A DNA stretch of 51,466 bases, from IMG/VR virus record IMGVR_UViG_3300042565_001652, positions 1 to 51,466 of that record; one strand, 5' to 3'. Source of the stretch: a virus. Within the stretch, counting starts at the first letter, position 1; each line of letters starts with the position of its first letter. Of the stretch, positions 1-51,466 are shown in pieces. The notes beneath the pieces were generated by a model, which was not told where the DNA came from, searched no databases, and was given only the letters and a program-made list of their open reading frames with translations. A program made the translations under genes and the position numbers.

Positions 1-1
1 T

Positions 2-70
2 GATATAACTCAAGAACATAATATATGGCATGAAACAGCATATTGTAAACATTTAATACAAGGAAAATAA
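2..70 (+). CDS. C-terminal end of an upstream gene (partial)
   Basis: An open frame enters from the left edge and ends at TAA 68-70, giving 22 residues ending in HLIQGK. Its stop overlaps by one base the ATG of the next gene (TAATG), the same tight spacing used across the window, which supports it as a real gene end. Too little is visible to name the product. Given the DpdA-like gene that follows, a deazaguanine-pathway gene is one possibility, but nothing in these residues shows it. Confidence 0.5.
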   Translation, partial: DITQEHNIWHETAYCKHLIQGK

Positions 71-1320
71 TGAGTAAAAAGTTTATTTACTATCCTTCAT
101 TATCAGCAGGATCAATGGTATCAGCATTCAAAAAGGATGCTAAGTTTGAAGATGGTACCACTATGCGATTTTTCGGGAAAGATTATCCAGAAGAATGGAG
201 GCATCCATATTTTTTGATTACAGCAGGTCACCATTACAAGAAAATGGATTTTCGTCAACAGATTGGTCTAGATGATGATGTATTAGTATTTGGAGATTCA
301 GGAGGATTCCAGATTGCTACTGGTGCATTGAAATGGGATAGCACACTTCGAGAAAAAATATTTCATTGGTTAGAAGCTAACAGCGATGTAGCAGCTAACT
401 TAGATATTCCACCTCGAGTTACATTTGAAAATCGTTTTCAAGATTCGATGGATATTTCTTTTGATAACTTTAAATGGTTTGAAAAACATCAATCAGGCAA
501 GACAAAATTCTTAAATGTAATTCAGGGTACATATAACGAAGAATATAACACATGGTATCATAAATTTAAAGACTTTGACTTTAACGGATGGTGTATTGGA
601 GGTCCAAAGCGATTAGTTGATTTTATGTATGTTATTGCATTAATGTTGCAAGAAAGAGAATTTGAAAAGCCTCATGTTCAATATATTCACTTGTTAGGTA
701 TTTCAAAAATATCAGATTTCTTTATTCTATCCACATTACAAAAGTTACTTAATGACTTAACTAATGGTCGTGTGCAATTATCGACAGATTCATCGTCACC
801 GGGTCAGTATCCAGTATATGGAACATATCTTCACTCAGGTAATTATAAGACACAGACATTTACAGAATTGTATTTCCCTAAGAATGCTGAATATCGTAGA
901 AAGACACATATTAAGCAAGGTAAAGATTCGGTAGATATCGATAAGACAAAACATGTACCGTGTAGTATGGATTGTCCAGCATGTAAAGATTTTACGTATG
1001 AATATTTAGGCGGGCTGACTACAGATGGATTGGATCGATATTCACAAGAAGGTATGCCAAGAATGGTTGTGCATAATACACATTTGTATGTGAATATTGC
1101 AAAGGATATTGACAAAATGGTTGATAGTCATGTTGAATTGTTAGAAACAGCTATTCCAACGGATTTGTTTAATGTGATATTATCATTACATGATATGTTT
1201 GCAGATCCAGAAAATGCAATGCATGTATATGCAAAATACAAAAAAACATATAAAAAATTCGGAGGGGATTCTATATCAACTACCGATGCAAATAAGTTCG
1301 CAGAATTCTTTAAATTTTAA
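70..1320 (+). CDS. dpdA: DpdA-like 7-deazaguanine transglycosylase (TGT superfamily)
   Basis: This 416-residue protein belongs by motif to the tRNA-guanine transglycosylase fold. It has the substrate-binding GDSGGFQ motif at residues 75-81 (Asp76), a CIGGPKR glycine segment near 175, HLLGI near 207, and a likely nucleophile Asp240 in LSTDSSS. The zinc site of the family is seen as Cys298, Cys302 and Cys305 followed by His335 or His338. Known phage members of this family (DpdA) exchange guanine for preQ0, preQ1 or related bases in DNA and so block host restriction. Its place next to replication genes fits a DNA rather than tRNA substrate. The precursor genes (FolE, QueD, QueE, QueC) are not in this window and may lie upstream or in the host. 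A true tRNA-modifying TGT is the alternative, but the divergent sequence and phage setting favour DpdA. Confidence 0.8.
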   Translation: MSKKFIYYPSLSAGSMVSAFKKDAKFEDGTTMRFFGKDYPEEWRHPYFLITAGHHYKKMDFRQQIGLDDDVLVFGDSGGFQIATGALKWDSTLREKIFHWLEANSDVAANLDIPPRVTFENRFQDSMDISFDNFKWFEKHQSGKTKFLNVIQGTYNEEYNTWYHKFKDFDFNGWCIGGPKRLVDFMYVIALMLQEREFEKPHVQYIHLLGISKISDFFILSTLQKLLNDLTNGRVQLSTDSSSPGQYPVYGTYLHSGNYKTQTFTELYFPKNAEYRRKTHIKQGKDSVDIDKTKHVPCSMDCPACKDFTYEYLGGLTTDGLDRYSQEGMPRMVVHNTHLYVNIAKDIDKMVDSHVELLETAIPTDLFNVILSLHDMFADPENAMHVYAKYKKTYKKFGGDSISTTDANKFAEFFKF

Positions 1321-1329
1321 AAGGTAAAC

Positions 1330-2040
1330 ATGGAAAAAAGTAAATTACAATCATTTATTAATCGCTACTATTTAGCAGGAAATTGTGAAGCGGTTATTCT
1401 TAATGAAAATTCTACCGGTGTAGGTTGTAATCTAATCGATCAAGATCAAACCGTAGTAGGTAAAATTCAATGGAAAACTACACCATTTATGAATGGATCG
1501 TTAGGTATTAATCATACCGGTGCATTGACAAAAATGCTTAGTGCCGTAGGAGAAAAAATTAATATTGACGTGCAAGAATCTGCAGGTAAAAACTATGCAA
1601 TGAAAATTTCAGAAGGTACCACAAAGTTAACCTTCATGTTAGCAGATACCACTGTAATTCCAGCAGTACCAACAATTAATGCAGAACCAGATTATCAGGT
1701 TTCAATCGATGTTGATGATGAATTTATTAGTAAATTTATTAAAGCAAAAAATGCATTGCCAGATGCTAAGAATTTTGCAGTACAAGTTGTAAATGGTAGT
1801 ATAAAATTTATTATTAACTATACCACTATTAATGCAGATAACATTTCATTTGAAGTTGGTCCTACTAATATTACTAATATGGAACCTATCTGTTTTTCAG
1901 CAGATAAATTAAAAGAAATTCTTATCGCAAATAAAGGTGATTCTGGTAAACTTCATATTTCACCAGAAGGATTAGCAAGAATTGATTTTACCGGAACTGA
2001 TTTTGAATCATCTTATTGGTTAGTACAATTGCAAAATTAA
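1330..2040 (+). CDS. DNA polymerase sliding clamp (T4 gp45-like)
   Basis: The product has 236 residues, close to the 228 of T4 gp45, and shows the clamp pattern of alternating strands with a C-terminal YWLVQLQN strand. In T4-type phages three copies form a ring around DNA that tethers the polymerase and also activates late transcription. The identification is strengthened by order: the clamp-loader large and small subunits follow at 2479 and 3833, as in T4 (45-44-62), here with dUTPase and two small genes inserted. An AAGG sequence lies just before ATG 1330. Sequence similarity to gp45 is distant, so the call leans partly on context. Confidence 0.8.
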   Translation: MEKSKLQSFINRYYLAGNCEAVILNENSTGVGCNLIDQDQTVVGKIQWKTTPFMNGSLGINHTGALTKMLSAVGEKINIDVQESAGKNYAMKISEGTTKLTFMLADTTVIPAVPTINAEPDYQVSIDVDDEFISKFIKAKNALPDAKNFAVQVVNGSIKFIINYTTINADNISFEVGPTNITNMEPICFSADKLKEILIANKGDSGKLHISPEGLARIDFTGTDFESSYWLVQLQN

Positions 2041-2042
2041 TT

Positions 2043-2471
2043 ATGATAGTATCTGTAGTAAATCAGTCAAATAATGCACTACCTGCATACGAAACTCCGG
2101 GTAGTGCTGGTTTAGATATCCGATGTATTAATGAAGTCGCAATTGACTCAGGCGGCAGATGTTTAGTTGAAACTGGATTATTTGTAGAAGTTCCGCAAGG
2201 TTATGAATTGCAAATAAGACCAAGAAGTGGATTGGCACTAAAACATGGAATTACTGTGTTAAATTCACCGGGCACGATTGATTCAGATTATCGGGGAGAA
2301 ATAAAAGTTATTTTGATTAATCATGGTCCGCACTCTATTATATTCAATCCAGGCGACCGAATAGCACAAATGGTTTTATGCAAAGTAGAACAGATACAAT
2401 GGTTACCGGTAGCTGGATTAACTGGAACTAAACGAGGAGAAAAAGGATTCGGTTCTACCGGAGGAAAATAA
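2043..2471 (+). CDS. dut: dUTP diphosphatase (dUTPase)
   Basis: A 142-residue trimeric-type dUTPase that hydrolyses dUTP to dUMP and pyrophosphate, keeping uracil out of phage DNA and feeding thymidylate synthase (45735). All five family motifs are visible: AGLDIR (I), RPRSGLA (II), GTIDSDYRGEI (III), PGDRIAQMV (IV) and the C-terminal GFGSTG (V). I start at ATG 2043, since the protein then opens MIVSVVNQSNNALP, a normal N-terminus for the family; the longer frame from 2016 would overlap the clamp gene by 25 bases. The gene sits two bases after the clamp stop. Confidence 0.95.
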   Translation: MIVSVVNQSNNALPAYETPGSAGLDIRCINEVAIDSGGRCLVETGLFVEVPQGYELQIRPRSGLALKHGITVLNSPGTIDSDYRGEIKVILINHGPHSIIFNPGDRIAQMVLCKVEQIQWLPVAGLTGTKRGEKGFGSTGGK

Positions 2472-2478
2472 TTATATT

Positions 2479-3405
2479 ATGTTTAATACACAAGAAAATA
2501 CACTTTGGGTCGAATCATTTCGTCCCGACACATTAGAAGGATATATAGGTAATGAACATATCATTGAAAAAGTACGCATCTTTATTAATAATGGTGATGT
2601 TCCTCACTTATTATTCTATGGTACCGCGGGTACTGGGAAGACCACGTTGGCAAAAATCATTGCCGGTAGTGTGGATGCCGATGTTATGTATATAAATGCA
2701 TCCGATGAAAACTCAGTAGATGCTGTACGGGATAAGATTAAACGTTATGCATCGACAGTAGGATTTCGACGATGGAAAATCATTATATTGGATGAGGCTG
2801 ATTATTTGACACCAAATGCTCAAGCAGCATTACGTAATTTAATGGAAACATATAGTAAAACAACCCGTTTTATTCTTACATGTAATTATGTAGAAAAGAT
2901 TATTGATCCAATACAATCTCGTTGTCAAACATTTGCAATTACTCCTCCGAATAAAACAGATGTAGCAAAGCGGCTTGTGCAAGTATTAGAAGAAAAGCAA
3001 ATTGAGTTTGATATTAAAGATGTTGCTGCAATAATTAATGCATCATATCCAGATATTCGTCGTGCAATTAATGCAGCACAAGCATCAGTTGTTAATAACA
3101 CATTGCAACTAGATAAAGCAAGTGCTATACAAGCAAATTACATGACAGAAATATTAGATGTATTACGCAATTCTGCAGACAAGAAAGGTGCATTCACTAA
3201 AATACGTCAAATTATTGCAGATAGCAAAGTAAGAGATTTTACGGCACTATACACATTTCTATATGACAATTTAGATGAATTCGCTCATGGACATGTAGCT
3301 CCATGCATTTTAATTATTGCAGAAGCTCAATACAAAGATGCATCTGTTGTAGACAAAGAAATCAACATAATGTCCATGTTTGTAAATATATTAGGAGAAA
3401 TATGA
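2479..3405 (+). CDS. Clamp loader large subunit (T4 gp44/RFC-like AAA+ ATPase)
   Basis: This 308-residue AAA+ protein loads the sliding clamp with the small subunit encoded at 3833. Visible motifs are Walker A GTAGTGKTT (48-56), Walker B IIILDEAD (101-108), sensor 1 TCNY (134-137) and the SRC arginine-finger box (147-149), which is characteristic of clamp-loader ATPases. The C-terminal part is the helical collar region expected from gp44 and archaeal/eukaryal RFC small subunits. The stop overlaps the next ATG (ATGA at 3402-3405), implying coupled translation. Confidence 0.95.
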   Translation: MFNTQENTLWVESFRPDTLEGYIGNEHIIEKVRIFINNGDVPHLLFYGTAGTGKTTLAKIIAGSVDADVMYINASDENSVDAVRDKIKRYASTVGFRRWKIIILDEADYLTPNAQAALRNLMETYSKTTRFILTCNYVEKIIDPIQSRCQTFAITPPNKTDVAKRLVQVLEEKQIEFDIKDVAAIINASYPDIRRAINAAQASVVNNTLQLDKASAIQANYMTEILDVLRNSADKKGAFTKIRQIIADSKVRDFTALYTFLYDNLDEFAHGHVAPCILIIAEAQYKDASVVDKEINIMSMFVNILGEI

Positions 3406-3620
3406 GTAAATTAAATGTTAATATTGGCCCAAACGATATGCAGCCAATTCAATGCAAAGAATGTGATGGAATGTATTTTCGTCAAGTAATGGCAATTAAC
3501 AAAGTATCAAAATTTCTAACAGGTGGGGATAAAGATACAATGGTTCCGGTTCCTGTGTTTCGATGTGATGATTGCGGGTCTATTCCAGAAGTGTTTCAAC
3601 CCATTAAACTGAAAAAATAA
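3402..3620 (+). CDS. Small zinc-ribbon protein
   Basis: This 72-residue protein has two CxxC pairs, CKEC and CDDC, spaced about 43 residues apart, the pattern of a zinc ribbon. I chose ATG 3402 because it overlaps the clamp-loader stop in an ATGA and has AGGAG upstream at about 3393-3397; a longer reading from 3303 lies almost wholly inside the preceding gene in another frame. It is embedded between clamp-loader genes, so a role in replication or late transcription is possible, but no specific family was recognised. Confidence 0.75.
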   Translation: MSKLNVNIGPNDMQPIQCKECDGMYFRQVMAINKVSKFLTGGDKDTMVPVPVFRCDDCGSIPEVFQPIKLKK

Positions 3621-3832
3621 TGTCTAGCCCATACTATAAAGACGATGTAACAATTGTTTTTAAAACATCAGCTCGGAGCAATGCTAAAACCAAAATGAAA
3701 ACATTGCGCAATAAAAGTATTGATGATGTGTTAGAACGTAAAATTCCCGGAATACCAGATACAGCAGTTATACTAGAAATGGGTATTGGTCCAAATTTCG
3801 AAAAACAATGGCGAACTAAATATAAACTATAA
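3620..3832 (+). CDS. Hypothetical protein (70 aa)
   Basis: A basic 70-residue protein between the zinc-ribbon gene, which it overlaps by one base (TAATG), and the clamp-loader small subunit, whose ATG follows its stop directly. It opens MSSPYYKDDVTIVFK and ends KQWRTKYKL. No domain, signal peptide or membrane segment is visible. The tight packing supports it as a real gene of the replication operon; an overlapping antisense frame (3634-3891) is treated as a shadow. Confidence 0.65.
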   Translation: MSSPYYKDDVTIVFKTSARSNAKTKMKTLRNKSIDDVLERKIPGIPDTAVILEMGIGPNFEKQWRTKYKL

Positions 3833-4285
3833 ATGGCAGAAGAAAAAAAGGGTGCAACTATCTTTGATTTTATCGAAGGCGTAACAAGCAAAAAGAAAGC
3901 ATGGAATAAATGGAGTGAAACTGATCAAAAGGCATTTTCTCCATATATTGTTAATCGTTGGCTTTCTATGCGACAAGATTTAGTTGAGGTTATTAATGAG
4001 TTACAGACATACACAATAGGGTTATTACGGCCACAAGAAACATATCGTCTTTATTACGAACTATTACCGCATAACAAGGCATTTGCTAAATACATTAAAG
4101 GTAAAAAAGAAGATAAATTTTCCGATAAACTAATCTCTCAAGTTGCAGAGCACTACAAAGTAAGTCGTTCTGAAGCAACTGATTACGTGGATTTGATGGA
4201 TCAAACTAGTTGCACTCGTCTGCTAAATTTATATGGATATTCGGAGAAAGAAGTAAAAAACATGATGAAAGGAGTTAGAAAATGA
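3833..4285 (+). CDS. Clamp loader small subunit (T4 gp62-like)
   Basis: The product has 150 residues and resembles the helical gp62 clamp-loader subunit of T4-type and cyanophage genomes: an N-terminal stretch with NRWLSMRQDLVEVIN, then LLPHNKAFAKYIKGKK and an EHYKVSRSEATDYVDLM segment. In T4, one gp62 joins four gp44 to open and load the gp45 ring. T4 gp62 is 187 residues, so this version is shorter. The position downstream of the clamp and the ATPase subunit is the main support, since gp62 proteins diverge quickly. Confidence 0.75.
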   Translation: MAEEKKGATIFDFIEGVTSKKKAWNKWSETDQKAFSPYIVNRWLSMRQDLVEVINELQTYTIGLLRPQETYRLYYELLPHNKAFAKYIKGKKEDKFSDKLISQVAEHYKVSRSEATDYVDLMDQTSCTRLLNLYGYSEKEVKNMMKGVRK

Positions 4286-4527
4286 GTGTAAACACGCAAT
4301 CACATTACCGAGGTAAAGATAGCCTGTATAAATTCGCAGAAGATTGGGAACTTAATAGCTATGAATTTGATATTATTAAACGAATCGTACGTTGTCGTTA
4401 CAAAGGATCATTTACCGAAGATTTAAATAAGACTAAAGATTTAATTGATATCTATTTAACAGAACAACAACATACACATACTCCAAAAATAAATGTTATT
4501 GGATGTTCTTTGGATTTAACAAAATAG
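4282..4527 (+). CDS. DUF3310-like small protein
   Basis: This 81-residue protein opens with SHYRGKDSLYKFAEDWELN and continues through a segment of the form IIKRIVRCRYKGSFTEDLNKTKDLI, which recalls the DUF3310 family (sometimes labelled SaV-like or nucleotide kinase-like in phages). The function of that family is not established. It overlaps the gp62-like gene by four bases (ATGA), so it closes the replication operon. A T-rich run follows at 4530-4540, with no clear hairpin before it. Confidence 0.6.
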   Translation: MSVNTQSHYRGKDSLYKFAEDWELNSYEFDIIKRIVRCRYKGSFTEDLNKTKDLIDIYLTEQQHTHTPKINVIGCSLDLTK

Positions 4528-4544
4528 TATTTTTTTTTTTGATT

Positions 4545-4559
4545 ATATTTATATTAAAA
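4545..4559 (+). promoter_or_regulatory. Candidate phage promoter motif ATATTTATATTAAAA
   Basis: This is one copy of an ATATTTAT(A/T)-rich motif that recurs in intergenic gaps of the window. It lies 11 bases before ATG 4571 and just after the replication operon. No TTG element sits at the spacing seen in the other promoter class. It is inferred to be a late-type -10 element. Confidence 0.4.
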
Positions 4560-4570
4560 TTAGGAAATAT

Positions 4571-5008
4571 ATGATAAAACTAAAAAATATTCTAGCAGAA
4601 AATATGCGTCGTTTTAAAACTAAGAATTTAAACGAAGATGAAGATAAAGCATATAATGCACAACAAGATGCTATACGACTCAATAAAATTGCAAATCATT
4701 ATTTAATGGAGCAAGAGACCATTAATTTTGATAAAAATTATTTTACTAATAAAAAACAAGGTCAAATTACTTTTGACGATTACGGGTTCCCAACAGATGT
4801 TGATGGAGTTCAAATAACAGATTATGAAACTCAGTGGCAACCAAACTTCACCACAAAAAATTTTGGTGGGAGAGGAACTAAAGGTGGTAAATATAATTGG
4901 GTTTATGGTGAAACTGTTTCAACGGGTGTTAACGCTCCAGGGCAACAAAAACCAGGTATCTCAATTAAAGACGAGAATGAACAAGAGGTTGGTACATTTA
5001 TTTTTTAA
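4571..5008 (+). CDS. Putative capsid-targeted internal protein
   Basis: A 145-residue protein of unknown function whose N-terminus MIKLKNILAE matches the short peptide that begins at least seven other proteins in this window. That peptide resembles the T4 capsid-targeting sequence, which is cut after (L/I)-x-E by the prohead protease; the predicted cut here follows Glu10 (ILAE). The segment after it, NMRRFKTKNLNEDEDK, is charged. The C-terminal half is rich in Gly, Asn and Thr and has no recognised domain. It has its own upstream motif (4545) and AGGAA before the start. Confidence 0.65.
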   Translation: MIKLKNILAENMRRFKTKNLNEDEDKAYNAQQDAIRLNKIANHYLMEQETINFDKNYFTNKKQGQITFDDYGFPTDVDGVQITDYETQWQPNFTTKNFGGRGTKGGKYNWVYGETVSTGVNAPGQQKPGISIKDENEQEVGTFIF

Positions 5009-5017
5009 ATAAAAACT

Positions 5018-5098
5018 ATGGAACTAAATAGATTTAGACAATTATTAGAATCAACAAAAAGAGTGGGTTTTTTTTATTTTATGGTATTTTATTTATAA
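5018..5098 (+). CDS. Short ORF with capsid-targeting-like start (possible remnant)
   Basis: This 26-residue frame begins MELNRFRQLLESTKR, which again fits the M-x-(x)-L-x-x-(L/I)-L-x-E type of N-terminus, then runs into a T-rich tract coding FFYFMVFYL and stops. The homopolymer T run after GTGGG suggests a frameshifted or decayed internal-protein gene. It lies between the 4571 gene and a strong terminator. It could equally be a chance frame. Confidence 0.35.
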   Translation: MELNRFRQLLESTKRVGFFYFMVFYL

Positions 5099-5101
5099 GT
5101 G

Positions 5102-5127
5102 GTGCAGCATTATTGCTGCACTTTTTT
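5102..5127 (+). terminator. Intrinsic terminator
   Basis: GTGCAGCA (5102-5109) pairs perfectly with TGCTGCAC (5114-5121) around a TTAT loop, and six T residues follow at 5122-5127. This is a textbook rho-independent terminator. It separates the replication block and the 4571/5018 genes from the nuclease gene, which has its own promoter 10 bases further on. Confidence 0.92.
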
Positions 5128-5136
5128 ACTGTCCGG

Positions 5137-5166
5137 TTGTTTCCTATTATATTTTTTCTTATATTT
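5137..5166 (+). promoter_or_regulatory. Host-type (Bacteroidetes sigma-A) promoter
   Basis: TTGT at 5137-5140 is followed after exactly 19 bases by TATATTT at 5160-5166, set in TTCTTATATTTA. The same TTG(G/T), 19-base spacing and TTCTTATATTT sequence occurs at 39379, 40659 and 50873. This matches the Bacteroidetes housekeeping pattern of TTG near -33 and TAnnTTTG near -7. It would drive the nuclease gene at 5172; its location immediately after a terminator supports it. Confidence 0.75.
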
Positions 5167-5171
5167 AATGT

Positions 5172-6128
5172 ATGAAAAATGGTTATATTAATCCTGTCTA
5201 TAAGCTATCATTACGCGATGCTGACACAGTTCCTCGTAGAATATCATATTCACAATGGTACATGTATGAACGGTGTCCGTTATCCTGGAAACTTGCTTAT
5301 ATAGATGGATTGGCTCCATTCCAGGCTTCAATCGATACATGTTTTGGTACGGCATTCCACGAGACAATGCAGTATTATATTGAAGTTATGTATACCAAAT
5401 CGGTTAAACAAGCAGATGCGTTAGATTTGCGAAGTATACTAACTAACAAACTGCGAGAAGAATATCAACGCAATGTAACTGATACCGGATCACACTTTTC
5501 CAATCCATTGCAGTTAGCAGAATATTTAGAAGATGGTGTTGCTATTTTGGAATGGTTCAAGAAACGACGCAAACAGTATTTTTCTACTAAAGATTGGGAA
5601 TTGGTAGGCATTGAAATAGAGTTATGTACCCCGGCATCGCCTAGTAATCCATCGGTTTATTTATTTGGATTTATTGATTTGGTTATACGCCATATTCCAA
5701 CTAATACTATACATGTATATGATATTAAAACAAGTCGTGGCGGTTGGAACAAATATCAAAAATCAGATCCTTTAAAAGCAGCCCAACTCGTATTATATAA
5801 AAATAAATTTTCCGAGCAATTTGGTGTCCCGAAAGAAAATATTGTAGTTGAGTTTTTTATTGTGAAACGCAAAATGATTGAAGAGTCAATGTTTCCACAA
5901 AAACGCATACAATTATTTAAACCTAGCTCCGGCACGGTAACACAACGCAAAGTTCAACGTCAAATTGATGCATTTGTAGAACATTGTTTCGATTCTGAAG
6001 GAAATAAACTTGCAGATAAACCATATATGGCCATTTCTGGAAAGGGTGATAAAAATTGCAAGTATTGTCCATTCAAAACAGATTATATGAATTGTCCTAA
6101 AGAAAATAGGATTCGTGCCGAAAAATAA
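5172..6128 (+). CDS. Cas4/RecB-like PD-(D/E)XK nuclease with iron-sulfur cysteines
   Basis: This 318-residue protein carries the RecB/Cas4-type nuclease core: His63 (AFHET), Asp169 (GFIDLV), the Asp184-Ile-Lys186 pair (DIKTS) and a Gln205 motif (AAQLVLY). Cys35 near the N-terminus and Cys296, Cys299 and Cys308 near the C-terminus form the split four-cysteine arrangement that binds a 4Fe-4S cluster in Cas4 and AddB-like enzymes. Such enzymes resect DNA ends; in phages they serve recombination-dependent replication. No CRISPR array or Cas gene is nearby, so a CRISPR role is not indicated. A terminator and a host-type promoter directly upstream make it an independent, probably early unit. Confidence 0.88.
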   Translation: MKNGYINPVYKLSLRDADTVPRRISYSQWYMYERCPLSWKLAYIDGLAPFQASIDTCFGTAFHETMQYYIEVMYTKSVKQADALDLRSILTNKLREEYQRNVTDTGSHFSNPLQLAEYLEDGVAILEWFKKRRKQYFSTKDWELVGIEIELCTPASPSNPSVYLFGFIDLVIRHIPTNTIHVYDIKTSRGGWNKYQKSDPLKAAQLVLYKNKFSEQFGVPKENIVVEFFIVKRKMIEESMFPQKRIQLFKPSSGTVTQRKVQRQIDAFVEHCFDSEGNKLADKPYMAISGKGDKNCKYCPFKTDYMNCPKENRIRAEK

Positions 6129-6140
6129 CTATAATATAGT

Positions 6141-6350
6141 ATGATTCAATATAAACATAAACATGCATATGTATATCGATTTGAAATACAAAAGCGAGCC
6201 CCATTTGTAGGATGGGAAGTTATGGAATATGTTTTACTAACTGATGAAACTGGACCTAATAGTAAAAGTAACCGACAACTATTAGAAACTGGATTACGAA
6301 TAGCATATAATCATATGCCAAAGAGTGTTAAATTTTCATATGAAAAATAA
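6141..6350 (+). CDS. Hypothetical protein (69 aa)
   Basis: A 69-residue protein beginning MIQYKHKHAYVYRFEIQKR, 12 bases after the nuclease stop. It is basic, with mixed strands and a helical C-terminal half (NRQLLETGLRIAYNHMPK). No membrane segment, signal peptide or known motif is visible. It probably shares a transcript with the nuclease and the SLOG-type gene. Confidence 0.6.
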   Translation: MIQYKHKHAYVYRFEIQKRAPFVGWEVMEYVLLTDETGPNSKSNRQLLETGLRIAYNHMPKSVKFSYEK

Positions 6351-6351
6351 T

Positions 6352-6756
6352 ATGGCAAAAGTAGCATTAATCGGAAATACAGGTTGGCAAAATAAACGCA
6401 AAGTTCAGGAAACATTGCAAATGTTAAAACGTAAATTTCCAGATGATCTGATTATTATTGGAGCTGGTGGGAATGAAGGTGCTAATTATTTTGTAAGAAA
6501 ATTTGCATTAGAATTCGGAATGAATTATCAGGAATTCAATCCATCATTTTCTGGATATAATTTATATTCAGCAATGCCAGAATCATATTATGGTAAAAAA
6601 TATCATTTTTCACAATTACATCATCGCATGAAACTAATTGCACAACAATGTGATTACATGATGATTATGACTAATGAATCACAATTAGACCCGGTATTAC
6701 AAACAGCATATACTAATGTGAACAAGTTGAATAAACCAGTGGTTATTTTAGGTTAG
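6352..6756 (+). CDS. SLOG/YspA-like nucleotide-binding protein
   Basis: The 134-residue product starts MAKVALIGNTGWQNKRKV and includes IIIGAGGNEGANYFVRKFA, then a lysine- and histidine-rich stretch before HHRMKLIAQQCDYMMIM. This layout (strand-loop, GG-x-x-GA turn, final strand) is that of the SLOG superfamily, which includes YspA and DprA-like proteins that bind nucleotides or nucleotide-derived ligands. I chose ATG 6352, two bases after the preceding stop, because it opens directly with the first strand; the reading from 6325 would overlap the upstream gene. Its role in the phage is unknown. Confidence 0.6.
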   Translation: MAKVALIGNTGWQNKRKVQETLQMLKRKFPDDLIIIGAGGNEGANYFVRKFALEFGMNYQEFNPSFSGYNLYSAMPESYYGKKYHFSQLHHRMKLIAQQCDYMMIMTNESQLDPVLQTAYTNVNKLNKPVVILG

Positions 6757-6758
6757 TA

Positions 6759-6770
6759 ATATTTATAATA
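6759..6770 (+). promoter_or_regulatory. Candidate phage promoter motif ATATTTATAATA
   Basis: This copy of the recurring ATATTTAT motif falls just after the SLOG gene stop and 19 bases before the first glycosyltransferase ATG at 6790, with AAGGAA close to the start. It is the best visible candidate for a promoter of the 18-kb glycan operon. Confidence 0.45.
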
Positions 6771-6789
6771 AAGTTATAAGGAATAATAA

Positions 6790-8280
6790 ATGGAGTTACC
6801 AAAGTTAAAAAAAATTGATCCAAACAAGCCAGCAAAAAAGAAAATTTTATTGTTAGCAGATGATTTTCGTTTACCATCCGGTATTGGAACAATTAGCAAA
6901 GAAATTATTTTCAGCACAGTTAAAGAATTTGATTGGGTTCAAATTGGAGCTGCAATCAATCATCCGGATGCTGGCAAGGCATTTGATTTGTCTGCAGAAA
7001 TTGCCCAAGAAACTGGGGTAGAAGATGCATCAGTTAAATTGATACCATATAATGGATATGGCGACCGAAATATTTTATTTGCGGTACTAAATCAAGAAAA
7101 GCCTGATGCTATTCTTCATTTCACCGATCCTCGTTATTGGACTTGGTTGTATGCGATCGAACATGAAATCAAAACAACCTTTGGTATTCCTATTACCTAT
7201 TATTCAATTTGGGATGATTTACCATATCCAATGTGGAATGCCCCATATTACGGTAGTTGTGATATGATTATGGGAATTAGCAAACAGTCTGATAATATCC
7301 ATAAAGAAGTGCTTAAACAGAACGGATTTGGTGTTGTAGATTACGACAACGGAGATTCAGTACCTGCAGATATTAAATGGAATGATGCAATCACCGGTTT
7401 CGTGCCTCACGGATTAAATCATAACACGTTCAAACCATTAGAAGCTACAAATCCAGCATACGCAACAATGTTTGAAAGAATTAAAAAACAAAATGATGTA
7501 GACTTTGTAGTATTTTGGAATAACCGAAACATCCGAAGAAAACAGCCAGGTGATGTAATATTAGCATTCAAACACTTTACAGATCAACTACCAGAAGATA
7601 AACGATCTAAAGTTGCATTACTAATGCATACGCAACCAATCGACGAAAATGGAACCGATTTACGTGCAGTAGCAAAAGTACTTGCCCCGCAATGTAAAAT
7701 TATTTTTTCAGAACAAAAATTATCTGGAACGGATCTAAACGCAATGTATAATGTTGCAGATGTAGTGGTAAATATTGGTTCTAATGAAGGTTGGGGTCTA
7801 AGTTCAACCGAAGCAATATTAGCTGGAATCCCGATTATTAACAACGTAACTGGCGGATTGCAAGATCAATGTGGGTTCGTAGATGAAAATGGCGAATGGA
7901 TTTGTTTTAACGGAGAGTTTTCTACAAATCACACCGGTAAATATAAAAAACATGGATCTTGGGTAAAACCAGTATTTCCAACCAACCGTTCATTGCAAGG
8001 ATCACCAGCAACACCATATATTTTTGATGATAGAGCTCAATTTGAAGATGTTTCAGACGCAATCATGTATTGGTATCAAATGTCTAAATTAGAAAGAGAC
8101 ACGAGAGGATTAGCAGGAAGACAATGGGCTTTAGAAAACGGATTAACGGCAGAGCAAATGGGTAATAAAATGATTGATATGTATCGTTATTTGTTTACCG
8201 CATATAAACAACCAAGACCTTCATACACATTACACCAAGTACAGCCAACAGAATATAAACAAACAGGAATAGTAGCATAA
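6790..8280 (+). CDS. Glycosyltransferase, GT-B fold (GT4-like)
   Basis: This 496-residue protein is the first of the glycan operon. It shows an N-terminal Rossmann start with LPSGIGTISKEI (28-39), a middle segment NNRNIRRKQPGDVILAF typical of the donor-domain entry, and the E-x7-E motif EGWGLSSTE (Glu333, Glu341) that binds the nucleotide sugar in retaining GT4 enzymes. The first residues MELPKLKKID are not part of the fold and recur near the C-terminus of the next glycosyltransferase. The donor and acceptor cannot be told from sequence. It overlaps the next ATG by one base. Confidence 0.85.
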   Translation: MELPKLKKIDPNKPAKKKILLLADDFRLPSGIGTISKEIIFSTVKEFDWVQIGAAINHPDAGKAFDLSAEIAQETGVEDASVKLIPYNGYGDRNILFAVLNQEKPDAILHFTDPRYWTWLYAIEHEIKTTFGIPITYYSIWDDLPYPMWNAPYYGSCDMIMGISKQSDNIHKEVLKQNGFGVVDYDNGDSVPADIKWNDAITGFVPHGLNHNTFKPLEATNPAYATMFERIKKQNDVDFVVFWNNRNIRRKQPGDVILAFKHFTDQLPEDKRSKVALLMHTQPIDENGTDLRAVAKVLAPQCKIIFSEQKLSGTDLNAMYNVADVVVNIGSNEGWGLSSTEAILAGIPIINNVTGGLQDQCGFVDENGEWICFNGEFSTNHTGKYKKHGSWVKPVFPTNRSLQGSPATPYIFDDRAQFEDVSDAIMYWYQMSKLERDTRGLAGRQWALENGLTAEQMGNKMIDMYRYLFTAYKQPRPSYTLHQVQPTEYKQTGIVA

Positions 8281-9545
8281 TGAGAAACGTAGTTATAGCA
8301 TCACCAGTAGCAACACAAAGTGGTTATGGACATCATGCACGTGAAATTATCACGAATATTATAGAACAAAAATCAGATGAATGGGATGTAAAATTAGTAT
8401 CATTGCCATGGGGAGCGACTCCAATGTCATATCCATTGGTACCTGATTTGCAACGAAGAATCATTCCGTTGCCACTAACACAGCAACCTGACATATGGAT
8501 TCAAATTTCTGTTCCTAATGAATTACAACCAGTAGGTAAATACAATATCGGAGTAACTGCAGGAACCGAAGGAGATATTTGCCCGGAGGATTGGATTGAT
8601 AAATTAAATGCCATGCAATTAATTATTGTTCCGAGTGAATTTACTAAAACAGTGTTTATTGAAACTTCTAAAAAGCATAACAAACCATTAACTGTTAAAA
8701 TAGAGGTAATTCCAGAATATTTTGTTGAGACGGTTTATAATAATAAAGATGTTGTAGCATCAGTACCTGCATTGGATGACATTAAAGAGTCTTGGGCGTA
8801 TTTATCAGTTGGTCATTGGTTGCAAGGACAAATCGGTGAGGATCGAAAAAATATTTCTGGACTTGTGCATTGTTTTTTCAATACATTCAAAAATACAAAA
8901 GATATGCCGGCCTTAATATTAAAAACGAGTGGGGCTACTTATAGTATAATGGATCGAATGGATATTGAATCCAAAGTATTACAGATACGAGATATGTTCG
9001 GTAACGCAAAACTTCCAAATGTATATGTATTGCATGGTGAGTTGACAGATGCTGAAATGAATGCATTGTATAATCATAGCAAAGTAAAAGCAATGGTAAC
9101 ATTTACTAAATCTGAAGGATTTGGTCGACCATTATTAGAATTTTCTACAACCGGTAAACCTATTATAGCACCGCATTATTCTGGACAAGCTGATTTCTTG
9201 AAAAAAGATTTTATATGTGAATTGCCAGGCGGATTAACACCAATTCATGCATCTGCACAAAATCCATTTTTAATTGGAGATGCAAAATGGTTTACTCCTG
9301 ATTATACATACGCCGGCAAGATGTTGCAGGATGTTCGTAAAAACTACAAGAAATGGTGTGATTTAGCAAAACGACAAAGATACTTTGTTAATAGCACATT
9401 TACTAAAACTGCTGTATCAGATATCTATAAGAACGTATTACAGCACATAGAAGAAATGGTAGCAAAGATACCAAAGCCAGTAGAACTTAAGTTACCGCAG
9501 CTAAAAAAGATAGAATTGCCTAAGTTACAAAAGGTTGGAGAATAA
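8280..9545 (+). CDS. Glycosyltransferase, GT-B fold (GT4-like)
   Basis: A 421-residue retaining-type glycosyltransferase. It opens with VVIASPVATQSGYGHHAREI, a GT-B N-terminal loop, and has EGFGRPLLE (Glu279 to Glu287) as the donor-site E-x7-E motif, followed by GKPIIAPHYSGQADFL. The last 25 residues form a lysine/leucine tail containing LPQLKKIELPKLQK, much like the N-terminal extension of the preceding enzyme, perhaps for pairing. TAATG links the two genes. Confidence 0.85.
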   Translation: MRNVVIASPVATQSGYGHHAREIITNIIEQKSDEWDVKLVSLPWGATPMSYPLVPDLQRRIIPLPLTQQPDIWIQISVPNELQPVGKYNIGVTAGTEGDICPEDWIDKLNAMQLIIVPSEFTKTVFIETSKKHNKPLTVKIEVIPEYFVETVYNNKDVVASVPALDDIKESWAYLSVGHWLQGQIGEDRKNISGLVHCFFNTFKNTKDMPALILKTSGATYSIMDRMDIESKVLQIRDMFGNAKLPNVYVLHGELTDAEMNALYNHSKVKAMVTFTKSEGFGRPLLEFSTTGKPIIAPHYSGQADFLKKDFICELPGGLTPIHASAQNPFLIGDAKWFTPDYTYAGKMLQDVRKNYKKWCDLAKRQRYFVNSTFTKTAVSDIYKNVLQHIEEMVAKIPKPVELKLPQLKKIELPKLQKVGE

Positions 9546-9568
9546 TTTAAAATAACGTATTATATATT

Positions 9569-10216
9569 ATGAAAATAAGTTATGCTGTAACCGTTTGTGA
9601 TGAATTTATAGAAATTCAACGATTGTTAGCGTTTTTGTTAGAACATAAACAACCTCATGACGAAATCGTTATTCAAATGGATTTGTCTGTAGCTGATCTT
9701 AATAGTATGTCAGAAGCTAAAAAATTAGTTTGGCAGTATATCATGAAACATAATGAACAAGGGCATTGCCGAGTTATATTTAACCCATTAAATAGCGATT
9801 TCTCAGCATTTAAAAATCATTTAACCCAACAATGTACCGGAGATTATATCTTCCAAATTGATGCTGATGAATACCCATCAGAGGATTTAATTAAACATTT
9901 ACATGAGCTTTTAGAATTAAATCCTGAAATGGATATTTTCTTAGTACCACGAGTAAACACAGTTGAGGGTTTAACACCTGAACATATTCAACAATGGGGC
10001 TGGAAAGTAAACGAAAAAGGTTGGGTTAATTGGCCTGATTTTCAATGGCGTATTTGGAGAAATGTACCTGAAATTAAATGGATAAATAAAGTACATGAGC
10101 GGTTGGATGGGTTCAAAACATATACTATTCTACCAGATGTAGAATATTTTGCTTTATATCACCCAAAAACAATTGACCGACAAGAAAAACAAAATAATTT
10201 TTACAATACATTATGA
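9569..10216 (+). CDS. Glycosyltransferase family 2-like protein
   Basis: A 215-residue GT-A-type protein starting with MKISYAVTVCDEFIEIQRLL. It has the acidic metal/donor motif DADEYPSEDL (from FQIDADEYP) and the downstream FQWRIWRNVPEIKWINKVHE segment common in GT2 family members that resemble WaaE/beta-glucosyltransferases. It is short but complete for a stand-alone GT2 domain. The gene follows a 23-base AT-rich gap without a Shine-Dalgarno sequence and overlaps the next gene by four bases. Confidence 0.8.
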   Translation: MKISYAVTVCDEFIEIQRLLAFLLEHKQPHDEIVIQMDLSVADLNSMSEAKKLVWQYIMKHNEQGHCRVIFNPLNSDFSAFKNHLTQQCTGDYIFQIDADEYPSEDLIKHLHELLELNPEMDIFLVPRVNTVEGLTPEHIQQWGWKVNEKGWVNWPDFQWRIWRNVPEIKWINKVHERLDGFKTYTILPDVEYFALYHPKTIDRQEKQNNFYNTL

Positions 10217-11598
10217 TTAATAAAACGTACACTGATTTAGAACGAGAATTCATAGATTCTAAAGATTTAAAAGTAGAAGATATTTTAAATCTAGTAGAAA
10301 AGTTCATCAAACATAAAGAATCATCTAAAACATGGGAAGCTGGTAAAGATTTAGTTCAATATGCTGGAAATTATTTTGATGAAAAAGAATATATAGCAGC
10401 AGTTAAAACATTACTAGGAGGATGGTTAGTTTTAGGACAAGAAGGTATACGTTTCGAATCCAGATTTCCTAAACGGTTAGGTAAAAAATTAGGAATTTTA
10501 ACGAACAGTGGATCTAGTGCAAATTTATTAATGTTAGCAGCATTAACCTCAAAACGAGGTATGAATTTGCCAAAAGGAACTAAAGTATTAACTCCAATTG
10601 CTGGATTTCCTACAACAATTAATCCTATTTTGCAGTTAGGATTTACTCCGGTATTTGTGGATATTGAATTAGAATCTTTAAATTTAAATTTAGATCAAGT
10701 AGAACAAAAATTAAAAGAAGATCCGGATATTAAAGTTATAACATTTGCACATGTTTTAGGAAATCCTCCTAATATGGATCGTTTAATGGAATTGGTTGAA
10801 AAATACAATTTAATTTTATTAGAAGATTGCTGCGATGCATTAGGTTCAAAATACAAAGATCAGCCATTAGGAACATATGGCAAAATGGCCAGTTGTTCAT
10901 TTTATCCAGCACATCATATTACTATGGGTGAAGGCGGTTTTGTTGCATGTAATGATTTAGAAACGGAGCGAATTTTAAGAAGTTTTAGAGATTGGGGTCG
11001 AGGCTGTTATTGTGTAGGAAAACAAAATCAGTTAGAATGCGGAATGTGTAATCAACGATTTAATAATTGGTTACCAGCTCTGCCAAATGACGTATTTGAC
11101 CATAAATATGTTTACGAAGAAATTGGTTATAATTTAAAACCAATAGAAATGCAAGCTGCTATGGCATTTGTGCAAATGCAAAAATTAGAAGAAATAGGTC
11201 AAATTCGAAGAAAAAATCACGCATTAATTGTTGATATTTTTAAATCATATGAACAATTCTTTTATTTACCAAAAGCAACAGAACACGCAGATCCAGATTG
11301 GTTTGCTGTAGCATTAACGGTAAAAGATGGTGCTGGATTTACGAGAGCCGAATTTTGTCAATTTTTAGAATCACACAAAATACAAACACGGCCATATTTT
11401 GCTGGTAATATTATGTTACAGCCAGCATATCAAGGATTAATGGATCCTGAACAAGTAATCAATGATTTTCCAATAGCCAGAAAAGTTACAACCGATACAT
11501 TCTTTTTAGGTTGTAGTCCAGTTATTACAGAAGAACAAATTGCATATATTAAAACAATTGTAGATAAATTTTTTAATTTTAATTTTAAGAATAAATAA
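10213..11598 (+). CDS. E1-type (RfbH/DdhC-like) NDP-4-keto-6-deoxyhexose 3-dehydrase
   Basis: This 461-residue protein belongs to the DegT/DnrJ/EryC1 aminotransferase family, but the PLP-binding lysine is replaced: residues 229-242 read SFYPAHHITMGEGG, with His234 where lysine should be. That change marks the E1 dehydrases of 3,6-dideoxyhexose synthesis, which remove the C3 hydroxyl using PMP and a 2Fe-2S cluster. Cys207, Cys265 (57 residues between), Cys267 and Cys276 nearly reproduce the E1 cluster spacing. Length also fits E1 (about 437). E1 normally needs a reductase partner, which is not in this window. Substrate could be a GDP- or CDP-sugar, given the adjacent GDP-mannose dehydratase. 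Confidence 0.85.
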   Translation: MINKTYTDLEREFIDSKDLKVEDILNLVEKFIKHKESSKTWEAGKDLVQYAGNYFDEKEYIAAVKTLLGGWLVLGQEGIRFESRFPKRLGKKLGILTNSGSSANLLMLAALTSKRGMNLPKGTKVLTPIAGFPTTINPILQLGFTPVFVDIELESLNLNLDQVEQKLKEDPDIKVITFAHVLGNPPNMDRLMELVEKYNLILLEDCCDALGSKYKDQPLGTYGKMASCSFYPAHHITMGEGGFVACNDLETERILRSFRDWGRGCYCVGKQNQLECGMCNQRFNNWLPALPNDVFDHKYVYEEIGYNLKPIEMQAAMAFVQMQKLEEIGQIRRKNHALIVDIFKSYEQFFYLPKATEHADPDWFAVALTVKDGAGFTRAEFCQFLESHKIQTRPYFAGNIMLQPAYQGLMDPEQVINDFPIARKVTTDTFFLGCSPVITEEQIAYIKTIVDKFFNFNFKNK

Positions 11599-12575
11599 TG
11601 AAAAAGAAACGAGCATTAATTACAGGTATCGGCGGGATGGATGGATCTCATTTAGCCGAATTTTTATTATCAAAAGATTATGAAGTATTTGGATTAGAAC
11701 GAAGAAAAAGTACACCATATACTCCGAATTTATTCAAAGTATCCGATCAAATTCATATGTTGAAAGGAGATTTATCGGATCAAAATTCATTAGTTCGCGC
11801 AGTTAAAGATAGCGAACCGCATGAAGTTTATAATTTAGGAGCACAATCCTTTGCTGGAGAAAGTTGGGGAACACCGGAACAAACTTCAGATATAACCGGT
11901 TTAGGTGCATTACGCGTTTTAGAAGCTATTCGCGAATATGGAAATAAAAACACTAAATTTTATCAAGCATCGTCATCTGAAATGTTTGGTAAAAAAGGTG
12001 GAACTGCTAATGAATTAACAGATTTTCATCCATGTTCGCCATACGGTGTAGCAAAATTATATGCGTATTGGATTACTAAAAACTATCGAGAAAGTTATGG
12101 TATGTTTGCAGTAAATGGAATTTTATTCAATCATGAATCAGAACGTAGGGGTGTAGAATTTGTAACACGAAAAATTACTGATGGAGTTGCTCGTATACAT
12201 TTAGGATTAGCAGATCATATAACATTAGGAAATATCGAATCTAAAAGAGATTGGGGATATGCGCCTGATTACGTAGAAGGAATGTGGATGATGCTTCAAC
12301 AAGATACTCCGGAAGATTTTGTTTTAGCAACTGGTAAAACATATTCAATTAAAGAATTTTTAGATTATTCATTTGCGTGTATTGGAATTGATAATTGGAG
12401 TAAATTTGTTAAATTTGACAGTAAATTATTACGTCCAGTAGATCCGATGTGTTTATTAGGCGATGCATCAAAAGCAAAAGAAAAATTAGGATGGGAACCT
12501 AAAACCAGTTTGGAACAAATGGTTAATATAATGGTAACTAATGATATTAATTTATTAAAAAATAATATAAAGTAA
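11598..12575 (+). CDS. gmd: GDP-mannose 4,6-dehydratase-like SDR
   Basis: A 325-residue extended short-chain dehydrogenase. The nucleotide-binding loop is ITGIGGMDGSHLAEFLL (GMD-type GxxGxDG), followed by NLGAQSFAGESW, the SSSEMFG catalytic Ser/Thr-Glu region and the YGVAKLYAYW catalytic Tyr-x3-Lys. NHESERRG and the terminal RPVDPMCLLGDASKAKEKLGW are also typical of GMD. It should convert GDP-mannose to GDP-4-keto-6-deoxymannose, the precursor of fucose, perosamine and colitose-type sugars. The ATG overlaps the stop of the dehydrase gene, which implies that its product feeds that enzyme. Confidence 0.88.
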   Translation: MKKKRALITGIGGMDGSHLAEFLLSKDYEVFGLERRKSTPYTPNLFKVSDQIHMLKGDLSDQNSLVRAVKDSEPHEVYNLGAQSFAGESWGTPEQTSDITGLGALRVLEAIREYGNKNTKFYQASSSEMFGKKGGTANELTDFHPCSPYGVAKLYAYWITKNYRESYGMFAVNGILFNHESERRGVEFVTRKITDGVARIHLGLADHITLGNIESKRDWGYAPDYVEGMWMMLQQDTPEDFVLATGKTYSIKEFLDYSFACIGIDNWSKFVKFDSKLLRPVDPMCLLGDASKAKEKLGWEPKTSLEQMVNIMVTNDINLLKNNIK

Positions 12576-12579
12576 ATAT

Positions 12580-13812
12580 ATGGAAAATAACATCAAAGTT
12601 GTAAATTTAGGCGAACATTATGTTTCGGATTTTATTAAATCAGAATCCGACTATACCGGCCGAGAAAAATATAGTTTAGATTTAGTATTAAACACTGAAA
12701 TTGGCGCTGCTAGATTAACGGGAATGCCACCAAATGAAACGATGTGGGGTAAGTATTGGTATCGTTCCGGAATTAATGCTACTATGACTAAAGAATTAGG
12801 AAACATTGTAGATGAAATAACATCTCGAGTAAAACATCAATCAGGTGACATATGGTTAGATATTGCATGTAATGATGGAACTTTATTAAAGCAAGTACCT
12901 GATACTTATAGTAAAATAGGTATCGATCCTGCAGATGATACTTTTGTTAACGAATCATCTAAAGTAGCTACGATTGTACAAGATTATTTTAGTTACGACG
13001 CATATCAACGTACGGGGTATGGCGATAAAAAAGTCAAAGTTATAACGACGATTGCTATGTTTTACGATCTATTAGATCCGCATCCTTTTATTAATGATGT
13101 TTGTAAAATATTAGATGATAATGGAATATGGGTATTACAATTGTCATATACTCCATTAATGATTAAACAATTGGCATTTGATAATATTTGTCACGAACAC
13201 GCATATTATCATTCAATTGGTTCATTTAAAAAATTATTTGAGAGTCACGGATTAAAAATAGTCGACTGCAGTTTAAATGATGTTAATGGAGGTAGTTTCC
13301 GAGTTTATGTACAAAAAGAAACAGCTGACGTTACATCATTTGGTACTAGTCCATTAAGAGATGTATGTAAATTTAGAGTAGATTCGTTACTAGAATATGA
13401 AACTACATTCTATAATATGAATGATTTAAATATATGGAAAAAGTTTCAGTCGGATATTGAAGAACTTAAAGAACAAACCGTAAACTTTATTAAACAAGAA
13501 AAAGCTAAAGGTAAAGTAATTTGCGGATATGGCGCATCGACAAAAGGAAATACATTATTACAATGGTTTGGATTGGATCATACAATGATAGATGCAATTG
13601 CAGAACGTTCCCCATATAAATTTGGATTAAAAACAATTGGAACTAATATTCCTATTTTATCGGAAGAAGAAGTTAGAGCAATGAAGCCAGATTATATGTT
13701 AGTACTTCCGTGGCATTTTATATCTGAATTTGTACAAAGAGAAGATGAATATTTGTCAAATGGTGGTAAATTTATCGTTCCATGTCCTAAGTTTGAGATA
13801 ATTGGAAAATAA
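12580..13812 (+). CDS. Sugar C-methyltransferase (SAM-dependent)
   Basis: This 410-residue protein combines a class I methyltransferase domain (motif I LDIACNDGTLL at 93-103) with a C-terminal domain containing GYGASTKGNTLLQWFGL, as in NDP-hexose C-methyltransferases of the TylC3/TcaB9 group. CHEHAYYHS (204-211) carries the conserved catalytic His/Glu-type motif. The N-terminal zinc-binding module often found in this family is missing, so this form is shorter at that end. It probably adds a branch methyl to a keto-sugar made by the preceding two enzymes. Confidence 0.8.
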   Translation: MENNIKVVNLGEHYVSDFIKSESDYTGREKYSLDLVLNTEIGAARLTGMPPNETMWGKYWYRSGINATMTKELGNIVDEITSRVKHQSGDIWLDIACNDGTLLKQVPDTYSKIGIDPADDTFVNESSKVATIVQDYFSYDAYQRTGYGDKKVKVITTIAMFYDLLDPHPFINDVCKILDDNGIWVLQLSYTPLMIKQLAFDNICHEHAYYHSIGSFKKLFESHGLKIVDCSLNDVNGGSFRVYVQKETADVTSFGTSPLRDVCKFRVDSLLEYETTFYNMNDLNIWKKFQSDIEELKEQTVNFIKQEKAKGKVICGYGASTKGNTLLQWFGLDHTMIDAIAERSPYKFGLKTIGTNIPILSEEEVRAMKPDYMLVLPWHFISEFVQREDEYLSNGGKFIVPCPKFEIIGK

Positions 13813-14732
13813 TGAAAATATACTACATAAATAGTAAACAAAAAAATTGCGGGGTGTATCAATACGGGTTACGTATCTGGGATACCCTGCAACATTGCGA
13901 TTTGGATATTGAGTATTTTGAAATAGAAACGTTGCAAGATTTTAATCAGTTAAATTTATCTCAAGTTAACGTATTGTTGTTTAATTGGATTGAAGGTGGT
14001 CCTACTGGGCCATATGGTTGGTTAAATCATGGACTTCTTCAACATGTAAAAAATAATTTTCCGGATTTAAATACAGTAACAATAATGCATACGCCAGATT
14101 TTCATACTGCTACGTTTGATTATTATATTGATCAAGATCCATTAAAAAATGGTTTTACGAGACCATTATATAAATACGATCTTAGTAAACCTAAACCAAA
14201 ACACGATGTTGTACATATTGGCTCATTTGGGTTTGCTGGAGAACGTAAAGGTTTTGATGACTTAGTAAAATTAGTAAACGATCAATTTGAAAATGCACAA
14301 ATTAATATTCATATTACTAGAGCATATTATGGCGATAATGACGGTATCGGTCAAAATGCAGATATTGAAAGAATGAGATCGGTACTGTTAAAACCTGGAA
14401 TTAAATTAAATATTACTACTGAGTTTCTTTCAAATGAAGAAATTTTAGATTTTTGTTATAACAATGATTTAATGGCATTTGCATATCGATATGGCCGCGA
14501 CATTTCTGGAGTTCCTGATTATGTAATATCTACTAATACGCCATTAGCAATTACCAATGTAGGTATGTTTAATCCGGTGTACGATCCTAATATAGATATG
14601 GCATTACATACATTACCAGAAATATTAGAATTTAATAAAACAACTAACTATGTAGAAAAATTGCGGAAAGAATGGTCTCAGGAAAATTTAATTGATACAT
14701 TTAAACGTTTAATAGAATTCGTAACAGCATGA
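13812..14732 (+). CDS. Glycosyltransferase-like protein (GT-B)
   Basis: A 306-residue protein starting MKIYYINSKQKNCGVYQYG, a loop like that of GT4 acceptor domains, with a donor-domain entry HIGSFGFAGERKGFDDLVKL. The C-terminal part (NDLMAFAYRYGRDISGVPDY then NTPLAITNVGMFNPVYD) takes the place of the E-x7-E region but lacks the second Glu. It is therefore a divergent member. It overlaps the methyltransferase stop by one base (TAATG) and the next gene by four. Confidence 0.7.
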   Translation: MKIYYINSKQKNCGVYQYGLRIWDTLQHCDLDIEYFEIETLQDFNQLNLSQVNVLLFNWIEGGPTGPYGWLNHGLLQHVKNNFPDLNTVTIMHTPDFHTATFDYYIDQDPLKNGFTRPLYKYDLSKPKPKHDVVHIGSFGFAGERKGFDDLVKLVNDQFENAQINIHITRAYYGDNDGIGQNADIERMRSVLLKPGIKLNITTEFLSNEEILDFCYNNDLMAFAYRYGRDISGVPDYVISTNTPLAITNVGMFNPVYDPNIDMALHTLPEILEFNKTTNYVEKLRKEWSQENLIDTFKRLIEFVTA

Positions 14733-15320
14733 AAACATATTCACAAGTATACCAAGATCAATTTGCACTAAAACTTATTGGGAACGCCGGGTTTTTTGTA
14801 GATATTGGCGCCGGATTTGATCACACTGGAAGCTGGTTGGAAAGGCGTATGTATTGACGGAGACCCAGCATCAGCAACAAATCGTCGTAATGTAAGTATA
14901 AATTCGGATGTATTAACTGTTCTTATACCTCAAACGGAATTACGAGATATTTTTAATTTTTATGAAGTGCCAACCGTAATTGATTACATATCATTAGATA
15001 TCGATCCAACATCAATCGTTGGATTAGAAAATTTTCCATTTGATTCGTATGAATTTAAAATAATGACATTTGAACATGATTTTTATGCTGGCGGCAATGA
15101 GTCTAAAACAAAATCATATGATATTTTATCATCAAAAGGATATATTCGATTATGCGACGATGTTAAAGCACCAAATGGTAGTTTAGGATTATGGGATGAT
15201 ACTAATTACTTCGAAGATTGGTGGATTAATCCAAAATATTTTTCAAATGAATTTATATCGAATAATTACTTTGAAAAATGCACTGGACTTCATATTATAG
15301 AAAATATTAAAAATAAATAA
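14729..15320 (+). pseudogene. FkbM-type methyltransferase interrupted by a frameshift
   Basis: ATG 14729 opens MKTYSQVYQDQFALKLIG, a normal FkbM start, and runs through FFVDIGAGFDH before ending at TGA 14852. The +1 frame takes over at about 14811-14831 with LEAGWKGVCIDGDP, the standard FkbM motif, and continues through DYISLDIDP and FKIMTFEHDF to 15320. The joined product would have roughly 195 residues. In intact relatives several residues separate the GAG and LE motifs, so a small out-of-frame deletion is likely. It may be a broken gene, a sequencing or assembly error, or a ribosomal shift. FkbM enzymes O-methylate sugars. Confidence 0.7.
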
Positions 15321-15326
15321 CGTTAT

Positions 15327-15677
15327 ATGTTAAAGATTAGTTTAGATGAATCGTATGTATTTGATTTACTATCAATTTATGAAGTAAAATTAGAAAACAG
15401 TACCGGCATTGTCAATAAAAAATTAAACACTTCATATCAGTTATTAAGTGATGAAATAATAAATCAAATAGGAATCGATAAATTTAATCAAATAAAAACT
15501 AGCATCGAATATGAAATGTTACGAAATACCAATGCATTAGTGTTTGAATTAGTCGACAGAGCACATGAATCTGAATTATCTACTATAACTGCTAAAGCAA
15601 ATTACGACCGGTATTTAAAAAAAATAGCAATACAAGAAAAATTTTTCGAAACTGAATATACTGAGATAAAATTATGA
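15327..15677 (+). CDS. Hypothetical protein in glycan operon (116 aa)
   Basis: A 116-residue, mostly helical protein that opens MLKISLDESYVFDLLSIYEVK. The pattern of an N-terminal strand, a Leu-Ser-Ile-Tyr-Glu-Val-Lys helix and further helices resembles, weakly, the DUF6165 proteins found in lipopolysaccharide clusters. There is no signal peptide or membrane segment. It overlaps the following glycosyltransferase by four bases. Confidence 0.55.
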   Translation: MLKISLDESYVFDLLSIYEVKLENSTGIVNKKLNTSYQLLSDEIINQIGIDKFNQIKTSIEYEMLRNTNALVFELVDRAHESELSTITAKANYDRYLKKIAIQEKFFETEYTEIKL

Positions 15678-16420
15678 AGTTTTTAATGGGAGGCAAATTA
15701 GGTGATTTTGTTCATTCATTATTTGCTGTAAAAAATTTATGCGAACTTCATAATGAGCCGGCTGATTTATACATGTACGACATAGGATGGGAATTTGGAA
15801 TTGAAAATACATATCAAGAGTTGTATGATATAATTATGCAACAGCCATATATTAAAAGTTTCGGAATATATGATAATTACGTTAAACATGAAGTTCCGGC
15901 GGAATATATTGATTTAGGACGATATATTGACTCAGAACTATTATATCAAACGTGTTGGTCAAATATTTATCAAAACATGTTTAAATTTACGATAAATGGC
16001 GACTATAAATGGTTAACGTATAATAAACTCGATACCATTTTACAAAACAAAATATTAATACAACGTAAAGCTAATGTAATGCGTAATCCAGATTTTCCAT
16101 ATGAACGATTAATTGATCATTATGGTAAAGACAACGTATTATTTATTTCGTCTACCATTAATGATTATAATGAATTTCCGTATAAACATTTAGTTGAATT
16201 TTACAAGGTAACAACTTTAGATGAATGGTTTACTTCTATTAATTCATGTAACATGTTAATCGCAAATTTATCAGCCCCAGCCGCTATAGGACATGCATTA
16301 GACAAAAAAAGAATTATTGAATTACCAAATCAAATAGATTTTATGCATTGTATTGGAGAAGAACGATATTCTGATAATGTTTATTGGTTTTTAAATGAAA
16401 ATACGCACAATTTAGTATGA
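15674..16420 (+). CDS. Glycosyltransferase-like protein (GT9/GT-B type)
   Basis: This 248-residue protein begins MKFLMGGKLGDFVHSLFAVK, the GxxGD(x)hxsh loop of heptosyltransferase-like (GT9) enzymes. Near the C-terminus, TSINSCNMLIANLSAPAAIG followed by HALDKKRIIELP matches the donor-site region where GT9 proteins carry a D-x-x-x-x-H/A motif. It is shorter than typical GT9 enzymes (about 330-350), so part of the fold is reduced. Substrates are unknown. Confidence 0.65.
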   Translation: MKFLMGGKLGDFVHSLFAVKNLCELHNEPADLYMYDIGWEFGIENTYQELYDIIMQQPYIKSFGIYDNYVKHEVPAEYIDLGRYIDSELLYQTCWSNIYQNMFKFTINGDYKWLTYNKLDTILQNKILIQRKANVMRNPDFPYERLIDHYGKDNVLFISSTINDYNEFPYKHLVEFYKVTTLDEWFTSINSCNMLIANLSAPAAIGHALDKKRIIELPNQIDFMHCIGEERYSDNVYWFLNENTHNLV

Positions 16421-17250
16421 AACCTTTTGTAATTTACACATATGATTATGATCCGGGTGTTGGCGGAATCAAAGTAATGCATAAATTATGTCATTTACTA
16501 AACCAAATTGGTTATCCTTGTTATTTAATGCCAATCCATGTACGAGATACATTTAATGTATGTTCCGATTACAATACGCCGTTAATAACTCAAGAAATAT
16601 TTGATAACATTTCTGATGCAATTGTAATATATCCGGAAGGAATTCATTATAATCCATTGAATTCAAAAAATGTGGTAAGATGGATATTAGGCCCAGCAAA
16701 TCAAACAGATTATAATACATATTCAGATACGGATTTAATATATTGGTATATGGATTATTATTATACTGACGAATTAGGATCGCGCGAAAATCAATTAATG
16801 ATAACAGAATTTCATTCGAATATATTTCAAAATAAAAATGTATCTAGAAACGGAAGTTGCTATTCTATACGAAAAGGAAATCCAAAATCATTAGTACACC
16901 CAGCTGACTCGATTGAAATTAAATTTCATGATGCTGGAAATTTATCAAATATATCAAGTATATTTAATGCAACTAAAAAATTTTATTGTTATGATAATTA
17001 TACTTTTTTATCTATACAAGCAGCAATGTGTGGTTGTATAAGTATAGTAATCCCAGACGGAACAAAAACAAAAGAAGAATGGTTAATGGGATCTAGGTTT
17101 AATCCATATGGGGTAGCTTTCGGCGAAACCGATATCGACAGAGCAATAGAAACATTGCCATTGTTATATAAAGAAATTGAAATAGCTGAAGAAGATATGA
17201 TTAAACAAGTTAATAAGTTTGTAGAACGATGTAAAGAAAGATTTGTATGA
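16417..17250 (+). CDS. Putative glycosyltransferase (GT-B, divergent)
   Basis: A 277-residue protein starting MKPFVIYTYDYDPGVGGIKV, where the GVGGIKVMHKL turn-helix resembles the N-terminal loop of GT4 enzymes. The C-terminal half holds FYCYDNYTFLSIQAAMCGCI, which replaces the usual E-x7-E region and is seen in WavQ-like or capsule-associated transferases. It overlaps its neighbours on both sides by four bases, so it is clearly part of the operon. The enzyme class is inferred from fold pattern and context. Confidence 0.6.
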   Translation: MKPFVIYTYDYDPGVGGIKVMHKLCHLLNQIGYPCYLMPIHVRDTFNVCSDYNTPLITQEIFDNISDAIVIYPEGIHYNPLNSKNVVRWILGPANQTDYNTYSDTDLIYWYMDYYYTDELGSRENQLMITEFHSNIFQNKNVSRNGSCYSIRKGNPKSLVHPADSIEIKFHDAGNLSNISSIFNATKKFYCYDNYTFLSIQAAMCGCISIVIPDGTKTKEEWLMGSRFNPYGVAFGETDIDRAIETLPLLYKEIEIAEEDMIKQVNKFVERCKERFV

Positions 17251-18197
17251 AAGTAGTTTATGTGACCGGATGTTTAGGATTTATAGGATCCTATGTGACA
17301 CGTACGTGTTTAGAAAAAGGTTGGTATGTTAAAGGCGTTGATAAAATTACATATGCTGCAAATAAAGATGTATTAAATGAATTTAAAATATATCCAAATT
17401 TTTCTTTTGTGCATTGCGATATCAATGATTTAAAATTTTTATATGATTGTGATTATGTGATTAATACTGCAGCAGAAACACATGTTGGAAATTCAATTGT
17501 TAGCAGTTCTGAATTCATTAAATCAAATATCGATGGTGTTCATAATTTATTAGAACTTATAAAGAATCATCGAGGGGAACATTCTAAAAAACCAATATTA
17601 TTACATTTTAGTACAGACGAAGTATATGGAGATATTGAATCTGGCGAACATACAGAAGAACATCTATTAAAACCTTCTAATCCTTATTCAGCAACAAAAG
17701 CTGCAGCCGATATGTTAATATTAGCTTGGCAACGTACTCATAATGTACCGTATGTAATTGTTCGTCCTACAAATAATTACGGCATTGGTCAGTATGTAGA
17801 AAAACTAATTCCTAAAGCGTGCAAATTATTAACATTGGGAAAAAAAATACCATTACATAATGGTGGTACTCCCGTTAGAAATTGGCTACATGCACAAGAT
17901 ACTGCAAATTCTATAATTACAATCATAGAATCTGGCGTCGAAAATGAAATTTTTAATATATGTGGTGGGTTTGAACAAAGCAACTTGGAAACTGTTAAAA
18001 AACTTCTTATTATAAATAATATTGATATAAATGATATTGAAAAATATATTGATTTATCATATAATAGGCCAGGTATGGATGTTAGATATTCATTAAATGA
18101 TTCTAAACTAAGATCTCTAGGCTGGGAACCGAGGAAACAATTTGATGTTGAGTTAAAAGAAATTGTAAAATATTATAGAAATAAATTTATATGGTAA
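17247..18197 (+). CDS. RmlB-like NDP-glucose 4,6-dehydratase
   Basis: A 316-residue extended SDR. TGCLGFIGSY forms the NAD-binding GxxGxxG, STDEVYGD is the dehydratase-specific catalytic loop (Thr, Asp, Glu), and YSATKAAADML supplies Tyr-x3-Lys. VRPTNNYGIGQ, KLIPKACKLL and the NWLHAQD segment are also characteristic of dTDP-glucose 4,6-dehydratases. The reaction converts an NDP-hexose to the 4-keto-6-deoxy form. The operon therefore has two different 4,6-dehydratases. The nucleotide used is not certain from sequence. Confidence 0.85.
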   Translation: MKVVYVTGCLGFIGSYVTRTCLEKGWYVKGVDKITYAANKDVLNEFKIYPNFSFVHCDINDLKFLYDCDYVINTAAETHVGNSIVSSSEFIKSNIDGVHNLLELIKNHRGEHSKKPILLHFSTDEVYGDIESGEHTEEHLLKPSNPYSATKAAADMLILAWQRTHNVPYVIVRPTNNYGIGQYVEKLIPKACKLLTLGKKIPLHNGGTPVRNWLHAQDTANSIITIIESGVENEIFNICGGFEQSNLETVKKLLIINNIDINDIEKYIDLSYNRPGMDVRYSLNDSKLRSLGWEPRKQFDVELKEIVKYYRNKFIW

Positions 18198-19942
18198 AAG
18201 TTAGTGATGTTATAGCAGAATTTTTAGAAAAGAATAATATCGAAGTTGTATTTGGTATTATCGGGTCTGCTAATTCTCATATATACAATTCCATAAATAA
18301 CAAATCTAATATTAAATTAATCGCTGTACATCATGAACAAGCTGCCGTTATGGCAATGGGAGCATATTATAGATCTACTGGAAAACTGGCTGCATCACTA
18401 GTTACAGCCGGCGGAGGATCTTCGAATTCATTTACTGGTATTTTATCCAATTGGGCAGATTCAATTCCTGGAATTATTATATCGGGACAAGAACAATCAT
18501 ATTATATTAATGAATATTCAGATATGAGAATGTACGGTATTCAAGGATATGATTCAGTAGATACATTTTCAAAACATACAAAAATGTCTGTTCGAATCAC
18601 TAAAGAAAATGTATACGAAACATTTGAAAAGGCATTTGAAACAACACAAATCAATAGACCAGGTCCTGTATTTTTAGAAATACCATTTGATATTCAAGGA
18701 CAAATGGTTGAAGAACAACCTATCACCCCATTTAAAAAATTAAACACTCCAATGTTAAGTCCAAAAACATTAGACTTAATAGATTTACTTAACCAAAGTA
18801 AAAGACCAGTTGTAATTGGAGGACATGGAGTTAAATTATCTCAATCAGAAAAATTATTTAAACAATTTATTGAGCAACATAATTTACCCACAATATTAAC
18901 TTGGTCAGCAGTAGATTTACTTGAAGAAACTCATTCAAATAACTACGGTCGTTCAGGTGTTCAAGGACAACGTTCATCCAATTTTATAGTACAAAATTGC
19001 GATTTATTAATTGTAATGGGAAGTAGATTATCTCTATTACAAACAGGATATTCTAGAAAAGATTTTGCACCTAATGCAACAATAGTTCATATTGATATAG
19101 ACTCAACAGAAACAAATAAATTTGATGGATTACCAATTAATGAAGATATCGGAAACATCTTATATGATTTAATTTCAGTTGATTTAATTAAAGTAGACAC
19201 TACGGATTGGAAATTATATTGCGATAACATTCGAAACAAATATCCTAGAGTAATGCCTGAACATTTAGTTGATCCTACTAATTCATATACATTTATAGAT
19301 TGGTTCTCAAACAAAGTACCCGATAACTATACAATTGTTACGGACATGGGAACTGCTTTATTAAGTGGCTTTTATGGATTTAATATCAAACCAAATCAAA
19401 AGATGTTTACATCATTAGGTTTAGGCGAAATGGGATATGGTCTTGCCGCGGCGGTTGGCGCTGGATTTGGTAATAAGTCAGTATTATGTTTGAATTGTGA
19501 TGGAGGTATGATGATGAATTTACAAGAACTTCAAACAATTAAAACTCATAATTTGCCAGTTAAAATTGTTATCTTTAACAATGATGGCTACTTAATGATC
19601 AAGCATACGCAAAACATGTTATTTGGTGGAACGAAAACTTGCGTTGATAAATCAACAGGCGTAGAACTTCCAGAATATAAAAAAGTAGCAGATGCATTTG
19701 GATATGATTATTATACATTAGATAATGTTGATGATTTTTTAGCAGCTACCAATCAAAGTATTTTAGAAGTATTTATGGATCCGAATCAAGAATTTATACC
19801 TAAAGTAAAAGGTATCAAAAATAATGACAATACAATTCAAGCTGGATTACTAGAAGAAATGTCGCCATTGTTGCCTTTAGAAGATATTAAAGCGGCGATG
19901 GTTTCCGGAATTAATGAACGAAGTAATAGTATAACGAGATGA
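18191..19942 (+). CDS. Thiamine diphosphate-dependent enzyme (acetolactate synthase-like)
   Basis: This 583-residue protein has the three-domain layout of acetohydroxyacid synthase-type enzymes: N-terminal PYR domain with catalytic Glu49 in HHEQAAVMAMGAY, central domain, and C-terminal PP domain with NCDGGMMMNLQEL leading to VKIVIFNND, the ThDP/Mg motif. It probably activates a 2-oxoacid, most likely pyruvate. The relatives in sugar pathways (YerE type) attach a two-carbon unit to a keto-sugar. The next two genes make and use pyruvate and an aldehyde, so the three are probably one pathway. It overlaps the RmlB-like gene by seven bases. Confidence 0.85.
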   Translation: MVKVSDVIAEFLEKNNIEVVFGIIGSANSHIYNSINNKSNIKLIAVHHEQAAVMAMGAYYRSTGKLAASLVTAGGGSSNSFTGILSNWADSIPGIIISGQEQSYYINEYSDMRMYGIQGYDSVDTFSKHTKMSVRITKENVYETFEKAFETTQINRPGPVFLEIPFDIQGQMVEEQPITPFKKLNTPMLSPKTLDLIDLLNQSKRPVVIGGHGVKLSQSEKLFKQFIEQHNLPTILTWSAVDLLEETHSNNYGRSGVQGQRSSNFIVQNCDLLIVMGSRLSLLQTGYSRKDFAPNATIVHIDIDSTETNKFDGLPINEDIGNILYDLISVDLIKVDTTDWKLYCDNIRNKYPRVMPEHLVDPTNSYTFIDWFSNKVPDNYTIVTDMGTALLSGFYGFNIKPNQKMFTSLGLGEMGYGLAAAVGAGFGNKSVLCLNCDGGMMMNLQELQTIKTHNLPVKIVIFNNDGYLMIKHTQNMLFGGTKTCVDKSTGVELPEYKKVADAFGYDYYTLDNVDDFLAATNQSILEVFMDPNQEFIPKVKGIKNNDNTIQAGLLEEMSPLLPLEDIKAAMVSGINERSNSITR

Positions 19943-20796
19943 AAATAAAAGTAGCAATTTTAGGTACAGGTAATATCGGTACCGATCTCATGTTAAAGTC
20001 AATTAAAACTGACTTTATTGATGTAGTAGCATTCGTAGGAAGAAGATTGGATTCTGGCACGATGAGTATTGCTAAATCAAAAGGAATTAAAATATCAGAT
20101 CAAGGAATTGATTATTTCAAAAATAATCCTAATTGTTGCGAAGTGGTATATGATTGTACTAATGCTACAGATGCTAAAGAACATGCTAAAATCTTTAAAG
20201 AACAAGGAATCAAAGTAATTGATTTAACTCCAGCAAAAGTTGGGGATATGTGCGTACCTGATGTTAATGGAGATATTATATTAACGGATGATAATGTTAA
20301 CATGATTACGTGTGGGGGACAAGCATCAATGCCAATGTTACATTTAATATCAAAACATTGTAAAGGATTAGAATACGTAGAAATTGTGTCTCAAATTGCA
20401 TCTAAAAGTGCCGGAATGGCTACGAGAATCAATGTTGACAATTACATTAAAACTACAAAAAATGCAATAACTAAGTTCACCGGATGTAGAAAAACTAAAG
20501 TTATTCTTAATTTGAATCCCGCAGAACCATGCGTTGATATGCAAACTACTATTTTTATTAAAACTAAAGAAATTGATTTTAATAATTTAACAGAAAAGAT
20601 TGCAGAAAAAATAGAAGAATTAAAAACTTATATACCATATTACGAACTAGTATTACCGCCTACACTAAATGAAAACGGAGTAGTTGTATTAAGTATTAGG
20701 GTAAAGGGAACTGGAGAGTATCTGCCAGAATATGCCGGTAACTTAGATATTATTAACTGTGCGGCAATTAAGATTACAGAAAAATTAAAACATTAA
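19939..20796 (+). CDS. Acetaldehyde dehydrogenase (acylating), DmpF/MhpF-like
   Basis: A 285-residue protein with the Rossmann loop GTGNIGTD (9-16), the VYDCTNA region and the catalytic Cys125 in MITCGGQASMP, which is the signature of CoA-acylating acetaldehyde dehydrogenases. DmpF/MhpF oxidises acetaldehyde, passed through a channel from the aldolase partner DmpG/MhpE, to acetyl-CoA with NAD and CoA. The partner is encoded directly downstream (20799). Length is slightly below the usual 310. In catabolic operons this pair ends meta-cleavage of aromatic rings, but no ring-cleavage gene is present here. Confidence 0.9.
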   Translation: MKIKVAILGTGNIGTDLMLKSIKTDFIDVVAFVGRRLDSGTMSIAKSKGIKISDQGIDYFKNNPNCCEVVYDCTNATDAKEHAKIFKEQGIKVIDLTPAKVGDMCVPDVNGDIILTDDNVNMITCGGQASMPMLHLISKHCKGLEYVEIVSQIASKSAGMATRINVDNYIKTTKNAITKFTGCRKTKVILNLNPAEPCVDMQTTIFIKTKEIDFNNLTEKIAEKIEELKTYIPYYELVLPPTLNENGVVVLSIRVKGTGEYLPEYAGNLDIINCAAIKITEKLKH

Positions 20797-20798
20797 CT

Positions 20799-21797
20799 AT
20801 GAAAAATATAATCATTACGGATTCTAGTCTTAGAGACGGAAATCATAGCGTTAAGCATACTATTAGTTTAGACAGCATCGAAAGATATTGTCAATTTGCG
20901 GATAAAGCTGGAATACCTGTTGTAGAAGTAGGGCACGGTAATGGTTTAGCAGCATCGTCGTTATTGATAGGAAAATCTCCTAATACCGACAAAGAAATGT
21001 TAACTATTGCTAGAAAAAATCTTAAATCATCAAAATTAGGAGTTCATACGATTCCAGGCTTATCTACTATTGATGACGCAATGTTAGCTATCGATTATGG
21101 AGTCGATGTATTTCGTGTCGCAACACATTGTACTGAAGCAACTTTATCAAAATCCCACATAGAATATTTAGCAAAGACCGGTAAAACGGTATATGGGGTA
21201 TTAATGATGTCTGCTTTAATCACACCAGCTGAGTTAGCAGAACAAGCTAAGATCATGGAAGAATATGGCGCCCAAGCTGTTATCATTATGGATTCGACAG
21301 GCACTTATTTACCTGCTGACGTAAAAGAACGTATTAGTTTGTTAAAATCACAATTAAATATTAAAGTTGGGTTTCATGCGCATAATAATTTAGGATGTGC
21401 TGTAGCTAATTCATTAGTAGCTGCCGAAAATGGAGCTGAATTGATTGATGCGTGTATTCGAGGATTTGGGGCTGGAGCTGGTAATGCACCTTTAGAATTA
21501 TTATTACCTGTGTTTGAACGTAGTAATTTTTCTACCGGAATTAGTTTTGAAGAAACGATTAAAGAAGCAGATCGTGTAATGGATTATTTAGTTCCAACAC
21601 ATCCCGTATCCACGCCCATTAATGTTTTAACTGGATTAACAAAATTATTTTCCGGATTTGAGAAGCCGATAATTAAAGCATCTAAATTATATGGAATTGA
21701 ATATTCATCTCTTATTTTTGAGTTAGGAAATAGAAAATTAGTTGCAGGACAAGAAGATCTTATTTTAGAAGTAGCACAAAAGCTGAAGAATAAATGA
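20799..21797 (+). CDS. 4-hydroxy-2-oxovalerate aldolase-like (DmpG/MhpE)
   Basis: A 332-residue DRE-TIM-type metallo-aldolase. The first strand carries DSSLRDGNHSVKH with Arg12, Asp13 (metal) and His20 (catalytic base), and GFHAHNNLG supplies the metal ligands His193 and His195. DACIRGFGAGAGNAPLELL and the C-terminal helical domain that contacts the dehydrogenase are both present. The family splits 4-hydroxy-2-oxoacids into pyruvate and an aldehyde, or runs in reverse. It lies two bases after the dehydrogenase stop. Confidence 0.9.
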   Translation: MKNIIITDSSLRDGNHSVKHTISLDSIERYCQFADKAGIPVVEVGHGNGLAASSLLIGKSPNTDKEMLTIARKNLKSSKLGVHTIPGLSTIDDAMLAIDYGVDVFRVATHCTEATLSKSHIEYLAKTGKTVYGVLMMSALITPAELAEQAKIMEEYGAQAVIIMDSTGTYLPADVKERISLLKSQLNIKVGFHAHNNLGCAVANSLVAAENGAELIDACIRGFGAGAGNAPLELLLPVFERSNFSTGISFEETIKEADRVMDYLVPTHPVSTPINVLTGLTKLFSGFEKPIIKASKLYGIEYSSLIFELGNRKLVAGQEDLILEVAQKLKNK

Positions 21798-22564
21798 AAA
21801 TATTAATTACAGGTAAAAATGGTTACATAGGACGAAGTTTGTATTCATATTTACATTCTAAATATGAGGTTACTTGCATTGGAAGAGATGATTTCGATTT
21901 AACCGATTCGATAGCTACAAATAATTGGTTTTCCGGAAAATATTTTGATGTAGTAATTCATACTGCAATCGTTGGCGGTCACAGAAACAAACTAGAAGAC
22001 AGTTCAATTATAGATCAAAATATAAAATTATACTATAATCTTTTAAATCACCAAACTAATTATAATAAATTTATAAATTTAGGATCTGGTGCTGAACTAA
22101 CTCATTCGACTCCGTACGGTTTAAGCAAATTTATTATTAGTCAATCGATTAACGATAAACCAAATTTTTATAATTTAAGAATATTTGGAGTGTTCGATGA
22201 AAATGAATTAGATACCAGATTTATTAAATCAAATATTAAACGTTATATTAACAAAGAAACGATCCAAATATACGAAAATAAATTAATGGATTTTATTTAT
22301 ATGAAAGATTTGGTTACTTTAATAGAATATTATATTAATAATAATAATTTACCAAAAACTTTAGATTGTATATATTCAGGTCTGAAATTATATCTTTATA
22401 ATATTGCTAAAATTATTAATACTTTAGATACATATGAAGTTCCGATATCAGTAGGAAATAATATATCTGGCTATGTAGGTCAATATTATCCTTTAGATGT
22501 AAATTTTATTGGATTAAAACGCGGAATAGAAGAAACGTATAATAAGTTAAAAGAAATGCTATGA
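21794..22564 (+). CDS. NAD(P)-dependent sugar epimerase/reductase (extended SDR)
   Basis: This 256-residue SDR starts MKILITGKNGYIGRSL (GxxGxxG) and has YGLSKFIIS as Tyr-x3-Lys. GGHRNKLEDSSIIDQNIKL resembles the active-site region of GDP-L-fucose synthase and related 3,5-epimerase/4-reductases. Together with the GDP-mannose 4,6-dehydratase at 11598 it could complete a GDP-6-deoxyhexose. It is shorter than GDP-fucose synthase (about 310-320), so RmlD-like or other 4-reductase activity is also possible. Confidence 0.75.
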   Translation: MKILITGKNGYIGRSLYSYLHSKYEVTCIGRDDFDLTDSIATNNWFSGKYFDVVIHTAIVGGHRNKLEDSSIIDQNIKLYYNLLNHQTNYNKFINLGSGAELTHSTPYGLSKFIISQSINDKPNFYNLRIFGVFDENELDTRFIKSNIKRYINKETIQIYENKLMDFIYMKDLVTLIEYYINNNNLPKTLDCIYSGLKLYLYNIAKIINTLDTYEVPISVGNNISGYVGQYYPLDVNFIGLKRGIEETYNKLKEML

Positions 22565-23460
22565 ATATAAAAATAATGTATCATATAATGCCATGGGAAA
22601 TTGACTATGCATTACTTTCATTTATACAATTAAAAAAATCTAAGTATTTTTTATCAAATGAACATACAATAATTATTGATTCCGTTTTAAATTTATCTGA
22701 CAAACTAATCGATTGGGAACAAACAAAACTTCCAAAAGATTTTTTTATACAAAAGTATGAAAATATTTCTATTTTATTGAATGATTATATTCATAATCCA
22801 AAAATTATTGAAGGAGATATTTTATACGGACATTTGGATTTACAAAAATCTGCTATGCATGAAACGGTAGATTATTATATAACAATTTGTCCAGATATGT
22901 ATTTTCATGAACATTTATTAGAATATATCATACAAGCGGCGACTACAATAAAAAATGAATATTTCGTAATTACTCCGCAAATATGTAGAATGTGGGATGA
23001 AAGTTGGGAAATATTAACGCATCCCAAATTTGCAATTGGCCCGCATTATGGTTGGGAACACACCACCGATATATTTGATGTAGATTATTTTATTAAAACA
23101 ACATCAGATCCGGTTAAATTAACACCAATTAATCAAGAAAAATGGGCAGGATGGTTCGATTTATATAGTAAATCATATTACGAAAAATTAGCACCAGTTC
23201 AAGAAGATTGGGTTGGGTATGGAGGATGGGATTATTATGGACTTGTAGTTAGTACAATTGCCAAACAACATGGATATGATTTTCAACAATATCGACTAGA
23301 TAATCAAATTATATTTGAATATGGAACCGGACCGTTAGTTGGAAAAGAATTTTCTAGTTATTATAGAAATAATATCGTTAAGACTGATGTATCAGAACAA
23401 CGAACTAATTTTAATCAAAATATTGATTTTTACATACAAAAAAGAATACAAGAATTATGA
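22561..23460 (+). CDS. Putative glycosyltransferase (GT-A-like, unassigned)
   Basis: A 299-residue cytosolic protein without recognised signature. YYITICPDMYFHEHLLEYII sits where GT-A folds place the donor-site acidic motif, and VQEDWVGYGGWDYYGLVV resembles the late catalytic loop of some GT2-like capsule enzymes. It overlaps both neighbours by four bases. The assignment rests largely on operon context. Confidence 0.5.
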   Translation: MNIKIMYHIMPWEIDYALLSFIQLKKSKYFLSNEHTIIIDSVLNLSDKLIDWEQTKLPKDFFIQKYENISILLNDYIHNPKIIEGDILYGHLDLQKSAMHETVDYYITICPDMYFHEHLLEYIIQAATTIKNEYFVITPQICRMWDESWEILTHPKFAIGPHYGWEHTTDIFDVDYFIKTTSDPVKLTPINQEKWAGWFDLYSKSYYEKLAPVQEDWVGYGGWDYYGLVVSTIAKQHGYDFQQYRLDNQIIFEYGTGPLVGKEFSSYYRNNIVKTDVSEQRTNFNQNIDFYIQKRIQEL

Positions 23461-24599
23461 AAAATAACATATCATTATTAGTAGGATTAAAGAATAATTT
23501 AGACTACAACAAACATTTTTATGAAACAACTCGAGAACTTTATCCAGATACAGAATTATGTTTTGTAAGTTACGGATCAACAGATGGGACTCACGAATGG
23601 TTAGAAACATTAACGGATAATAATGTTAAGTATTTTTATTCGGATGAATCTAAAACATTTTCCGATACGTTTAATAAAGCTGCTGAATTAGCAACTAAAG
23701 ATTATGTAGCATATTTGCATAACGATATCGTTTTAGCCCCGGGATTCATTGAAAATTTAGAAAAACATGTAAACTCTGAAAATATAGTGTCATATACCAC
23801 AATAGAGCCGCCTATATTCGCAGATCATGAACGTCCTGGTAAATTGATATATGATTTAGGTACATCTATAGAGGCGTTCGATAAAGATGCTTTATATGAG
23901 TTTGTACAAATCAAACAAAAACAATATGCTGATAAAACCGAATCTGGTATTACGTTTTTTATGTGTATGCCTAGAATCAAGTTGTTAGAAATTGGAGGTA
24001 TGGATAATTTATTCAATCCAATGTTTTGTGAAGATGATGATTTAATTTGTCGTTGGAAAATGTTAGGAATGAAATGTTTTACGGCATTGGATGCGATATG
24101 TTATCATTTTGTAAGTAAGACATCTAGATTTTCAGAAGAATATCAAACCAGAACTCAACAAATAGAATTGACATCCAATCGAAACTACGTTAGAAAATGG
24201 GGAAGTAGATCCGAAGCTCCAAAATATAACATTGCATTCATAGTAAAAAATTGCACATCAGATGTATTAGAACTATTAGAACCGTGGTGTGATAGAATAT
24301 ATATTGAAGATAATATGCAGGTTATAACAACTCATTACATTGATCGAGAACAACCGAATACTAAATTCGATCTAACAAAACGAGTACTTCATACCGGCTA
24401 CAATGATCCGCATGGTGAAAATGATATTGTAGTAGAATTTGATAAACTACAATTAACAAACCAGGATTTCATGTATATTCAACAATTAGCATCTATTATA
24501 CAGGATTCAGGTGAAATTGGTGACTTTCAATTAGGCAATCTCAAAATATCTGTATATTCATTAGAAACATACGAAAAAAATCTTATTAATATAATCTAA
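23457..24599 (+). CDS. Glycosyltransferase family 2
   Basis: This 380-residue protein begins with ISLLVGLKNNLDYNKHFYE and contains FVSYGSTDGTHEW, YVAYLHNDIVLAPGFIENL (the donor-binding region with an HND variant of DxD) and FNPMFCEDDDLICRW (the E-D-D catalytic loop). These are classic GT2 inverting-enzyme features. About 130 further C-terminal residues have no recognised domain. It is the last gene of the glycan operon, followed by a 72-base gap. Confidence 0.85.
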   Translation: MKNNISLLVGLKNNLDYNKHFYETTRELYPDTELCFVSYGSTDGTHEWLETLTDNNVKYFYSDESKTFSDTFNKAAELATKDYVAYLHNDIVLAPGFIENLEKHVNSENIVSYTTIEPPIFADHERPGKLIYDLGTSIEAFDKDALYEFVQIKQKQYADKTESGITFFMCMPRIKLLEIGGMDNLFNPMFCEDDDLICRWKMLGMKCFTALDAICYHFVSKTSRFSEEYQTRTQQIELTSNRNYVRKWGSRSEAPKYNIAFIVKNCTSDVLELLEPWCDRIYIEDNMQVITTHYIDREQPNTKFDLTKRVLHTGYNDPHGENDIVVEFDKLQLTNQDFMYIQQLASIIQDSGEIGDFQLGNLKISVYSLETYEKNLINII

Positions 24600-24671
24600 T
24601 ACATATTTATTAAAAAGTTACTTTAAATTGAATAGGTTATTGTTTTAAACAAATAAAAACAAGGAAATGCT

Positions 24672-24932
24672 ATGAGGTTTAATGAAATTTTTAAAAACTC
24701 AAACGATTACAATGAAAAAACAATCATTGGATTTATGTCTTTCGCAGTAATGACATTGGCAATGATAGTTGATTTAGTAACTGGTTACTTTGGTAATGAG
24801 TTGAAACTTAACGAATACATTTACAATTCATTTGTTATTGTTACTTTAGGTAGTTTGGGTATTGCAGGTTTAGAAAAATTTGCAGGTAAAAATAACAACA
24901 ATCAAAATAATAACGAAGAAGAACTAGGTTAA
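24672..24932 (+). CDS. Small two-helix membrane protein (holin-like)
   Basis: An 86-residue protein with two predicted membrane helices, roughly IIGFMSFAVMTLAMIVDLVT (19-38) and YNSFVIVTLGSLGIAGL (51-67), and an Asn/Glu-rich polar C-terminal tail. Two helices, small size and a hydrophilic tail fit a class II holin topology, and an endolysin-like gene lies 1.2 kb downstream. AAGGAA precedes the start. The family was not recognised, so holin is an inference. Confidence 0.55.
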   Translation: MRFNEIFKNSNDYNEKTIIGFMSFAVMTLAMIVDLVTGYFGNELKLNEYIYNSFVIVTLGSLGIAGLEKFAGKNNNNQNNNEEELG

Positions 24933-24985
24933 TTTAGTTGTCACTATCAAATTTAATTTTGACGTAAAACTGAAAGAATATTCGA

Positions 24986-26101
24986 ATGAAAAACCTATCA
25001 AAAGAAGAGTTATTAAGCAGGATAGAAGCAATTAATAGGAGTAATGCTCTTATTTATTTCGATCTTAATGGTATCATATTAGGCGTTAATGACATTTTTT
25101 TGGAAGCAATGGGTTATGGTATAGGTAAACACGAAGATCTTATCGGTAAACACCATAGCATGTTTGTATGTGAAGATTACGCAAAGTCATATGAGTATGA
25201 AAAGTTTTGGGATATCTTAAGAAGTGGTAAGTATTATCAAGGTGAGTTTGAAAGACGAAGAAAAGATGGAAGTCTTATCAATCTTCAAGCAACTTATAAC
25301 CCTATTTTTGATGAAGACAACAAGATTACCAAGATAATGAAAGTTGCTACTGACATTAGTGCAATTGTCAATAGCAAGAAACAGATAGATGCCATCAACA
25401 GAAGTACAGCTCTTATTAGTTTTAACATTGATGGATTTATAACAGATGCAAATTCTATATTCTTAGAAACCATGGGTTATAAAGCTAATGAAAAAGCTAA
25501 AGTCATTGGAAAACATCACAGCATTTTTGTTAGCTATGAGTATTCTAAATCTGATGACTATACTAAGTTTTGGGATAGTTTAAGAAAAGGTAAGTATTTT
25601 GATGGAATATTTGAAAGAAGAAAAGTAGATGGATCTACTGTTTATTTACAAGCATCTTACAATCCTGTTTTAGACAGTAAAGGAAATATCACTGATGTAG
25701 TTAAAATTGCAACCGATGTCACTGAGGCTGTAAACAATAAGAAGAAAATCGACGACTTAACAACAAATTTACAGGTAGAACTTGATAACTCACAAAAGCT
25801 TAAGAATGCAATTGAGATAGAAAAAGATGCAGCACTAAATGACTTAGATGTCATGATGAAAAAAAGCCAAAGTGAGCTAATAAAAATAATTGTTAAAGTT
25901 GCATTAGCTGTTATAGTAGGAGTAGGAGTTGTAACAACAACATTATACTGGATGGCTATTATAACAAACCAAGACACACAAATAATAGGCTCTACATGGA
26001 GTAATATGTTTAGTGTATTATTAACAAATGCCTTTTCAATAGTTGGTACAATCATGGGTATCAAGTATGCTACACAAGAAGGCAGTAAAGAAAAAAAATA
26101 A
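24986..26101 (+). CDS. Two-PAS-domain protein with C-terminal membrane hairpin
   Basis: A 371-residue protein with two tandem PAS domains (about 15-128 and 135-250), a coiled-coil stretch (250-298) and two membrane helices (about 300-326 and 337-360), then a short charged tail GSKEKK. The PAS copies repeat at a spacing of 121 residues and share GKHHS(M/I)FV and (T/S)YNP(I/V) motifs typical of PAS domains from bacterial chemoreceptors. No kinase, HAMP or receptor signalling domain follows; the output end looks like a holin. It lies between a holin-like gene and an endolysin-like gene. Possible roles are redox- or ligand-dependent control of lysis or interference with host sensing. Confidence 0.75.
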   Translation: MKNLSKEELLSRIEAINRSNALIYFDLNGIILGVNDIFLEAMGYGIGKHEDLIGKHHSMFVCEDYAKSYEYEKFWDILRSGKYYQGEFERRRKDGSLINLQATYNPIFDEDNKITKIMKVATDISAIVNSKKQIDAINRSTALISFNIDGFITDANSIFLETMGYKANEKAKVIGKHHSIFVSYEYSKSDDYTKFWDSLRKGKYFDGIFERRKVDGSTVYLQASYNPVLDSKGNITDVVKIATDVTEAVNNKKKIDDLTTNLQVELDNSQKLKNAIEIEKDAALNDLDVMMKKSQSELIKIIVKVALAVIVGVGVVTTTLYWMAIITNQDTQIIGSTWSNMFSVLLTNAFSIVGTIMGIKYATQEGSKEKK

Positions 26102-26137
26102 AAAACATAGTAATAACAAAAAAAAAAAGAGTTAATT

Positions 26138-26956
26138 ATGGTACTTAAAAGAGGTGACAACAACGAAGTTGTAAAGAAAATTCAAGTAGTATTAGGTGTA
26201 GATCCAGTAGGAAACTTTGGCCCTAAGACAGAAGAAGCAGTAAAAGCTTGGCAAACTAAGAATGGTTTAAAAGCAGATGGAGTAGTAGGACCTGCTACAT
26301 TAGCTAAAATGGGAATAGTTGTAGAATCAAAAACTGCAGCAAAACCAGCTTCTAAAACAACTGCTGCTCCTAAATATACATTAGAGCAAGTTAAGAATGC
26401 AGTTATTGCAAAAGGATACAAATGGTTTGAAGGTAAAGATTATCTATTAAACATTGTAGGAGCTCGAAATTCCGACACAGGTCACAAAGTAACAAATTTG
26501 TTTGACGACCATATCACATTATCTTACACAGTTGGTGGTGAAGAAAAATTCCATTGCTGGCCAGCAACAACAGATCCTGGAACAAAGGGCGTTATGAAAT
26601 ATGGAAACAAAGCGGGTGTAGCACGATTAGTAGAAGGACAATATATTGATTCTCATATTATGCGATTACATGCTGGGAAATATGAAGCCTTAGGACAAAA
26701 TAAAGCAGTTAAAGTATTCCGTGATCCGAACAAGGATATGACATATGATGAAAATAAAATTCAAGAAGGTGTATTTGGAATCAATATTCATAAAGCTGGT
26801 GCAGACTCAACATTTGTAGAGAATTGGTCAGAAGGATGCCAAGTATTTAAACGTTCTAAAGACTTCGAAGAGTTTATGGCAATTTGTCGTATAGCTCGTG
26901 CAGCAAACGGAAATAAATTTTCATACACATTAATTGAATCCAATGATATAAAATAA
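26138..26956 (+). CDS. Endolysin-like protein with peptidoglycan-binding domain
   Basis: This 272-residue protein starts with a PG_binding_1 domain (residues 3-60; VVKKIQVVLG then DGVVGPATLAKMG), a Lys/Ala/Thr linker (61-80) and a catalytic-type C-terminal domain. The latter carries HCWPATTDPG near 139-148 and, at 212-237, GINIHKAG then WSEGCQVF. The His218, Ser231 and Cys234 arrangement recalls the HxxG...SxGC motif of L,D-transpeptidase (YkuD)-like enzymes. It has no signal peptide, so release through a holin is expected. Neighbouring holin-type genes lie on both sides. Confidence 0.7.
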   Translation: MVLKRGDNNEVVKKIQVVLGVDPVGNFGPKTEEAVKAWQTKNGLKADGVVGPATLAKMGIVVESKTAAKPASKTTAAPKYTLEQVKNAVIAKGYKWFEGKDYLLNIVGARNSDTGHKVTNLFDDHITLSYTVGGEEKFHCWPATTDPGTKGVMKYGNKAGVARLVEGQYIDSHIMRLHAGKYEALGQNKAVKVFRDPNKDMTYDENKIQEGVFGINIHKAGADSTFVENWSEGCQVFKRSKDFEEFMAICRIARAANGNKFSYTLIESNDIK

Positions 26957-27372
26957 TGAAATCAATCCCATTAGCAATATCACTTGTACTAACAACAACC
27001 ATGACATTTATTAGTACATATTTTTACAATCTAACCTTAGATCACGTCGAACAATATTTGGCATTAATTGCTGTGGTATTGTTCGACGGGTTTTTTGGAA
27101 TAGTTGCTGGCGTTAAACGAGAAGGCTTCCAAACATTTAAAGCACTAAAAGTATTGCGAACCACAGTAACATGGATTGTAATTTTAACAGTGTTATTGCT
27201 AGTGGAAAAAGGATTTCCTGGCACCGGTTGGTTAAGTGAAACAATATTGGTGCCATTTATTGTTTTTGAATTATTAAGTGCATTAAAAAATGCATCCATG
27301 GCTGGATTCATTCAAGCAAACCTTTTGAATCAAATTCTAGATAAATTTGATACACATAAAGGCGAACGATAA
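26956..27372 (+). CDS. Phage holin-like membrane protein
   Basis: A 138-residue protein with about four hydrophobic segments (near 5-25, 34-52, 68-83 and 93-108) and a polar C-terminal tail ending KFDTHKGER. The layout and the motif VVLFDGFFGIVAGVKREGFQ resemble the phage_holin_4 (Cph1/toxin-secretion holin) group. It overlaps the endolysin-like gene stop by one base (TAATG), the usual endolysin-holin arrangement. Confidence 0.75.
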   Translation: MKSIPLAISLVLTTTMTFISTYFYNLTLDHVEQYLALIAVVLFDGFFGIVAGVKREGFQTFKALKVLRTTVTWIVILTVLLLVEKGFPGTGWLSETILVPFIVFELLSALKNASMAGFIQANLLNQILDKFDTHKGER

Positions 27373-27424
27373 TAATCGTATTAATATAATTTTGAATACA
27401 TGTAATAAGTTCATATTATAGTAT

Positions 27425-27775
27425 ATGAATTATCGTTACATACTATTATCATTTTTACTATTTATTTTAGGTCAAATTATAGTTTGGATACAAGTTAATG
27501 GTCCATTAATTTGGCCATGGGCAAAAGAATGGCGATGGGCTTTAATGTTACTAGGAGTTCCTATCACGTGGTTGTTTATGGAAGCAACTAGTTATGTTGT
27601 GTATGGATTCGGTGGGTTATTTTGGCCCGGACGTTTTATTTCATTTTGTGCTGGTATATTCATATTCACACTAATGACATATATTTTTCGTGATGAGGCA
27701 ATTAATGCAAAAACTGCAATATCTTTATTATTAGCATTTGCACTAATATTAGTACAGCTCTTTTGGAAAACGTGA
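27425..27775 (+). CDS. Small multi-pass membrane protein
   Basis: This 116-residue protein has four predicted membrane helices: about 5-22, 38-60, 66-85 and 92-113, with many tryptophans (WPWAKEWRWALML). It follows the holin-like gene after a 52-base gap with no Shine-Dalgarno sequence. A spanin, antiholin or unrelated inner-membrane role cannot be separated. No known family was recognised. Confidence 0.6.
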   Translation: MNYRYILLSFLLFILGQIIVWIQVNGPLIWPWAKEWRWALMLLGVPITWLFMEATSYVVYGFGGLFWPGRFISFCAGIFIFTLMTYIFRDEAINAKTAISLLLAFALILVQLFWKT

Positions 27776-27787
27776 TATTTATTAATA
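27775..27787 (+). promoter_or_regulatory. Candidate phage promoter motif ATATTTATTAATA
   Basis: The motif overlaps the stop of the preceding gene and lies 13 bases before ATG 27801. It extends into AATAAAT, forming the palindrome ATTTATTAATAAAT. It probably opens the virion/internal-protein block. Confidence 0.45.
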
Positions 27788-27800
27788 AATACGATGTATC

Positions 27801-29579
27801 ATGTCAAAATTTAAAGTAATAAATACAATTATACAGGAAGAAGTTGAATCTGTTCTTACGGAACAACTAATACAAGAACAAACTTCACCCAAATGGACTA
27901 AAGTTGATCAACTATTTCGATCGTCTGGTGAAACACCAGGAAACTTTTCTGGGTTAAGAACATATTCATTTGATGATCCTGAAATAGGCATGGTACAATT
28001 ATTTAGTGATGGTACTGCATATATTCAATCATCAAACACCGAAACAACGTGGAACTATTCAGAAACCGGCGGTACACCTAAATTATCAGTTGATGGCAAC
28101 GAATTAGAAGTAATTAAAGTTTCGTCGTTAAGAAAACAGAAACAAAGCAAACAAAAACAACAAGCAATTACAGCAAAACAAGCTCGCGACAAAGCTCCAT
28201 CTACCATTGATACTATTCAAACTGCAATGGATTGGCTTGGATTGATTCCAGGATATGGTGATATAATAGATGCTGTTAATGCTATAATATATTTTTCTAG
28301 AGGTAAATATTTAGAAGGTACTTTATCTTTAGTTGCAATCATACCAGTTGTAGGATCTGGTATAAAATTAGGTTTTAAAGGTGCTATACAAACTTTAGGC
28401 GGAATGAGTTCGGCATCTAAAATTTGGAAACAAGCTGCAGGTGGATCTAGCAGTAGTATTACACAGTTAACTAAATTTTATCAAGAAGCAGTTGCGTCTG
28501 GTAAACTTAGCAAGTCTCATTTAAAACTAGTAGCTGATAAAGGCGATGCTGTGGCTAACATTCTTTTAAAGGGAAAGAAATACTTCGGACCTGGGGTTGA
28601 CAGACAAATAGATCGAGTTATTGGTTCATTAAACAACACAGTAACTAGGCCTATTAGACAATCTTTTGCATCAAAAGTTGTTGCGGCAGCTAAAGCATCA
28701 AAAGCTGCTAAAACTGGTGGTAATGTTTTAAATAAAGTGTTAACTATTGGATCTGTTGGTGTATATAGCACTGCTAAAAATATCTTAAAAAAATATGGAG
28801 TAGGTACAAGAGAATTAAAATTGCTTAAGGATGCGATGGATGTTCGATGGGCAAAGCAACTAATAAATAGTCCAGATAAAACTGCACTTATATTTAAAAG
28901 CAATAAAAAGTATTCAGCTGCGGAAGCGGCATCATTTGGAATACCTCCGTGGCTTCAAGTAAAATCTTTTTCTCAAATTAGAGATTGGATGGATAATGTT
29001 AAACAGACCGATCCATTAAAATGGAAAAAGATATCAGATTATATTGCCAGAACATCCACTGATAATAAATTGTATAAAACATATGTTGAAAATACATTTT
29101 CACAAGCATCTAACATATTTCGACCTGGGGCAGTAGCTACTGCGGGAATGCCTGAAATGTTTTCTAAAATAATTAAATTAGATTCATATCGATTGTCAAA
29201 TCCAAAGAACGTTGATATTGTATACAATGAATTAGAAGATTTCGCAGAAAAAATTGGATGGGACACAGAAGATAATCCACAAGGAGTTATCATGCCGGCG
29301 TTGTATATGGTATATAATAACTACTTAAAAACATATGTAGAGCAACCAGTAGCTGCTGTAACTGGAGTTGCAGCTGGGTTAGGAATCGGATCAGTTGGTA
29401 ATGCAGACCAATCTGCGACTGTCGATGAACCGAGTACTATTAGTACGGTTGGATCTCAAATAAAAATCGATTTTAAAAATGCATCTGGACAAACCACTGA
29501 TCGATTAGCAACACTGCGTGAAAAGGGATATTCGGAAGAAGAGATACTTACATTAAAACGCGAATTGGATATCGAATGA
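27801..29579 (+). CDS. Large putative internal virion protein with pre-toxin-like segment
   Basis: This is a 592-residue protein with an N-terminus (MSKFKVINTIIQEE) of the capsid-targeting type seen in its neighbours. A hydrophobic segment at about 136-195, including LGLIPGYGDIIDAVNAI and SLVAIIPVVGSGIKLG, resembles pre-toxin linker domains that precede effector domains in polymorphic toxins. The region 280-350 is Ala/Lys-rich, and the C-terminus holds an Ala/Gly segment (AAVTGVAAGLGIGSVG) that could enter a membrane. No toxin catalytic domain is recognised. It may be packaged in the head and cross the host envelope with the DNA. It overlaps the next gene by four bases. Confidence 0.6.
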   Translation: MSKFKVINTIIQEEVESVLTEQLIQEQTSPKWTKVDQLFRSSGETPGNFSGLRTYSFDDPEIGMVQLFSDGTAYIQSSNTETTWNYSETGGTPKLSVDGNELEVIKVSSLRKQKQSKQKQQAITAKQARDKAPSTIDTIQTAMDWLGLIPGYGDIIDAVNAIIYFSRGKYLEGTLSLVAIIPVVGSGIKLGFKGAIQTLGGMSSASKIWKQAAGGSSSSITQLTKFYQEAVASGKLSKSHLKLVADKGDAVANILLKGKKYFGPGVDRQIDRVIGSLNNTVTRPIRQSFASKVVAAAKASKAAKTGGNVLNKVLTIGSVGVYSTAKNILKKYGVGTRELKLLKDAMDVRWAKQLINSPDKTALIFKSNKKYSAAEAASFGIPPWLQVKSFSQIRDWMDNVKQTDPLKWKKISDYIARTSTDNKLYKTYVENTFSQASNIFRPGAVATAGMPEMFSKIIKLDSYRLSNPKNVDIVYNELEDFAEKIGWDTEDNPQGVIMPALYMVYNNYLKTYVEQPVAAVTGVAAGLGIGSVGNADQSATVDEPSTISTVGSQIKIDFKNASGQTTDRLATLREKGYSEEEILTLKRELDIE

Positions 29580-30667
29580 TTAATGAATATGAAACTCAGT
29601 CTACACTAAATCCAAAACTTTGGAATGGTACCGAGTTACATCCTAAATTGCGATTAGGTTTATTGAAAATTGCGAGATCATTCTATAAATTTCTAGAAAC
29701 AGATGCTCCGGTATTAGATATTATATTAATTGGAAGTAGTGCAAACTATAATTGGACTAAATTTAGCGATATCGATTTACATGTTGTTATAAATTATTTA
29801 CAGGTTAACGATAACATGCATCTAGTAAGTAATTATATGCATGCAAAAAAGAGTGTATGGAATTTAAAATATCCGTTAAAATATAAAGGAATGGATATTG
29901 AGTTATATGCACAAGACTCGAATGAGAACCTACATTCAACGGTTGGTGTGTTTTCTGTGTTAAAAAATAAATGGCTGCATAAACCAACGGCTGATACTAT
30001 ATCGATTGATGATGATGCTATTGAACAAAAAGCAAAACCATATGAATATGAAATCGATTCAATTAAAGAAACAGATCCAACTGCTATAAAGAAAATTAAT
30101 AAAATTAAAAATAAATTAAGAAAATTACGACAGTCTGGTTTAGATGCTAATGGTGAATATTCTGTAGAAAACATGGCATTTAAACATCTACGTAATAAAG
30201 GATATATCGAACGTTTAAACAGATTAGAGCAAACGATATCTATAGGTAGGTTATCTATAGAAAACATTGTTAAACAAGAGGTTATGGATATAATTCAAGA
30301 AAATAAACATGCAGATGTTACTGAATCATTGATAATGCATGTAACTGGTAAAAAGAAGTTAGACACTACCGGGTGGGATTCTGTGTTAACACAGACACAA
30401 GCAGTTACCGATCCGATGGGGCAATGGAGACATCCAGGTAAATGCACAATGATACCTACGCCATATGGAGGCATCACAATGGAACATGTTGAATATGATG
30501 TTTTAGGAATCGATGACACGGGTCATATGATTTTAATGAAACCGGGACAACAATATCAATATCCGGGCACACAAGTATTTGAAATACCAAATACGGCACA
30601 ATGGCAAACTATGATCATGCAATTACAAAACTCAATTCAAAATGGAGCAATCGATGCAAAATGGTAG
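29576..30667 (+). CDS. Nucleotidyltransferase-fold protein
   Basis: A 363-residue protein with the polymerase-beta-type nucleotidyltransferase signature: LIGSSANYNWTKFSDIDLHV gives Gly53-Ser54 and the metal-binding Asp65 and Asp67. It probably transfers an NMP to a protein, RNA or small molecule. The middle (about 145-190) is lysine-rich helical, and residues 255-360 form a separate strand-rich domain of unknown role that includes MGQWRHPGKCTMIPTPYGG. The start overlaps the preceding gene (ATGA). Confidence 0.7.
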   Translation: MINEYETQSTLNPKLWNGTELHPKLRLGLLKIARSFYKFLETDAPVLDIILIGSSANYNWTKFSDIDLHVVINYLQVNDNMHLVSNYMHAKKSVWNLKYPLKYKGMDIELYAQDSNENLHSTVGVFSVLKNKWLHKPTADTISIDDDAIEQKAKPYEYEIDSIKETDPTAIKKINKIKNKLRKLRQSGLDANGEYSVENMAFKHLRNKGYIERLNRLEQTISIGRLSIENIVKQEVMDIIQENKHADVTESLIMHVTGKKKLDTTGWDSVLTQTQAVTDPMGQWRHPGKCTMIPTPYGGITMEHVEYDVLGIDDTGHMILMKPGQQYQYPGTQVFEIPNTAQWQTMIMQLQNSIQNGAIDAKW

Positions 30668-30854
30668 TAGAGGTTTAGGTGATGATATTAAACGGATAAC
30701 ATCAGCTACAGGATTAGATCAACTTGCAAAACGAATTGCTGAGTTATTAGATGAAGATTGTGGGTGTGATGATCGACGAGAATGGTTGAATGAACGAACA
30801 AAAAATTGGCCAATGTATAAAAAAAGGAATATAGGAAATGGCAATAATAAATAA
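30642..30854 (+). CDS. Small Cys-containing protein (70 aa)
   Basis: A 70-residue protein whose core, GLGDDIKRITSATGLDQLAK then ELLDEDCGCDDRREWLN, resembles a small protein common in Bacteroidetes phages, with an amphipathic helix and a CGC motif. ATG 30654 is an equally good start. The gene overlaps both the nucleotidyltransferase gene and the following gene. Function is unknown. Confidence 0.65.
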   Translation: MEQSMQNGSRGLGDDIKRITSATGLDQLAKRIAELLDEDCGCDDRREWLNERTKNWPMYKKRNIGNGNNK

Positions 30855-31647
30855 AACAGGTATTACTAATGGTGGTACTATTCAAGCAGAACACATAACC
30901 CGAGCTATAGATGCATTAAGTGGAGTTGGTACCGATAGCATTATAGCTTCTGGATCATTTACTGGATCATTTACAGGAAGTGCTGGAATAACTAATTTAC
31001 AAATAGGAACAAACGGATATTTTATTTCCGAAACATCGGGTATCGTTTTATTAAATGCTACTAATAATAGTTTAGATACTCAGATTCGCCACCGGAACGG
31101 GATTATTTCTTCTTCATTTTCGAATTTAGGGTTATTAATTAATGCACCTGTAAGAGCAACTTCATTTACTGGATCGCTTTTGGGTACACTTACTGGGACA
31201 GCATCTTTTGCTACAACAGCATCCTATGCATTAAATGCAATTGGATCTGGTACTGAATACATAACTTTAACATTTTTTCATTCACAAGTAACAAATACAG
31301 TAAATGGACGAGAAACATATATCGGAGGCTTCGCAGCTCTACCGAACACAGTAGGTCCAAATCAAATTGGATTAGTAGCGCCTTTCGCCGGTGATATTAT
31401 ATATGCTGCAGCCACATCCTATGCATCAACCACCGGATCGGCTACGGTAGATACTGATTTATTTATCGATGGTACTAATATTACTGCTATTAAACAATTA
31501 GATTTAAGTAACGCATATGAGGCTGGTGCAATTGAACCAGGTACCGCAGTTAATGGCGGTGAAATAGTTACAATTAGACTAACAGAAACTGGTGCAAGTA
31601 GTGCCGTTTGGGGCGTTAATGTTACAGTTGTGATTAAAAGCACATAA
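30838..31647 (+). CDS. Virion appendage-type protein
   Basis: A 269-residue Ser/Thr/Gly-rich protein with short SFTGSFTGS and SFTGSLLGTLTGTASF repeats, a pattern typical of phage fibre or decoration proteins that build elongated beta structures. The C-terminal half, from about residue 135, appears to be a compact strand-rich domain (EYITLTFFHSQV to VWGVNVTVVIKST). AGGAAATG provides a strong start. Confidence 0.7.
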   Translation: MAIINKTGITNGGTIQAEHITRAIDALSGVGTDSIIASGSFTGSFTGSAGITNLQIGTNGYFISETSGIVLLNATNNSLDTQIRHRNGIISSSFSNLGLLINAPVRATSFTGSLLGTLTGTASFATTASYALNAIGSGTEYITLTFFHSQVTNTVNGRETYIGGFAALPNTVGPNQIGLVAPFAGDIIYAAATSYASTTGSATVDTDLFIDGTNITAIKQLDLSNAYEAGAIEPGTAVNGGEIVTIRLTETGASSAVWGVNVTVVIKST

Positions 31648-31651
31648 TCAA

Positions 31652-31664
31652 ATATTTATATAAA
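31652..31664 (+). promoter_or_regulatory. Candidate phage promoter motif ATATTTATATAAA
   Basis: Another copy of the intergenic ATATTTAT motif, placed 9 bases before the small membrane-protein ATG at 31674 with AAGGAA between. The spacing leaves a very short leader. Confidence 0.4.
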
Positions 31665-31673
31665 AAGGAAAAT

Positions 31674-31841
31674 ATGAAACTTACAAAAGAACAAATCTTA
31701 GGAATTATTCGTCATGCTTTAACATTTGTTGGAGGTATCTTTGTTATGCGTGGATTAGTTGATGAAACCGTAGTAACAGAAATAGTTGGTGGTGTAATTA
31801 CACTTACTGGCACGATTTGGTCTATCGTATCAAAAGGATAA
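31674..31841 (+). CDS. Small holin-like membrane protein (55 aa)
   Basis: A 55-residue protein reading MKLTKEQILGIIRHALTFVG at its start, followed by VVTEIVGGVITLTGTIWSIV, giving two hydrophobic helices. This is the look of the small Pam3-gp28-like/holin family of phages. AAGGAAAAT precedes the ATG. The next gene begins two bases beyond its first stop base, at GTG 31843. Confidence 0.7.
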   Translation: MKLTKEQILGIIRHALTFVGGIFVMRGLVDETVVTEIVGGVITLTGTIWSIVSKG

Positions 31842-31842
31842 T

Positions 31843-32709
31843 GTGAATACTATTAGTTTTAAATTCGAATCAGATCCCGATGTATCGGAAAATATAACGG
31901 TATCTGGTATTACCGGTCAACTTGACGTAGCTCTTAATTCAATTAATTCAACGGACCAAGCAGCCACTGCAGATAATTCTTTGCGAATAACCGATCTAAA
32001 TCAAGCGGATCGAGAGACTAGTATGTTTCCATCCCGGTACATTATTGATGATACTACAGATAACTTATTTACTACAAGATTTTTAATTGATGAAACAGGA
32101 TATATTACTATTAATTTAACTAGTATGTTGTCTAATTCAAGATTACTTAAATTCGTAACAAAATATAAAGACTCTAGTGTGTTAAGCGTTACAATTAACA
32201 TACCAAAAACGACTAACTATGGTAGTTTAACTAGAAATTTTAAACTACCGGTGAAATGGAAACAAGGTGAACTCGGTTTAACGTTTGATCCATATGATTA
32301 CTATGACCAAGCCGATGCTATTATTCTGCAACCAATAGCAGATCAAGTTACCGAATTTGCAACTTTACGTCGAACATACAAAACGATAGAAGACGCATAT
32401 CTTTTAATTAAAAATCAATTCGAAACGCAATTAGTTGGCGAAATTGATCTAGAAATTGATACCGCTGAGACATATGAACCTAGAAACTTTAAAACAGTTA
32501 TAACCAGACTATTAGAATTTCAAGTTGGTACAATACAGCCAGCATTAGACTATACTAAGACAGCAAAGTTAACAACTGAGTACGACAGATTAAATACGAT
32601 GAATACATTGATCAATGTTATTTGTAAAATGTATCCGGATGTAACTATAGAAGATGGTGAAGGTATTCCATATGATTCTGCTGATAACCTCGAACAAGCT
32701 ACATTATAA
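31843..32709 (+). CDS. Hypothetical virion-type protein (GTG start)
   Basis: A 288-residue acidic protein of strands followed by helices. It opens MNTISFKFESDPDVSENITV with an apparent GTG start, because the ATG two bases earlier is followed directly by a stop in its frame. The middle contains NYGSLTRNFKLPVKWKQGEL, and the C-terminal half is helical. No family was recognised; placement among appendage genes suggests a structural role. Confidence 0.6.
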   Translation: MNTISFKFESDPDVSENITVSGITGQLDVALNSINSTDQAATADNSLRITDLNQADRETSMFPSRYIIDDTTDNLFTTRFLIDETGYITINLTSMLSNSRLLKFVTKYKDSSVLSVTINIPKTTNYGSLTRNFKLPVKWKQGELGLTFDPYDYYDQADAIILQPIADQVTEFATLRRTYKTIEDAYLLIKNQFETQLVGEIDLEIDTAETYEPRNFKTVITRLLEFQVGTIQPALDYTKTAKLTTEYDRLNTMNTLINVICKMYPDVTIEDGEGIPYDSADNLEQATL

Positions 32710-32728
32710 GTAATACACAAAGGATATC

Positions 32729-33181
32729 ATGAAGCAACAATTAACAGAATGTGGGTGTGACTCTGAAATGGATCATAGCAACATCGACAACTACATGTTT
32801 TTTCAAAATCTCAAAACCATCAAAAAAATGGTAGATTCGATGTTACAATTGGATCCGGCACATGTAGACCAAATTCTATCAGATGGACATGGTTGGGCTG
32901 CAGATCATATTGCCACATCTAAAGATGATGTAGAAGAAGTTGGAGGATTCTTGATGAATAATATGTCAACATCCGATTCATATAACAATCAACAACCACA
33001 ATTCGTTCCAGTAGATTTTAAAAATCATCTACGTAGTGTAATGTCTGAAAAAATACAACGTGTAGATGATGGATGGGCAGTATATCCAAGCAAAGGTGGT
33101 AAACGTTTAGGTACACATCCAACAAAAAAAGCTGCATTAAAACAATTGGCAGCAATTGAAATTTCAAAACATAAAAAATAA
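32729..33181 (+). CDS. Hypothetical protein with conserved C-terminal phage motif
   Basis: This 150-residue protein has a CGC motif near the start and a helical first half. The C-terminus, DDGWAVYPSKGGKRLGTHPT then KKAALKQLAAIEISKHKK, matches a W-x-V-x-S-x-x-G-K-x-L-G tail found at the ends of many unrelated phage proteins, where it may be a shared virion or processing tail. It overlaps the next gene by one base (TAATG). Confidence 0.6.
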   Translation: MKQQLTECGCDSEMDHSNIDNYMFFQNLKTIKKMVDSMLQLDPAHVDQILSDGHGWAADHIATSKDDVEEVGGFLMNNMSTSDSYNNQQPQFVPVDFKNHLRSVMSEKIQRVDDGWAVYPSKGGKRLGTHPTKKAALKQLAAIEISKHKK

Positions 33182-33600
33182 TGCAGAAGCTTAAACACAT
33201 ATTAATCGAAGCAAAAACCGGGTGTCCGGTTGCAACACAAGATATTCATGTTAATTTAAAAAATCGTCAACATGCAATAGATGAGTATTACTATGGTCCT
33301 GCTAATCCAGATAAACCTGGATCATATTGGAAAGATGCAGCAAAGCGTTGGAAAATTGATGAAGCTACTGCAAAAACAATGAAATGTGCAAATTGTGCAG
33401 CATTTGATGTTTCTGATAAAATGTGGAATTGCATGTCTAAAGGAATAGAAGGCAAAGAAAAAAATATCGATGCAATGGCTACAATTGAGAAAGCTGACTT
33501 AGGTTATTGTAACTTTTTACATTTTAAATGTGCCGGTACAAGATCTTGTACTGCTTGGGTAACAGGAGGTGCATTAGATGATAAGGATCTAACTAAATGA
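33181..33600 (+). CDS. Cys-rich putative internal virion protein
   Basis: A 139-residue protein with a capsid-targeting-like N-terminus (MQKLKHILIE, predicted cut after Glu10). The rest has a conserved set of cysteines: Cys16, CANC near 63-66, Cys at about 82, and GYC then FKCAGTRSCTAW near the end. The CxxC...C...C-x-x-W pattern resembles, at a low level, high-potential iron-sulfur proteins. Whether it binds a metal or cluster cannot be told. It overlaps the following gene by four bases. Confidence 0.6.
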   Translation: MQKLKHILIEAKTGCPVATQDIHVNLKNRQHAIDEYYYGPANPDKPGSYWKDAAKRWKIDEATAKTMKCANCAAFDVSDKMWNCMSKGIEGKEKNIDAMATIEKADLGYCNFLHFKCAGTRSCTAWVTGGALDDKDLTK

Positions 33601-33992
33601 TGAAATTAAAAAATATATTAAATGAAAGCAATGTTGTTGATCCAATGCAACTTGCAAAACCATTTTTTAAAGAGTTTTCAAAACAAATGAAAACATCTGC
33701 TAAATTTTCATATTTAGGATTAAAAAACAAAGAACATATTTTCAGTGCACCTATAGATGATTTAGGAACATTGAAACTAATATTTTCAAAAGCAGAATTT
33801 GTAGCAAAAGTTTGCGATTCGTATGCATACTTTGGCATTGTGTATCTGCTAAACGGATTAGAACAGTTTGACGCAACAGTTTGTTTGATAACAAAAACAA
33901 AAAATTCATTCGATACTAAATTGTTTGATGATGCTGATTCAGATTTTAATAATTCAAAAACCAATTTTTCAAACATAATAAAAAAGTTATAA
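33597..33992 (+). CDS. Putative capsid-targeted internal protein (131 aa)
   Basis: The N-terminus (M)MKLKNILNE repeats the capsid-targeting-like peptide nearly exactly as in the protein at 4571 (KLKNIL). The remaining 120 residues, with PFFKEFSKQMKTSAKFSYLG and YAYFGIVYLLNGLEQFDATV, form an apparently folded alpha/beta domain without a recognised family. ATG 33600 is the alternative start. The stop overlaps the next ATG (TAATG). Confidence 0.6.
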   Translation: MMKLKNILNESNVVDPMQLAKPFFKEFSKQMKTSAKFSYLGLKNKEHIFSAPIDDLGTLKLIFSKAEFVAKVCDSYAYFGIVYLLNGLEQFDATVCLITKTKNSFDTKLFDDADSDFNNSKTNFSNIIKKL

Positions 33993-34660
33993 TGTACGAT
34001 TTAAAATTTGAATTAATACGACCCACATATCGAGACATTCAAATTTCAAAACCATTACCAGAAGATGTAGCAGAACATGTATTAATGAATTATACATGTC
34101 ATGTAGATCATGAAGGTTTTGATTTAAATGAAATTGAACAAGAATATTATAAGCATAATGGAGTCTCGTTAGAACATGATACCACGTGGTATAAAGATGG
34201 AGAAGCTTCTAATGGAGCTCATGCAATAATACTCCCATGGTTCACTCAAACCGAACAATCTTCTTTAATTCTCGATCATAGTCAATTTGTATTCAGACAC
34301 CCAATTGTTGGTGATGCTGCTGAACAAATTAAACGTTATGCAAAACGTCGGCCGGAATTATTACGCGTATTAAGTGCAGAATTTAAATGCGGTTTAGATT
34401 TATGTATCGATTATATAACTGAGGATAGAGTTTATCCGGTAGTGCATATTGAATGGGATTATTTACATGTTAACGAAATGTTGCCAGATATCGATTATGT
34501 AGAACACGTATTGCAAAATATAGATTGGAATCATATTGTTCCTACTGTAATGCGATTCAATTATATGTCTAAAAATAATTTAGATGCATTTCAACAAGCA
34601 GATTTTAGATCCATGTTATTATTTGGCAGAAAATCATATAAACTGATTCCTACATTGTAA
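33992..34660 (+). CDS. Hypothetical protein (222 aa)
   Basis: A 222-residue soluble protein that opens MYDLKFELIRPTYRDIQISK. It includes KRYAKRRPELLRVLSAEF and CIDYITEDRVYPVVHIEWDY. No capsid-targeting-like start is present, unlike its neighbours. No family was recognised, and the role is unknown. Confidence 0.55.
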   Translation: MYDLKFELIRPTYRDIQISKPLPEDVAEHVLMNYTCHVDHEGFDLNEIEQEYYKHNGVSLEHDTTWYKDGEASNGAHAIILPWFTQTEQSSLILDHSQFVFRHPIVGDAAEQIKRYAKRRPELLRVLSAEFKCGLDLCIDYITEDRVYPVVHIEWDYLHVNEMLPDIDYVEHVLQNIDWNHIVPTVMRFNYMSKNNLDAFQQADFRSMLLFGRKSYKLIPTL

Positions 34661-34674
34661 TATTTATTAATATG
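34660..34674 (+). promoter_or_regulatory. Exact 15-base motif ATATTTATTAATATG ending in a start codon
   Basis: One of three exact copies (also 37483 and 47473) in which the last three bases are the start codon of the next gene, here 34672. There is no Shine-Dalgarno sequence, so the motif may be a phage promoter giving a nearly leaderless mRNA, or a translation-initiation signal of the Bacteroidetes type. Confidence 0.55.
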
Positions 34675-35004
34675 AAACTAATAAATTTACTATTTGAAAA
34701 AAAATCTAAACCAGATACATTCGAAGACTTCGCAGACACTAGAGAGTCTGGAGCAAAAAAGATTGCGGATTCTGCTCACAGCAAAGGCGGATTAGCATTA
34801 TTAACGTGGCATCACTTTAAAGTTAAACTTCCATATTATAAAAAAGCTGCGGCCGGTAAATTTGATTTAAAAGCTGCAAAACGCGAATTTAAAGCAACCT
34901 ATAGTAAAATATCTACATCGATGACTCAAACTGAATTTCAACGAGAAGTAGGTCGATTAGAAGTACTAGGTGAATTGATTATACGTGAAGAACGAGGCAA
35001 GTAA
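34672..35004 (+). CDS. Putative capsid-targeted internal protein (110 aa)
   Basis: This 110-residue basic protein begins MKLINLLFEKKSKP, with a predicted prohead-protease site after Glu9 (LFE). The segment SKGGLALLTWHHFKVKLPYY and a Lys/Ala-rich C-terminal half suggest a DNA- or membrane-associated protein. It has the exact ATATTTATTAATATG motif at its start codon. Confidence 0.6.
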   Translation: MKLINLLFEKKSKPDTFEDFADTRESGAKKIADSAHSKGGLALLTWHHFKVKLPYYKKAAAGKFDLKAAKREFKATYSKISTSMTQTEFQREVGRLEVLGELIIREERGK

Positions 35005-35889
35005 ATGATACATCTAAAATCTATACTGTCAGAAGCATCTCTAGCATTTGACAATGAGTTCAAAGAAATGGTTAAGCAATGGGAAGGTCCTGGACCAACT
35101 GATGCTAATGGAAACCATCTAGCATATGATGATGCTAACCCTAGGGTTCCAGCAAAACCAGGGGCAACGATAATTGGTACACTAACTATTGGATATGGTA
35201 CAACAGCAGCGGTATATCCGTCGTTAAAACCAGGGATGAAAATATCAAAAGCTGCAGCTGAAAAGTTGTTAGCAAAAGGCATTGCAGACAATGAAGCAAA
35301 AGCAGCTAGGTTGATTCCTAAATTTGCGTCATATCCTAAATATGTACGAACGGCAATATTAAATGCAATCTATCGAGGTGACCTAGGACCAGTAACTCGC
35401 AAAATGATTAATCAGGGCAAATGGGATAGAGTTGCAGATGAATATCTTAATCATCCGAATTATCTAAATCCAGGCCGATTTAAAGGTGTAGTTAAACGAA
35501 TGAAATCTAATGCAGATGCATTTCGTAAATATGCTTCTGAACTAAAAGGAACTGGTAGTAAAAGTAAATCTGTTGCAACGAGCTCAGGTATGCCAAAAGA
35601 TCCTGCGGCAGGATCATTGATAGGTAAACTGGTATATCCTAGAAAACGAACATCAGCTGACTATGTAAATGTTCGTACGTCCCCAGAAGTAAATACCGGA
35701 TTAATTCACAATTTTCAAACCAAAATAACATGGCCGGATCCAGTTGGTAAAATCATGAAAATCTCAAAAGATGACCAAGGTCAAACATGGTATATGGTTA
35801 AATTACAACCAGGTGTAGGCAACACTACCGGAGTTGGATATGTTCGGTATGACAATGTAACAACTGATAAGAATGCTAAATATATCTAA
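35005..35889 (+). CDS. Lysozyme (GH24-like) with SH3-type domain and capsid-targeting-like start
   Basis: A 294-residue protein. After the N-terminal peptide MIHLKSILSE, residues about 15-180 resemble a T4-lysozyme-type muramidase: Glu27 in KQWEGPG is the likely catalytic acid and TIGYGTT (61-67) the downstream active-site motif, with LNAIYRGDLGPVTR later. A linker (180-205) leads to an SH3-like wall-binding domain (about 205-290, VNVRTSPEVNTG). The putative targeting peptide suggests a packaged enzyme that opens peptidoglycan at entry rather than, or as well as, a lysis enzyme. It begins directly after the previous stop. Confidence 0.75.
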   Translation: MIHLKSILSEASLAFDNEFKEMVKQWEGPGPTDANGNHLAYDDANPRVPAKPGATIIGTLTIGYGTTAAVYPSLKPGMKISKAAAEKLLAKGIADNEAKAARLIPKFASYPKYVRTAILNAIYRGDLGPVTRKMINQGKWDRVADEYLNHPNYLNPGRFKGVVKRMKSNADAFRKYASELKGTGSKSKSVATSSGMPKDPAAGSLIGKLVYPRKRTSADYVNVRTSPEVNTGLIHNFQTKITWPDPVGKIMKISKDDQGQTWYMVKLQPGVGNTTGVGYVRYDNVTTDKNAKYI

Positions 35890-35930
35890 TATATAATTGG
35901 ATAATTATTTGATTTTACTTATTATATGTT

Positions 35931-36125
35931 ATGGAGAATTTTATAGATAAATTATTGATTACATCCATTAACCATATGAAAACTAATTCATGGGAATGGC
36001 CAGATCACTGGGATACAGATCGAAAGCAACGATTTTTAAATCAATGTTTAGACTATGCAACAAAAAATGAGTTCTATGAACAATGTGCAATTATCAGAGA
36101 TGTCCAAAAAACAATCAACAACTAA
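35931..36125 (+). CDS. Small protein upstream of ClpS (UVR-like helix)
   Basis: A 64-residue acidic protein that opens MENFIDKLLITSINHMKTN. Its last part, EFYEQCAIIRDVQKTI, resembles a UVR motif (the helical hairpin found in UvrB and McsA), a domain that in McsA works with Clp ATPases. It overlaps the ClpS-like gene, suggesting a functional tie to Clp proteolysis. The UVR assignment is weak. Confidence 0.55.
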   Translation: MENFIDKLLITSINHMKTNSWEWPDHWDTDRKQRFLNQCLDYATKNEFYEQCAIIRDVQKTINN

Positions 36126-36366
36126 ACGAGGTCAGTGGCAAGTAATATTGCATAATGATGATATTAACACGTTTGAACATGTGATCGGATGCTTAATGGA
36201 TATATGTAGCCATAATTATTTACAAGCCGTACAATGTGCGAATATAGTGCATAACACAAAACAATGTTCAGTGTATGTTAGTAATTATGATGATTGTGAA
36301 ATGGCATTCGAAGAACTATATTCTCAAGGTTTAAATGTTACATTAGAAAAATACAAACAACGATGA
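36100..36366 (+). CDS. clpS: ClpS-like protease adaptor
   Basis: The product shows the ClpS core: WQVILHNDDINTFEHVIGCL, which holds the substrate-binding Asn-Asp-Asp and the first helix, then CANIVHNTKQCSVYVSNY and a final helix. Starting at ATG 36100 gives 88 residues; ATG 36076 or 36055 would add 8 or 15. ClpS delivers N-degron substrates to ClpAP. A phage copy could redirect the host Clp protease. The gene overlaps its upstream neighbour by 26 bases and the downstream gene by four. Confidence 0.8.
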   Translation: MSKKQSTTKRGQWQVILHNDDINTFEHVIGCLMDICSHNYLQAVQCANIVHNTKQCSVYVSNYDDCEMAFEELYSQGLNVTLEKYKQR

Positions 36367-36539
36367 TTAAATGGTGGTATAAATTTAGGATTAATATGCT
36401 GCATGCTACATATCATAGAAATATGAAACGAGCTGAAGCAGCCCGAAAAGAACAAAACATTATTGAATTTAAAAAATATATTTACCAGGCAGAAGATGCT
36501 TGGCGTAAAATAGTTATATTAACAGAAAAAACAAAATAA
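36363..36539 (+). CDS. Small basic protein (58 aa)
   Basis: A 58-residue basic, helical protein starting MIKWWYKFRINMLHATYH, in an ATGA overlap with the ClpS-like stop. It ends AWRKIVILTEKTK. It is probably translated with clpS. No function is recognised. Confidence 0.55.
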   Translation: MIKWWYKFRINMLHATYHRNMKRAEAARKEQNIIEFKKYIYQAEDAWRKIVILTEKTK

Positions 36540-36542
36540 GTT

Positions 36543-36929
36543 ATGGGTAAAAGATCAGTATACTCAGGTGAATCGGCGAAGGACCGTTCAATAAATTTGA
36601 TGGATAAATTCATCACAAAAAATGCAAATCGAGAAAAGAATCATCCAATCCTTCCAGCACGCCGTAAAGATCCTAACATTGCATTAGAATTATGGCCACT
36701 TAAAGATCAAATTGAATACTGGGAAACGCGCACAGATGCAGATCGTTTTGACGAACAATATTCAGCATATTCTACATGGTATGATGATCTTAAACAAAGA
36801 AGCGGTGTGTATCCATCTACATTCTTAGATTTTACAAGCAAATTAAAAACGGAGATGCGAGAAATGTGGGAACGTAAAATGCATCCTAAACATGCTATTA
36901 TCGAACTCCGCAAAAAAGGAGTATATTAA
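36543..36929 (+). CDS. Hypothetical protein (128 aa)
   Basis: A 128-residue charged protein (MGKRSVYSGESAKDRSINLM start), rich in Trp and Asp, including LWPLKDQIEYWETRTDADRF. It sits three bases after the preceding gene and two bases before the HNH gene. No domain is recognised. Confidence 0.55.
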   Translation: MGKRSVYSGESAKDRSINLMDKFITKNANREKNHPILPARRKDPNIALELWPLKDQIEYWETRTDADRFDEQYSAYSTWYDDLKQRSGVYPSTFLDFTSKLKTEMREMWERKMHPKHAIIELRKKGVY

Positions 36930-36931
36930 TT

Positions 36932-37483
36932 ATGTCTCAGCAGTATAAGTATGTGTATGGAAAAGGACGTACGGCATATGATTTGCCAGAGTCTGATATT
37001 CGATATGCAATAGCTAATACTAAATCAAATGCCGAAGCAGCTCGTTTCTTAAAGATATCATTCACTACATACAAAAAATATGCTAAAATGTATGTGGATT
37101 CTGAAACCGGTAAAACTTTGTATGATATGCATACAAACCAAGCTGGACATGGTATTACTAAAGACAGTCAACGAGCAGCAGCAGGTCGATATACAATTGA
37201 TGGTATATTAGAAGGCAAGTATCCAAACTATCCAACATGGAAGCTTCGTAATCGGTTGTTGGCATTGAACATAATGGCAGAAGAATGCCAGTGCTGTGGA
37301 TATGCAGAACGAAGAGTTACTGATGATACGGTACCGTTGCTATTAGATCATATTGATGGTGATGAAACCAATCATCGCATAGAAAATTTACAAATGCTTT
37401 GTTTGAATTGTTATTATCAACAGGTAGGTGCTCCTTTTAATAAAGAGAAGGAAATGTTTTGGAACTATAATGCACTAGGCTGA
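36932..37483 (+). CDS. HNH endonuclease with N-terminal helix-turn-helix
   Basis: A 183-residue protein. Residues 20-50 form a helix-turn-helix-like region (SNAEAARFLKISFTTYKKY). The C-terminal HNH domain shows a zinc-type CQCC (119-122), Asp139-His140 in LLDHIDGDETNH, Asn152, and CLNC (157-160). This arrangement is that of free-standing homing-type HNH endonucleases of phages. It does not visibly interrupt another gene, so a homing role or a packaging-nicking role remains open. Confidence 0.85.
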   Translation: MSQQYKYVYGKGRTAYDLPESDIRYAIANTKSNAEAARFLKISFTTYKKYAKMYVDSETGKTLYDMHTNQAGHGITKDSQRAAAGRYTIDGILEGKYPNYPTWKLRNRLLALNIMAEECQCCGYAERRVTDDTVPLLLDHIDGDETNHRIENLQMLCLNCYYQQVGAPFNKEKEMFWNYNALG

Positions 37484-37497
37484 TATTTATTAATATG
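37483..37497 (+). promoter_or_regulatory. Exact 15-base motif ATATTTATTAATATG ending in a start codon
   Basis: Second exact copy of the motif, immediately after the HNH gene and ending in ATG 37495. The next in-frame ATG is at 37504, so the motif would give a start with a short or absent leader. Confidence 0.55.
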
Positions 37498-38244
37498 GTA
37501 TCAATGAAAGCTCTTATTATCGAAGGACGTTACGATAGCATAGTATCCGAACTGTCTCGTAGATTGCTTAAGGTAGTAAAAGATAGTTATTCTTCCGTAA
37601 CAGATCCAAAAGGTATGTTTGCTGGAAAAAAGATATACTTCAAATCCGGAGAATCAGTTCCTAATATCGATGATGATTCTGTATTCAAAGAGATTTATTT
37701 TGAAGAAGTAGAAAATGCTACTATACCATTAGATTTCTATCTAGCACTTAAAGTGCAATGGGTTGAAGGTTTAAATGATTTCCGAATCGGTGGTGATGCT
37801 TACAACGCAACAGGTAAAAATGCAGATGAAATGCCATTGGTTGAAATTCGCTTTGAACTAGATCCAGCGGAATATCCTCAAGTATTAAGTGAAGTTGCAA
37901 TTGAACTGCGAGACACATTGCGTCATGAAATTGAGCATACTACACAATCCGGATGGAACACAATTGATTCTAAATATTTGCCATCAGACATGGCGCAACG
38001 ATCCAAAATACAGACTGGTGATCAACGCCCGGCGAAATATTTCTTACTTAAAAAAGAAATCCCAGCAATGATACAAGGAATGTATCTCAAAGCTAAAAAG
38101 AAACGAGTACCATTTAAAATAGTAGTTGATGAATACTTGGGACGATGGGTTGCAAATGGAACTATTACTGCACAAGAAAAACAACAAATAATAGATACCT
38201 GGAGAACATATCTCCCTAAATTAGGAATACGACAGGAGTTGTAA
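37495..38244 (+). CDS. Putative packaged HExxH metalloprotease-like protein
   Basis: A 249-residue protein with zinc-protease motif HEIEH (His144, Glu145, His148) in ELRDTLRHEIEHTTQSGW. The N-terminus MVSMKALIIEGRYDS is of the capsid-targeting type, with a cut predicted after Glu10 (IIE-G); ATG 37504 (MKALIIEGRYD) is an equally good start. The third zinc ligand is not identified. If active, it might cut host proteins after injection or act in head maturation. It overlaps the next gene by one base. Confidence 0.65.
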   Translation: MVSMKALIIEGRYDSIVSELSRRLLKVVKDSYSSVTDPKGMFAGKKIYFKSGESVPNIDDDSVFKEIYFEEVENATIPLDFYLALKVQWVEGLNDFRIGGDAYNATGKNADEMPLVEIRFELDPAEYPQVLSEVAIELRDTLRHEIEHTTQSGWNTIDSKYLPSDMAQRSKIQTGDQRPAKYFLLKKEIPAMIQGMYLKAKKKRVPFKIVVDEYLGRWVANGTITAQEKQQIIDTWRTYLPKLGIRQEL

Positions 38245-39008
38245 TGATTAAACTAACTAATTTACTAAATGAAGATTTGCGTAGATGGGTCAAAGAAAAA
38301 TGGGTTGATCAACACGGTAGGCCTTGTGGCAATGATAAAACAAAAGGCGTAAAAAAATGTCGTCCTAGTAAAAAAGTATCCGACGATACTCCTAAAACAT
38401 GGAGCTCATTTGATAAAAAAGAAAAAGAATCATTAGTACGACAAAAGAGACAGGTAGGTATGGGTAACCGTACTCCTAAAGCTGAAGAAATAAATTTAGA
38501 GGAAAAGACGAAAGCAAAACGAGATGCTTGTTATCACAAAGTAAAAGCGAGATATACTAGAAACGGAGGCACATGGCCATCGGCATATGGATCATTAGCT
38601 TTATCTAAGTGTCGCAATGTCGGAGCAAAAAATTGGGGAAATAAAACAAAGGAATCCATGGAAGAAATGACGGTATGCAATGAATGTGCAATTGTAATGT
38701 TAGAAGATATTAAATCCGGAAAACTTAATGTATTAACCGAAGCAGAATATCAAGGTCGCACAGTTAAATTGGGTAAACCAATGCGAGGCGATGTTAAGAA
38801 GTTTAAAGTGTATGTTCGCAATGCAGACGGCAATGTAGTTAAAGTTAACTTTGGCCATGGCGGTACCTCAGCAAAGAGAGCTGGCCAGAAAACAATGCGC
38901 ATAAAAAAATCTAATCCGGCTCGTCGTAAAAGCTTCCGGGCAAGACATAACTGTGAAACTCCAGGACCTAGATGGAAAGCAAGATATTGGTCTTGCCGTG
39001 CTTGGTAA
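38244..39008 (+). CDS. Basic putative internal or scaffold-type virion protein
   Basis: A 254-residue, strongly basic protein. It opens MIKLTNLLNEDLRRWVKEKW with a predicted cut after Glu10. Region 1 (about 15-50) reads KEKWVDQHGRPCGNDKTKG then KKCRPSKK. Region 2 (about 92-130) has RYTRNGGTWPSAYGSLALSK. The C-terminal part has NVLTEAEYQGRTVKLGKPMR and ends with SFRARHNCETPGPRWKARYW then SCRAW, a tail seen widely in phage head-associated proteins. It may bind DNA in the head. Confidence 0.65.
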   Translation: MIKLTNLLNEDLRRWVKEKWVDQHGRPCGNDKTKGVKKCRPSKKVSDDTPKTWSSFDKKEKESLVRQKRQVGMGNRTPKAEEINLEEKTKAKRDACYHKVKARYTRNGGTWPSAYGSLALSKCRNVGAKNWGNKTKESMEEMTVCNECAIVMLEDIKSGKLNVLTEAEYQGRTVKLGKPMRGDVKKFKVYVRNADGNVVKVNFGHGGTSAKRAGQKTMRIKKSNPARRKSFRARHNCETPGPRWKARYWSCRAW

Positions 39009-39040
39009 TTTGAAATAATTTTTTTATATAAGATATAACA

Positions 39041-39217
39041 ATGGCAGATCAGATCGAAGAAATATTGATGGAAGCGTACGCTTATGGAATTCATGAAGAA
39101 GTATTTGAAACAGTGGATCGAATACAACATGAATTTCCATATGATCGAGTAGCTTTGTATGAAACTGCATTTCAACAAACCATGTCACGTTATGAACAAA
39201 CAGATTCTGAAGATTAA
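39041..39217 (+). CDS. Small acidic protein (58 aa)
   Basis: A 58-residue acidic, helical protein (MADQIEEILMEAYAYGIHEE at the start, ending RYEQTDSED). It follows a 32-base AT-rich gap and overlaps the next small gene by 26 bases. Function unknown. Confidence 0.55.
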   Translation: MADQIEEILMEAYAYGIHEEVFETVDRIQHEFPYDRVALYETAFQQTMSRYEQTDSED

Positions 39218-39344
39218 TTTAGGAGCATCGCGCGAATCCCAACGACAACAAGGCTATTTTGATGGTCGGTTTGTTGAACGGTCTGAACAATCTAAAAAAA
39301 TATATACACGTAAGAATAAACATAAAATTAAATCATATGAATAA
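39192..39344 (+). CDS. Small basic protein (50 aa)
   Basis: Starting at ATG 39192, the product is MNKQILKINLGASRESQRQQ followed by GYFDGRFVERSEQSKK and a lysine-rich tail (YTRKNKHKIKSYE). Its charge is opposite to that of the overlapping acidic neighbour, which may suggest pairing. The longer frame from 39159 lies wholly within that neighbour and is less likely. Confidence 0.45.
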   Translation: MNKQILKINLGASRESQRQQGYFDGRFVERSEQSKKIYTRKNKHKIKSYE

Positions 39345-39378
39345 ATTACTAGTAGCATGAAAAAAGTTATCAGATAAT

Positions 39379-39408
39379 TTGGAATTGTAACGGATTATTC
39401 TTATATTT
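39379..39408 (+). promoter_or_regulatory. Host-type (Bacteroidetes sigma-A) promoter
   Basis: TTGG (39379-39382), 19 bases, then TATATTT (39402-39408) within TTCTTATATTTAAAGTATAA. The layout is the same as at 5137, 40659 and 50873. The TSS would fall near 39415, about 15 bases before ATG 39430. Confidence 0.75.
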
Positions 39409-39429
39409 AAAGTATAAAAATAAAGAGTT

Positions 39430-40569
39430 ATGAAAAGCAAAACATTTGGTATTATCCGAGATGGTCGGGTATTTGAAGTAAACAGTGGCAATGATATTAC
39501 AGCATTGTTCCGAGACAGTATGATTAAAGCAGCAGCGCAGAACGGCAAAGCATTAGCATTTGATCCGGACACTGCACGAGCTCGGCAAGTAGATTTATCT
39601 GAAATCCCAACAGAGCCAGCAACACCACAACCTAAGCCGGTAACGGAAATGGATGCTGCCATGGCATTAATTACACGTGCGGCAGATATCAAACCAGCTG
39701 ATTTGGAAATGTCTGACATTAAATGGAAGTATCTTGTAAGGTCAGCAGTTCGTGGCAAAAACATAATGATGGTTGGTCCAGCTGGATGTGGTAAGACTCA
39801 GGCAGCAAAGGCTCTTCCTCAAGCAACAGATCGACCTTTCTTTTATTTCAATTTAGGAGCTACGCACGATCCTCGTGCCACTCTTATTGGTAACACTCAC
39901 TTTAAAGATGGACAAACTACATTTGATGAGTCGGCATTTGTGAAAGCAATTCAAACTGAGAATGCAGTTATATTAATGGATGAGTTGTCACGAGCTCATC
40001 CCGAAGCATGGAATATCTTAATGACAGTACTAGATGAAGGTCAACGTTACCTTCGACTTGATGAAGATATCGATGCTCCAACTATCCAGGTAGCTCCAGG
40101 CGTATCATTTATTGCAACGGCAAACATTGGTACGGAGTATACATCGACACGCGTATTAGACCGAGCATTAATGGATCGATTTGAAATTATTGAGGTTGAT
40201 ATCTTGACATTAGAACGCGAAGAAGCATTGCTAATGAAACGTTACGGCAATGTAGTGTCAGCTGATTTGATTCATGCGGTAGCAGATATTGCCGACACAA
40301 CTCGTAAAGAATGGAGATCTGAAACCGGTAAGCTAACCACAATGGTTTCTACTCGTATGACAGTTCGTGTATGTGAGTTGTTGGCAGATGGATTCACGTT
40401 AGCAGAAGCAGCAGAGGTTTCAATACTCCCATTCTTTGATGCATCTGGTGGAACCGATTCAGAAAGAACATTTATTAAACAGATTATACAGAAACATATG
40501 GCTACTGCTGAGAAAGACATTTTCAACACCGGTGAGGTAGATCGAGAGTCTGAAAGCATACCATTCTAA
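39430..40569 (+). CDS. MoxR/CobS-like AAA+ ATPase
   Basis: This 379-residue AAA+ protein carries Walker A GPAGCGKT (116-123), Walker B ILMDELSR (181-188), sensor 1 ATANIG (229-234) and RALMDRFE as arginine-finger region. The first 100 residues form a separate N-terminal part. It resembles MoxR and cobaltochelatase CobS ATPases that remodel a VWA-domain partner; such a partner is encoded next (40710). Both genes have near-identical promoters. The target of the remodelling is not shown by sequence. Confidence 0.88.
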   Translation: MKSKTFGIIRDGRVFEVNSGNDITALFRDSMIKAAAQNGKALAFDPDTARARQVDLSEIPTEPATPQPKPVTEMDAAMALITRAADIKPADLEMSDIKWKYLVRSAVRGKNIMMVGPAGCGKTQAAKALPQATDRPFFYFNLGATHDPRATLIGNTHFKDGQTTFDESAFVKAIQTENAVILMDELSRAHPEAWNILMTVLDEGQRYLRLDEDIDAPTIQVAPGVSFIATANIGTEYTSTRVLDRALMDRFEIIEVDILTLEREEALLMKRYGNVVSADLIHAVADIADTTRKEWRSETGKLTTMVSTRMTVRVCELLADGFTLAEAAEVSILPFFDASGGTDSERTFIKQIIQKHMATAEKDIFNTGEVDRESESIPF

Positions 40570-40587
40570 GATCTTTTTCATAGCTCG

Positions 40588-40648
40588 AAAAAGAAACAGT
40601 TACGGCTAAAACTCCCATTCGTTAATCAGCGGAGTCTGTTTCTTTTTT
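40588..40648 (+). terminator. Hairpin terminator between the ATPase and VWA genes
   Basis: AAAAAGAAACAG (40588-40599) pairs with CTGTTTCTTTTTT (40636-40648), with an inner stem ACTCC (40611-40615) to GGAGT (40631-40635). The 3' arm ends in six T residues. This looks like an intrinsic terminator with an extra structured bulge. A promoter follows 10 bases later, so the two genes appear to be separate units. Confidence 0.7.
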
Positions 40649-40658
40649 AACTTTACGG

Positions 40659-40688
40659 TTGGATCGTACTGGATAATTTCTTATATTT
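40659..40688 (+). promoter_or_regulatory. Host-type (Bacteroidetes sigma-A) promoter
   Basis: TTGG (40659-40662), 19 bases, TATATTT (40682-40688), then ATAGTATAAAA. It shares TTTCTTATATTTATAGTATA with the copy at 50873. The gene it serves starts at ATG 40710. Confidence 0.78.
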
Positions 40689-40709
40689 ATAGTATAAAAT
40701 AATTGAGAT

Positions 40710-42737
40710 ATGAAAAAAGATTTTGGGTTTAAAGGTTATGCAAATTCCACCGCATCAAGTTTCTGGTTAGACTCAGACTTTGATGTTAATTTCCGAGAAG
40801 AAAATCGTGTTGATTATACTAAATTAGCTGCAGCTCAAAGAGCTATTGGTAATTTTGTTAATATTGTTACTGGCCAGCAAATACCAGTTGTATTTCAAAG
40901 CCGAGAAGAGAGTTATACAGACGGTAAGCGAGTTGTTATCGGCACTAAACTTGAGGATAAGAATTTTGATCCGGCAGTTGGATTAGCATTGCATGAAGGC
41001 AGTCACATTGCATTTACTAACTTTTCATTGTTTGAAGGTGCTACTCGTTTATCCAATTCTAAATTTGCAAATCGAATTCGACTTAAAGGCCTGGATCCGG
41101 ATATGAACATGACCGAAGCCGAGTTTTCTAATATCAAGTCATTGTTGAATTGGATTGAAGATCGTCGCATTGATTACAAAGTATATACAAATGCTCCAGG
41201 ATATCGTATGTATTATGAAGCAATGTATAACAAGTATTTCAATGATAAGATTATTGATAAAGCATTGCAAACTGGAGAAAAGGTTGCTGAGGATATGGAT
41301 AGTTACATGTTTCATATTATCAATTTTACTAATCCAAATCGTCAGTTAGATGCCTTAAAGGAACTGCGACGCATATGGAATCTTGTTGATTTGAAAAATA
41401 TTAATCGTTTGAAATCGACTGAGGATGCGCTAGATTTGGCGTGTGATGTATATCGTGTTCTTCGAGATGCTACTGCTAATGCAGAACAAGAAACCAATAA
41501 TGTGTTTGATGATGTTCAAAAAGGCAATGATCCAGGCGGTGATAGTATGCAAATGGAAGCGGATGTCAGTGATGATGAACAAGACTTAACAGAAGATAAT
41601 GATGATTCAGATAAAGGTTCTTCTTTAACATTAAAAGAACTTGACAAGTTGCAAAAAGCAATACAAGCACAACAAGATTTTCTCGATGGTGATGTAGCTA
41701 AAAAAGGTCGATTAACTAAAAAGGATGCTGGCATCGTAGAAGCGATTAAAGAATCTGGTACTGAGACGCGAGTTGTGTATACAGATGCTGGCGGTACTGG
41801 TTGTCCTGTTGAAACAATTGTAGTCAAAAAATTGACTCCAGCAATCATAGAATCATTACCTAGTTTGTTTGCATCACATGCAAGTGAGTATGTTTCGGGC
41901 ACGCGAGTGTTTAATGAAAGTAACTGGGGCAGTCGTACGATTATCCAACATCAACAAGCAGTCGATGCCGGCATTGTGTTAGGCAAGAAGTTAGGTAATA
42001 AGTTGCAACTCCGAAACTCAGATAAGAGTTTGAAGTCAACTAGATTAGCAGCTGGTAAAATTGATAAGCGTTTAATATCTCAATTGGGATATAACAATGT
42101 GAATGTGTTTCATCGTGTAGTAACTGATCGATACAAGAACTATTTCATACACATTTCAATTGACGCATCTGGTTCAATGAATGGTGATAAGTTCAAACAA
42201 GCTATTACAAGTGCAGTAGCAGTCGCACAAGCAGCTTCAATGACAACCGGTATCCGAGTACAAATTGCTTTCCGCGGTACTGATACTATAGGAGGAGGTC
42301 GTGAAAAATGTGTTACGGTTTATGCATATGATTCGGCACATGACAAAATGAATAAGATACGAAGCTATTTCAAATACTTAACAACATTTGGATGTACTCC
42401 GGAGGGCATTGCTTTCAAAAGTATTGAGTCAGATCTTAAATCGGACGCAAAAGGAGATGAATTGATATTCCTTAATTATTCAGATGGTGAACCTACAGAT
42501 ATATCCGGCACTGACAGTTACTATAACGGAGTGCAATTCACCCGACGTGTTATTAACGGTTTCCGAGGATTAGGCATGAACATTGTAAGTTATTTTATTT
42601 ATTCTGGATATGTATATGCAGATACCCGAGAAAATTTTCAGAAAATGTATGGCATCGATGCCCAATTCATCAATCCAGAAGATATGAGAGATGTTGCAAA
42701 AACATTGAATCAAAAATTCTTGGAAATGGCTGTGTAA
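40710..42737 (+). CDS. VWA-domain protein with HExxH motif (CobT/peptidase-like)
   Basis: A 675-residue protein. HEGSH at 95-99 is an HExxH zinc-site candidate in a metallopeptidase-like N-terminal region. A strongly acidic segment (about 255-310) follows. The C-terminal VWA domain has the MIDAS motif DASGSMNG (485-492), plus later Thr and Asp-rich loops (FLNYSDGEPTD). VWA proteins of this type are partners of MoxR/CobS ATPases. The pair might act as a metal-insertion or protein-remodelling machine, but no cobalamin genes are nearby. Confidence 0.82.
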   Translation: MKKDFGFKGYANSTASSFWLDSDFDVNFREENRVDYTKLAAAQRAIGNFVNIVTGQQIPVVFQSREESYTDGKRVVIGTKLEDKNFDPAVGLALHEGSHIAFTNFSLFEGATRLSNSKFANRIRLKGLDPDMNMTEAEFSNIKSLLNWIEDRRIDYKVYTNAPGYRMYYEAMYNKYFNDKIIDKALQTGEKVAEDMDSYMFHIINFTNPNRQLDALKELRRIWNLVDLKNINRLKSTEDALDLACDVYRVLRDATANAEQETNNVFDDVQKGNDPGGDSMQMEADVSDDEQDLTEDNDDSDKGSSLTLKELDKLQKAIQAQQDFLDGDVAKKGRLTKKDAGIVEAIKESGTETRVVYTDAGGTGCPVETIVVKKLTPAIIESLPSLFASHASEYVSGTRVFNESNWGSRTIIQHQQAVDAGIVLGKKLGNKLQLRNSDKSLKSTRLAAGKIDKRLISQLGYNNVNVFHRVVTDRYKNYFIHISIDASGSMNGDKFKQAITSAVAVAQAASMTTGIRVQIAFRGTDTIGGGREKCVTVYAYDSAHDKMNKIRSYFKYLTTFGCTPEGIAFKSIESDLKSDAKGDELIFLNYSDGEPTDISGTDSYYNGVQFTRRVINGFRGLGMNIVSYFIYSGYVYADTRENFQKMYGIDAQFINPEDMRDVAKTLNQKFLEMAV

Positions 42738-42750
42738 ATATTTATATTAA
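42738..42750 (+). promoter_or_regulatory. Candidate phage promoter motif ATATTTATATTAA
   Basis: A copy of the ATATTTAT motif lies just after the VWA gene and 27 bases before the groEL ATG, followed by AAAGTTATAAAAGGATAAAAG. An AAAAGGA precedes the start. It would let groEL be expressed apart from the upstream gene. Confidence 0.45.
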
Positions 42751-42771
42751 AATAAAGTTATAAAAGGATAA

Positions 42772-44396
<1,625 letters not shown>

Positions 44397-44397
<1 letters not shown>

Positions 44398-44654
44398 TGG
44401 AACAGCGGTTATTCGAACAACTCAAAAAGATTACAAACAAGAAGCGTAAAAGGCCGGTGGAAGATATCCATCGGTCTTTGGCTATTGTAGAATGTATTAT
44501 ACGGGATGCCGATGACTTCGGCGTAACTCCTCAAATAGTTACATTAGCATTGCAGCATATGAAACATAATCCTAAGTTAGATATATCTGATGCTATAATG
44601 CTAGCCTATGATGAGTGGTTTGATGCTGGATTACGCACTTTTAACAATGGTTAA
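44397..44654 (+). CDS. Hypothetical protein (85 aa)
   Basis: An 85-residue helical protein whose ATG overlaps the groEL stop by one base (TAATG). It has a basic first part (LKKITNKKRKRPVEDIHR) and an acidic second part. It occupies the position where groES might be sought but has none of the GroES mobile-loop or beta-barrel features. Function unknown. Confidence 0.6.
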
Positions 44655-44671
44655 TATAAAAGTAAATAAAG

Positions 44672-44884
44672 ATGACACCAGTATATAAACATGGAGAAGC
44701 CGCGTACATAGTTATGCGGCAGACTCCTGTTCATCATTTTGCAAAAGGATTCGATGATCCACCCAACATGGAGTATGTGCAGTCGTACATGAAGTGGTTA
44801 GGAGCAGATCACGTGTTACGAACCCAAACGCATTTCATGTTTTGTGAAACTATCCCGGATGTAGATTTTGAAATCATAGAATAA
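44672..44884 (+). CDS. Hypothetical protein (70 aa)
   Basis: A 70-residue protein beginning MTPVYKHGEAAYIVMRQTPV, with a compact alpha/beta appearance and several aromatic residues. It follows the preceding gene by 17 bases. No family was recognised. Confidence 0.55.
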   Translation: MTPVYKHGEAAYIVMRQTPVHHFAKGFDDPPNMEYVQSYMKWLGADHVLRTQTHFMFCETIPDVDFEIIE

Positions 44885-44900
44885 TTTCATATAATATGTT

Positions 44901-45152
44901 ATGACAGAAAGAGAATTACAATTATTAGGATTTGAAAGAGAAGACTACTGTGATTGGGATGGAGACCACCACTACTATTCTTATCAAATCACAAACGGAA
45001 TGTCCTTTATATCATCAGCAAGTGATGAAATTGAAGAAGATGGTCAATGGTATGTAGATGTATTCAACACACAGCATCCGATCCGTTTCTGGAAATTTGA
45101 GGAAGTACAGTCACTTATTAACAAATTAGAAAAACATTTGATTAAAGAATGA
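44901..45152 (+). CDS. Hypothetical protein (83 aa)
   Basis: An 83-residue acidic protein (MTERELQLLGFEREDYCDWD) with DWDGDHHYYSYQITNG in its middle and a C-terminal helix (FEEVQSLINKLEKHLIKE). Proteins of this look are common as phage accessory genes of unknown function. It overlaps the next gene by four bases. Confidence 0.55.
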   Translation: MTERELQLLGFEREDYCDWDGDHHYYSYQITNGMSFISSASDEIEEDGQWYVDVFNTQHPIRFWKFEEVQSLINKLEKHLIKE

Positions 45153-45418
45153 AAGCTAAACTACTAAAAAAATTACGAAAAGATTGTAGTTGGACATTCG
45201 TTCAACAAGATGTCGGTGGCGTTGTAGTAGACAAATGGATGTTATTACACGGAGGTTTTATTAGTGAGTACTATAACTCAGAATCATTAATAAAACACGT
45301 GTTGCAATATAATGCAGATTATTATGATGCTTTTTGGGATTGGCCATGGGACAACATATTTCACCAATATCATACCAAAGTAACCGAACGTACGTTTAGA
45401 AAATACAAACAAAGATGA
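45149..45418 (+). CDS. Hypothetical protein (89 aa)
   Basis: An 89-residue protein starting MKAKLLKKLRKDCSWTFVQQ, with many aromatic residues (YYDAFWDWPWDNIFHQYH). It ends KYKQR, similar to the ClpS-like protein's KYKQR end, probably by chance. It overlaps both neighbours (ATGA-type). Confidence 0.55.
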   Translation: MKAKLLKKLRKDCSWTFVQQDVGGVVVDKWMLLHGGFISEYYNSESLIKHVLQYNADYYDAFWDWPWDNIFHQYHTKVTERTFRKYKQR

Positions 45419-45579
45419 CTAAATTAGAAATCAAAAAATGTGTTTTAGAAATCCTAGATACATTATATGAAAGAAACGGATTTGATGATTGGTGGGATCA
45501 ATTGGATGATGACGTTGAAAATGAAATAACAGCAGAGCTTGAATCTATTATTGAAAAAAGATTAAACAAATATGAGTAA
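45415..45579 (+). CDS. Small acidic protein (54 aa)
   Basis: A 54-residue acidic helical protein (MTKLEIKKCVLEILDTLYER at the start) with GFDDWWDQLDDDVENEI. It overlaps the upstream gene by four bases and the next small gene by eight, in keeping with a real, coupled gene. Confidence 0.5.
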   Translation: MTKLEIKKCVLEILDTLYERNGFDDWWDQLDDDVENEITAELESIIEKRLNKYE

Positions 45580-45733
45580 AGACCAAGCAAAAGACGCTCT
45601 AATCGAGTTACTGTATATTCAGATGATTGACCTATCCCTGATGTCCAAGATTGAACTAGGTGATGATGTGATTGCTGAAATCAATCGACTTAAAAAGATT
45701 ATTAATAAACCATACGAGGAAAATTTGTGTTAA
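45572..45733 (+). CDS. Small helical protein (53 aa)
   Basis: A 53-residue protein (MSKDQAKDALIELLYIQMID) predicted as two helices. It overlaps the upstream gene and stops one base before the thymidylate synthase ATG. Function unknown. Confidence 0.5.
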   Translation: MSKDQAKDALIELLYIQMIDLSLMSKIELGDDVIAEINRLKKIINKPYEENLC

Positions 45734-45734
45734 C

Positions 45735-46925
45735 ATGAACACGTTAGATAAACAATACACAGACCTACTGCAAGACATCCTAGACAACGGAGTAACAAAG
45801 GAAACTAGAAATGGAGGCACACTTTCAGTGTTCGGCCGACAGATTCGACACAAGATGTTAGATGGGTTTCCACTTCTTACAACCAAGAAGATGCCATTCC
45901 GTCTTATAGCAACAGAGTTGTTGTGGTTCCTACGTGGCGATACTAACATCAAATATCTTGTTGACAATGATTGCCATATTTGGGATGGTGATGCTTTCAA
46001 AAACTACCTAAACACTTACAAAGGTAATTTTGAAATGGATAAAGACGAGTTCGTTGAAGCTATAAAAACTAATCCTGAGTTTGCTAAAAAGTGGGGGTCG
46101 CTCGGGCCTGTATATGGTAGGCAATGGAGAAATTGGGAAACAGATGATACTGATGCTCCTCGATATGAACATTGGAAGAAAGATATAGACCAAATCTCAA
46201 ACCTAATCCGTGACCTTAAAACCAATCCAGACTCAAGACGTTTGATGGTTAATGCTTGGAATGTTGGAGAATTGGATCAAATGACTCTTCCACCTTGTCA
46301 TTATGGATTTCAAGTTTATACAAGAGAGTTGAGTTTAGAAGAAAGAAAAGTTATTGCTAAAAAAGTATTACCAATATTAAATACATTTTTAGGAAACCAA
46401 AGTGAAGAAGGTTGGATAGAACAATGTGAAAAATTAAATATCCCAACCAGAGCAATCTCTTTAATGTGGAATCAACGTTCAGTAGATACATTTTTAGGTT
46501 TACCATTCAATATTGCATCTTACGGATTGTTATTAGAAATCATTGCTAAGGCAGTTAATATGATTCCTGATGAATTGATTGGTAACTTGGGTGATACACA
46601 TTTGTATTTGAATCACGTTGAACAAGCTAAAGAACAGATTGGTAGAGAACTAAGTGAATCTGAAAGGTATAGAATATTCGAAGATAGAGGATATGAATTT
46701 AGAATGATAAAGGATTGGTCTAAAGAAGAACAATACGATAAAGCTGGTATACCAACCCGAACAAGAGAACCATACCCACTGCCTGTTTTAAAACATATGA
46801 AAACAGATGAGTTCTATAAAGCGTTAAGTGAAGATACATCTTTGTTTACCCATATAGATCCAACAGATTTTCAAGTAGAAAACTATCAATCACATCCTAA
46901 AATTGTTGCCCCATTAAGTAATTAG
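45735..46925 (+). CDS. thyA: Thymidylate synthase (ThyA type), enlarged
   Basis: A 396-residue thymidylate synthase that methylates dUMP to dTMP using methylene-tetrahydrofolate. The phosphate-binding segment DSRRLMVNAWNV, the nucleophile Cys in LPPCHYGFQVYTREL, and GLPFNIASYGLLLEI are all seen. The Asn in LPFNIAS marks dUMP specificity and argues against a dCMP hydroxymethylase. The protein is longer than the usual 264-316 because of an insertion after CHYGFQVYTREL (about 40 residues, including VLPILNTFLGNQSEEGWIEQ) and others. I start at 45735, where MNTLDKQYTDLLQDIL begins the fold. The upstream dUTPase supplies dUMP. Confidence 0.93.
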   Translation: MNTLDKQYTDLLQDILDNGVTKETRNGGTLSVFGRQIRHKMLDGFPLLTTKKMPFRLIATELLWFLRGDTNIKYLVDNDCHIWDGDAFKNYLNTYKGNFEMDKDEFVEAIKTNPEFAKKWGSLGPVYGRQWRNWETDDTDAPRYEHWKKDIDQISNLIRDLKTNPDSRRLMVNAWNVGELDQMTLPPCHYGFQVYTRELSLEERKVIAKKVLPILNTFLGNQSEEGWIEQCEKLNIPTRAISLMWNQRSVDTFLGLPFNIASYGLLLEIIAKAVNMIPDELIGNLGDTHLYLNHVEQAKEQIGRELSESERYRIFEDRGYEFRMIKDWSKEEQYDKAGIPTRTREPYPLPVLKHMKTDEFYKALSEDTSLFTHIDPTDFQVENYQSHPKIVAPLSN

Positions 46926-46927
46926 TT

Positions 46928-47068
46928 ATGAAAATAAGCATAGACCAAATAATAGGACAAATATATCCGTTGCCTTACATAAAGATTACCCATACTAAAT
47001 GGTTGAACGGTAGCTATGAATTTTGCATAGGTTGGTTACGGTATGAATTAGTTATTGGAACAAAGTAA
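46928..47068 (+). CDS. Small hypothetical protein (46 aa)
   Basis: A 46-residue protein (MKISIDQIIGQIYPLPYIKI) that starts three bases after the thyA stop and ends in a one-base overlap with the thioesterase ATG (TAATG). Function unknown. Confidence 0.5.
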   Translation: MKISIDQIIGQIYPLPYIKITHTKWLNGSYEFCIGWLRYELVIGTK

Positions 47069-47469
47069 TGGACTTAATATCAACTCACCCAATTAAGAAA
47101 TCTGATTTAGGATTTCATGGCAATCTCTTTGGCGGGTCTTTACTCAAATGGATTGACGGATCTGCAGCTGGATATGCAATGCAACTATGTGATACTCCCC
47201 GAATGGTAACAGTATCAATTGATAAGTGTAACTTCGAAAAGCCGGCTCGTGAAGGGCAACTCTTAAAGATATACGGTCATCCACAGGCAATCGGAAATAC
47301 ATCGATTAATTTGTATATGGAAGCACGTGCGCACAATGTATATACCGGAAATCAGGTTGTTGTACTCAAGACTCATATCAAATTTGTACACATTGATGAA
47401 GAAGGACATCCTATTCCGTTAGGAGAAAAAGCGAGATCGAGAGTTGCTAAACTAGTAGAATCTAAATAA
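47068..47469 (+). CDS. Acyl-CoA thioesterase (hot-dog fold, YciA-like)
   Basis: A 133-residue hot-dog protein. The core helix motif HGNLFGGSLLKWIDGSAAGYAM contains Asn19, the Gly pair and Asp30, matching YciA/acyl-CoA hydrolase 4HBT proteins. VTVSIDKCNFEKPAREGQLL and the KTHIKFVHIDEEG strand complete the fold. It would hydrolyse acyl-CoA to free acid and CoA. With an acylating aldehyde dehydrogenase in the glycan operon, a role in acyl-CoA use is possible, though unproven. Confidence 0.8.
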   Translation: MDLISTHPIKKSDLGFHGNLFGGSLLKWIDGSAAGYAMQLCDTPRMVTVSIDKCNFEKPAREGQLLKIYGHPQAIGNTSINLYMEARAHNVYTGNQVVVLKTHIKFVHIDEEGHPIPLGEKARSRVAKLVESK

Positions 47470-47472
47470 TTA

Positions 47473-47487
47473 ATATTTATTAATATG
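47473..47487 (+). promoter_or_regulatory. Exact 15-base motif ATATTTATTAATATG ending in a start codon
   Basis: Third exact copy, after the thioesterase stop and ending in ATG 47485 of an adhesion-type virion protein. Its use before a virion gene supports a late-promoter reading. Confidence 0.58.
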
Positions 47488-48450
47488 AATGATGATTATA
47501 AAAACTATCTTAGCCGAGTCGATTTGATTAAAAATCAAGTCGAACGAGAACGCTTACGTGAACAACAAGTACAACAAACACGTAAACAAAGAATGCGAAA
47601 ACAATTGTTAGAAAAACAACAACAAATACTTCAAGCTGAACTAACATCTAGAATGTTTGCTAGCGTTTATAGTACAGGTGGCGATTCTTCTGTAGATGCA
47701 GACGCTCAGGCATTCATCACATCAGCAGCAATAACAGACCCTACACAACAGAGTGCGGTCAATCAATTGGTTGTTGACTTGAAGGGTTACGGTATATGGA
47801 CTAAAATGAATTTCATTTATCCTTTTGTTGGAGGCACGGCATCAACTCATAAATGGAACTTGAAAAATCCTTTAGATACTGACGCAGCGTTTAGACTATT
47901 GTTTAGTGGTGGAGTTACACATTCAACAAATGGTGTACAATTTGGAGGTGTTAATGGTTGGGCAGAAACATACTTAAATCCAAATACAGTGTTTAATACA
48001 AATGATTCATTTCATTTATCAATATATTCTAGAACAAATAGTGCATCGAATTCAGCATATGAAATGGGGGGACAAAATGGATCTACAAGAACTGCTTTAT
48101 TGTTAAGATCGGCACTTGGGAACGTTTTTAATTATGCACATCTTAACGGAATAGTAACTGCAAATCCAAACAGTACTGGTATGTATGTTTCAACTAGAGA
48201 AACAAGCACAAGTTTAAAGCTATTTAGAAATAATGTACAATTGGGAAGTACGTATACGGGTGCCAATGGAGCTAGATTTGATTTAACATTACCTATAGGT
48301 GCATATAAAATTGGTGTAAATCCACCTTCCAATTTTTCTAATAGACAATACGCCTTTGCCTCAATAGGTGACGGATTAACCGATACAGAAGCAGCTAACT
48401 TATACACAGCAGTACAAGCATTTCAAACAACATTAGGACGTAACATATGA
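47485..48450 (+). CDS. Virion adhesion-type protein (concanavalin-like domain)
   Basis: A 321-residue protein. Residues about 10-60 form a basic/Gln-rich coiled coil (RERLREQQVQQTRKQRMRKQ). It is followed by DADAQAFITSAAITDPTQQS and a strand-rich domain with WNLKNPLDTDAAFRLLFSGG and NDSFHLSIYSRTNSAS, recalling lectin/LamG-type folds in phage receptor-binding proteins. The ending TDTEAANLYTAVQAFQTTLG is common to such proteins in Bacteroidetes phages. The likely role is host attachment. Confidence 0.7.
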   Translation: MNDDYKNYLSRVDLIKNQVERERLREQQVQQTRKQRMRKQLLEKQQQILQAELTSRMFASVYSTGGDSSVDADAQAFITSAAITDPTQQSAVNQLVVDLKGYGIWTKMNFIYPFVGGTASTHKWNLKNPLDTDAAFRLLFSGGVTHSTNGVQFGGVNGWAETYLNPNTVFNTNDSFHLSIYSRTNSASNSAYEMGGQNGSTRTALLLRSALGNVFNYAHLNGIVTANPNSTGMYVSTRETSTSLKLFRNNVQLGSTYTGANGARFDLTLPIGAYKIGVNPPSNFSNRQYAFASIGDGLTDTEAANLYTAVQAFQTTLGRNI

Positions 48451-48662
48451 TACAAGTAGCACTATTAACAGAAGTACAAAAAGACGAATTAGTAGGTCAG
48501 ATGTATGACGAGGATTCGTATTTTAATCCTATTCAAGACATTAACGACAATTGGATAATCTCAGTTGAAGAAATAGACCAATGCGTGACTACTGAATTTC
48601 TATGGGTAAAAGAACTTCCTTTGATTCCATACGAGCCAAAGCCAACCCCTCCAATTGAATAA
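48447..48662 (+). CDS. Small partner of the adhesion-type protein (71 aa)
   Basis: A 71-residue acidic protein with Trp and Pro-rich C-terminus (LPLIPYEPKPTPPIE). It overlaps the adhesion-type gene (ATGA) and precedes the secreted protein gene by two bases. It may be a tail-fibre assembly factor, or a minor structural component; no family was recognised. Confidence 0.55.
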   Translation: MIQVALLTEVQKDELVGQMYDEDSYFNPIQDINDNWIISVEEIDQCVTTEFLWVKELPLIPYEPKPTPPIE

Positions 48663-48664
48663 CT

Positions 48665-50869
48665 ATGAAACGGTTATTACTATACATGATGTTGTTATGT
48701 GGCACTGCATATACTCAGTACTGTCCGGCACTAGGTCCTGATCAGTTATTACCATGTGGGGTTTCTTCAACCACATTAACTGCAGATTTTTCGCAATGCA
48801 CACCCGGTAGTAATCCTAACTCTACAACTAATTATGGAGTTACAAATATTCAATATGCCGCACAGACCAACACGGGCACTCAATTGTCCATGTCCGATGA
48901 TTCTCAACAAGGACCATTCAATATAGGATTCACATTTTGTTTTTATGGACAAACATATACACAGTTTTGGGTAGGATCTAATGGATGGATCTCATTCTCT
49001 GCAGCACAGCCTACTACGTTCACATCCACCCCAATTCCTAGTGCAGCTGCAAATGTTCCTAGGAACTGCATTATGGGACCATGGCAAGATTGGCATCCTG
49101 GTATCGGAGGACAGATCAGATATCAAGTTCAGGGCACAGCTCCATGTCGCAAACTGGTAGTGAGTTGGATAAATATGCCAATGTTTTCGTGCACATCTAC
49201 TATAGGAACATTTCATATTGTAATTTACGAGTCAACCAATGTCATTGAAAATCATATTCAAAGCAAACCAAACTGTCTACAATGGGCTGGTGGAACTGCA
49301 GTGCAGGGAGTACATAATCAAGCAGGTACCGCAGCAGTAACAGTACCAGGACGTAATTCAACACAGTGGACGGCAAACAATGATGCTTGGAGATATACGC
49401 CAGCTGGCCCTGCTGTATTGCCGGTACCTACATGGTATCTAGTTGGCAATCCCGTGCCTATAGGCCAAGGAACCACAATCACTGTTACGCCACCGGCAGC
49501 GGGTGCAAATTATACTTGCCAACTAGTTTATCCGGCATGCAACACCGGTTGGAATTCTTGCAATGCAATTATAGGATTAGGACCAGATACTGTGTTTGTA
49601 CAACCAGGTCCGCCTAACTTATCAGCACCAGATGTAGTTGTGTCGGATCCGGTTTGTATCGGAGACTGCAATGGAGAGATCACAGTAACACCATTAAATG
49701 GAACTCCAGGATATACATATACATGGACTACGGGACAAACAACATCAACTATCACAGGCCTATGTGCTGGTACGTACACAGTCGAAATTGAAGATGCTGC
49801 CGGATGTGATGTTACTACTAATGTTACACTAACAGATCCTCCACCTATTATTGTCGGACCTATTGTATTCAGTGATACCGCATGTTTTCAAGCAAATGCT
49901 GAAATATATTCTGTTGCCGATTTAGGCACCGGATTTTCATATACATGGAATAGTTCGGGCAACATAACCTTTGGCCAAGGATCGACAGCCGTTGTTGTGG
50001 ATTGGACTAATACTGCAGCAGGATTGGTTTCAAATGCAGTTAATGTTATTGCAACGGATGCCAATGGTTGTGAAAGTGCACTAGTGTCAGTTGATTTGTT
50101 TGTATTGAACATAGAACCACAAATTGACCAAATTGGACCTTTCTGTACGGATTCAGACTGTGTGCCATTAACCGCATTACCACTCAATGGAGTATATTCT
50201 GGACCAGGAGTTAACATCGATGAATTCTGTCCGGGTATAGCTGATACCGCTGCAAATGCTGTAGTTTATACATATACGCAGAGTGGTTGTGTGTTTGATG
50301 ATACCATCACAGTGCAAGTGAATGAGAAACCTGTTATTTTAGACATAACATCGGATCAGTTTTATCAAATATGTGATGGAGACTCCGTAACCTTCATGTA
50401 TTTGGTAGTACCATCAGTACCAGGATCCACCGAATGGTATTTTCAAAACGATACTATTCTATTAAATGCTCCATTATTCACCTGGCAAACAGAAGGAATT
50501 TACACATTAACAGCCGTGCATGTGTCTAACGGATGTGTATCAGAACCAGAACAAACAACCATATCAATTGCCAATTGTCCAGAAACTATTTACTATATGC
50601 CAAACTCTTTTACACCAGATGGCGACGAATTCAACCAAACATGGAAACCGGTATTTACTGCAGGATTCGATGCATATGATTTCCAACTTGAAATATACAA
50701 TCGTTGGGGAGAATTAATATGGGAATCGCGTGACATGTTAACGGGATGGGATGGGACTTATAATGGTCGATATGTATCCGAAGGCATCTACATATGGAAA
50801 TTAACATTTGGTGATGCAGTTAATGATGCTCGTTACAACGATTATGGTCACATAACAATTATCAGATAA
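48665..50869 (+). CDS. Secreted protein with SprB-like repeat and gliding-motility (CHU_C) C-terminal domain
   Basis: A 734-residue protein. Residues 1-17 look like a signal peptide (MKRLLLYMMLLCGTAYTQ). A long N-terminal extracellular-type region rich in Cys, Gly, Thr and Asn follows, then a SprB-like repeat (about 322-392; CIGDCNGEITVTPLNGTPGY and CAGTYTVEIEDAAGC). The C-terminal domain (about 642-734) is a textbook gliding-motility-associated CHU_C/type IX secretion sorting domain: YYMPNSFTPDGDEFNQTW, IYNRWGELIWES, GWDGTYNG, EGIYIWKL and a final ITIIR. In cells such proteins are exported by T9SS. In a phage it may be produced in the infected host and placed on its surface, or be a virion protein with a host-derived end. 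Base composition appears more GC-rich than in flanking genes, suggesting recent transfer. Confidence 0.88.
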   Translation: MKRLLLYMMLLCGTAYTQYCPALGPDQLLPCGVSSTTLTADFSQCTPGSNPNSTTNYGVTNIQYAAQTNTGTQLSMSDDSQQGPFNIGFTFCFYGQTYTQFWVGSNGWISFSAAQPTTFTSTPIPSAAANVPRNCIMGPWQDWHPGIGGQIRYQVQGTAPCRKLVVSWINMPMFSCTSTIGTFHIVIYESTNVIENHIQSKPNCLQWAGGTAVQGVHNQAGTAAVTVPGRNSTQWTANNDAWRYTPAGPAVLPVPTWYLVGNPVPIGQGTTITVTPPAAGANYTCQLVYPACNTGWNSCNAIIGLGPDTVFVQPGPPNLSAPDVVVSDPVCIGDCNGEITVTPLNGTPGYTYTWTTGQTTSTITGLCAGTYTVEIEDAAGCDVTTNVTLTDPPPIIVGPIVFSDTACFQANAEIYSVADLGTGFSYTWNSSGNITFGQGSTAVVVDWTNTAAGLVSNAVNVIATDANGCESALVSVDLFVLNIEPQIDQIGPFCTDSDCVPLTALPLNGVYSGPGVNIDEFCPGIADTAANAVVYTYTQSGCVFDDTITVQVNEKPVILDITSDQFYQICDGDSVTFMYLVVPSVPGSTEWYFQNDTILLNAPLFTWQTEGIYTLTAVHVSNGCVSEPEQTTISIANCPETIYYMPNSFTPDGDEFNQTWKPVFTAGFDAYDFQLEIYNRWGELIWESRDMLTGWDGTYNGRYVSEGIYIWKLTFGDAVNDARYNDYGHITIIR

Positions 50870-50872
50870 AGG

Positions 50873-50902
50873 TTGGATTCAATTGATTTATTTCTTATAT
50901 TT
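50873..50902 (+). promoter_or_regulatory. Host-type (Bacteroidetes sigma-A) promoter
   Basis: TTGG (50873-50876), 19 bases, TATATTT (50896-50902), then ATAGTATAAAA. Its downstream half (TTTCTTATATTTATAGTATA) is identical to the copy at 40659. It serves the small gene at 50922 and possibly the tRNA region. Confidence 0.75.
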
Positions 50903-50921
50903 ATAGTATAAAAATAAAAAG

Positions 50922-51080
50922 ATGGAAATAATCGAATCAAAATCCGGATTGTATCAATTGATTGATTTAGCAAATGGCAATGTGATGCATGAAGGAAGTT
51001 TAGATGCCTGTCAGGATGTAATGTTTACAGAAGAAGAAAAACGTTTATATCGAGACTTTTTATTGTATACAGGCATATAA
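50922..51080 (+). CDS. Small protein before the tRNA region (52 aa)
   Basis: A 52-residue acidic protein (MEIIESKSGLYQLIDLANGN at the start, ending LYRDFLLYTGI). It lies 19 bases after a strong host-type promoter, so it is probably expressed early. No domain is recognised. Confidence 0.55.
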   Translation: MEIIESKSGLYQLIDLANGNVMHEGSLDACQDVMFTEEEKRLYRDFLLYTGI

Positions 51081-51158
51081 AACGCTGATGGAAGGAAATT
51101 GCCATCAAAGAGTGGCTAGTAACTCCATAGCAGGTTAATAGCGTGACCCTGCAAATTG
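51081..51158 (+). ncRNA. Structured RNA segment upstream of tRNA-Glu (possible pseudoknot)
   Basis: Between the small gene and tRNA-Glu, short stems fill the space: GATGG (51087-51091) with CCATC (51102-51106), GAGT (51110-51113) with ACTC (51122-51125), and GCAGG (51130-51134) with CCTGC (51148-51152). The loop of the last hairpin contains AGCGT (51140-51144), which can pair with ACGCT (51082-51086), forming a pseudoknot. No open reading frame of note is present. It may be part of a larger RNA that continues past the tRNA. Confidence 0.5.
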
Positions 51159-51229
51159 GTCGGTTCATCTAGGGGTTAGGATACAAGATTTTCATTCTTG
51201 TCACACGGGTTCGAATCCCGTACCGACTA
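51159..51229 (+). tRNA. tRNA-Glu (anticodon TTC)
   Basis: A complete cloverleaf is visible. Acceptor GGTCGGT (51159-51165) pairs with ACCGACT (51222-51228) with one G-T pair at the end. The D stem is ATCT/GGAT, the anticodon stem CAAGA (51184-51188)/TCTTG (51196-51200) with loop TTTTCAT, giving TTC at 51191-51193, and the T arm is ACGGG-TTCGAAT-CCCGT (51205-51221). CCA is not encoded. GAA is a heavily used Glu codon in these AT-rich genes. Confidence 0.95.
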
Positions 51230-51236
51230 CAGCGGT

Positions 51237-51403
51237 TACCTGACTCCGATAGTACGGTAAAACTCATTGGGATGTCGGATAATTCCACGAATGGGGGCGC
51301 AAGGTAAGATGAACTTGCAACGGTAGAGTGCCAAATACACAAGAAACGAGACGTATGGGTGATCATACGTTGGTGTCAAACCTCTACCAAATTTAGTCAG
51401 GTA
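51237..51403 (+). ncRNA. Structured RNA candidate downstream of tRNA-Glu
   Basis: TACCTGACT (51237-51245) pairs with AGTCAGGTA (51395-51403) across about 150 bases. Inside lie TCCGA (51245-51249)/TCGGA (51275-51279), GCAAG (51299-51303)/CTTGC (51314-51318), and GGTAGAG (51322-51328)/CTCTACC (51382-51388), which encloses ACAC/GTGT (51337-51340, 51373-51376) and ACGTATG (51351-51357)/CATACGT (51364-51370). No convincing gene occupies the region. The multi-branched layout points to a folded RNA; class unknown. Confidence 0.6.
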
Positions 51404-51410
51404 GTGCGTA

Positions 51411-51466
51411 ATAGGAAAACGGTATCCTACCCTGCAGAATGGTTGCATATTACAGGTTCGAATCCT
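51411..51466 (+). other. tRNA-like 3' region cut by the window end
   Basis: The final bases contain ACAGGTTCGAATCCT, the T stem and T loop of a tRNA, and, upstream, AGGA-AAACGGTA-TCCT (51413-51428), which looks like a D arm with the usual GG. A normal anticodon arm between them was not found: the best stem, TGCA/TGCA, gives loop GAATGGT without U33. It may be a divergent or decayed tRNA, or part of the structured RNA before it. Confidence 0.35.

Follow-up and report, generated by a model that had tools for sequence, protein, structure and literature searches.

A T4-style address label appears to mark about seventeen mostly unrelated proteins of a virus that apparently infects Bacteroidota

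Results

The virus represented by IMG/VR record IMGVR_UViG_3300042565_001652 appears to infect Bacteroidota and to mark about seventeen proteins, most of them unrelated to one another, with an address label in the style of T4, and the best reading of these sequences is a much expanded version of the capsid-targeting sequence (CTS) and internal-protein system of T4. We put at roughly 80% the probability that the label acts as a T4-type CTS, whose bearers would bind the prohead core, be cut by a gp21-type S77 protease, be retained in the head and enter the host with the DNA. We favor this reading because the peptide is enriched over chance, its conserved positions match those of the T4 CTS, an S77 gene is present, the tag is modular with respect to the bodies that follow it, its codons vary, and a similarly tagged family has been reported from S-SM1 virions. 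Judging from the sequences, we strongly infer that the tagged proteins would be targeted and cleaved, and infer that they may be packaged and injected.

The window, i.e. the whole stretch of DNA that was analyzed (51,466 nucleotides), is a 51-kb fragment, and the remaining genome context is supplied by G001, a 160-kb record that is 99.93% identical to it over window positions 1-47040. Genes were called with a greedy caller, whose called starts may be wrong. An earlier note on this DNA had listed nine loci that share a 10-residue start; the same 9-10-residue peptide is present at seven of them (4571, 33181, 33597, 34672, 35005, 37495 and 38244), and the claim fails for 27801, which lacks the 10-mer, and for 5018, an orphan of a different tag class (tag C, see below). 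Matches to a strict pattern, [LIM]xx[IL][LIF]xE with its first position at residues 2-6, occur in 8 of the 73 called window genes as compared to 0.08 expected from the internal rate; a 58-residue protein at 39041 is among the eight, but is probably a chance match. The pattern occurs at none of 314 internal methionine positions, and shuffling residues 2-20 of the window genes for 300 rounds yielded a mean of 0.19 and a maximum of 2 matches. Extending the motif search to the genome and its relatives, as had been suggested, was fruitful: in G001 17 of 213 genes are positive (0.4 expected), and the tag-bearing genes in the survey (3416 genes surveyed, about 9 chance hits included) form 110 body groups without detectable mutual similarity. 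A PSSM, trained on the regex-picked set and tested on other genomes, placed 6/73 window genes (0.07 expected) and 15/213 G001 genes (0.21 expected) above the 99.9% null level. Candidates rejected as tag members were the TPP enzyme at 18191 (MVKVSDVIAEFLE), the G001 gene at 94315 together with its cluster of 36 (MNID/MNIN..LTEW proteins), and G001 101520. Searching cultured phages by tblastn with the bare tag peptides gave no matches, short queries having low power there.

The tag pattern consists of hydrophobic residues at positions 4, 7 and 8 and a glutamate at position 10. Mutagenesis of T4 IPIII has assigned positions 4 and 7 to targeting and positions 8 and 10 to processing (PMC9026906), and the conserved tag positions coincide with these, which upholds the likeness to T4 capsid targeting that had been proposed. 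Since the regex fixes positions 4, 7, 8 and 10, conservation in the regex-picked sets is partly circular; this circularity is avoided by comparing the N-termini of family T4-GC190 (see Discussion) and by choosing genes on residues 2-3 only. The latter selection yields 61 of 1303 genes, which include orthologues and are not independent, and among them Glu10 is found in 54% as compared to a background of 6%, with hydrophobic residues in 67, 74 and 69% at positions 4, 7 and 8, respectively, and in 18 and 11% at positions 5 and 6. The L/I-x-E cleavage pattern described earlier is likewise present, as all ten sites in nine window proteins conform to it, with the sites chosen by eye and the weak member 27801 included. 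Two tag classes are bipartite, tag B reading MxxLKNILAE-NMRRFGTKNLxE and tag C MxxxRFxQLLE-STMGNVKPLIxE, and both have a second hydrophobic-x-Glu site that usually lies 12 residues further on. Because the members of each class probably share one ancestral tag, the +12 spacing amounts to two observations. In the T4 control (100 kb), 7 of 148 genes are motif-positive; IPII, IPIII, Alt and gp24 are listed cleaved head proteins, the other 3/7 are not listed substrates, and IPI was missed by the pattern. SPO1 (50 kb), the only control that is not T4-like, has 0/56 positive genes.

These features also bear on a quite improbable alternative, in which the peptide would route proteins elsewhere than the head, e.g. 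to the phage GroEL/GroES, a membrane site or an infection-time complex. One side of the peptide is hydrophobic, the phage encodes both GroEL (window 42778) and GroES (G001 107035), and according to a 2005 paper the N terminus of T4 gp23 reportedly directs proteins to GroEL. However, such routing would leave unexplained the nearly fixed Glu10, the L/I-x-E window sites, the +12 second site of tags B and C, and the likeness to T4 IPII, IPIII, Alt and gp24.

All of the window features that are given here with start and end coordinates lie on the plus strand. The tagged protein at 4571..5008 (145 residues) carries the bipartite tag B (MIKLKNILAE / NMRRFKTKNLNE), in which residues 1-10 and 11-22 are encoded by nt 4571-4636 and two L-x-E sites lie 12 residues apart; most of its 80 retained relatives align over the N-terminal part only. 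An AT-rich stretch upstream (4529..4570; a T-run and TATATTTATATTAAA) is also found before the tagged gene G001 110124, the only pair among five genes aligned whose upstream DNA is clearly common, and the stretch plus the tag is possibly a promoter plus tag cassette. The 26-codon ORF at 5018..5098 (MELNRFRQLLESTKRVG..) is an orphan tag C without a cargo body; its start (MELNRFRQLLEST..) is the head of a class other than the 10-mer class, and its first 13 residues fit tag C (MxxxRFxQLLES[TS]MG..). T4 has a comparable truncated orphan start in alt.-1, which its annotation assigns to a duplicated alt start. Both the common upstream DNA and the tag without a body speak for the shared start being left over from a duplication of 5' ends, or being a translation/promoter cassette, that has no protein-level role, an explanation that we find very hard to credit, as the residues of tag-B copies are fixed while their synonymous codons vary (AAA 47/AAG 36, TTT 58/TTC 25; 16404 synonymous versus 10449 non-synonymous pairwise codon differences), and orthologues of the protein at 37495 that are 59-69% identical retain Glu10.

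The weakest member is a 592-residue protein at 27801..29579 (..VESVLTE-Q), whose start (MSKFKVINTIIQEEVESVLTEQ) at most belongs to a longer propeptide. If it is the cargo that had been labeled pre-toxin-like, that label is not borne out: neither Pfam nor PHROG gave a match for the protein at E values up to 0.1, and its structure model (pLDDT 51) was too poor for a fold search. The remaining tagged genes lie between 32729 and 39008. A 150-residue protein at 32729..33181, overlooked by the earlier note, has a short tag (MKQQLTE-C) and matches phrog_3684, and its L245 homologue bears the full bipartite tag B. It is followed by a Cys-rich protein of 139 residues (33181..33600; MQKLKHILIE-A), a 131-residue protein (33597..33992; MMKLKNILNE-S), a basic protein of 110 residues (34672..35004) with a 9-residue tag (MKLINLLFE-K), and a 294-residue protein (35005..35889; MIHLKSILSE-A) that matches Phage_lysozyme (PF00959), in agreement with the lysozyme previously named among the cargo. 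The 249-residue protein at 37495..38244 (MVSMKALIIE-G) contains an HExxH motif read by eye (LRHEIEH). Its PSSM score is well under the 99.9% level (P 0.0085), with 39041 scoring slightly higher, and it is counted as tagged because Glu10 is invariant among 10 aligned sequences including that of the window; its model (pLDDT 66) has no fold match at E < 0.001. Finally, a basic Cys-rich protein of 254 residues (38244..39008; MIKLTNLLNE-D) contains DUF5872 in its N-terminal part and phrog_7595 as a C-terminal domain; its cyanophage relative Syn9 gp114 was not found in the virion literature searched.

That the bodies are unrelated, as had been claimed, is seen in G001, where the 17 tagged genes represent 16 body groups. 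In an alignment of 104 proteins (9 of the 110 body-group representatives were omitted, the MNIN..LTEW group among them, and 3 window proteins were added), the consensus is limited to the first 22 residues save two isolated columns. The tag is modular, in that it is common to unrelated bodies and is either on or off homologous ones: some members of tagged families begin without it, and one 830-residue body occurs both tagged and untagged, the alignment starting directly past the tag. Few cargo proteins received a function from Pfam, PHROG or PADLOC: Pfam recognizes 11 families, each in one or two of the 104 members, and the recognized cargo comprises a lysozyme, a SET domain, a GDSL hydrolase and a nucleotidase; PADLOC gave marginal matches only (best E 0.0015).

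The prohead protease on which the earlier note had made its proposal depend is encoded in G001, where Peptidase_S77 (9e-34) lies between the gene for the portal and that for the major head protein; no S77 gene is present in the 51-kb window. Protease searches took the longer records (27 of 80 tag-B loci and 16 of 24 tag-C loci), and S77 was found in 7/27 tag-B records (8.6 expected) and 7/16 tag-C records (5.5 expected), the expected numbers being obtained by adding up the listed record lengths by hand and dividing by 160 kb. These counts fit about what record length predicts, assuming one S77 gene per genome, and S78 was found in 0/27 and 0/16 records, respectively. In the 14-record set containing G001, S77 was not found in three records, including two with lengths of 110 and 115 kb, and six shorter records gave 0/6 (1.3 expected); four records are in both the 14- and 27-record sets, and one of the six shorter ones is in the latter. 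A hydrophobic-x-E sequence occurs close to the N terminus of gp21, and another at the aligned site of gp23, the phage's own gp23 reading V-K-E, not L/I-x-E, and the gp22-like gene, which has no PHROG match, is named by position only. Tag-like starts are also found close behind gp21, namely at G001 66606 (MNKLKKLYRDFFGLTEQ) and at the second gene after gp21 in G005 (125181; MIKLKKLLGE), which is homologous to G001 66085, a gene that overlaps the end of gp21. The G005 start counts in favor of the CTS reading, and such starts would also fit an unlikely, but not far-fetched, alternative in which the tag marks prohead core or scaffold parts that are cut by gp21 and mostly degraded or leave, with few delivered, much as gp21 cleaves T4 gp22 and gp67 into fragments, most of which are removed (PMC9026906). 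However, the hypervariable cargo, with its 110 body groups and its lysozyme, SET, GDSL hydrolase and nucleotidase members, looks unlike scaffold, and the tagged S-SM1 family T4-GC190 has been reported from purified virions (PMC3037559).

Discussion

The T4 CTS and internal proteins (IPI, IPII, IPIII and Alt) share with the present system an N-terminal propeptide of ~10 residues with hydrophobics at 4/7/8, Glu10 and L/I-x-E, as well as a gp21-type S77 protease and unrelated, variable bodies. However, T4 has a handful of named internal proteins as compared to 17 tagged genes in G001, whereas here there are two bipartite tag classes whose second site is usually at +12, a Bacteroidota-type host, and cargo that mostly lacks recognizable domains. 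The nearest virion record for this phage group is T4-GC190, a cytidyltransferase family whose S-SM1 member begins MKKFSAFLNE-A; its 29 distinct N-termini have the same pattern as the window tags, with positions 4, 7, 8 and 10 invariant and position 9 varying. In contrast, S-SM1 shows no enrichment (1/228 genes positive, or two with a looser pattern, versus 0.56 expected), and no bipartite tag was seen there. The tagged L228 protein has no tblastn match to the cyanophage T4-GC190 protein, so homology is not claimed.

Judged by its major capsid protein (57.5% identity), the closest isolate is Flavobacterium phage vB_FspM_immuto (Immutovirus), which has an annotated prohead protease, 12/233 motif-positive called genes and a tagged orthologue of 34672 (MRLLELLRE); it differs in its other tag flavors (MQKLAGIITE, MENFDLKKFLVE) and in its HExxH domain, which is untagged and located in the C-terminal part of gp088. 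In the excerpted account of giant phage SPN3US and its protease gp245 (PMC10052503), many head-packaged proteins are ejected and propeptides may be cut at several sites, which resembles the present system, whereas the propeptides in that excerpt are long and have no common short tag. We recognized no description of such tags in Bacteroidota phages in the literature searched (mainly work on T4, P1 and SPN3US, mostly outside subscription journals), and absence from print is not claimed.

In the T4-type CTS reading, a new tagged protein would bind the prohead scaffold core via a hydrophobic face formed by residues 4 and 7, the gp21-type S77 protease would cut after L/I-x-Glu10 with loss of the peptide, and the mature protein would remain in the head and enter the host alongside the DNA. 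The second site in tags B and C suggests that a further cut, usually 12 residues on, would also excise a dodecapeptide. A broader proposal, which we hold tentatively and at somewhat less than even odds, is a general virion-loading system of T4-like Bacteroidota phages, in which three tag classes that can replace one another, two of them with a pair of protease sites, on ~100 unrelated proteins would deliver a large effector arsenal before phage gene expression. In this proposal the dodecapeptides that are cut out (NMRRFGTKNLSE, STMGNVKPLISE) may remain inside the head and form a further cargo, like the internal peptides of T4.

If the CTS reading is true, a tag of 10-22 residues would reveal, from sequence alone, which of many uncharacterized phage proteins are packaged in the head and probably injected, and a block of phage dark matter would become a candidate list of host-takeover and anti-defense proteins. 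It would also provide ready-made, testable tags to load foreign proteins into phage heads, and the T4 internal-protein system would extend, on a larger scale, to phages of Bacteroidota.

The N-terminal tag in the window and in G001

In the window, a virus record of 51,466 bases, 8 of 73 genes match a strict N-terminal pattern for the tag, a shared peptide of about 10 residues, where 0.08 would be expected. G001, a near-identical 160-kb virus record whose bases 112909-159977 share 99.93% identity with window bases 1-47040, has 17 such genes among 213 (0.41 expected). Shuffling residues 2-20 in 300 trials produced at most 2 matches in the window and 3 in G001, and a PSSM trained on genomes other than those tested placed 6 of 73 and 15 of 213 genes, respectively, above its 99.9% null level. 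Seven of the eight genes for which the earlier note listed such starts begin as stated; the gene at 27801, starting MSKFKVINTIIQEEVESVLTEQ, does not fit, and the 'pre-toxin' reading of its product is unsupported. The gene at 37495 lies below the PSSM null level (P 0.0085) and was kept as tagged because of its orthologues. Two strict G001 matches, 94315 and 151978 (window 39041), were dropped as likely chance matches, and two genes whose tag forms the strict pattern misses, 7161 and 14408, were added. The final G001 list holds 17 genes in 16 body groups (the body being the rest of the protein), at 7161, 14408, 15028, 15548, 26128, 45633, 95975, 96407, 103396, 110124, 117479 (window 4571), 146118 (33181), 146534 (33597), 147609 (34672), 147942 (35005), 150432 (37495) and 151181 (38244).

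Constrained residues coincide with those of the T4 capsid targeting sequence

To avoid circularity, genes were chosen solely by their second and third residues (M[IM][KR]), which retrieved 61 of 1303 genes from seven genomes, orthologues included. Hydrophobic residues occupy positions 4, 7 and 8 in 67, 74 and 69% of these genes (27% background), against just 18% for position 5 and 11% for position 6, while position 10 is glutamate in 54% (6% background). In the 10-residue capsid targeting sequence (CTS) of T4 IPIII, targeting is described as depending mainly on residues 4 and 7 and processing on residues 8 and 10 (PMC9026906); the four constrained positions of the tag are identical. The same review places gp21 cleavage after L/I-x-E (PMC9026906), and the proposed cleavage pattern held at all ten window sites examined, which were picked by eye.

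Applied to 100 kb of T4, the pattern matches 7 of 148 called genes, namely IPII, IPIII, Alt and gp24, which are cleaved head proteins according to a review table (PMC9026906), together with gp2 and two further genes; IPI, whose start differs, is missed. Matches number 0 of 56 genes in 50 kb of SPO1, 12 of 233 in Flavobacterium phage vB_FspM_immuto (immuto) and 6 of 252 in Microcystis phage Mel-JY01. Cyanophage S-SM1 is not enriched (1 of 228 genes versus 0.56 expected under the strict pattern, 2 of 228 under a looser one), its single strict match being a cytidyltransferase of family T4-GC190 that starts MKKFSAFLNE-AERSF. T4-GC190 is reported among the proteins newly detected by proteomics in purified S-SM1 virions (PMC3037559), and among the best 80 of 126 loci with relatives, residues 4, 7, 8 and 10 are kept in 29 of 29 distinct N-termini and residue 9 is variable. 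This protein is the closest experimental anchor for the tag, and belongs to another T4-like lineage.

The tag is modular and occurs in simple and bipartite forms

The examined loci yielded 357 motif-positive genes (redundant) that fall into 110 body-similarity groups (BLASTP E<1e-3, single linkage). Chance should account for ~9 matches in the survey of 3416 genes, and one group, comprising 36 MNIN..LTEW proteins, probably does not represent a tag family. When 104 proteins were aligned, consensus was confined to the first 22 residues, save two isolated columns. Homologous bodies were found both tagged and untagged: a tagged 862-residue protein of locus L228 is 52% identical to the untagged 831-residue product of G001 55590, and their alignment opens just past the tag, at residues 23 and 4, respectively. 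The DUF5872 body of 38244 likewise occurs tagged, with other starts or straight after Met, and the product of 32729 has a lead of six residues followed by Glu7, its homologue in locus L245 carrying a full tag B. The phrog_7595 domain, the C-terminal 90 residues of 38244-39008, also occurs in phage records of 18 to 345 kb, preceded by many different N-terminal contexts, some of which resemble a CTS.

Three classes were distinguished. Tag A is the 10-mer alone, and tag B is the 10-mer continuing NMRRFxTKNLxE. An IMG/VR scan for ENMxRFxxKN returned at least 119 stretches; among 96 listed matches in 80 loci, the farthest possible ATG lies no more than 20 codons upstream in 91, the frame is open further upstream in 2, and 3 have no ATG upstream, a stop closing the frame in 2 and the contig ending there in 1. 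The synonymous codons of the fixed tag B residues vary, which shows that selection acts on the protein. A second site follows: among the matches listed, L/I stands 10 residues on from the first Glu (+10) in 83 of 83 distinct proteins, and 73 of the 83 have Glu at +12; the scan pattern left both positions free. Tag C, MxxxRFxQLLES[TS]MG[ND]V[KR]PL[LI]xE, came to light through the 26-codon ORF at 5018, which encodes its first 13 residues and then ends early; this orphan tag resembles T4 alt.-1 (MELITELFDG..), annotated as part of a duplicated alt start. All 25 tag C matches lie four codons past an ATG. They represent 17 distinct proteins from 16 body groups, and 14 of these proteins have their next hydrophobic-x-Glu at +12 (background 1.6%). 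The sequences of tags B and C differ, whereas their spacing is common to both; because members of each class probably share ancestry, the +12 spacing counts as two observations. Groups with tag A only show no such fixed second-site spacing.

Proposed association with a T4-type prohead protease

The earlier note had proposed looking for a gp21-like prohead protease, and G001 encodes one (Peptidase_S77, E 9e-34) within a T4-type head module of terminase, portal, head maturation protease and major head protein identified by PHROG profiles. The gene at G001 67503, between those for the protease and the major head protein, owes its gp22-like label solely to its position: no PHROG profile matched it, and the relative in immuto bears a different annotation. 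G001 66085 overlaps the end of gp21, and its homologue in the related record G005, the second gene after gp21, starts MIKLKKLLGE. This is one of three tag-like starts or near-starts in consecutive genes shortly after gp21, at G005 124245-125906, the others being MIKLSDLLNE after an upstream Met and MIKLTDLVKG. A gene for bS21 (PF01165, 4e-10) lies between the protease and the presumed gp22-like gene at L175:7068-7307 (G001 67068-67310), and in Mel-JY01 an annotated RpsU is also directly 3' of the protease gene.

S77 is present in 11 of 14 related records, the three without it measuring 110, 115 and 68 kb, the first two of which were reached via the phrog_7595 domain. It was found in 7 of 27 tag B records (8.6 expected by length if each genome has one), in 7 of 16 tag C records (5.5 expected on the same basis) and in 0 of 6 of a further set of shorter records (1.3 expected); the HK97-type protease S78 was found in none of the 27 tag B or 16 tag C records. 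Two observations count against a prohead link: the absence of S77 from the three related and six shorter records, and the V-K-E sequence at the phage's gp23 site. We place the probability that the tag directs capsid targeting with gp21-type cleavage at roughly four in five.

Host group and neighboring genes

Judged by the major capsid protein, immuto (57.5%) and Mel-JY01 (54%) are the nearest isolates. Window 48665-50869 encodes a 734-residue secreted protein with a CHU_C type IX secretion signal (1.3e-13), an SprB repeat and a PKD-like domain, a candidate phage-encoded substrate of the Bacteroidota type IX secretion system; the signal and repeat indicate a Bacteroidota host. GroEL is encoded at window 42778-44397 and GroES at G001 107035-107334. 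Consecutive genes at window 18191-21797 for a TPP enzyme, an acetaldehyde dehydrogenase-type protein and a DmpG-type HMGL-like aldolase are unusual for a phage, and lie near DegT aminotransferase and glycosyltransferase-like genes (the latter read by eye). The product of window 24986-26101 has two PAS domains, its halves ~67% identical in DNA, and a C-terminal hydrophobic stretch (by eye). A TGT-like protein (PF01702, 3e-7) at window 70-1320, taken together with immuto's annotated queuosine genes and dpdA, suggests 7-deazaguanine DNA modification.

Cargo and implications

Eleven Pfam families were matched, each in one or two of 104 members, including phage lysozyme, peptidoglycan-binding, GDSL lipase, SET domain, 5'-nucleotidase and DUF5872. 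Among window tagged proteins only those of 35005 (lysozyme) and 38244 (DUF5872) exceed the Pfam cut-off; for 38244 and 32729 there are PHROG matches as well, to families without assigned function. The tagged (MIKLKNLITE) SET-domain protein at L101:10570-11010 (4.6e-8) is a candidate injected lysine methyltransferase. ClpS (PF02617, 2e-17), encoded mid-cluster among tagged genes at window 36055-36366, might act on new N termini from proteolysis.

Injection of most of the tagged set is putative and less certain than targeting and cleavage. The internal proteins of T-even phages are described as diverse, with only the CTS conserved, and injected IPI* as protecting against a restriction enzyme (PMC3012670); by analogy, roles of the cargo in counter-defence and host takeover are our guesses. 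Systems of this kind are already known; judged by the literature searched, the novelty lies in the scale, in the bipartite tags and in the host group.
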